From Baffinella frigidus (Eukaryota > Cryptophyceae > Cryptomonadales > Baffinellaceae): a stretch of 38,379 bases of DNA. The notes beneath the pieces were generated by a model. The model searched no databases. It saw only the letters and a list, made by a program, of their open reading frames with translations, and had not been told where the DNA came from. The stretch is taken from NCBI GenBank assembly GCA_026770585.1, contig MU646418.1, forward strand, positions 719,341-757,719, written 5' to 3'. Shown piece after piece: positions 1 through 38,379 of this stretch (within the stretch, counting starts at the first letter, position 1; each line of letters starts with the position of its first letter). The translations under genes were made by a program, and so were the position numbers.

Positions 1-22
1 GGGGGGGGGGGGGGGGGGGGGG
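1..22. repeat. poly-G run at contig edge
   Basis: The window opens with 22 consecutive G. This is probably a sequencing or assembly edge artefact or a low-complexity break, not a functional element. Confidence 0.7.
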
Positions 23-364
23 TCACCATGTTGAACTTCTCTCGGATGACGCAGAGCCTTGCCAGATGCTGGTGCAGACGCGGACTGTCAGTCGAAGACA
101 GGTTCGGGAGGCGCCAGGGCGCTCGCTCTTCCGCCAGTCAGACCCAGGGTTCGGCTCGGAGGCAGCGCGATAGAAACAGACCACGCTGCGCTTTCTAAAC
201 CAGCACTCGATCGAATCCAGCACTCGCTCGCCAAGATCAAGCTCCAGGTGACATCTCAGAGGGCACGACAGTCTGCTGGATGAGCTATCAGGCCGACGAC
301 CCGTTCCCGCTGACCGTACGATCACTTGGTGCGAGCGCGGCAGCAAGGAGGGGGGGGGGAAGAC

Positions 365-703
365 CGTCATTGAATCGACATCGTCTGGGAACATGAGGAG
401 GCGATCTTGCAGCGTGATAAATGCGTTTTCGACGTCGCCTGTGTCAGCCATGTGGACCACATCATCCAAGCTAGGCATCTGGGATGGGTTCAGGTCGGCC
501 ATGGTGGCGTCGGCCGCTAGCCCCAGCGACTTCGCCATGGATTGAAATTCTGCTGCTCCCGGCAAGCCCTCGCTGACGCCAGTTCTGCGCCCGGAGAGGT
601 CTTTCTTGCCGGCATCGCCTTTCCCAGTCAGCAGAACGAGCACCTCCAGCTCGCGCTTCCGCGAATGCTTGTCCTTTCCCTTTTTCCCAATCGTGTTGCC
701 CAT
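365..703 (-). CDS. unrecognised protein, first exon, possible N-myristoylated start (partial)
   Basis: An open frame of 113 codons on the minus strand starts at an ATG giving MGNTIGKKGKDKHSRKRE. Gly at position 2 followed by small and basic residues resembles an N-myristoylation signal. The start is Lys/Arg-rich. The second half is acidic and helical in character (residues about 75-113, SLDDVVHMADTGDVENAF and on). A GT donor follows the ACG codon at 365, after which the frame turns into low-complexity Pro, so this looks like exon 1 of a gene continuing toward or past the left edge. The same frame is open upstream to 790 without an ATG. I recognise no family. It may not be a gene: an opposing open frame covers part of it. 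Confidence 0.35.
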
Positions 704-2120
704 CGTGCTCCAGCAACGCCCAGCCGGTCCACGCTGCTGAAAGGGAGTAAATTTATGCTGAGATGAAGAGGTTTCTGGGATCTCAGACACACAGCCACGG
801 TAGGTGCAACGTCCCAGCTTCCCCCTAGCGACCAGCCGCCCAAGCAGCGAATGGTAAGACGAATGTGGAGGAGGGGTCGGTCGGCATTGTCAGCGGTTGT
901 CGTGGTCCGGGAAAGGTTGTCAGGACGAGAGGAAGGGTCTCTATGTGATAGAACAAGGAGCTTTCTCAGCCTCAGTGATAGAGCAAGGTGCGGTCTCGAT
1001 AGATCAGTTGCAGCGGCAAGGGTAGAGTCGCTGTTCGATCGCTGGTTCCTGGTGGGCTGGAGGCTGGGGCGGGGGTGGTCTCTGTGATCCAGCATCGCTG
1101 TACATGCTCCCTCAAATTTAGCTCACTGCGCCCTTTGCGTCAACTCGAATATAACTAACAGTGCAGCTATTTCTCTCTGCGTTCCGATCGCTATCGATGC
1201 TCGCTCTAACTCACTGCGCCCCCAAACCGCTTCCTCTGTGCAGCAAGATGCTCAATATCTAGGATATGTGCTATTCTCAGCACCAACATTATGCGAGGAT
1301 GGTCGTGTCGTGGGCAAGAGGCTGTAGGCGACCTGGGGCCCCGTCTGTCTCGCTCACTGTCTCCGTCTTCCGTTACCCTGTTTTCCCACCCCCCGACGAA
1401 CAGGCGCCGGGCTCGTCTCACACGAAAATGTGGAGAACCACCGGTCAAATCCGGCGTCCCAAAGCCCTTGCAATGGTGGCTGTTGGCGGCAATGGAAGAC
1501 AGAGTCTGGCGACCTTGTCGCTTCTCACGGTGAAAACCAATATCCCAAGCTCCCGTCCTAGCCCCTGCCGGCCAGCCTCGTGGAGGACTGGAATGAAAAG
1601 TAAGTTGTAGTGGTTTGGGCGGAAGGGAGTTGGTTGCAATGGAAGTGCTAATCTCGGTGTAGGGATGCCTTTCCTTGGAATGAAGCTGTCTCCCGCTGCC
1701 GTCTGCTGTCTTCCGCTGCATTTCGCGGCCTTGGAATGCTTCCACTGCCTTCCGCTGCATGCCAGAATGCAGCGGAAGGAAAAGATGAATTGGCGGAGTG
1801 CGGCGAAGGCAGCTGAAGGCTGCTGCCTTCCGCTGAATCCCAAGGCAGCGGAAGGCAGCGGAAGGCAGCTGTCTTCCACTGTCTTCCGCTGCATTTCGCT
1901 ATCTTGGAATGCAGCGGAGCAGCTTGCTTCCACTGCCTTCCGCTTCATTCCGCCATCGTGTGGGTCACAATGGATGTGCTGATCTCGGTGCAGGGCTGCC
2001 GTTTTTCGTTTCAGTGCTACTGTGGATCAGGGCAGGTAGATTGGGTCTGGTGAATTTTTGTGACTTTTTGTTGTCGGCAGCAGCCACTAATGAACGTGCT
2101 CGCGCGAGCAGATTGTCGGG
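704..2120. other. gene-free stretch with short repeats
   Basis: I see no convincing exon here. The stretch contains short duplicated phrases, for example CTCACTGCGCCC near 1122 and 1211, and GATAGA(A/G)CAAGG near 947 and 977. A dense patch of CTTCCGCTGC motifs in both orientations lies at about 1680-1960 and is listed separately. Confidence 0.5.
1680..1960. repeat. CTTCCGCTGC / GCAGCGGAAG motif cluster
   Basis: The 10-mer CTTCCGCTGC and its reverse complement GCAGCGGAAG recur about ten times in 280 bases, in both orientations, often extended to TGCATTTCG or GGCAGC. Adjacent copies in opposite orientation (near 1750-1775) can form hairpins. No coding frame crosses the cluster convincingly. 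Confidence 0.7.
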
Positions 2121-5100
2121 ATGTCAACAGCATTTTCCCCCGCAATGCCAAGGTTGAGGTCGACAATCGCGGAGCGCGCACGAACCCGTCCCCAGGTTTG
2201 CATGCAGGAGACTCAAACGAGATCCACGGCGGCACGCCCTTCTACGAACCCCTCAACCCCGTTCGCTGAGTTGCGAGGCTTCACGGACAATCGCACTCCT
2301 CAAGAAATCGCGGAGCAGGGGCGGCAGCTGTTGCAGGAAGCAGTGAAGCTTTCGCAACAGACTCCCCCCAACATGGCGATCGCGCGCACTCTGCAGGCGT
2401 CGCGCGCAGTGCTCCTCACCGTGTCCCAGCTGGTCCAGCGCTATTCCGCACAGGTACTGCTTCCTCTCGCTCGGCTCTCCCACACGTGCTTTGGGCGCTC
2501 CAGGCGCCGTTGCCCTGGACCGAAAGCATGATGAGGATCACGCTGGCCGGAAAGTGATGGCGCATGACGGATGGCTGGCAGGGAAGGGCACCGACGACCG
2601 AGGAGTTGTTAGCGGACGCGCCAGCCACGATCCGCACACTCTTCGACCGCCTCGGGGCCACGTACATCAAGCTGGGCCAATTTGTTGCGTCCTCGCCTAC
2701 TCTCTTCCCGGCGGAATACGTGGAGGAGTTTCAGAAGTGTCTGGACGACACCGAGCCGGTGAGTGTCTCCGCCGTGCCACCACCGCGCGAGCCACCCTCC
2801 TTTCGACGTCCCTGTGCAATATCCAGGCACCGCCTGCAGATTCCACTATCCAGGGATCGCCTGGAGACTCCACTACTGGCAACGTCCCTGCGCAATGCTT
2901 GATTCCCAGGCGGCGATATGCAGGACGGGCCCGTTGGCACGCCCACGAGTAGGCAGGACGGTGGCAGACGCGCGCGGGGCTGATCGGGCTTGGTTGGGTG
3001 CTGAGCAGGTGCCCTTCTCTGCGATCCAGCGGACGATCCGCGCGGAGCTGGGCAAAGACCCTGCGCTGGTCTTCTCGTTCATCGACCCAACACCTCTTGC
3101 CACCGCGTCCATTGCACAGGTCGAGCACAACCACCTTAAACCTAAACCATGAACCCTCACCCCAACCCCCTAAATGCGAAGCTGGCGTTGAGGCCTGGGC
3201 TGCAACATTTCTCGGCGGCGCGTGCGCGTCCCCTGAGGGAGGCGCCGTGGGGGAGGCGCCGTGGGGGGCGCTCCCTGTACTGGGGCGTGCCTCGGAGTGC
3301 TACGTGCGCGATCGCCCTTTGGGGTACTCGCTCGTGGCTCCTCGCACCTCTACCAGCCCTCAACCTGAGCTCTCCTCGCGGGCGTGCCGCGAGATGAATG
3401 GCGGAGATGAATGGAGAAGATCAACACAGGTGATCAATGGAGGAGATCAATGCAGGAGGGTGTCACCCTGAACCCCAAACTCCCAACCCTGAAGCCTGAA
3501 GACATCTGTGGCAGGTGCATGCGGCGACGCTGCTGACGGGTGAGGATGTGGTCATCAAGGTCCAGGTTGGCAATCCCTACACCCCAAACCCTAAAACCTC
3601 AACCCTCAACCCCCAACCATAAACCCCGAACACTAAACCCGAAACCCTGAACCCTCAACCCTGAAACCTAACCTCAGCTCCCGAAACCTAAACACTCAAC
3701 CCTAAACCCTGAACCCTAAACCCCAAACCCTAAACCCTGAACATGCCATCCTCGCACGTGCCTCTCGCACTCAACCTCGCTCTCAGTCCCGTCCGATCTG
3801 GCACCCCTCCCTGATGCGGCAGGGCGCTCCCAACCAGTGGTGTTAGCACCCTAACGGCCCCGACGGGAACGGTTTCGGGTTGGCAGAAACCTGGGGTGGG
3901 GGCTTTGCTCAAGGCCGACCTTGCTTTCGTGAGCTTCTCTGCCAAGGTCTGCTCCCCCGCCCGCTCCTCCTCCCCTCGATCCATCTCCACTAGCTCCGTC
4001 GCTCCTCTCGCTCCATCCCTCCCTGGATGCATCCCTGCCGTGGCGCCATCCCTGCCCTCGCTGCATCCCGTTTGAGCAGGGCACGTGGAGTCGCGCCCTC
4101 ACTCAGCCGATATCTTGTTGCCGCTGTCGTGGTGCCGTGTTGCCAACCTTGCGCGTTTTGCAAGAACCCATACTGGTTTTGAGAGAGGAGAAACAAGCGT
4201 GTGATGGAACTCTGGCGGACAGTGAAGTGACGGGGGTGGCTGAATGCAGTTCCTGGAGTTTGTGAATCCGGACCTCTCGCGCCTCTCGCTTGGTACACCC
4301 TCCTCACCGCCGTTGCTCGCCGCCGGAGACCTGCCCCGATGTCATCTACTCACACCTGCGGTTGTCGATCCAAACATTTTTTGTCGATCCAAACATTTTT
4401 TTTCCCCCTATCCTCATCTGCAGGGTGCAAGCCAAAACCTAAACCAAGTGTCTCGAATTATTCGGGGGGCGAATGGCTCGATTGATTCGGGGCGCACTGC
4501 TCGACTGATTCGGGGAATCCCGTCTTGCAGGGGACATCATGGGAGACATCCGGACCACGATGCTCGACGAGCTTGACTTCGAGAAAGAGGCCCGGTCTGC
4601 TTCCTTGCATTTCTCTCTCTCTCTCCCGTGAGCTCTCTTTTTCACTTTCGTGCGCGCTCTCTCTCTCCCTCTCTCTCTCTCCCTCTCGCTATCTGGGTCG
4701 CTCTCTCTCTCGCGCGCTCTCTCTCTCTCGGTCGCTCTCTCGCTCAATCGCGCGCGTTCTCTCTCTTTCTGCTCTCTCTCTCTCTCTCTTCAACTTCCCC
4801 CCTCCCTCCCTGTCTCCCCCACGTTGCCAGCAGCCTCCGGCCACGCATGCCAGCCTCGCCCCCTGACCCCATCCTGCTAAAACAGCGTAGCGCCGCGCGA
4901 CTGTCACGCATTTTGACACGCATCACGGCGTGGGCGGCGTTTTCCCGAGGTTGCTGCTCAATTCAATCCCCGAAATGGCGGCGGGCAGGAACATGGCGGA
5001 GTTCCGGTCGTTCCTCTCCTCCTCCAACAACCGCCAAGTCACGGTGCCCCCCCTTCCCACCTCGCCATTGTGCCACACACGAACCTCTACCCGGGTGCAC

Positions 5101-8100
5101 GCGCGAAGCAGGAGCGACGCTTGCTTAGCAACACCGCGCACGCCTGGACAATCCGTCTGCGCCAAGAGGAGTCTCGCGGCGGGGTGTGTGGCGCAGGACC
5201 AGATGAGGCGCTGTCCCGCATCTACGCACACGACCCACAGCAGACCCTGACGCACACATCGCGCGCTCGGGGCAGGTGCCAGACGTGTACCCCCAGGGCT
5301 CTACCAAGAAGATTCTGACAATGACGCGCCTCTACGGGAAGCCGCTGGTGGACCTCGATGCGATTCGCGCCTACACCTCCTCTCCTGAAGACACCCTCAT
5401 CCTCGCTCTCAACACCTGGTAACGACACGGGGGGCATCAAGGTGTATTGACTTGACAAACACCACTGCTCCACGCTGGGGGGGAAAGGTGTGACGAAACC
5501 GGACACCCTTCTGGGGTTATCCGGTCATCCTACACGGGACTATATCTCCAGAACCCTCCGTGCCTCTCAGAGAAACCTCGTGCCTCTCTTCTCCTCGGAC
5601 AGCCCCGCAGCACGATGGCGCCATTTCTTGGAGGCGGTGTGCGTGTGTGCGTGCGGACTGATCGAGAGGTGCCCCCGTTTGGCAGGATGGCTTCGGTAGT
5701 GGGTTGCAGCTCTTTCCACGCGGACGTTCACGCGGGTCTGCCCCCTCCACACACACCTCACCACGACCCCCGCCTATCCCCCCTCCCCTTCTCTCTCGCG
5801 CGCGGTGCTTTGCTCGGGCTGTCGCAGGTGTCTCACCTGGGAGGACGTGCGGGCGATAGAGGCAACGACGTGTGATTGGTGGTGTGGTCTCGTGAGTGGG
5901 GACCGGTGTGCCTCAATCAGGCAACCTCCTGGTGCTCACGGACGGGCGCATCGGATTCATCGACTTCGGCATCGTCGGGAAGATCTCCCCCAAGACATGG
6001 CAGGTGCTGCCCCTCCCTCCGATCCCCACCCCTCAAATCTGAGCCCCTCTGATCAGCGCGCGGTCGTTAGTGCTGTGACGTTGGAGGTGTGCTGTCTGCT
6101 CTGGCGGTTGCCATGCCGTCGCATCACACCCGGTTGTGCGCTCCTACCTGGCATTAGACGTGACTGTGTGGACCATAACGTCATTGTCAAAATCATGGTG
6201 GCAGGCGGTCGAGGGCCTTGCAGAGGGCTTCTCGTTGCAGGATTATGACAAGATGGCTTCGGCACTCGTCCGGTACCCTCCCACACAACCTCGTCTCCCG
6301 AATCTCTCGCTGCTGGTCGAGATCTGGGAGCCTCCCGAAGAACTAGCGCTGGTGCCCCTCCGCCCACCCCGAGTGCTTGCACGCTGCTGCCGAGCCCACC
6401 ACTTCGCAGCCACCGGGGCCTTTACGATTACAGTCTATATAAATGATGCGTACTAGAATCGTGTCCATTTGCATTGGATTGCAACCGACTTTCGCCCGAA
6501 TTTCTGGGCGAAAATTAACTCGGCCGCTTCTAAGTGGGTGCCTGGGTTGCAGCAACGCTGGCGCTCGAGTCATCTTATGGCAGCAGCACACACGCAGGAG
6601 GAGAGTGGATTCATATTTTCTGAAACGGCGGCCATTGACCAGCGGACCGTCAACCCTCAACGAAGCCCGCAACACTCAACCCTCTACGGACCTGACATAG
6701 CGGCGCGTGCGCAACGGAGCAGGCTCCCTGTTTGCAATCGCGGGGACATTTGACATTGCTGTTTCGCGCAGGCTGGGGGCAACATCGGCGGAGGTGGACG
6801 AGAAGGCATTCGCGGCGGACATCCGGCAGGTTATCGAGAAGCTTGAGACACTCGACGTCGACGTCCTCGTCGAGCAGCGGTACCAAACAACCCTCACGCA
6901 AGGACCTAGATTGATTTCGACCTGTTCCCAAAAGTTGATTGTGTACGAAGATTGGAACTTAAGTTAACACAGCCAGGAGGATTCGCTTGGCTAGCAAGGT
7001 AACTCCGAGGTCTGAGAATCGAGGATTTGGTCTTTCAGTGAGGGTGGGTGGACTTCTCCTTCTTTATTGTTCTCGATACAGGTCCGAGAAGGCCCTTTGA
7101 GCCTTGAGGTGAGGGATACAAGCGCTGCGGTATGCTCGCCCTCCGCACCAACCCTCGCCTCGACACTCCCATTCCTCCCCATCAACGCTACCCGCGAAAC
7201 TAGCACTCGTCCCCACCAACCAGCAAGCACTTGCCGTGGTACGCGTTCCCTGCCTCTCCACACCAGCCCTAGGACTTGCCGCCATCCCCTATGTTCTAGT
7301 ACTAGCCCCACAAGTCCGACTGGCAATCTACGAGTCCTATGGGGAAACTCGCACTGGGAATGTAGCGCAACCACGGATAAGCAAACGGTGGCAGCTACGC
7401 ACCTCGGAAGCCTGGGCTGAGCTGAGGTGTGTTGACACGCAACGCATCTCCCGGATCTCTCTAGCACGCCGCGCTTTGACACTGGTGGCGTGCCCAGGTG
7501 GAAACGGTAGAGAGGAAACGTGCGATTCAAACGCATCGAACCCAACATGGCCACCATGCATACCCTTGCGTGCAGGCTCTCAGGATACGCGCTGGCGCTA
7601 AAGCGGTCACGTGGTATTACTGTCCACCTGGCGTAAATCAGTGGTGTTTGACAATGTAGTAAACCTCGTTTCGCCCTCTGGCAGGGGCGAATCAGTGACA
7701 GCAGCCATGCGCGCGGATGACGAGGAGGTCACGCGCATCCTTCTCGATCTCGCCGCCCTCGGCCAGGTCCCCGTAAACCATACACCATACACCACACACC
7801 TTACACCATACACCATCAACCATACACCATACACCACAAACCATACACCACACACCAAACACCATATATCAGAAACCATAAACCATAAACCGTACCCCCC
7901 CCCCTCCCCCTGTTCCTCCTCCTCCTCGTGTTGAATGTATCGGACGGTAAATATGCTGGTGGACCCCCTGCTTCTTCTGCTAACAAGCGCACGTGCGCTG
8001 TCGGTGGCAGAGCTACGGAATCAAGTTCCCGCGCGACTTCGGCCTCCTTGTCAAGCAGGCTCTCTACTTCGACAGGCACGCCCCCCCTCCCACCTCTTCT

Positions 8101-8510
8101 TCGACAGGCAAGCACCCTTTCCGCCCCGCACCCCCGCCCTGGCTCGTCACAAACTACGGTAGGTCCCAAGGCTCCTACGACCGCGGGTGATTCATGGCGA
8201 CTCGCGGAGGCTGCCTCAAAGCAGAACACCCCTGCATATGTGCCGCTCTCTGGATGGTCCGTGCACTCACGCGTATCCCTCAAGTGGCTCATACGCCCTA
8301 CCGTAGGGCCCTATGACCTGCCCAGGACCTCTTGGCGGTCAATTTGACCGGCTCGCCACTCAAGGGGTATGCGCGAAAAATGACAGGTACACGAAGCTGC
8401 TCGCGCCCGGGGTTGACCCGCTCAAGGACGAGCGCATCCGCACTGGCATGCGCAAGATGGCTACCAACGATCCTCCGGTCGTGGGTGCCATTGACGTCTC
8501 GGCAAAGTAG
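2121..8510 (+). CDS. ABC1/ADCK/UbiB-family atypical protein kinase (16 exons, 538 aa)
   Basis: Exons: 2121-2453, 2582-2758, 3009-3119, 3515-3565, 3887-3946, 4250-4292, 4531-4594, 4989-5043, 5276-5418, 5686-5735, 5921-6003, 6205-6272, 6772-6879, 7685-7766, 8011-8075, 8387-8510. They total 1617 nt and join in frame to a TAG. Motifs in order are the ABC1-specific KxGQ (YIKLGQF), the Ala-rich loop with QVH (ATASIAQ|VH), the VAIK-type lysine (VVIKVQ), ELDFEKEA (ExD), the catalytic HADVHAGN and the metal-binding DFG (FIDFGIVG). All are intact. ABC1 kinases support quinone and prenyl-lipid metabolism in mitochondria and plastids. The ADVHAGNLLVL wording recalls plant plastid members. The first about 70 residues are Arg/Ser/Thr-rich and could be a transit peptide, which is inference. 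The last intron has a GC donor. Several introns carry repeats. Confidence 0.9.
3120..3886 (+). repeat. telomere-like CCCTAAA arrays in ABC1K introns 3 and 4
   Basis: Both introns flanking the 17-codon exon 3515-3565 contain degenerate CCCTAAA/CCCTGAA units on the sense strand (about 3135-3170, 3465-3500 and 3572-3740). The rest of intron 3 includes a GC-rich tract with a duplicated GGAGGCGCCGTGGGG near 3239-3268. Confidence 0.8.
4611..4800 (+). repeat. (CT)n pyrimidine microsatellite in ABC1K intron 7
   Basis: Almost uninterrupted CTCTCT tracts with short CGCG interruptions occupy about 190 bases of the intron between exons 7 and 8. The pyrimidine strand is the sense strand of the host gene. 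Open frames across it (Leu/Ser-Arg repeats) are spurious. Confidence 0.85.
5511..5556 (-). mobile_element. MITE-like element, family B copy 1 (ABC1K intron 9)
   Basis: Read on the minus strand this contains the CCCGTGTAGGATGACC core that recurs at 20644-20695 and 29711-29772. It lies inside the intron between ABC1K exons 9 and 10. It is short and non-coding, with only partial inverted ends, so it is probably a degraded copy. Confidence 0.55.
6880..7684 (+). other. ABC1K intron 13 (805 bases)
   Basis: This intron lies between the exons ending in VLVEQ and starting with GESVTAAM. Its donor is GTACCA and its acceptor GGCAG. No exon-like segment or repeated element was recognised inside. Confidence 0.55.
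7775..7892 (+). repeat. CCATACA tandem repeat in ABC1K intron 14
   Basis: About 110 bases are built from ACCATACACC/AAACCATAAACC units. They are C- and A-rich on the sense strand, like the CCCTAAA arrays but with a distinct unit. A T/G-rich counterpart (TATGGTT units) lies at about 11050-11165 in the SGNH gene, transcribed from the other strand, so the sense orientation is again the same. Confidence 0.8.
8271..8375 (+). mobile_element. MITE-like element, family A copy 1, inside the last ABC1K intron
   Basis: This is an imperfect inverted-repeat element of about 105 bases. The left end GCGTATCCCTCAAGTGGC pairs with the right end GCCACTCAAGGGGTATGCGC, and the centre CCTACCGTAGGGCCCTA is palindromic. 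It ends 11 bases before the splice acceptor at 8386. A diverged second copy lies at 8519-8629. It is non-coding. Confidence 0.75.
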
Positions 8511-8518
8511 AAGACTAG

Positions 8519-8629
8519 TGTGTATCCCTGAAGTGGCGAGTAGGCTCATACGCCCTGCCGTAGGGTCCTAGGACCTGCCTAGGACCTCTTGATGGTCAAT
8601 TTAGACCCCCTCGCTACTTAGGGGACACG
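8519..8629 (+). mobile_element. MITE-like element, family A copy 2, just after the ABC1K stop codon
   Basis: The ends GTGTATCCCTGAAGTGGCGA and TCGCTACTTAGGGGACAC are inverted repeats. The interior matches copy 1 (CATACGCCCT, CCGTAGGG, GGACCTCTTG, GGTCAATTT). It begins about 9 bases after the ABC1K TAG, so it probably forms part of the 3' UTR. Confidence 0.75.
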
Positions 8630-8841
8630 TCTTGAGTCTGTGACTGCACTACAAAATGCGTAAGTTCACGCCAAGTTGAGCGCCATCAACTGGCACAGAC
8701 ATAGCCGGTAGGTGTAGTGGATGCAGGCCGCGCGGGATTCAATGAATTCGCGCGCACAGGCCACGTGTTCGGCGAGCGCACGCCAATGCCGAGGAGAAGG
8801 CCTTTTCACAACACAGTGCTCTATAAAATGTATTGGACAGA

Positions 8842-10385
8842 TTATGGCGGGAAGAACTTGCGAGCGACGACCGTGCCGAGCCACTCGCCGTAGACCTGGT
8901 AGCCGTTCTCGTTGGGATGCACCCCGTCTACGGATATCACGTTGCCGTGCTGCTCTGCTCACCCCGCCACCCAACCACCCGTCAGCCTCCGCTAGCCACC
9001 GCTCACGTGCTTGCGGAGAGCGTGCGTGCCACCTCCAACGGCCAGAACGAGCCGAGGAGATGGCTGTACCCCACCCGTGGGGCGGCGGATTGAGGGCCTC
9101 CGACATGGCCCTCGCGGGGGGCGTGCCGCGCCTCTTGCCCCAAGTGCTCGCACGCCAGGCACGCCTGCACTCGGCAGAGAGGAAGGAGGAGGTATCGTGT
9201 GCCAGCTTGCGCAAACGAGGGGAGGGGTCGAGGAGAAGTTGGAGGCCAATGGAGAAGAGAAGGAGCGGGAGGGACCGTGGACGCGGCGCCACCAGCCAAC
9301 AGAGGGTTTCGGGATCACGTGGATGTGCTGCTCCTCCCCCGCCAGCTTCAACTGTCAAGCAACACAAACATATCCAACATGTCAGGCACCCCGCACAACC
9401 CCAGCGCGACTACGCGGCTCGCGAGAGAGCGCAGCACACCGCACGTGGCGTGCGCCCTGTGAGCACGCGCGCGGGAAGGTGTGCTTGAGGGGAGGGAGAT
9501 GGCACGCTATCGACGTGGTTGGTGGACGGGGAGCGGTGAGGGTGCGGGGGGGTGGAGAGGGTGTGGTCCGTCTGGGAGTCGGAAGCCTGAGAGAGGGTGC
9601 GGGTGAGGTGAGGGAGGGAGGTGAGGGGGGGGACCTTCTGGGCATCGAAGGCCTCCGAGACGTAAATGACGAATGTTCTGAGCGGCTCTGGGAACCGCGT
9701 CGGTTCCATCGGGAGGAAGGGTAGCACCAGTGAGCACCCCTGCTTCGGGCTTTCGGGTTTACGATTTGGGATTTGGGGTTGGGGGTTGAGGGTTTTGGGG
9801 GTTGAGGTTTTGGGTGAAGGGTTTACGATTCACGGTACGAGGTTTACGGTTGAGGCTGGCGGTTTAGAGTTGAGGGTTGAGGATCTAGGGTTCCGAGCTT
9901 GAGGGTTGAGGGAGGGTGTAGGTTTTGGAGTTTGCAAAATGCGGATCAGGGTAAAGCTTGAGGGGGCAGAGGTTTAGGGTCTGGGATTGATGGATTCAGG
10001 TTCAGGGTTTAGGGTTTATGATTTAGGGTTTGAGGTTTGGATTTAGGGGTTGGGGTTTGGAGTTAAGCGTTTAGGGTTCAGGGTGAAGAGTGTAGAGTTT
10101 GAGTTTGAGGATTGAGAGTTAATGGTTTGAGGGTTGAGATTGAGAGTTAATGGTTTGAGGGTTGAGGTTTTTGGGGTTTGGGGTAGAGGGTTTATGATCT
10201 AGGGTGTGGGGTGTAGGGGTGAGGGGTGAGAGGTTAGGTCATGGGGGTGAGGGTTAGAGGGTTCAATGTTTAGGGTGTAGGGTATAGAATAGGGGTCTAT
10301 GATTTAGGGCTAGGGTTAGAGTTTCATATAAAAGGTACAGGGTTTGAGATTTAGAGTTTAGGGTTTAGGGTACAGGGTAAAGGGT

Positions 10386-10431
<46 letters not shown>

Positions 10432-12195
10432 GATTGAGGGTTGAGGGTTGAGGCTTGAGGGTTCAGCGTGCATCGTTCAGCGTTCAGGGTTAAGAATTTA
10501 GGAGTTTGGGCTTGGGGTGCAGGCATCACGGTTCAGGGTTCAGGGTGTGGGGTTCAGGGTTTAGGGATTGGGGTGTGGGGTTTAGGGTTGAGGCGTCAGG
10601 GTTTGGGGGTCCAGCGTTTTGAGATTCGGAATCAGAGTTGAGCGTGTAGGGTTAAGCGTGTTGTGGTTCTGGGTGTTAGGGGTCTGGGGTTCAGGATTCA
10701 CATGCAAGAGTTTAGGGGTCTGGGGTTCAGGGTTTAGGGTGTCGGGTGTGGTCTCGGGGTTTAGGATTGCAGGGATAAGGGGGTTGAGGGTATAGGACTT
10801 AGCGTGTCGGGTTCATGGACAGGGTTCAGGCTTCAGGATTAAGAGTTTGAGGTTTAAGGTTGAGGCTTTTGGAGTAGGGTTTCGGGTTTAGGGTTTAGGG
10901 TGTAGGGTTTAGGGGTTTGGGATTAGGGTGTGGAGTTTAGGGTTTGGGGTTTAGCGTTGAGTGTTTAGCGGTTGGGGTGTGGGGGTTCAGGTTCGGGGTG
11001 TGGGGTGTGGGGTAAGTTTTACGGCTTAGGGTGTAGGGTTCAGAGTTGATGGTGTATGGTTTATGGTTTATGGTCTATGGTTCATGGTTTATGGTTTATG
11101 GTTTACGGTGTATGGTTTATGGTTCGGGGTTGTTGGTTTATGGTTTATGGTTTGTGGTTCATGGTTTAAGTTTTTTAGAGTTCAGGGGCTAGGGTCAAGA
11201 GCTTAGGGTTGAGGTCATTACTGTTTATGAACTATGGCCCTCGCCACGGGCGATGAGAGGCGGGGAGAGGCAGAGGGGGGGAGGACCGGGCCGAAGAGGA
11301 AGGTGAGGCGGCGGCAGAACTCCTTGATGTCCTTGCCGAAAACCTGCCCACGTCCGGTCAACAAGCGTGATCCCGTCAAAAGGCGGCATCTGACCGGGTG
11401 GGTGTTCTCGCGGTTCCTGCTCTCGAATCAATCAGAGATCCACCTGGATTTAGTTGAGATGACGCACCCATCCGCGCAAAAGGGCCACGAAAATCCTCCC
11501 TGAGGCCCCTGCACTCCTCCCCCGGCGTGCGCCTCAGACGCGGTGAGCACGCGAGCCGCTCACCTACCACGCAGGAGCAATGCAAGGGTGGTGCCGCAGC
11601 CGGTCGCGGGGGAGAGTGCAGGGCAGGGCAGGAGGGGGAGGCGGGGAGCGACCCCGGCGGTGCGGCCCTTCCAGAGGCGTTTGAAGTCGTTGAGGCCGAG
11701 GAGGATCACGCACACGTCGACGTTCACGGGCCCGCCGCCTGTCCCCGCAAATTTGCGCTCCTCGGGGTCGCTGCCGAGCGTGCGCCCCTCCACCACGCGC
11801 TGCAAGTCGGCCATGACGCTCGCCTGGATGGAACGCGCATCGCCCCCGTCGACCCCGAACGACCGCCAAGCGACATCCCGGTGGCTGTGCCCCGAGAGCC
11901 CGCGCGCGAGAGAGTTGGCGATCACGGGCGCCTCGTCGCACCCGATGCCCAGCACCAGTGAGTCGCCGATGACGATCAGCCGCTTCGCCGTGTCACCTCC
12001 CGACTGCGCCTTGCGTTGCCCGTCGAATGGCACGAAGCCCACGGAACGCGCGTCGCGCGGGTGTGGCAGCGGCTCGTATGTGGCTTGAAGCCACGCTGTC
12101 TGAACCCCCACCACGCTCGCCAGCACGCTCCCTCCAGCCAGGAAGGGGTTGCTGGGGTTGAAGATAAACCGCGTAAATCCGGTCATGAAGCTCAT
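8842..12195 (-). CDS. SGNH/GDSL-type hydrolase with N-terminal membrane segment (5 exons, 293 aa)
   Basis: Exons in transcript order: 12195-11653, 11343-11287, 9739-9635, 9351-9283, 8949-8842 (TAA). All junctions are phase 0 and the joined frame is 293 codons plus stop. Block I is VIGDSLVLGIG with the nucleophile Ser. A Gly of block II lies in GVDGGDARS, block III is LLGLNDFKR (oxyanion Asn), and block V is SVDGVHPNENGY with the catalytic Asp and His. Such enzymes hydrolyse esters of lipids, sugars or other small substrates; the substrate cannot be told here. Residues about 1-35 include a hydrophobic stretch (FLAGGSVLASVVGVQTAWL) that could anchor or target the protein. Starting at 12195 puts this near the N-terminus, though the frame is open to 12258. 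The fourth exon's 3' border is the least certain. Intron 2 is a 1.5-kb telomere-like array. Confidence 0.85.
9740..11286 (-). repeat. 1.5-kb degenerate telomere-like array forming SGNH gene intron 2
   Basis: From about 9750 to 11220 the plus strand is an almost continuous run of variants of GGGTTTAGGG/GGGTTGAGGG/GGGTTCAGGG, including about eight near-perfect GGGTTGA units at 10385-10455 and a TATGGTT sub-array at about 11050-11165. The sense strand of the host gene carries CCCTAAA. It fills the intron between exons 2 and 3. Confidence 0.9.
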
Positions 12196-13145
12196 GTCAA
12201 GATGCCGCAGCGATGCTGCGGTCTCCTGCACACCAGCCCAGCCCACACAACGCCGCAAATCAGCGATTGATGGTCCAGCTTCACACGCGGGCGGGGGCCA
12301 GGTGCGGGAATCGAAGGCCAGGTCAACGGGCGGGAGCTGGCCAGGTCGAGAAAGGGGTGTTACTGGGGTTCAGGTATTCGGACAAACCACCTCTGCCCTC
12401 CGGGTCGCAGCCGCTTCATCCTCCCCAGGCCTCCGCTCAGCGTGGCCACGCGACTCCGCCACGGCATGCAGGCTGCCTCGCCCAGCTGCTGCACTTTGAT
12501 CAGAGTCCCCCGCTTCTTGCGAGAGCAGGGGAGCCATTAGCTGCGAGCTGATTGGAGATAGCCCACGCCCGCTCATCATGTTGAGGCCCACACGGTTCAG
12601 CTGGCCTTCGCAGCCTCAGCGTAGGCCAGACAGTCCCCTCCCCCGTCCGGGGAACACGTCGGGCCGTGGGCTCTTCTGACCCTCTCCCTGGATCCCCTTC
12701 TTGACGGAAGGTCTTGGCTCCTGCGCCAAAAATAAGCGGGATGGGACTGAAAAGGGTCACGTTTCGCCCGGATTTCCGGAACACGTCGGGACGTGGGCTC
12801 CCTCCCCCCCGAAAGAGAGATCGAAAAAACAACGACCACAGTCAAAATCTGGTCGGGTTCAAGACTCCTGAACCCGAGAAGAAGAGGTTTGGGAAAGGCC
12901 AGCTGCGGCGTTTTGGGGGAAGGCCAGGTTCGGCGTCTCAGCGACACGTACCCCTCATCCGCCCAAAACTGATGCTGGTGAACCTGCAAGGAAACGCCGT
13001 CCTTCCTCCGTCGCACCCCGACCAGGAGCTTCAGGACTCCCTCGCTTGGTGGCTCAAGACTATCGAGGTGGCCTGCACGCCCCCCAGCAAGAAGCAGGGC
13101 GGTGTGTGAGGAGGGGGGCACGGCGCACCTCTTCAGGGCGCAAAA
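12196..13145. other. divergent intergenic region between SGNH and SCAR genes
   Basis: This probably holds both promoters and 5' UTRs. A phrase GGAACACGTCGGG(C/A)CGTGGGCTC occurs at about 12650-12672 and 12779-12801. The pair GG(A/G)AAGGCCAG at about 12893 and 12917 is a second short duplication. An open frame at 12714-13109 (+) has no recognisable domain, and I do not call it a gene. It could contain an upstream exon of the SCAR gene. Confidence 0.45.
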
Positions 13146-16100
13146 ATGCTGATTGCTCCGCCGTCGCGGGAAGGCGTCGATGATGTACTTCGGGCAGTCG
13201 CGCTCAGCCCAGTGGTGAGAGGCGCAGCGCCTGACTCTGTCCCAGTCGCTACAACAACAGCTCTCCTCAATCTTCTCGCGGAATTCTCCAGCAAGACCAC
13301 GATCGTATTCCGCGGCCTGGTCGAGTCCTCTTCATCCGCGCAGCAGCGCTTGATCAACCTCTCGCAGCGCGCGGCAACTGCCGGGGAGAGCATCGACGCC
13401 CTGGAGCGCAGCAGCGACGCGGGTGCCAACCTATCCCGCACGGTGGTCCGGGCGGGGTTTGGGGTCGACTCGGGTCTCGCGGAGCATCTCGAGGAGGAGG
13501 CGCGGCAGGTGCCGAGTGGTCCGTGGCGCACGGGCGCGAGCACGGTGCCCACCTGGGTAAACCCAAAACCCTAATCCGTAAACCCTCCACCCCGAACCCC
13601 AAACCCTAAACCCTCAACCATAAAACCTAAACCCTTAACAATAAAACCAGGCGACTTCGATCCAGACGCATCTGGACCGCTGCCCGCCGTTCCCCAACTT
13701 GGCTGGAGTCGGCGACTACCGGTGAGTCAGGGGGAGGCGTGCGTGTCGCCGCGTGTCGTGTGCGCCTGCAATTGCGGATAGTTTAGCCAGCGTCCATGTG
13801 GCACTCGGTGCACCCAACGGTTGCACCAGCAGCGTGTTGCAGCGCAAGAAACTGGTGCAGGAGTCCTGCATGCGAAATGACGGCAGTGTCTCCGTCGACA
13901 GCTGATGACACTCGAGACACGGTGTTGGTGCGGGTGCAGGCTGTTCTCCAACCCCGATCCAGTGGTGCATCTCTACGATCGGATGGCCGAGCAGTCGCAG
14001 CATGCGCGTGACGCCAAGCCCAAGCGGGTTCCCTCCCCTCCCATCGATTCCCCCCTAGGGCACCCCTCCTCGAACTGTCGTGTGTGCAACTATCTCTCCC
14101 TAGCACCTGGAGGGTGTGAGCACTGCGGGTTCTGTGTCGGGACTGCAGAGGTGCAGATATTCTCAGTGCCTAGCGTCCGCGCTGCGTTGTCGGGCAGGGG
14201 GGGGGGCATGGATTTGCATCCAGGTGACCCCACCTGAGATTTGCAAGGAGGTGACCGGAGATGTCTCGTGGGGTGCAGCAAAAAGGGTCGAGGCAACGCA
14301 AGACAGAGGTCAGGTCCGACGCGACAAAACAAGGCCTTGAGCTGTACCGCCCCGCCCGCCCGGATGTAGCTAGCTTTCACTTGCGGCGTTTTCTTGCAAT
14401 GCGTTTCACACGCGGGGTTGTCGGGCGGCACAGCACACCGTGTCAGGAGTGGGGCGCGTCACGACCATGTGCCACCTTCATCTCCGCGAGAGTATCAATT
14501 AATTAATTTCGGCGCGCAACAAAATTTACTACACAAACGCGGTATTATTACTAGTATAACCCAATCGTGTAGTAAATTTTGTTGCCCACAAGCAATTAAT
14601 TCATACTGTCGCGGAGATTAACCTTGTCCGTGTGTCCAGGCACAAGAAGAAGACAGACGACTTCTCGGAAATCTCCTTCTCGAACCCAGGTCGGTGCCAG
14701 ATTTCCCGCTTTGGCCACCGATGTTGAAACGTTGGACGGCGGGTAAGGCAAAGGTTTACCATGTCTGCAAACAGATAGATGGCGGGCCTGTTGATCTCGA
14801 TCCGAGCTCAACACACGTTTCGCTCCTGCAGATGCGGTGAAGATCGGGGGGGCGAAGGCGGTGTGCATGTTCCAAGTGACTCCTGAGCTGCGGCAAGACA
14901 TGCGCCGCTGCCTGGTCCGCCCACCCCCCTCCACCTGCCACCACCACTCTCGCTCAAGGCCCCGAGGCCGCCTTCCTCCCCCGCACCTTGCCGCTGCAAC
15001 GCTCCTTGTTTCCCAACCCTCTTCCACCCCGCACCTTTATCGCTACGCGTACCGCACCCGTCGAGCTTGTTGGATCCTGACCTGGGCGGGTGGCGCGCAC
15101 GACGCGCAGCGGCTCGACGGGTGCATCGCGACCCCCTACATCGCCGCCCCCCCCNNNNNNNNNNNNNNNNNNNNNNNNNNNNNNNNNNNNNNNNNNNNNN
15201 NNNNNNNNNNNNNNNNNNNNNNNNNNNNNNNNNNNNNNNNNNNNNNNNNNNNNNNNNNNNNNNNNNNNNNNNNNNNNNNNNNNNNNNNNNNNNNNNNNNN
15301 NNNNNNNNNNNNNNNNNNNNNNNNNNNNNNNNNNNNNNNNNNNNNNNNNNNNNNNNNNNNNNNNNNNNNNNNNNNNNNNNNNNNNNNNNNNNNNNNNNNN
15401 NNNNNNNNNNNNNNNNNNNNNNNNNNNNNNNNNNNNNNNNNNNNNNNNNNNNNNNNNNNNNNNNNNNNNNNNNNNNNNNNNNCCCCCCCGCCTCCCATGC
15501 CCGGTGCGGGAAGCGGAGGAGCGCCCCCACCGCCTCCGCCGCCGCCCTCCGCGGCCAGAGGGGGGGCTCCGGCAGCGCCGCCACCACCGCCCGCGGCGGC
15601 CGCTGGCGGGATGGGGCTGCCGTCGGGCGACCAGCTGATGGCAGGGCGCGCGCGGCTGAATGCTGCACCCAACGTCGAGCGCGGAGAGGTGCTGAAGCCG
15701 GCCGATGAACGCACCTCCCTCCTCGACGAGATCCGCAACGTCTGCCCCCTACCTCCCCCCTATCCTGTCGGACACCATGCCCTCCTCCCCCGCTCCTGCT
15801 ATTTGTCCTGGCTGGAGCCATCAAGTGTTGATGCATTTCGTATCTCAACTGCGGTGCACGGCCGGGTGGCCTCCACCTCATTGCACACACCCGCACTGTG
15901 CACCCCCGCACCGCAAACAGTGCTGGGAGGGAGGTGGTGGGGTGGCGTGTTGGCTGGCAGGGGTGTGGTGGTGGGGGGCGCTGACTCGAGGCAGCGTGAT
16001 GTCACGCGGGGGGTCGCTGAATCGCGGCATGGCTACGCGGTTGGCAGGCGCGGCAGAAGGGCAAGCTCAAGTCCGCGGCCGCGCGCGAGATCGCTGTCAA

Positions 16101-16230
16101 GCCCGAGAACGACTCGTCCGCGGGGGGGCTTGGGATGTCCAACCTCCTCCGCGAGAGGGTCGAGGCAAAGTTCAAGGCTGCGAGGGGTGAGGATGATTCC
16201 TCGGATGACGACTGGTCCGACGAGAACTGA
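13146..16230 (+). CDS. SCAR/WAVE-type Arp2/3 activator (about 9 exons; assembly gap inside)
   Basis: Exons: 13146-13556, 13651-13721, 13940-14027, 14279-14313, 14640-14689, 14832-14914, 15110-15154 then gap, 15483-15739, 16048-16230 (TGA). The N-terminus fits a SCAR homology domain: a helical segment (TALLNLLAEFSSKTTIVFRG, continuing to about residue 85), GFGVDS, then RCPPFPNLAGVGDY and LFSNPDPVVHLYDRM, followed by a basic stretch (KPKRQKGSRQRKTE, HKKK). The middle is poly-Pro. The C-terminus has a WH2-like actin-binding motif (RTSLLDEIRN, then QKGKLKS after an intron), a connector-like helix (LLRERVEAKFKAA) and an acidic tail with the conserved Trp (EDDSSDDDWSDEN). SCAR/WAVE proteins switch on Arp2/3 actin nucleation. 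The 328-N gap preserves frame if its stated length is right. The exon at 14832 (DAVKIGGAKAVCMFQVTPEL) is unfamiliar. WASH is the main alternative, because the WH2-to-GKxKLK spacing recalls it. Confidence 0.75.
13557..13650 (+). repeat. SCAR intron 1 made entirely of telomere-like repeat
   Basis: The 94-base intron runs from GTAAACCC to AAAACCAG and consists end to end of CCCTAAA/CCCTCAA/CCCCAAA-type units. Both splice sites look like variants of the repeat itself. Confidence 0.8.
14480..14618 (+). mobile_element. 139-base hairpin element in SCAR intron 4
   Basis: The left arm starts ATCTCCGCGAGAGTAT and contains CAACAAAATTTACTACAC. The right arm starts GTGTAGTAAATTTTGTTG and ends ATACTGTCGCGGAGAT. 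The arms are about 50 bases with few mismatches around a loop of about 35 bases (CGGTATTATTACTAGTAT). It is AT-rich against a GC-rich host and ends 21 bases before the acceptor at 14639. I see no clear target-site duplication. Confidence 0.85.
15155..15482. other. assembly gap (328 N)
   Basis: The unknown bases are flanked by poly-C on both sides (CCCCCCCC before, CCCCCCC after), inside the poly-Pro coding region of the SCAR/WAVE gene. Proline codon repeats probably broke the assembly. The length may be an estimate. Confidence 0.95.
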
Positions 16231-16454
16231 GCTGTCGTCTTTCTGCTCCTCGCCGCTCGCCCCAGGTCGCGTGCCTTGACCACCCCACCCCACCCCACCC
16301 GCCACCCGCCTCATTCCGTGCAGTCTGTGTACAGAGAATGCCTGGGATTCAACTTTTGCGGGTATGGTCCTGTGATGCGCGTTTGACTGTGTTTCCTCTG
16401 ATGCGCGTTTGACTGTGTTGCGATGCGATGTGGGCAAGAGGTGTGTGTGCAACA

Positions 16455-16575
16455 AACCCTGAACCATAAACCATAAACCCTGAACCCTAAACACTGAATC
16501 CTAAACCCTGGACCCTGGACCCTAGACCCTAGACCCTGGACCCTGGACCCTGGAACCTAAACCCTAAACCCTGAC
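16455..16575 (+). repeat. telomere-like array downstream of SCAR
   Basis: CCCTAAA, CCCTGAA and CCCTGGA units form the plus strand here, including a sub-run of CCCTGGA/CCCTAGA. This is the sense orientation for the SCAR gene that ends at 16230. Confidence 0.85.
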
Positions 16576-17103
16576 CCATGTTTCGGCCTGCGCCTCCCTC
16601 GAGGCGCAGGACGCAGCACTCGGCGCGGCAGGGCCTCTCTGTGCTGTGATCCCGCGCTGCTGTCCCGCAGGGCTCTCGCACAACGACCTCATTGATTCCA
16701 ACAAGTTTCAACAGAAAGAGCACTCTCAATCTGCAATCAATGCTCTTTCAGGTGGGCGGGATCTGCAGCGGGGGTGCGTCTGGCGTGAGACCCTCGGGAC
16801 GTGAGTGTGATGCCAACAATGTGCGGGTTTGGTGAGAGAAGCGCCGCCATGTCGCCAGCATGAGACGCTGATGTAAGCATGAGACGCTGCTGTAATACAC
16901 TTTTTGTACTAGCACCCCGCCACCACGGTGTTCGCATGGACTCTGGATGCACGCGGAGCTAGAACTGTGCCCATGCTTCGCGGCTTCTCGCCTGCAGCTC
17001 TGCCACACTCCCGCACCATAGCAGTGTACAAAAAACAGTGCACCGCGCAGCACCCACACAGCCGCACCGCCCGCACCAACGCGCCTGTAACTCGTGCAAC
17101 CAC

Positions 17104-17215
17104 CTTCTCTCTCTCTTCGCTCTCTTCTCTTTATCCCTCTCTCTATCTTTTCTTTATCTCGCGCGCGCGCGCGCGCTCTCGCGCGCGCTCTCTCTCTCTC
17201 TCTCTCACTCTTTCT
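17104..17215 (+). repeat. (CT)n and (CG)n microsatellite
   Basis: TCTCTCTCTT tracts flank a pure CGCGCG run of about 20 bases at 17159-17178, followed by 20 more bases of CTCTCT. The CG run is a potential Z-DNA-forming stretch. It lies just beyond the La stop codon. Confidence 0.85.
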
Positions 17216-17266
17216 GCAACCAGCTTCTCTCTCGTTTGCAGAGGCGCGGTGCTTCTAGCCGCTCGC

Positions 17267-20200
17267 TCAAAACTGGCCTTCCCGGGGCTTAGACTTGTTC
17301 TTCCACCATGGAATCTTCTTGTTGAGAAGCTGCCGAGGGCAACAAGCGTTTTCGTCAGCACTCGAAAGCGTCTTGGTGCCATGCCCAATCAGTCTATGTA
17401 CAATGTCACACGCAGGCAGGCTATGGGGGTACATGTCCGGCAGACGCAAGCGCAACGCGGGGGAAGGAACGAGCAGCCAGCAGCCGGTACAGGGGTACCT
17501 CGCTCATAAACCAATCACACCCCACCTAGGGACCACCATAGGGCCCTAGGCATAGGCCTACTGAAGGGTCCTAGGGGGAAGCGGTTTCTTATGAGCGAGG
17601 TACCTCTGTACTGACACGGGGGGGGCATCGAGACCTGTGTTCTCTTCTTGAGTTTGTCATTCTCAACGGCCTCGGTCTCCTTGTCAGCCCTGCACACCTG
17701 CGCCACCAACCCCGCCTTTTGAGTCACACCATGCGCACCACCCCATCATCAAACTCTAGCACGCACGACCCCACTCCCAGCCGCTCCAGCTGCCCCACGC
17801 AGCTACCCCACGCACGTGGGGCAGCTGAAGCGTTTCTGTTTTCACGCGCGCCTGCCAAACAGGCAAGCGCCTGGCAAGGGTTCACTTTAAGTGGAGGGTT
17901 TTATAAAAATCGCGACACGCGAGCATGGGTGCTTGCAGGCGCTTGGCAGGCGCTCGGGGTGGCTGGCGAACGCCGAGCACGTGTCAACGCGTTGACACAA
18001 CACTGTCGTGGCGTGCGCCTCAAGAGCCAGGCGAGCGCCTCGGGTTTGCTCGCACCTTGGGAGCGCAGGTGCCCAGCACCGGAGTTCCCCGCTCTTCGTC
18101 AAACTCCGCGACCGCTGCTGACGCGTGGCTCTGCGCGCCGTACCGGATGATCGCCGAATTGTTGTTCGCGTGCATCTCCACGTACTGCCAGAGAGACACG
18201 TCCCCTTTTTATCGATTGCAACAAACATTGTTTCCACCGTTGAGCCGCATCTATTTTATGGCAACCATTTTTCTCCTTCCGTGAAGGCCTTGTAAGATCA
18301 AGACCCGCCAGAAACCCTGAGACAGCACCCCCCGCGCGCGCGAGCCTCAGCCAGCCACTGCCACGCGCCAGCCACCTTGAGAGAAGGTAGGGACACCACT
18401 AAGAGAGCTGCGACAAGTGTAAGATGTCTCGCGAGTAACGAGAGTGACATGTCCCAGGGTGCCTGGCGGGTGCAGCGTAGATGGGGGCCCTGCCCTGCAT
18501 GCAACGGCGCGCATCGCAAACCTGAGAGGGAAAGGACCTTGACAGGGCCGTAGCGCCCGAAGGCATCAGCAACAGCCTGTCTTGACACCCCCGTGTCCAG
18601 CTCCGTGAGCTTCACCCAGATCTGCCCCATCGCCACACCTCATGTCATGAGCCTCTCGCAAGGTTGCGAGAGAAGAGAAACCTCGCTCTGCACGCAGCGG
18701 CAAATTGGGGCGGGTCGAGGCAGCCACCGCTATGCTTCTGCAAACCTACACAGCCAAAAAAATCGTCTTCCCGGAAAGGTGCTCTCACCCCGGAATGGTT
18801 CCTGGGAAGGTTCTTCATGGTCTTCTCTTCCTTGTCCTCGCCGCCCGCGTCTGGCTCCTCCCGCTTCCTCGCCTCGTACTCCCGTCTCTGTTTGTTCCCA
18901 CACATCACACAATTACGCATGTTTCCACACACTCAACACAATTACGCGTGTTTCTACACACACCAAAGATGCCACACACCGCGAATGTTGCCCCCCGGGG
19001 AACAAGCGGGGAACACTGCCACGCCGTCACTCACTGCAGAGAGACAGTTGCCGACAGCTGCAAGAAAAGCGGTCGCCGGCTACCGCAAAAAAAGAAGGCC
19101 TGAGGAACACCTGTGTGCGATTGACAAGAGCAATGAGGCCTGTCCGGGTGTGTGCACAAAGAGAGGGGCACCTGCTCTATCCGCTGCTTGCGCTGCTTCT
19201 GCTTCCAGTCTCGCTTCATGCAGACCTCCAACACCTCCCCCCCGCGCCCCGCTTGCTTCAACGTCGCCTGCCACACCACACGCCGTCCCGCTTCAGGGTT
19301 TGGGGTTTGGGGTTTGAGGTTGATGAGGTTTGGGGTTCGGGGTTTTGGGTTTTGGGTCTAGGGGTAAGGGTTTGGGTTTGGGGTTGAGGGTTCAGGGTTT
19401 AAGGTGTAGGTTTTAGGGTTGATGGTGCAGGGTTGAGGGTGTGGGATTCAGGGTTTGGGGTTGAGGGTTGAGGGTTTGGGGTTTAGGGGTTAGGGTTTAG
19501 GGCTTAGGGTTTAGGATGTGGGGTGTAGGGTTTATGGTTCAGGGTGTGGGGTTCGGGGTTGAGAGTTTAGGGTTTGAGTATAGGGTTAAGTGTCTAGGGT
19601 TTACGGTGGGGGGTGTAGTGTGTAGGGTTGGGGGTTCAGATTTTGAGAAGAAAGAAGCGGGGAGGAGACCTGAGTGCAGCGGAGCGCTTGCTCCTCTGAT
19701 GCCATCTCAATGAACACCCCGCCCCCCTTTCCGTGGAAATCGTGCACCATCCGCACACACCGCACCTGTTGGTACCCGGGCGCTCGCCTGAGCGTCTCTC
19801 AGGCAGCGCTCAGCACGCTGGCTCAGCACTCTGGCTCAGCACTCTCTCTGAGCGGTGGTTGGCGCACAATGCAGGAGCACGTGAGCGACGGCGGGGCAGG
19901 GGGGTCCAGCCAGCTTCTCTTCTCACCAACCCCTCTCCATCTTGCAGCACCGTGCACAACCCCCCTCCCAACCTCACCCGCACACCCCAGCAAAAGCATC
20001 GTAACGGGGGGTGCTGCGGCAAAATGTGCGGGGGGTGCTGCACTCTTCCAAGGCTTCGATTCCACCGCAAGGGGCGGCTGCTTGCTGCCAACACTTTAAT
20101 TTCGGACTATTACTCAACCATTATCACGTATTTGCTTTGCTGGGGATGAATTTTACGCACACGAGAGCAACCACCACCCTGACATCCCACACATGCAAGC

Positions 20201-22151
20201 TAGCATAGCATGAAAAGCGATGTTTCGAAATTCGATTCGGTGGAAGGGTACCTCGCCGAATGCCCTAGCTTGGGTGGGAAGGTACCTCGCCAAGATGAGC
20301 CAAGGTGAGCGCCACGTCCCGCTGCACATCCGCGAACACCTTCCCCTCAAACGGCTCCACGTATATCGTCCTGCACCCCCCCCCCCCTTCAGCGCCCAGA
20401 AACGCCCCCCCCCCACTCCACCCCTCAGAACCCCCCCGCAACCAAGCCTCCAACGCAACCTCGAATGCAGAAGACACCCTCGCAGACCTGTGTGTTTTTG
20501 GTGGCACCCTCGCAGCACCTGCACCCCCGCACTTGTCAGGGGGGCGTGTGCCCGTGTGGGACGCTCTCTCCTAGCAGTTGGCTGCCACCTGCGACTCAGC
20601 GAGGACAAGGTCCCTTGTCGGTGGTGCCGCCTGGGGCATCTGGGGATACAGCCCCGTGTAGGATGACTCGAGTGACTTTACACGGGGCTGTATCCAGAGG
20701 GCAGACCTGTCAATGGTGACGTCGCCCTCCGGCACGGCGCTGAGTCTCCGGACTTTCTGCCCGTCTTCGCTCACTTCCAGGTCCGTGTTGTCTCGCGCCG
20801 CTTCAGCAATGTCTTCGATGCTCGCTCCCAGAATCTGCGAACCAAACGCCCCAACCGTCGGTCGCTCTTCTTCTCAGCTTTTATATTGCTCCCAGGGCTG
20901 GATATGAGTGATGCAACAGTGAATGGGTCTGGAACGGTGATCTCGTGAGCAGCGGTGCCCATGCTGCCTCGCATCGTGAAGAGAGCGAGGGGTGGTCGAG
21001 GTTCGAGGGCAGAGAGGGGCAAACAGGGGAGGCTTCAGGGTTTAGGGTTTAGGGTTTCGAGTGTGGGGTTTGGGGTTTGGGGTTTGGGGTTTAGGGTGTA
21101 GGGTGTAGGGTATAGGGTTTAGAGTTTAGGGTCGAGGGTCTAGGGTTTAGGTTTTAGGGTTGAGGGTTAAGGGTTCAGGATTTAGGGTTTAGGGTTCAGG
21201 GTTTAGGGTTTAGGGTTGAGGGTTTAGGGTTCAGGGTGGGTCAGGGTGCACCTTCATGCGGCGGAAGGAAGCGAGGATCTCGATGTTGACAAAGCCAACC
21301 CCGTCCTTCGCGATCTCCGCCTGCCGCACCACTATCTGATTCATGCGCCACCTCCGCGATTTTCGTGAGGCCAAGGGGAAGAAACGGTGCTGAGTTCGTG
21401 GTTGGGCCCCATATTGGCAGTGTCGGGCCCCGTGGCCGACGGCAAGAGGCAGGACGCAAGACTGGACGGCACTCCCGGGCGTTGCCTCTTTCAAGGTCGC
21501 ATCCACGGACGGCCCCTAGCCATCCTGCAACCCCTCGCTACACATCACCTCAGACCTCATATTTATGATAACTCGTATGTTACCTCTCGGCTGATACCGT
21601 GATAAGTTCACAGCTGATAACTCAAACCTGGCCCTCGCCCGCCGCGAACCTCCCAGCCGGCCAACGCCTTCAACTGAATCCTGGCCAGGCATCCAGCGAG
21701 AAAGAGGAGAGGAAGGAGGACCTTGAGGAAGTTGTCTGTGGGGAGGTTGCTGTCCGAAAAGTAGAACTTGACCTGCGCCCCCGCGCAGCACAACGCTCTT
21801 CAGACAGGCGATGCAGGTGCAGGTTGAGGCCCTGGCCAGGCGATGCAGGTGCATGGCCTGAACCGCGGCAGTCTGAGGTGCAGGCCCTGGCGAGGCGTCG
21901 CGGGCGCATGCTCTGCGCCTGTGAATCGAGCAATGTCCCGGTTACTGTGCAGGTCCGTGCGAAGGCTGTGACCTGGCGAGCGATGGCTAGCGGCTTGTCC
22001 TCGTCTCCTTCGAACTTGAGGAAATCCGTGACGTTGATGCGCGGCCCTGCAGGTGAGGATATGACATCATCCAGCCATCGGAGACACAGTTGAGGGCGGT
22101 CCGTTGAAGGGGAGGGGAGTTACGTCCACGCTTGGGAGGCGTGCTCTGCAT
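17267..22151 (-). CDS. SSB: La protein (La motif, RRM1, C-terminal xRRM; 13 exons, 354 aa)
   Basis: Exons in transcript order: 22151-22124, 22046-21973, 21772-21722, 21320-21252, 20834-20707, 20370-20286, 19765-19670, 19267-19172, 18887-18789, 18621-18538, 18184-18056, 17697-17635, 17329-17267 (TGA). Total 1065 nt, in frame throughout. The La motif reads AIARQ|VKFYFSDSNLPTDNFLK, then DGVGFVNIEILASFRRMK and LEVSEDGQKVRR. RRM1 runs from RTIYVEPFEG through VRCVRMVHDF to GGVFIEMASEEQA. A basic Lys/Gln/Arg linker (KRDWKQKQRKQRIEQ) precedes a second RRM (IWVKLTELDTGVS, GPVKYVEMHANNNSAIIRYG). La binds UUU-OH ends of Pol III transcripts and protects them. The end KIPWWKNKSKPREGQF is basic. MQSTPPKRGR is my preferred start. 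An upstream in-frame extension is open and discussed as a finding. LARP7 is the main alternative. Confidence 0.87.
17488..17611 (-). mobile_element. MITE-like element, family C copy 1, in La intron 12
   Basis: The ends GTACAGGGGTACCTCGCTCA and TGAGCGAGGTACCTCTGTAC are near-perfect inverted repeats of about 24 bases (continuing into TAA/TTA). The centre is rich in CCTAGG/GGGCCC palindromes. It is 124 bases and non-coding. A second copy lies at 29984-30104. Confidence 0.85.
19268..19669 (-). repeat. telomere-like array in La intron 7
   Basis: About 350 bases (19295-19640) of GGGTTTGGGG/GGGTTTAGGG variants lie on the plus strand. They fill the intron splitting RRM1 between the exons at 19670-19765 and 19172-19267. 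The La sense strand carries CCCTAAA. Confidence 0.9.
20644..20695 (-). mobile_element. MITE-like hairpin, family B copy 2, in La intron 5
   Basis: GGATACAGCCCCGTGTA at the left and TACACGGGGCTGTATCC at the right are perfect 17-base inverted repeats around GGATGACTCGAGTGACTT. It lies in the intron that begins at 20706, 11 bases from the La exon 5 donor. Related cores occur at 5511-5556 and 29711-29772. Confidence 0.8.
20835..21251 (-). repeat. telomere-like array in La intron 4
   Basis: Positions 21033-21238 consist of GGGTTTAGGG-type units on the plus strand, CCCTAAA on the La sense strand. The rest of the intron (20835-21030) shows no recognised element. Confidence 0.88.
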
Positions 22152-22306
22152 GCTGGCCCAGAGATACACCAGCGGCGATTCGATGACCCCGCCCAGGTAC
22201 CGCGCCAGCTTGCCCGGAGCAGCAAGCGCCGACGTTCCCCAGCTGCTCACTTCGTAGAGGACCTGATAAAGGCAGGGGCCATGAGCGAGACCACATCTCA
22301 TCACCA

Positions 22307-22708
22307 TTACTGCAGCCCTCTCTGCCAGGAAGTTTGTTTATTCTCTCTCAGGAGGTCCTGAGGAGATCCATGCGAGATCCCGAAAGGGACCCAATGCTCT
22401 GTCTGGCCGAAAGGGCTTGCAGTAATGCTGGTGAGGCCATACGAAGAGAGGGCACACACCACCCCGATAGCACTGCTCCAGCTCCAGAGACGTGATCGCT
22501 TGGCGGGCTTCATGATCTCTTCCGCTGCGCGGGTGCCCTCTTCCTGTTCCAGGGCACGTTTCATGCCCCGCGTCCGTGGGGCGCCACCCCGGATCCGCAG
22601 CATGCAGTGGGCGGGGCCGTAAAGGGAGAGAGATGATGATCCCGTGCTGCCATGCGCAAGGAAAACGACCAGGAGCGCCCACAAGGCGCAGGCGAAGGTC
22701 CCTCGCAT
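22307..22708 (-). CDS. small membrane or secreted protein with signal peptide and LRIRGG motif (133 aa), unrecognised
   Basis: An uninterrupted frame runs from ATG at 22708 to TAA at 22307. Residues 1-20 (MRGTFACALWALLVVFLAHG) have the Arg-plus-hydrophobic form of a signal peptide or signal anchor. Soon after comes CMLRIRGGAPRTRGMKR. A strongly charged segment follows, then a second hydrophobic stretch (SAIGVVCALSSYGLTSITA) at about residues 80-98. I do not recognise a family. LRxRGG shortly after a signal peptide resembles a motif I associate with secretory proteins of some secondary-plastid algae, which is a recollection and not proof. A GT donor after TEHW would allow splicing in phase 0 to the open frame at 22283 (VLYEVSSWGTSALAAPGKLA), which runs on into the La start. 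It diverges from the TRM11 gene at 22955. Confidence 0.5.
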   Translation of the reverse strand: MRGTFACALWALLVVFLAHGSTGSSSLSLYGPAHCMLRIRGGAPRTRGMKRALEQEEGTRAAEEIMKPAKRSRLWSWSSAIGVVCALSSYGLTSITASPFGQTEHWVPFGISHGSPQDLLRENKQTSWQRGLQ

Positions 22709-22954
22709 TTCCCGGATCCTGAACAAAAGATCCACCCTGGAGGGACCTTGCGGCCAAATGCCGAATAACCCTTTATCGCAAAAGTTGACAGTATTTGTGC
22801 CACTAAAATATTGATAGACCTTTTTGTACCAGATCTATTCATCACGGGGCCGCCGGATCACCGCCACATCTCGGGGGTTGACTTAAGAATGCTCAAAATA
22901 CCATAATGTTCCATCCAGGGTGGGACAGGCAAGAGCTGGCGTGTGGGGGAAGAG

Positions 22955-25900
22955 ATGGGCGACAGTGTTGTCACGCTGCTTGTGCTCACATCTGGGCGGG
23001 ACCCTGCCCTCGCCGCGATGGAGCTCGGGGCCGTCTGCAGCATGGCTGGATCGCGCCTGCTGGACTGGCGGTCAACTGGCAGGATCCTGGATCCCGGGTC
23101 CGAACAAGCTCTCTGCCAGCGCTTTCACCCGTGCCTACTGTCGTGCCGTTTTGCTGCTGTAGGAATGTCAGGCGGAGTCGATCAAGTCAGTGCGACCGAA
23201 AATGCGCTCGGGGCTGCTCTCGGGCGCTGTGTCCTCACGCGTGCGGCATACACCGACGTTGTTGAAGGATCTAGCTTGAAAAACGTGGCGGCAAATGGTG
23301 CGGCCGAGCCAGACAGATTTGTGCTCGTAGGCCGCAGAATGACGCCGAAGCAGGAGAAGCTGCTTCGCCGCAAAGTATGGGCAGGCGGGGAAACAGCCGA
23401 AGGTGGAGGTGGGGAGTCTGGAGACGACGCAGGCCAGGTCGGCAAACAGCATGTGGTGGTCGACATGCGGGGGCTAGCGGGTGGTTTGGAGGCTTCGTGC
23501 GCGGGGCACTCGTGGTTCTCCGGGCGGGTTTTCGCGCGCGGTGGGAATCGCGAAGCGACGCGTCGCGCCACGAAGCGAGACCACGACGCGAGTGCGGGAT
23601 GCAGCGAGGGGGCGGACGCGATTTCTCGAGGTGACGCGACTGAGGGCACCACTCGGATGGACGGGATCCGGGCGTGGATGACGAGCAACTGCGCGCAAGT
23701 GGGGCCAGGCCACTCGGTGATCGATCCCTTCGCTGGCACCGGCGCGATGCTCGCCGCTGCTCGCGACCTCGGCGCCTCTCTCGTGGTACGCCCTACTCCG
23801 CTGGTCCCACTCCTCTGCTCCCACTCTTCTGCTCCCACTTCTCTGCTCCCACTCCTCGGTTCCCACTTCTCTGCTCCCACTCCTCTGGGTCCACTCCTCT
23901 GCTCCACACACAGCTGCCTCGACTTACGAAGGCTTAATCCGGGGACATGTTTAATTAAAATAAAATGGATCCCTATTTGTTCATAGGAGTTAGACGAAGG
24001 TCAATTGGGGCCCTAAATCAATTTGATTAGGGCCAGAATCCGGTTTGATAGGACTTTTTCTTTCAAATTAAACATGTTCCCGGATGAGGCTGCACTCGGG
24101 ACATTCTCCTGTGCCACACCGCCTTGCGATCGACTGCCAGCGGTTGACGCGACTGACTCGCCATGCCATGCACCTACAGCTGGGCTCGGACGTGGTGCAC
24201 AGCTCAGGGGCAACGATCGTCAGCGATCTCGTGGGTGCTCCCGTCTGGAGAGGACCCTTCGACGCGGTGCAAGCCTGGCCCCCGATGCGGAAACCTGTCG
24301 GGATACACCCTAAATCTAACTTAACCTGGACCCTGAACAAATCAAAATCTTCACCCTGAGGAACGATTATATGTCATTTTAATTCGTGAAATACGTGATT
24401 CAACGTCACTTATTGACTTTCGAATCGGGGCAGATTTTCTTGGAAAACGCAACGTTTAAGCCATAAAAAAAAATTGAGACCGTGGATCTTTCAAAGGTGC
24501 AAGGGAATCGTGTCGAGACGTTGTTTGAATTTTTCATTTGCGTTGGGAAAGCTCAACACAGTTCAATAAAAAACTCGACGTTTCATCAGGTTTCACATAA
24601 TTCGAGCTCTCAAAGTGACCGTAAAACGTTTTAGGGTGACTTTGAATTAAGAATTATGTATTTGTCGACACAAAGAATCCGGCATGAGCCCTAAAAAATC
24701 AAACTACAAAATCCAAACCCCCAAACCCTGTGAACCCTCAAACCCCAAACCCTGAACTCTACACCCTGAATCCCAATCCCGCCAACCATTCAATCCTGAA
24801 CCCCAAACCCTAATCCATAAGCCCTGAACACCCAAAACTGAACCCTGGTCCCTAAACCTTCAACCTAAACCCTCAAATCTAAACATCAACCCTAAACCCC
24901 AAAACCGAACACCCACACCCAAAACACTCAACACTAAAACCAAATCCTTTGAAACACAAAAAAACTAAACCCCAAAACCTAACACCCAAACACTAAACAC
25001 TAAACACTGAACACTTGACCTTGAAACCTAAACTCTCAACACTAAACACTAAAACCCAAATCCTAAACTAACCGCAAACCATCAACCCCAAAACTCCAAT
25101 CCCTAGCCTATACACGCTGAATCCCAAACCCGCTAACAATCCCATCATAAACCCCAAACTCAACACGCTGATTAAAAAAACCACGCTGAATTCAAAACCT
25201 CACCCTGAACCGTAAACACCCTAAACCATAAACCCTAAACCCTGAACCCTAAACCCAAACCCTAAACTCTACACCTAACACCTAACAACTAAATCCTGAA
25301 AAAACAAAACTTAACACTAAACAATAAGCACTGGACACAAAACATTACACCCTTATCACTAAACCCTAACACACAAATCCTACGAATCCTACGGTACACT
25401 ACACAAACCCTCGCTGAATCACAAGCCTTCCAATCCTTGACCTCCAACCCTGGGATATTAGCCTTGAAGCATCAATTCTAAGCCCTAAACTCTTACCCTG
25501 AACCCTAAACCATAAACCATGAACCATGAACCATAAATCCTAAACCCTACACCCTGAACCCTAAACCCTACACCCTGAACCCTAAACCCTGAACCCTGAA
25601 CCCCAAACCCTAAACTCTGACCCCTGCACCCTGAACACTGAACAAAGAACACTGAACCCCCAACCCCAAACCCCAAACTCAAAACCCTTAACCCTAAACC
25701 CTAAACCCTAAACTCTGAACCCTACACCCTAAACCCTAATCACTGGACACTGAACACTGAACACTAAACACTTAACACTAAACACTAAACACTAAACACT
25801 GAACCTAAACCCTAAACTCTAATCCCGAATCCCTGAACCCTAAATTAAAACCCCTACACCATCAACCCTTGATCCTGAACCCTAAACCCTAAACCCAGAA

Positions 25901-28900
25901 CCCCAAACCCTAAACCCTACACCCTCAACCCCAAACCTTAAACCCGAAACCCAAAACCCGAAACCCGAAACCCGAAACCCGAAACCCGAAACCCGAAACC
26001 CAAAACCCTAAAACCTAAACCATAAATCCTGAACCCTTAACCCTAAACCCTAAACCCTAAACCCTAAACCCTGAACCCTAAACCCTTATCCTAAACTCTA
26101 AACCCCAAACCCCAAACCCCCAACCCTAAACCCTTAACCCTAAACCCCAAACCCTATACCCTAAATCCTACACCCTAAACCCTAAACCCTAAACCCCAAA
26201 CCCTAAACCCTTAACCCTCAACACCAAACCCTAAACACTGAACACTGAACACTGAACACTGAACACTGAACACTGAACACTGAACACTGAACACTGAACC
26301 CCCTAAACCTGAACCCTAAACTCTAAACCCTAAACCCTGAACCCTAAACCTTAAACCCTTAACCCTATACCCTAAACCCTAAACCCTATACCCTAAACCC
26401 TAAACCCTAAACCCGAACCTCTGAACCCCAAACCCCAAACCCTAAACACTAAACACTAAACCCTACACACCAAACCATAAACCGTCAACCCACAACCCTG
26501 CACCATGAACCCTGAATCCTCAACCCTAAATCCCAAACTCCAAACCCCAAACCCTAAACCCTGAACCTTTAACCCTCATCCCTAATCCCTCAACGCAAAC
26601 CCTCAAACCTCAACACCACATCCTAATTCCTACACACTGCACCCTAAAACCCCAACCCCAAACCCAAATCCGAAATCCTCAAACCTAAACCCCAAACCTT
26701 GCACCCTCCACCTGAAAACCTAAACCCTGAACCATCAATCCTCAACCCTGAACCCTTCACCCTAAACCCCAACCTCTACACGCTGCATCCCAAACCCTCT
26801 GATCCTCAAACCCCAACACCAAATCCCAACCCCTAAACCCCAAACCCTAAACTCTAAACCGTAAACCCCAAACCCTTACCCCCAAAGCTTCAACGCAGGT
26901 GGTGTGTGACCCGCCGTACGGACGGCGAGCAGAGCAGGTGGGTGGGTGCGGCGCCGCAATCCTCACAGCGCTTCTCGCCTGGAGCGCGCGCGTGCTGGTG
27001 TTGCAGGGGCGCGTGGCGTTCTGGTGGTGGGAGGAGGCGGCGGGCGCGGCTGCCGAGACCGTCGCAACCATCCTCCGAGAGAACGCGCTTGATCAGGACT
27101 TGCGGCTCGTCGGGTGGGCGGGGGACGATGCGGGGATGGGGGGGCACCTGCGGGAGGTGGCGTGGCGGAGGTGCCTGATGGTGTGCGAGCGCCACGCGCC
27201 CCCTCCCGCGGGGCGGTGCTGCGGCGTGGTGCGCGCGCCCTGGCCCGCGGGGCTGCGCGGCCCCTTCGTCAAGGACGCGGACGCTGCGGGGGGCGGGCCC
27301 AGCGAGGGGGCGGGTCCGGCGTTCGCGGCGGCGTGGCGCGGGGACGTGGCGATGCTCAGGGAGATGGTCGTGACGCTGCGAGGGGCTGCGGAGGGGGGGG
27401 TGCAGGTGCTTGATGCGCCTGATGAGCAAGGACGCAGGCCTCTGTTGTTCGCTGCTGGTCAATACCCCCCCACTTCGTGTCCGCTCGCACCTACTTTTTG
27501 TACGCCCCTTTCCGGTCCAAACTCCCGCCCTGGCAGGCCGAGTGTTTTTGTGTTTCCAATCACTGGCGCTGCCTGGAGAGCGAGGGGGGTACACCGCCCT
27601 TTTGCATGATGGTGTGAGCTTGACTCGGTCGTATCCTATGCTCGTTGAATGACGCGCCATGCTCGCTCGTGGGTGGCAGGGTACGGCAAAGTGGAGGCCG
27701 TGGAGCTGCTGTGCGACGAGGCGGGCGCGGCAGTGGACGCCGGGGCAGGCACCGAGCACGGCACCGCCTTGATGCGCGCCGCCCGCTTCGGACATGCGCC
27801 CGCGGTTCAGGCGCTGCTCGCACGCAGAGCGGATCCCCGCGCCACTGACTGCCAAGGTGCGCACCCCACCTCTCAAAGACATGTTTTTTTTGAACGGACA
27901 CGGCCGCTGTGTGTGCACGCCCGCCGAGGCTGTGTCTAGGCGGGACCTAGAGCGGTGTGTTTCGCGCAGCGAGGCAGGTGCGGGATGCTTCGTTCATGTC
28001 AGGACGGAGTCCTGGGACGGGTCGGGTAAGGAGACCGGGTGTCTTGTGTATCCGGGTGAGATCCTTGCTCGAGGTGGGCCCATCCCAGGACTCAGTCCTG
28101 ACAGGTGGCGATGAGTGGTGGGTGGCAGGCACGAGCGCGACAAACCTCGCGGCAATGTTTGGACATTTGGCCGTGCTTCAAGTCCTCCCTCGAAGCATCG
28201 TCGGCGCGTCACACCTCACCGCCGCTACTCCTCTCCACCACGTCTGCACCCTCATGCCCACCACACGAGAACGCTAGAGGGGCCTGCTTATATGTGGGGG
28301 GGGGGGGTTGTGAATATATGTACCAGGATAAGGTAAAGTAACCTCGTGCCCGGCACGTGCCACTCCACCGCCGCTACTCCTCTCCACCACGTCAGCACCC
28401 TCATGCCCAGCTCTGCATCTTTTAATCCGGGTTCCGCATTGAATATTGTCAGATACGCTGTGTACTGGAAGGTGTTTACGGAGTCCCGACTGAACGTAGT
28501 CAATCAGGATCCGCTACTCCTCTCCACCAAATCAGCACCCTCGTGCCCACCTCTGCATCTGTCAATCAGGGCTCTTCCAGACCCAGCACCAGTGCCCCCA
28601 TACTGTTAGATGTTCTGACTACTGGCGCGTGTTTACGGAGTCCTGGTCTGAACGTAGTCAATCAGAAGCCCGGATTAATAGAGCAGCGCTAAGATTTCGC
28701 GATGCTCCCGGACGATGTCCCGCTGTAAGTGCAACGCGACAATGCCCTGCCAGGACCTGCAGGCTGATTTCTGAGGTGGCTTGGCAGGCCGCGCAGTGGG
28801 GAATGACCAAGTGCATCTCCCTCATCCTCGACGCGGCAGAGGCCCTGGCCCTCGCGCCGGCCGCGCCCACGGCCTCGCCGCCACTACCGGCTAGCGCCGG

Positions 28901-29390
28901 GAGCACGTCGCTCGAGCAGCTGGTCAATGCGCAGGGTGCCCCGCGCAGGTAGGAGCACCGCCCCCCCCCTTCCCCTCGTGTACAGCACCCTGGTTGCGGA
29001 GGTTGTGAGAGGTGACGCAGGCTGACAGACCGGTCACCTGAAGAGGGGTGTTGCAGTGTCCGTCTATGTTGGGAGCATGACGGAAGAGACCTGCTTGATC
29101 CACGACGTTTCCCCCTGCTGTGCTCCAGCGTTCTCGAGTGCTACGCTTCTCTCTCGCTCCCTCTCTCTATCTCACCTGAAAGACCTAAATGGCTGCTCGG
29201 TGGCAGGCGGACTGCGCTGCACTTGGCCGCGCGCTTCGGGCATGCCGAGTGCTGCGCGCTCCTGCTCGCCCGCGGGGCGGACGCGTCCCTCTGTGATGCC
29301 GACGCCGCGACGCCTCTCGATGTCGCGAGGGCCTCCCTCAGGCCCCTGTGCGTCCAAGTCCTCGAGCAGGCGAGCGGGCCGGTAGACTGA
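22955..29390 (+). CDS. TRM11: Trm11-like tRNA (guanine-N2) methyltransferase fused to C-terminal ankyrin repeats
   Basis: Exons supported: 22955-23785, 24180-24266, 26899-27457, 27680-27856, 28129-28181, about 28776-28948, 29207-29390 (TGA). The first exon has an N-terminal segment like Trm11 (TLLVLTSGRDPALAAMEL; RCVLTRAAYTDVVEG), WFSGRV, then methyltransferase motif I DPFAGTGAMLAAARDLGA. Later exons give VVCDPPYGRRAE (motif IV DPPY catalytic loop) and LRLVGWAG...GHLREVAWRRCLMVCER, the Trm11 C-terminal region. Trm11 with Trm112 makes m2G10 in tRNA. Without a stop the frame continues into ankyrin-type repeats: WRGDVAMLREM, GRRPLLFAAGYGKVEAVELL, GTALMRAARFGHAPAVQALL, ATNLAAMFGHLAVLQ, AAQWGMTKCISLIL, RTALHLAARFGHAECCALLL. 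The 28181-28776 interval may hide another exon. The start could lie upstream in an unseen exon. Confidence 0.83.
23930..24086 (+). mobile_element. inverted-repeat element with nested hairpin in TRM11-ANK intron 1
   Basis: The left end AATCCGGGGACATGTTTAAT pairs with ATTAAACATGTTCCCGGAT at the right, about 155 bases apart. Inside lies a perfect palindromic hairpin GGCCCTAAATC(AATT)TGATTAGGGCC-type segment at about 24009-24034, plus an internal ATCCGG copy. It is AT-rich relative to flanks and non-coding. Confidence 0.8.
24267..26898 (+). repeat. 2.2-kb telomere-like array in TRM11-ANK intron 2
   Basis: The intron separates FDA from VVCDPPYG in the catalytic motif. From about 24690 to 26885 it is an essentially continuous series of CCCTAAA variants on the sense strand, with homogeneous sub-arrays of CCCGAAA (25941-26000) and CACTGAA (26235-26298). 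The first 420 bases (24267-24690) are AT-rich and unique-looking. Confidence 0.92.
28000..28107 (+). mobile_element. terminal-inverted-repeat element in TRM11-ANK intron 4
   Basis: The left end GTCAGGACGGAGTCCTGGGA and right end TCCCAGGACTCAGTCCTGAC match as inverted repeats over about 24 bases with two mismatches. Each end contains its own small palindrome (GGACxxAGTCC). The element is about 105 bases and ends 22 bases before the acceptor at 28128. Confidence 0.8.
28222..28675 (+). repeat. tandem repeat of about 145 bases, three partial units, in TRM11-ANK intron 5
   Basis: CCGCTACTCCTCTCCACCA recurs at 28222, 28371 and 28511 (spacing about 149 and 140). Each is followed by CAGCACCCTC/CTGCACCCTC. 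GTGTTTACGGAGTCC and TGAACGTAGTCAATCAG recur near 28468-28506 and 28627-28665. The units are diverged and non-coding. Confidence 0.8.
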
Positions 29391-29710
29391 TGGCCCCTAC
29401 TCTACGAGATGGCTTGGGTTGGAATGGTGGGGTGCAGGGTGTGAGTACTACTGTAGTGCAGAGCCCAGGCGCGTTTGATGATGTGTAACCCCCCTTTACT
29501 CCAACACAGCTTCACACGCTATGAAGGGAACAATAAAATAATGGTGAAAAGCACGCCGTGGCGTGTCTCGAATCGGACCGCTCTTCCGGAAGCACAGCGG
29601 CAGGTTGTAAGGGCACCGTGCGTCCTTAGGTGCCCTTAGAGTCTAGATGCCCAGACAGGTCTGCTGGCAGGGTTTGTTGTCTGGGGGCGAGTGCGTCCGA
29701 GTGGCACCAT

Positions 29711-29772
29711 CTGGTGATACTACCCCGTGTAGGATGACCGGAGTGACTGTGTAAAGTCACTCCGGTGATCCG
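29711..29772 (+). mobile_element. MITE-like element, family B copy 3
   Basis: CTGGTGATACTACCCCGTGT followed by AGGATGACCGGAGTGACT shares the family B core. AGTCACTCCGGTGATC at the right pairs with GATGACCGGAGTGACT. This copy is intergenic and its ends have diverged from the perfect hairpin at 20644-20695. Confidence 0.65.
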
Positions 29773-29983
29773 ATCGCCCGAGCGGAGCCCTTCCGCCAGA
29801 CACCAGGGAGGAGCGCCAGTTCCGTGCCTGCACCCAACAACCAAGTGTCGCGGCATCAGCGCTGACACTCATCCGGGCGGAGCAGCAAGCGAAGCTTCTC
29901 AGAGAGTAGGGGTCCCTTCTGCCTGGAGGGGCAAGCAGGTATGTCATATTTGAGCCCAAGCTGGTCGCAGGCCCCTACTTGGA

Positions 29984-30104
29984 TGCAGGGGTACCACGCT
30001 CATAGAAAACGTCCACCCCCTGGGACAAACACAGGGCCCTGAGCATAGGACTACTGTTAGGTCCTATGGGGTAGTGTTTTGTTGTGAGCGAGGTATCCTT
30101 GTAC
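29984..30104 (+). mobile_element. MITE-like element, family C copy 2
   Basis: The left end CAGGGGTACCACGCTCATAG and right end GTTGTGAGCGAGGTATCCTT form imperfect inverted repeats. The centre AGGGCCCTGAGCATAGG is shared with the copy at 17488-17611. It is intergenic. Confidence 0.75.
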
Positions 30105-30264
30105 TCGGCACTTCGGGGATAGCTTCAGATGGGTGCAAGTCAGTGTTGAGCTTACCAATCCGAGGTCGAAAGGGGCGCTGCAATGCACACCGTATCTACT
30201 CCATTTTGAAACCCAGAGTTGCAAGAGGTGCCAATCCCACGTCCAGCTGTGTGAAGAGGTTTGG

Positions 30265-31930
30265 TTGAGGGTTGAGGGTTCAGGGTTGAGGGTTGAGGGT
30301 GAAGGGTTTGGAGTTAACAGTTTAGGGTTCTGGGTTCAGGGTTTAGGGTTTGGAGTGCAGGTGTTTGGGTGTAGGCTGAAGGCTTTATTGGGTGTGGGGT
30401 GTATTGTTTAGGGTGTAGGGTTCATGGTTGTGGGATGTGGTGTTTGGAGTGTAGGGTGTAGGGTTTATGTTGAAGGGTGTTATAGAAAACGGTTTATTGT
30501 TTAGGGTTTAGGGTTTGGGGGTTGGGGTTTAGGGTTCAGGGTTTGGGGTTTGGGATTTGGGGTTTAGGGTCTGGGGTTGAGGGTTGAGGGTTGAGGGTTG
30601 AGTGTTTAGGGTTGAGTCGACGGTTCAGGGTTTGTGGTTCAGGGTTGAGGGTTTAGGATTTAGGGTGGAGTTCAGGGTGTAGGTTTCAAGGTTTAGGGTG
30701 TAGGGTGGACGGTGCAGGGTTTAGGGTGTAGGGTGTAGGGTGTAGGGTGTAGGGTTTGGGCTTGGGGTTTAGGGGTCAGGGTCAACGGGTTACGGTCTGG
30801 GTGGTTTTGGGTCTGGGGGTTAGGCTTTAGGGTTGAGAGTTTAGGGCTCGGGAATTAGGGATGAGGGTTCAGGGTTTTGGGTTTAGGGTTTAGAGTTCAG
30901 GGTTCAGGATGTAGGCTGTAAGGTTTGGGGTGTAGGGTTTAGGGTTCAGGGATTGAGGGTTAGGTTTTCGGTCAACGGTTCAGAGTTTTGGGTTTAGGGA
31001 TGGGGGGTTAGGTTTCAGAGTTTATTGTTTAGGGATTGGAGTTTAGGTTTTAGGGTTGAGGGTTCAGAGTTTCGGGTTTACGTTTCGGGTTTGTTTATGG
31101 TTCAGGGTTTGGGGTTTGGGGTTTGCGTTATAGGTTTTAGGGATTAGGGTTTATGGTCTAGTTTCGGGTTTCGGGCTGAGTTTTAGGTCAGGGTTTAGGT
31201 TTTAGGGAGGTTTTGGGGTTCAGGGGTTTGAGTTTCAGGTTTAGGGTTCAGGGATTAGGGCTCAGGAATTAGGGTGTAGTGTTCAGGGTTTTTGGTTGAG
31301 GGTTTTGGGGGTAGGGTTAACGGGGTGGGCTGTAGAATTTGGGGTGTAGGCTGCAGGGTCGAGGGATTAGGGTTTGAGGATTTAGGGTTTAGGTTGATTG
31401 TTTAGATTTTCGGGTTTAGTTATTGGGGTTTTAGGGTTTAGGTTTTAGGGTTTAGGGTTTATGGTTTAGTTGTTGGGGTTTAGGGTGTATTATTTATGAT
31501 GTAGGGTTTGGTGTTTCATAGAGTTAAGCGTGTAGGTTTTTAGGGTTTACAGGGTTTAGGGAGTAGGGTGTAGGTTTTAGAGTTAACGGGTAAGGTTTTT
31601 TTGTTCAGGGTTTTGGGTTTAGGGTACAGGAGAGGGTTTAGGGTTTAGGGTTCAGCGTTGAGGGTTTAGATTTGAGTGTTCAGAGTTTGAAGTATTCGGG
31701 ATGTTTAAAGTTTCAAGGTTTTGGATTTTAAGGTTTCGGGATTAGGGTTTCGGGGTTCGGGTTTAGGGTGTATGGTTTCTAGTCTAGCGTTGAGGTTTCA
31801 GGGTTTAGGGTTTAGGGTTTAGGGTTTAGGGTCTAGGGTTAAGAGTTTAGGGTTTAGGGTTTAGGGTCTGGGGTTCGGGGTGAAGGTGCGGGGGTTGAGG
31901 GTTGAGGGTTCAGAGTTGAGGGTCCAGAGA
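30265..31930 (-). repeat. 1.7-kb telomere-like array (TTTAGGG on plus strand)
   Basis: A nearly continuous array of GGGTTTAGGG variants lies downstream of the minus-strand orphan gene at 31993-32478. No exon was recognised in it. By the orientation rule seen at the other arrays, it would be transcribed on the minus strand, perhaps as an intron or 3' part of that gene. Confidence 0.88.
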
Positions 31931-31992
31931 CTCAGGGTCCAGGGTGCAGGGCCGGGGAGGAACATGGTGCATCACATTGGGCATTGTCGAAT

Positions 31993-32478
31993 TCAGTTGT
32001 CGACGCATTCCAGCAGCTCAGCGTGAAGATCACCCCCGTCGGAATTGTTGGGCGAAACCGCCGCCATTCCTGCGTGTGCGCTGCAGGCGGAAGCCACGCG
32101 GCTGAAGGTGTATTCCGGGTCCCAGACACCATCGCCGCCTTCTTCATCCACGGGAGCAAGCGCGGAGGTCCCCCCGTCACGCTCATCGTTGGGCGCGGCA
32201 CCACTGCTCGAAAGCGTCCGGAAGAGCTGATCGTCAAACGCGACGACAACCTCGGCATGCTCCTCCGAGAGACGTCTCTTGGACAGCGGGGGCTCCGAGA
32301 CCCAGACACCATCGCCGCCTTCTTCCTCGCCAAACTGTTCGATCGTGGCGTGGCGCTTCGCGAGCTGGGCGCGCAGGCGGTCCCGCACGGAAAGGGTTCC
32401 ACCCCCGCCACTTTCGCTGGGAGCACCTGCGCTTCCGCTGGACCAGGCGCCCGCCGCTGCTTCGCCGGCCGTGTCCAT
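31993..32478 (-). CDS. unrecognised acidic protein with internal EEGGDGVW duplication (161 aa)
   Basis: A single-exon frame runs from ATG (MDTAGEAAAGAW) to TGA. Residues about 30-45 are basic (SVRDRLRAQLAKRHATIEQF). Then EEEGGDGVWVSEPPLSKRR occurs, and about 60 residues later DEEGGDGVWDPEYTFSR, so the motif is duplicated. At DNA level a 25-base phrase containing CACCATCGCCGCCTTCTTC occurs twice, near 32122 and 32301. The protein is Gly/Ser/Ala-rich and probably disordered. I know no family for it. The frame is open a little upstream but has no earlier ATG. A GT donor at ELLEC would allow more exons beyond 31993, in or past the repeat array. Confidence 0.55.
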   Translation of the reverse strand: MDTAGEAAAGAWSSGSAGAPSESGGGGTLSVRDRLRAQLAKRHATIEQFGEEEGGDGVWVSEPPLSKRRLSEEHAEVVVAFDDQLFRTLSSSGAAPNDERDGGTSALAPVDEEGGDGVWDPEYTFSRVASACSAHAGMAAVSPNNSDGGDLHAELLECVDN

Positions 32479-33214
32479 GTGATTTGGGGTAGGCAAGGAC
32501 TCGCACTAAAGAACAAGACGTGGGGAGTGCCGCGCGCGCCGGAGTGAGAGCATGTAAGCTCACTCAGCACCGGCCTGTGGGCACCGAACTTTGTCCCAAC
32601 GAGCCAACTTCCGCGTGAGAGCCTGGACAAATTGTGGGCGTATTTTGGGTTTTCAAAAACCTAAATCGGCTCTTTTTTGTTCGTACCCATTTTCAAAAGT
32701 TATTAATCAAAAGTCATGTTAAATGTTTGCTCTTCGTATACGTTGTATACTTGGTGATATACGACTCTGGGTAGGTCCCTAAAATAACCTAAAGGACGAA
32801 ATAACGAAAAAGGACCTAAAGGACCCTCGAGATTATCGAAATAACGAAATCTTCTCTCTCGTGTGACCTCCCCGGAGCCCACCTCTCGCCACCCTAGTAT
32901 ATCAACCCTTCGTCTCAAAGTGGCTTCTCTCTCGTGTGCGGGGCGCGCGCGAGCTCGCGCTCGCCGCGCGGGGCGCGCGCGCCCATCTCACACGCACGGA
33001 CGCTCAGGTGTCCGTGTGTGTAAGAATTTCCATATCCCTCCTATCTCCGGTAGATAGAGCTGTAACCGTCGAGGCGACCGTTACGTGAGCTCTCGTTTCG
33101 AGCGCGGCTCATAACCGACGGATGTGATGAATAAAGAAAACCTTACAGATATTTCAAAAGTCATTGTTTGATATGAAAATGGCTCAAATGCCCAACACAG
33201 CCACCCTGTATCCA

Positions 33215-33375
33215 AAGGACCTAAAGGATCCCCTCTAAACCTAAAGGACCTCTACACGAGCCTCTGCACTGGAGAGCTGAACGCGATCCGAAAGCAAAAA
33301 TGCTTTTTGCAGTCTTTTCTACGGAAGGGCGTGTCGTCGGGCCATGTTGGGAGTAATTAAAACCTAAAGGACCTA
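33215..33375 (-). repeat. dispersed repeat family D, reverse-orientation copy
   Basis: The reverse complement contains the family D landmarks: CCTTTAGGTCCTTTAGG, CTCCCAACAT, GACACGCCCTTCCGTAGAAA, GCATTTTTGCTTTCGGATCG and CTCTCCAGTGCAGAGGCTCG. A more diverged reverse copy follows at about 33700-33850. Confidence 0.8.
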
Positions 33376-33412
33376 AAGGACCAGCCAACGGCTCAAATGC
33401 CAGCCAAGAAAT

Positions 33413-33620
33413 AGAGCCAATCTGGTAGGACTTGGCCAAAGCGAATTTTGAAGTTACAACATTGCCAACTTCTAGATGGACCGTAATTATTAGTAAACAC
33501 CATGATTTGTACTGCAAAATTTAAATTTTAAACACTACATGTCCAAACGGGTCCATCTAAAATGTTGGCAATGAAGTAACTTCGAAGTTCGCGCTGGCCA
33601 AGTCCTACCAGATTGGCTCT
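33413..33620. mobile_element. 208-base hairpin/TIR element with arms of about 70 bases
   Basis: The left arm starts AGAGCCAATCTGGTAGGACT and continues through TTGCCAACTTCTAGATGGAC. The right arm ends AGTCCTACCAGATTGGCTCT and contains GTCCATCTAAAATGTTGGCA. The arms match over about 70 bases with about ten differences. The loop is AT-rich (GCAAAATTTAAATTTTAAAC). I see no obvious target-site duplication. It is a classic foldback MITE layout. Confidence 0.88.
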
Positions 33621-34559
33621 ACACCCACGAAAATTATGCGTGGTTTTCATCTAAAAAAACAAAAACGTATATATACAATCGTATTGTAGAAATAGGCTCC
33701 GCTACGGAAAGCTGATTTCGTGGAAACAGGTTTCTGCCGCCATCCTCTGCACCAGGGGGCCTGAATGCGATCTGAAAGGAAGCACGGCTTTTCTGCAGAA
33801 CAAGTTCCGGTGTCCGATTATGTTGGAGCTTGAAGAACCTGAACGGCATAAAGGATCAAGATCAGGCCACACAACGGACTGAAAGGGATTTTGAACAATC
33901 CATGAGCGATAAGACCTAGGACCCTACAATACGTAGAGGCATAGGGGGGGTTCCTGCAGATAAGGTAACGGAAAGGTAGCCCGAGTTGGGCCGAAAATCC
34001 TTTCGTGGCCCGCTGTGTGGAGGAGATCAGGAAATTAACAAACCTTGAAAAATCATTTTTTTTGACGTTCCTAGCCTCCTGACCTGCCCTCCTAAAATTC
34101 CGCTCTGAGCCTACTTCTACAATAGCTTTGATATGCGAGCGATAGTAGCGTAGCTTTATTCTGCTCTTCATGTTACTGCGCCTCTGAGAATATTAATGAA
34201 GCTGCTTCAGCACTGCTGCTGTTGCGTTGATCTGCGGTTCGGGGAGATCCGCCTCGTTTTCTCTGCTTCTTTGCTCCTACTAAACAAGTTCAGTCAGAAC
34301 GGGCTGGTTTAGTAGCGCAACAGCTGAGAAGTACTATAAAGAAATATTGCGGCCGGTAATATAAGCTCCCACAAAGATGCACAGGGGTGATCTGCTCCTG
34401 AGGTGTATATGAAGGATCGGCGGCACGTTCTTCTCTGCTGCATCTTCTTTCTTGTTTCGTAAGAACCACAGGGAAGAACCACAGGGGAAACGATCGTTGG
34501 CACTGTCTCAGAAATCTTCCCACGGAAAAAATGTTGGTGAGAAAAAACACGGACAAATC

Positions 34560-35260
34560 CTGTGCGAAAAATTATTTGTAGAAAAAATCGTCCCTGGAAA
34601 AAAATTGAGTCCATGGGAGAAATAATGATCCCTGGGAAAAATACTTGTCCCTGGGAAAAATACTTCCTGATGAAAGAGAAATTATCACTGGGACAAATTA
34701 TTCCTCGTGAAGATCCTCCTTGGAAAAATGCACTCGAGACTAGAAGAGGGAGTATTTTCAATGTCAGGTGTTCAAATTTAGTACCAGTCAGGCGCAGGCT
34801 TGGACACGACCCCGCTCGAATTCGAGCGGGGACGTGACCAAACGCCCCTATCGTATGAAAATCACTACAACCCTTCCCCCCCCCAAAGGACTTGTCGAGT
34901 TAAAACTTTCAAAATACTCCCTCTTCCAGTTTCGAGTGAAACCTTTGAAGAAAGTCCCGGGAAAAATTGTCCCTGTAAGAACTCGTCCCTGGGAAAAAAA
35001 CATCCCTCTGGGGGGAAAACGGACAATTCGACCCTGAAAAAACTCGTAGAAGAAATCGTCCCGAGAGACACCCTTACCAGGAGAATGTTTTTCTGGGAGA
35101 TATTATTGACCCAGAAGTTCTCTCTGAGCAAACTCCTGCCTTGAAAGAAATCTTGCGGCCTCCTCGGAAATCAACCCTGGGAGAAATCGTCCCGAAGAAA
35201 AATCCTCCCGAGGAGAAAGACAAATCCATCCTAGGACAAATGGACCCTGGGATAAATTTG
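34560..35260 (+). repeat. CCCTGGGA(A)AAA satellite-like region
   Basis: The short motif TCCCTGGGAAAAA and variants (TCCCGAGGA, TCACTGGGA, CCTTGGAAA) recur about twenty times at irregular 15-40-base spacing, often preceded by AAT(T/C)GT or ACTCGT. It looks like a decayed tandem repeat of about 20-25 bases. Open frames through it are Lys- and Pro-rich and not credible genes. Confidence 0.75.
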
Positions 35261-35329
35261 TTCTGTCAACGGGACAATCTGTTAAAGCGTCGGGCGGGTC
35301 TTTAATAAGTTGACACCTTTTTTGGGTCG

Positions 35330-36730
35330 GATCTGCAGTGAAAGCATTTTTGCTTTCGGATCGCTTTGAGCTCTCCAGTGCAGAGGCTCGTGAAGAGGGG
35401 ATACAGTTCTTTTGAGGTGTTTGAGTTGATCCAGAGGATCGCGCTCGCACACACACCGAACCCAAATCAGTCTTTTGAGGCTCATGGTATCCTATGGTTT
35501 TGAGGCTCATGGTATCCTATGGGAACTCCAGCCACGGATACCCCAGATGTCAGAGGAAACACGATTTCAAAGGTGAGAGGGATTGTGTGTGGGGGTGAGG
35601 TGAGATCAGCCATACACCAAAGAGGAGAGGAGAGAAATGTGGTTGTGTAGGTTTCCCCTGACGAAATCTAGATGAAATCCGTTAGGTCCGTTGGGTTCTT
35701 CGAGCTCCCAACATAGGCGGACACCGGAACTGGTTCTGTCTACAGAAAGACCATGCTTAATCTCGGATCATCCTTTAGGTCCTTGAAGTTTTAAAATCTC
35801 CTATGCTTTCGGATCGCGTTTCGCTCTCCAGTGCAGAGGCTCGTGAAGAGGGGACACTGGGTGGTTCTCTTCGGGTGTTTGAGGAGTGCCAAATGGTAGC
35901 ACGCTCGCACAGTCATATCAACTTTTCTTTAGGTCCTTTAGGTTTTAAATGCTCCCAACGTATGCCAACGACACGCCCTTCCGTAGGAAAGACTGCAGAG
36001 AAAGCATTTTTGCTGTCGAGACGGATCGCGTTTAGATCTGTAGTGCAGAGGCTCGTGAAGAGGGGATACAGGGTGGTTCTCTTGGGGTGGGTGAAGGTAT
36101 GCGGTACCGCTCCCATGCTCACTTACACGCACCGAACCCAAGTCAGCCTCCTTTGAGGCTCATGGTATCCCATGGTTGAAGTTTAAGAGCTTCAATCACG
36201 AATACCCAACAAGGTGAAAGGGATTGGTGTGAGGTGAAATCAGTTAAGACACCAAAGATGGCCACCAAAGATGAAAGGAGATGAATGTGGTATTGTTGGG
36301 ATTAACGTACGGAAGTCAGTGAAATTCAGGGCAATCCAAGCGTCACAAACAAAAACAGAAAACCACGAAATCGAAGGCAAGCGTTAACACCCACCCACGT
36401 TAGCATCCTCCCGACCCTTTAGCGTTAGCACCTTTAGGTCCTTTAGGTTTTGAATGCTCCCAACATACGCCAACGACACGCCCTTCCGTAGAAAGGACTG
36501 CAGAAAAAGCATTTTTGCTTTCGGATCGCATTTAGCTCTCCAGTGCAGAGGCTCGTGAAGAGGGGATAAAGGGTGAGTTCTTTAGCTTTAGCTCCTATAG
36601 GTCCTTTAGTCCAGTCCTTTAGGTCCTTTAGGTTTTAAATGCTCCCAACATATGCCAACGACACGCCCTTCCGTAGAAAGGACTTTAGGTGCAGAGAAAG
36701 CATTTGGTGCTTTTTGCAGAGGCTGCAACA
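35330..36730 (+). repeat. dispersed repeat family D, cluster of forward copies
   Basis: Copies lie at about 35335-35515, 35770-35900, 35925-36175, 36425-36590 and 36605-36725. Shared blocks in order are CCTTTAGGTCCTTTAGGTTT, TGCTCCCAACATATGCCAAC, GACACGCCCTTCCGTAGAAA, GGACTGCAGAGAAAGCATTT, GCTTTCGGATCGCGTTTAGC and CTCCAGTGCAGAGGCTCGTG; some copies then add CACGCACCGAACCCAA and GAGGCTCATGGTATCC. Copies start and stop at different blocks. No protein frame is shared. Confidence 0.85.
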
Positions 36731-36941
36731 GCGCTGCTTCATATACTGAGTGTATGTACATACGGGAAGTCATATATTCCCATTTCTCTATATCTCAAGT
36801 TGCCGAGTTGACTTGTCGTTGCACCGAGTTTTGGGGAGACGCGTTGAGACGCGTTCCAAGGATCACAACAAGCGCGGCGATCTGGTTCTGCATTAGTCGC
36901 CAACGTGTGTCGGCTGACATCAGCCGCATCGTTTCCTCGCG

Positions 36942-37581
36942 ATGATCCAAGAGTTTCTGGTGATATCTCCGCGGGGAGACACGCTGATCACAAAGAAGGT
37001 GGTCTCCGCGGGCATCAGCCAGCGCTCCACCGCGGACCTCTTCCTTCGCCATGTCAACAAGGAGCGGGCGGAGGGCAGCGTGCCGCCCATCTTTCTTCTC
37101 GAAGGAATCACCTTCTGCCATCAGCAGCACAACCAACTCTACTTCGTGTTCACGGCTACAAAGAATGTTCAGGCCGCAACTCTCGTCGAGCTTCTCCAGC
37201 GCCTCTCCCGGGTCTTCAAGGTGAGCTGCTGCCTCTCGCACTGTTTTTTCGCAATGGTGGCGAGCCGTTGGCTGACCCCAGCGAGGCGGGCAGGACTACC
37301 TCGGAGTGCTGACCGAGGAGAGCGTGCGACGAAACTTTTTGCTTCTGTATGAGCTGCTCGACGAAGTGTTCGACTGCGGCTGCCCGCAGGTTCGCAGCCC
37401 CGCACCCCCTGTCGCAAACCCCATGTATGACTGGAGACGGTGGTGTGCACCGTTGCGGTGAGCTGCACGCAGGATGCTGAGGACGATGGGGGCTGGTACG
37501 CGCAGGGGACGTCAACAGAGCTGCTCAAGGCGTACGTGTACAATGAACCTGTGGCGGTGGGAAGCGGCTCGGGCACAGCAA
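36942..37581 (+). CDS. AP4M1: AP-4 adaptor complex mu subunit, N-terminal part (gene continues past the right edge)
   Basis: Exons: 36942-37220, 37294-37389, 37506-about 37581, all in phase. The protein starts MIQEFLVISPRGDTLI, the longin-like first strand of mu adaptins. ITFCHQQHNQLYFVFTATKN and LVELLQRLSRVFK follow, then DYLGVLTEESVRRNFLLLYE and LLDEVFDCGCPQ. The third exon reads GTSTELLKAYVYNEPVAV, where the T-S-T-E-x-L block and the NEP tail match AP-4 mu rather than AP-1, -2 or -3. AP-4 forms a clathrin-independent coat at the trans-Golgi. The mu C-terminal domain that binds cargo signals is missing here and should lie beyond 38379. The exon 3 donor is probably GTATGC at 37582. If it is not used the frame hits a TAA at 37650. 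Confidence 0.87.
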
Positions 37582-37669
37582 GTATGCCCCCCCACGCACT
37601 CACCAACATGCTCTCGCCGATCCGTCGCGCCCTGCCCACCCCTGCGAGATAAACCAGCGCCTGCTTCCT

Positions 37670-38379
37670 AAGCCTTAAACCTCATTCTACACCCTGATTC
37701 CCAAACCCTAAAACCTCATCAATATACCCTCAATCCTGAACCCTGTGATCCAAATCCACAACCCTGAAAACTAAACCCTCGATCCTGGATCCTCAACCCT
37801 AATTCCCAAACTCTACACCCTACACACTACACACTAATCACCAGACACTAAACACCAAACAATAAAAACTGAATACTAAACCACAAACAGCAAATACTGA
37901 AGGCTAAATAATTAAAACTAAACATTACAAACTAAACATAAAACATGAAACCTTAAAATCTAAATCCCGAGCCCTGAACCCTATACTCTATACCCATACC
38001 CTACACCCAAAACCCTGAACTCTGAACCCTAAACCCTAAACCCTGAACCTTGCACCCTGAACCCTGAACTCTGCACACTCAACCCTGAACCCTGATCCCT
38101 ACAACCTAAGCAGTGAACCCGGAACCTTCAACCCTACACCCTACACACTACACACTGAACACTAAATACTAGACACAAGACACTAAACACTGAACACTGA
38201 ACACTGAACTCTAAACACAAGATACTAAACACTAAACAACAAATACTAAATACTGAACACTGAACAATGAATGTTCAACATAAAAATTAAACTACGCAAT
38301 GTAAATTCTCAACCCTGAAACCTGAACCCTAAACCCTAAATCTTAAACCCTGAACCCTAAACCCTGAACCCTAAACCCT
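37670..38379 (+). repeat. telomere-like array in AP-4 mu intron 3, to the window edge
   Basis: From about 37675 to the end the sense strand is CCCTAAA/CCCTGAA/CACTAAA variants, with sub-runs of ACACTAAACA type. It would form the intron after the exon ending near 37581. Confidence 0.9.

Follow-up and report, generated by a model that had tools for sequence, protein, structure and literature searches.

The stretch of DNA analysed here (the window) comprises 38,379 nucleotides at positions 719341-757719 of a 792,726-base contig and belongs to the nuclear genome of the cryptophyte Baffinella frigidus or of a closely related strain. The spliced protein of its ABC1K gene shared 97% identity with a protein annotated in Baffinella frigidus, and the exons matched Baffinella protein P0001. 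The genome of Baffinella sp. CCMP2293, which is termed conspecific with B. frigidus CCMP2045, comprises 534.5 Mb with 41.1% repeats (PMC9756366), and words beginning with "intron" or "telomer" are absent from the part of that paper's text available here. Gene models were built with a small two-strand gene finder that used a strand-neutral non-coding model and Pfam-anchored exons as seed. ABC1K, SCAR, TRM11-ANK, and AP-4 mu were placed on the plus strand and SGNH and La on the minus strand, and Pfam concurred on the strand of five genes (ABC1K, SGNH, La, TRM11-ANK, and AP-4 mu). In SGNH, a weak GDSL lipase match (PF00657), just under the Pfam cut-offs, was found on both sides of the array-bearing intron, and in TRM11-ANK, a methyltransferase match (PF01170) straddled the junction of the intron at 24267-26898. 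SCAR gave no Pfam match, and its strand was taken from sequence relatives only. Further plus-strand exons, which by eye resemble the C-terminal domain of AP-4 mu, were located past the window end (locus L038).

The gene finder joined TRM11-ANK to AP-4 mu, which makes the array at 30258-31951 an intron of a plus-strand gene. We read the joined model as a false fusion because a stop of its own closes the ankyrin frame and AP-4 mu starts at a separate ATG; if the join were real, this array would be a counterexample to the orientation described below. The introns of the joined chain were excluded from later intron counts. TRM11-ANK itself (22652-29390; +) combines a TRM11-like methyltransferase and ankyrin repeats within a single gene model, a putative fusion predicted by that model. 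Between TRM11-ANK and AP-4 mu, a frame of about 160 codons, complete with ATG and stop, is open on the minus strand (31993-32478), where the opposite strand is also open; a Pfam search gave no match for the minus-strand frame.

The window was scanned by cyclic CCCTAAA/TTTAGGG scoring, and stretches with a score of 18 or more were taken as tracts. Twelve tracts totalling 7.3 kb were found, and the best of five order-1 shuffles scored 13.8. On the plus strand, ABC1K contained two weak C-rich tracts (3134-3182 and 3465-3500) in the intron at 3120-3514, a CCCTAAA array (3572-3742) 6 nt from the donor of intron 3566-3886, and a CCATACA array (7771-7899) 4 nt from the donor of intron 7767-8010. An array filled the SCAR intron (13558-13648; +), a 2.2-kb array (24683-26896; +) ended 2 nt from the acceptor of the TRM11-ANK intron at 24267-26898, and the array following the window's final AP-4 mu exon ran from 37667 to the window end at 38379 and beyond (+). 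On the minus strand, which is the sense strand of SGNH and La, C-rich arrays were present in the SGNH intron 9688-11567 (9742-11237) and in the La introns 19268-19669 (19290-19644) and 20835-21251 (21030-21247, 4 nt from the donor). The sense strand was C-rich in every one of the nine tracts that modelled genes carry in their introns, including the CCATACA array, and in the tract behind the final AP-4 mu exon (10/10), and array orientation tracked the host gene as gene strands alternated along the window. The other two arrays were found outside the genes: one at 16454-16579 (C-rich on the plus strand), approximately 225 nt past the end of the SCAR model, and a 1.7-kb array at 30258-31951 (C-rich on the minus strand, G-rich on the plus strand), taken as outside genes and located approximately 870 nt beyond the TRM11-ANK stop (29388-29390) and approximately 40 nt beyond the stop of the minus-strand frame.

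These results bear out the first-pass annotation, which had described intronic CCCTAAA-type arrays in six genes, each with a C-rich sense strand; its intron ends concurred with the gene models, and its list of six genes stood, with the two arrays outside these genes having been omitted. Its agreement of CCATACA arrays with the strand rule holds in a single case, the ABC1K array at 7771-7899, and the ABC1K intron 3120-3514, which it had counted as an array intron, contained only the two weak tracts of 49 and 36 nt. The SCAR intron, given as 13557-13650 and modelled here as 13545-13650, is indeed an array intron with a different start, since relative P0122, which reads STVPTWATSIQAHLDRC, points to 13560 as the probable donor. 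With this donor, the intron is 91 nt long, consists of array throughout, and begins GTAAACCC. The estimate that random insertion would give the observed agreement once in 128 times is correct for eight independent introns; counted by gene, the result is 6/6 (p=0.031).

The arrays are degenerate and mutually different. Of the five large true arrays, four have CCCTAAA as their most frequent unit, and the leading unit was CCCTGAA in the AP-4 mu array and CCCCAAA in the La array at 19290. As in interstitial telomeric repeats, tandem TTTAGGG/CCCTAAA units are found at an internal position of the contig; we call them telomere-type because TTTAGGG is presumably the cryptophyte telomere unit.

Exact (CCCTAAA)3 occurred 27,288 times on the forward and 25,832 times on the reverse strand of the 382-Mb assembly, whereas the control, the same pattern read backwards, gave 14 and 13 matches. 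At G000:C1 (L010-L017, approximately 186-190 kb), array clusters that look intergenic by eye were observed, many of them on the same strand over kilobases. CCCTAAA arrays are also borne by IMG/VR contigs L001, L006, and L007, listed as viral; L006 and L007 show identical array spacing and may be one element.

Splice-like motifs within 30 nt of an array were counted as raw matches and as distinct sites, the latter tallied by hand. TGGCAGG was found 70 times (55 distinct) behind C-rich arrays, 44 times (39 distinct) behind G-rich arrays, 46 times (36 distinct) before C-rich arrays, and 41 times (34 distinct) before G-rich arrays. The corresponding numbers for CAGGTSCG were 129 behind C-rich arrays (73 distinct among the 100 matches listed), 17 (13 distinct) behind G-rich arrays, 49 (42 distinct) before C-rich arrays, and 24 (19 distinct) before G-rich arrays. 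TGGCAGG is in modest excess in one of the four cells above a large chance background, and the excess of CAGGTSCG is larger. As a donor-only motif, CAGGTSCG was poor, since several of the 13 C-type sites turned out to be acceptors within arrays, and when donor sites were scored on one side only, C-type and G-type sites did not differ (4/13 vs 5/19 at a score of 5 or more). Comparisons of CA and CCATAAA repeats were set aside because of too few sites.

Host strands were called from the coding signal, with arrays masked and the two strands compared, at all 94 distinct sites where an array lies no more than 30 nt upstream of the acceptor-like TGGCAGG (8 of these sites contain some N). The two-strand comparison was devised after one-sided donor scoring had shown no difference, since the opposite strand gave the better reading at several G-type sites. 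As a result, 26 sites were called C-rich sense, 4 were called G-rich sense, and 64 were uncalled, a ratio of about 6 to 1 and a clear excess of one orientation relative to the host gene; since genome-wide sites were picked near splice-like motifs only, the bias applies to such positions. The first-pass annotation had asked for this genome-wide check and had named a near 50:50 split as evidence against the rule; because 26 sites stand against 4, the result lies away from such a split. Directly behind the acceptor, a coding score of 5 or more was reached at 21/55 C-type and 2/39 G-type sites (Fisher p=0.0002), and a score of 3 or more at 27 C-type and 6 G-type sites, with pass rates of 4.7% and 8.6% for AG null sites within the 94 loci. 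The gene finder, run with masked arrays, called 23 C-rich and 3 G-rich sense sites at a score of 5 or more (one "both" dropped) and 40 and 18 at any score (two "both" dropped, 34 with none); these scorings share the 94 TGGCAGG loci and are not independent of one another. An enlarged set, which added donor sites (19/19 G-type, 13/42 C-type) and 20 C-type CAGGTSCG sites out of at least 73, gave 39 against 5, with 102/146 uncalled. Because the added sets are unbalanced, 26 against 4 is the figure to trust.

Ten exon peptides were compared with Pfam. Scores exceeded the curated cut-off for WD40, peroxidase, and one ankyrin exon and fell short of it for another ankyrin exon and an EF-hand, and all five matched exons were accompanied by C-rich sense arrays; the remaining five of the ten gave no Pfam match, including both G-rich-sense candidates submitted. 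In tiles chosen by position (approximately 45 kb), 20 tracts were found, of which the five in segment C9 were left unused, the gene calls there being too weak. A Pfam-confirmed DEAD-box helicase had five C-rich tracts in its model and one G-rich tract called as exon at its 3' end. A Pfam-confirmed acyl-CoA-synthetase-like gene, which spans a gap in the sequence examined, had six C-rich tracts, two of them outside modelled exons, and three G-rich tracts, one of them mixed; the tile gene models are from the masked-array run, and some exons cross masked arrays. Within the latter gene (L028-L030; G000:C15, approximately 410065-421254), a short exon, VPADGETMGEVMMRGN, is apparently present in about four copies. 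The three G-rich sense tracts of this gene, together with the G-rich array right behind a likely donor at locus L167, contradict the claim of the first-pass annotation that the sense strand is always C-rich; what stands of it is the strong genome-wide bias. The observation is therefore confirmed in this form: intronic arrays are mostly one-way relative to the gene, and the bias is strong and not absolute.

Of the 11 introns with modelled ends, 8 have a splice site no more than 15 nt from an array end (p=5e-5 under random placement), namely 5/7 introns in the window and 3/4 in the helicase. SCAR, AP-4 mu, and the fifth tract of the helicase were excluded from this test, and four of the 11 introns are helicase gene-finder predictions from the masked-array run. 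Two introns look like array throughout, the SCAR intron with its re-placed donor and one helicase intron (354/358 nt array). Many of the 100 C-rich arrays listed lead directly into ACCAG/G-like acceptors, and when 20 sites with CAGGTSCG behind an array were scored as exon starts, 10 reached a score of 3 or more and 7 a score of 5 or more. That the arrays hug splice sites is new here, and the earlier suggestion of an intron-like tract gains support from the extension of arrays to splice sites. One of the CAGGTSCG-behind-array sites looks Rab GTPase-like by eye, and at L148 and L149 exon-like stretches of approximately 45 and 34 nt are flanked on both sides by CCCTAAA arrays.

The two strands of the arrays differ sharply in splice-type dinucleotides: in the 12 window arrays, the C-rich strand contains 42 GT and 78 AG, and the opposite strand 1059 GT and 753 AG. 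Upstream of acceptors in array-free introns, AG density was 1.5 per 100 nt in the last ten nucleotides counted, 3.5-3.8 up to -43, and 5.5-5.8 beyond. AG created by variant units was seen 11 times in the TRM11 array (44 expected), 10 times in the AP-4 mu array (20 expected), and 20 times in the array outside genes (34 expected). By a matrix built on 46 array-free introns, strong sites in flipped arrays would number 4.8 per kb for donors and 2.6 per kb for acceptors; ordinary introns, with 7.8 and 3.3, contained no fewer. TTTAG may be a poor acceptor here because 50/54 modelled acceptors in the window are CAG and none is TAG, although the model favoured C at this position from the outset. Modelled donors in the window are mainly G/GT, and their consensus is weak. 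A general intron skew was rejected as the cause of the orientation: array-free introns are near G/C balance (skew -0.054; 29 negative, 21 positive) and are T-rich on the sense strand, in contrast to the A-rich arrays.

From the orientation bias near splice-like motifs and the contact with splice sites, both of which were observed, we infer as the best explanation, held tentatively, an orientation filter acting on intronic arrays at pre-mRNA processing. The one-way orientation is most likely due to the fact that the opposite one would bring splicing-type and G-rich signals into the RNA. Each CCCTAAA unit includes CTAAAC, which resembles a branch point. A sense CCCTAAA array, having no GT or AG, would let the spliceosome cross it and use the first AG behind. 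In contrast, a sense TTTAGGG array would offer TAG/G, G/GT, and a G-run per unit, which could compete with the true sites, most strongly where the array meets a splice site, as in most tested arrays. This filter is consistent with an orientation that follows alternating gene strands, with the sites called genome-wide, with the CAGGTSCG excess behind C-rich arrays, with the GT- and AG-poor sense strand, with the splice-site contact, and with AG depletion near acceptors. Several results count against it: matrix-scored splice sites would be no denser in flipped arrays than in ordinary introns, the AG avoidance in units is uneven and also present in the array outside genes, TTTAG may be a poor acceptor in this genome, one-sided donor scoring gave no C/G difference, and G-rich sense arrays occur. 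Selection against G-rich nascent RNA, in which G-quadruplexes or stable R-loops of sense (TTTAGGG)n RNA impede transcription or damage the genome, is possible and somewhat less probable. Flipping the 12 arrays would bring 58 G4 motifs onto the sense strand, compared with 0 at present, and runs of three or more G in array-free introns number 178 on the sense and 261 on the antisense strand, a mild point in its favor that goes with their slightly negative skew. The first-pass proposal of selection against a G-rich sense strand is retained to this extent; for G-quadruplexes as the specific cause, the G4 motifs of array-free introns (2 sense, 3 antisense) are too few to judge. Against this reading, short non-telomeric G-rich repeats lie on the sense strand of introns at 3237-3267 and 20375-20437, and CCATACA, which is GGG-free on both strands, obeys the rule in its single case; three CCATAAA arrays and one TTTATGG array before CAGGTSCG are too few to decide.

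The orientation could also be a mark of origin, if C-rich-sense arrays landing in genes turned into introns or intron ends, with splice sites forming at their edges; we consider this rather unlikely. Such arrays would be nearly spliceable: they lack internal GT and AG, repeat a branch-point-like motif with a 7-nt period, and would need one or two changes to yield an acceptor. The array ends adjoining splice sites, the two array-made introns of SCAR (with its re-placed donor) and the helicase, and the listed C-rich arrays abutting acceptors, with half of the scored exon starts at 3 or more, fit this origin, but most array introns include much non-array sequence, and unaided intron birth might favour the G-rich strand because GT and AG are ready-made there. 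It is similarly doubtful that new introns still arise from telomere-type repeats in this cryptophyte, with the strand rule being a mark of birth beyond tolerance. A strand preference set by transcription during insertion or growth, for example through telomerase or fill-in acting where transcribed DNA has broken, would need no selection and predicts bias within genes and none relative to the contig, in line with the exact (CCCTAAA)3 counts on the two strands; alone, it leaves the array contact with splice sites unexplained, and we regard it as improbable. Chance or the choice of examples is very improbable: the window has just six genes, and the TGGCAGG counts carry a large background (55 and 39 distinct vs 36 and 34 in reverse order), but the strand calls at the 94 further sites argue against it. 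Whichever applies, a simple repeat with a nearly fixed orientation relative to transcription amounts to a natural experiment in the tolerance of the spliceosome and of transcribed DNA. As the genome contains tens of thousands of exact (CCCTAAA)3 matches, intron birth, interference with splicing, and a cost of G-quadruplexes or R-loops could be distinguished from one another.

Introner elements consist of near-identical units with set ends and can form an entire intron. As with introners, the repeat found here is able to be a whole intron; in contrast, the arrays are degenerate, and most introns are only partly array. In two introns the array appears to reach both intron ends, and in the 8/11 introns noted above one array end lies within 15 nt of a splice site. 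Introner-like elements are near-identical copies with target-site duplications, whereas the copies here are degenerate and vary from array to array. Among the titles and abstract openings listed in a literature search, no report on the host-strand orientation of intronic telomere-type arrays was found. Plant telo boxes share a AAACCCTA-type motif near genes, but they occur as single motifs that are enriched in 5'UTRs and about as frequent as expected in Arabidopsis introns (PMC3022908), whereas long arrays are present here; the words "orientation" and "strand" are absent from the part of that paper's text available here. Plant and animal interstitial telomeric repeats are internal tandem telomere-type arrays, as here (PMC6410037, PMC8621592); their titles and abstract openings contain no statement on host-gene strand, whereas the splice-near arrays tested here are mostly intronic and in one orientation. 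The closest parallel among known effects is the orientation bias shown by transposable elements in mammalian introns close to exons (PMC3088655, PMC1794541), which likewise involves intronic repeats with strand bias (PMC3088655). There, the bias is stronger near exons, predicted splice sites in LTRs near exons are fewer and weaker, and the authors infer purifying selection (PMC3088655). However, the mammalian elements are mobile and underrepresented near exons (PMC3088655), whereas in this alga a simple telomere-type repeat touches splice sites with its ends.
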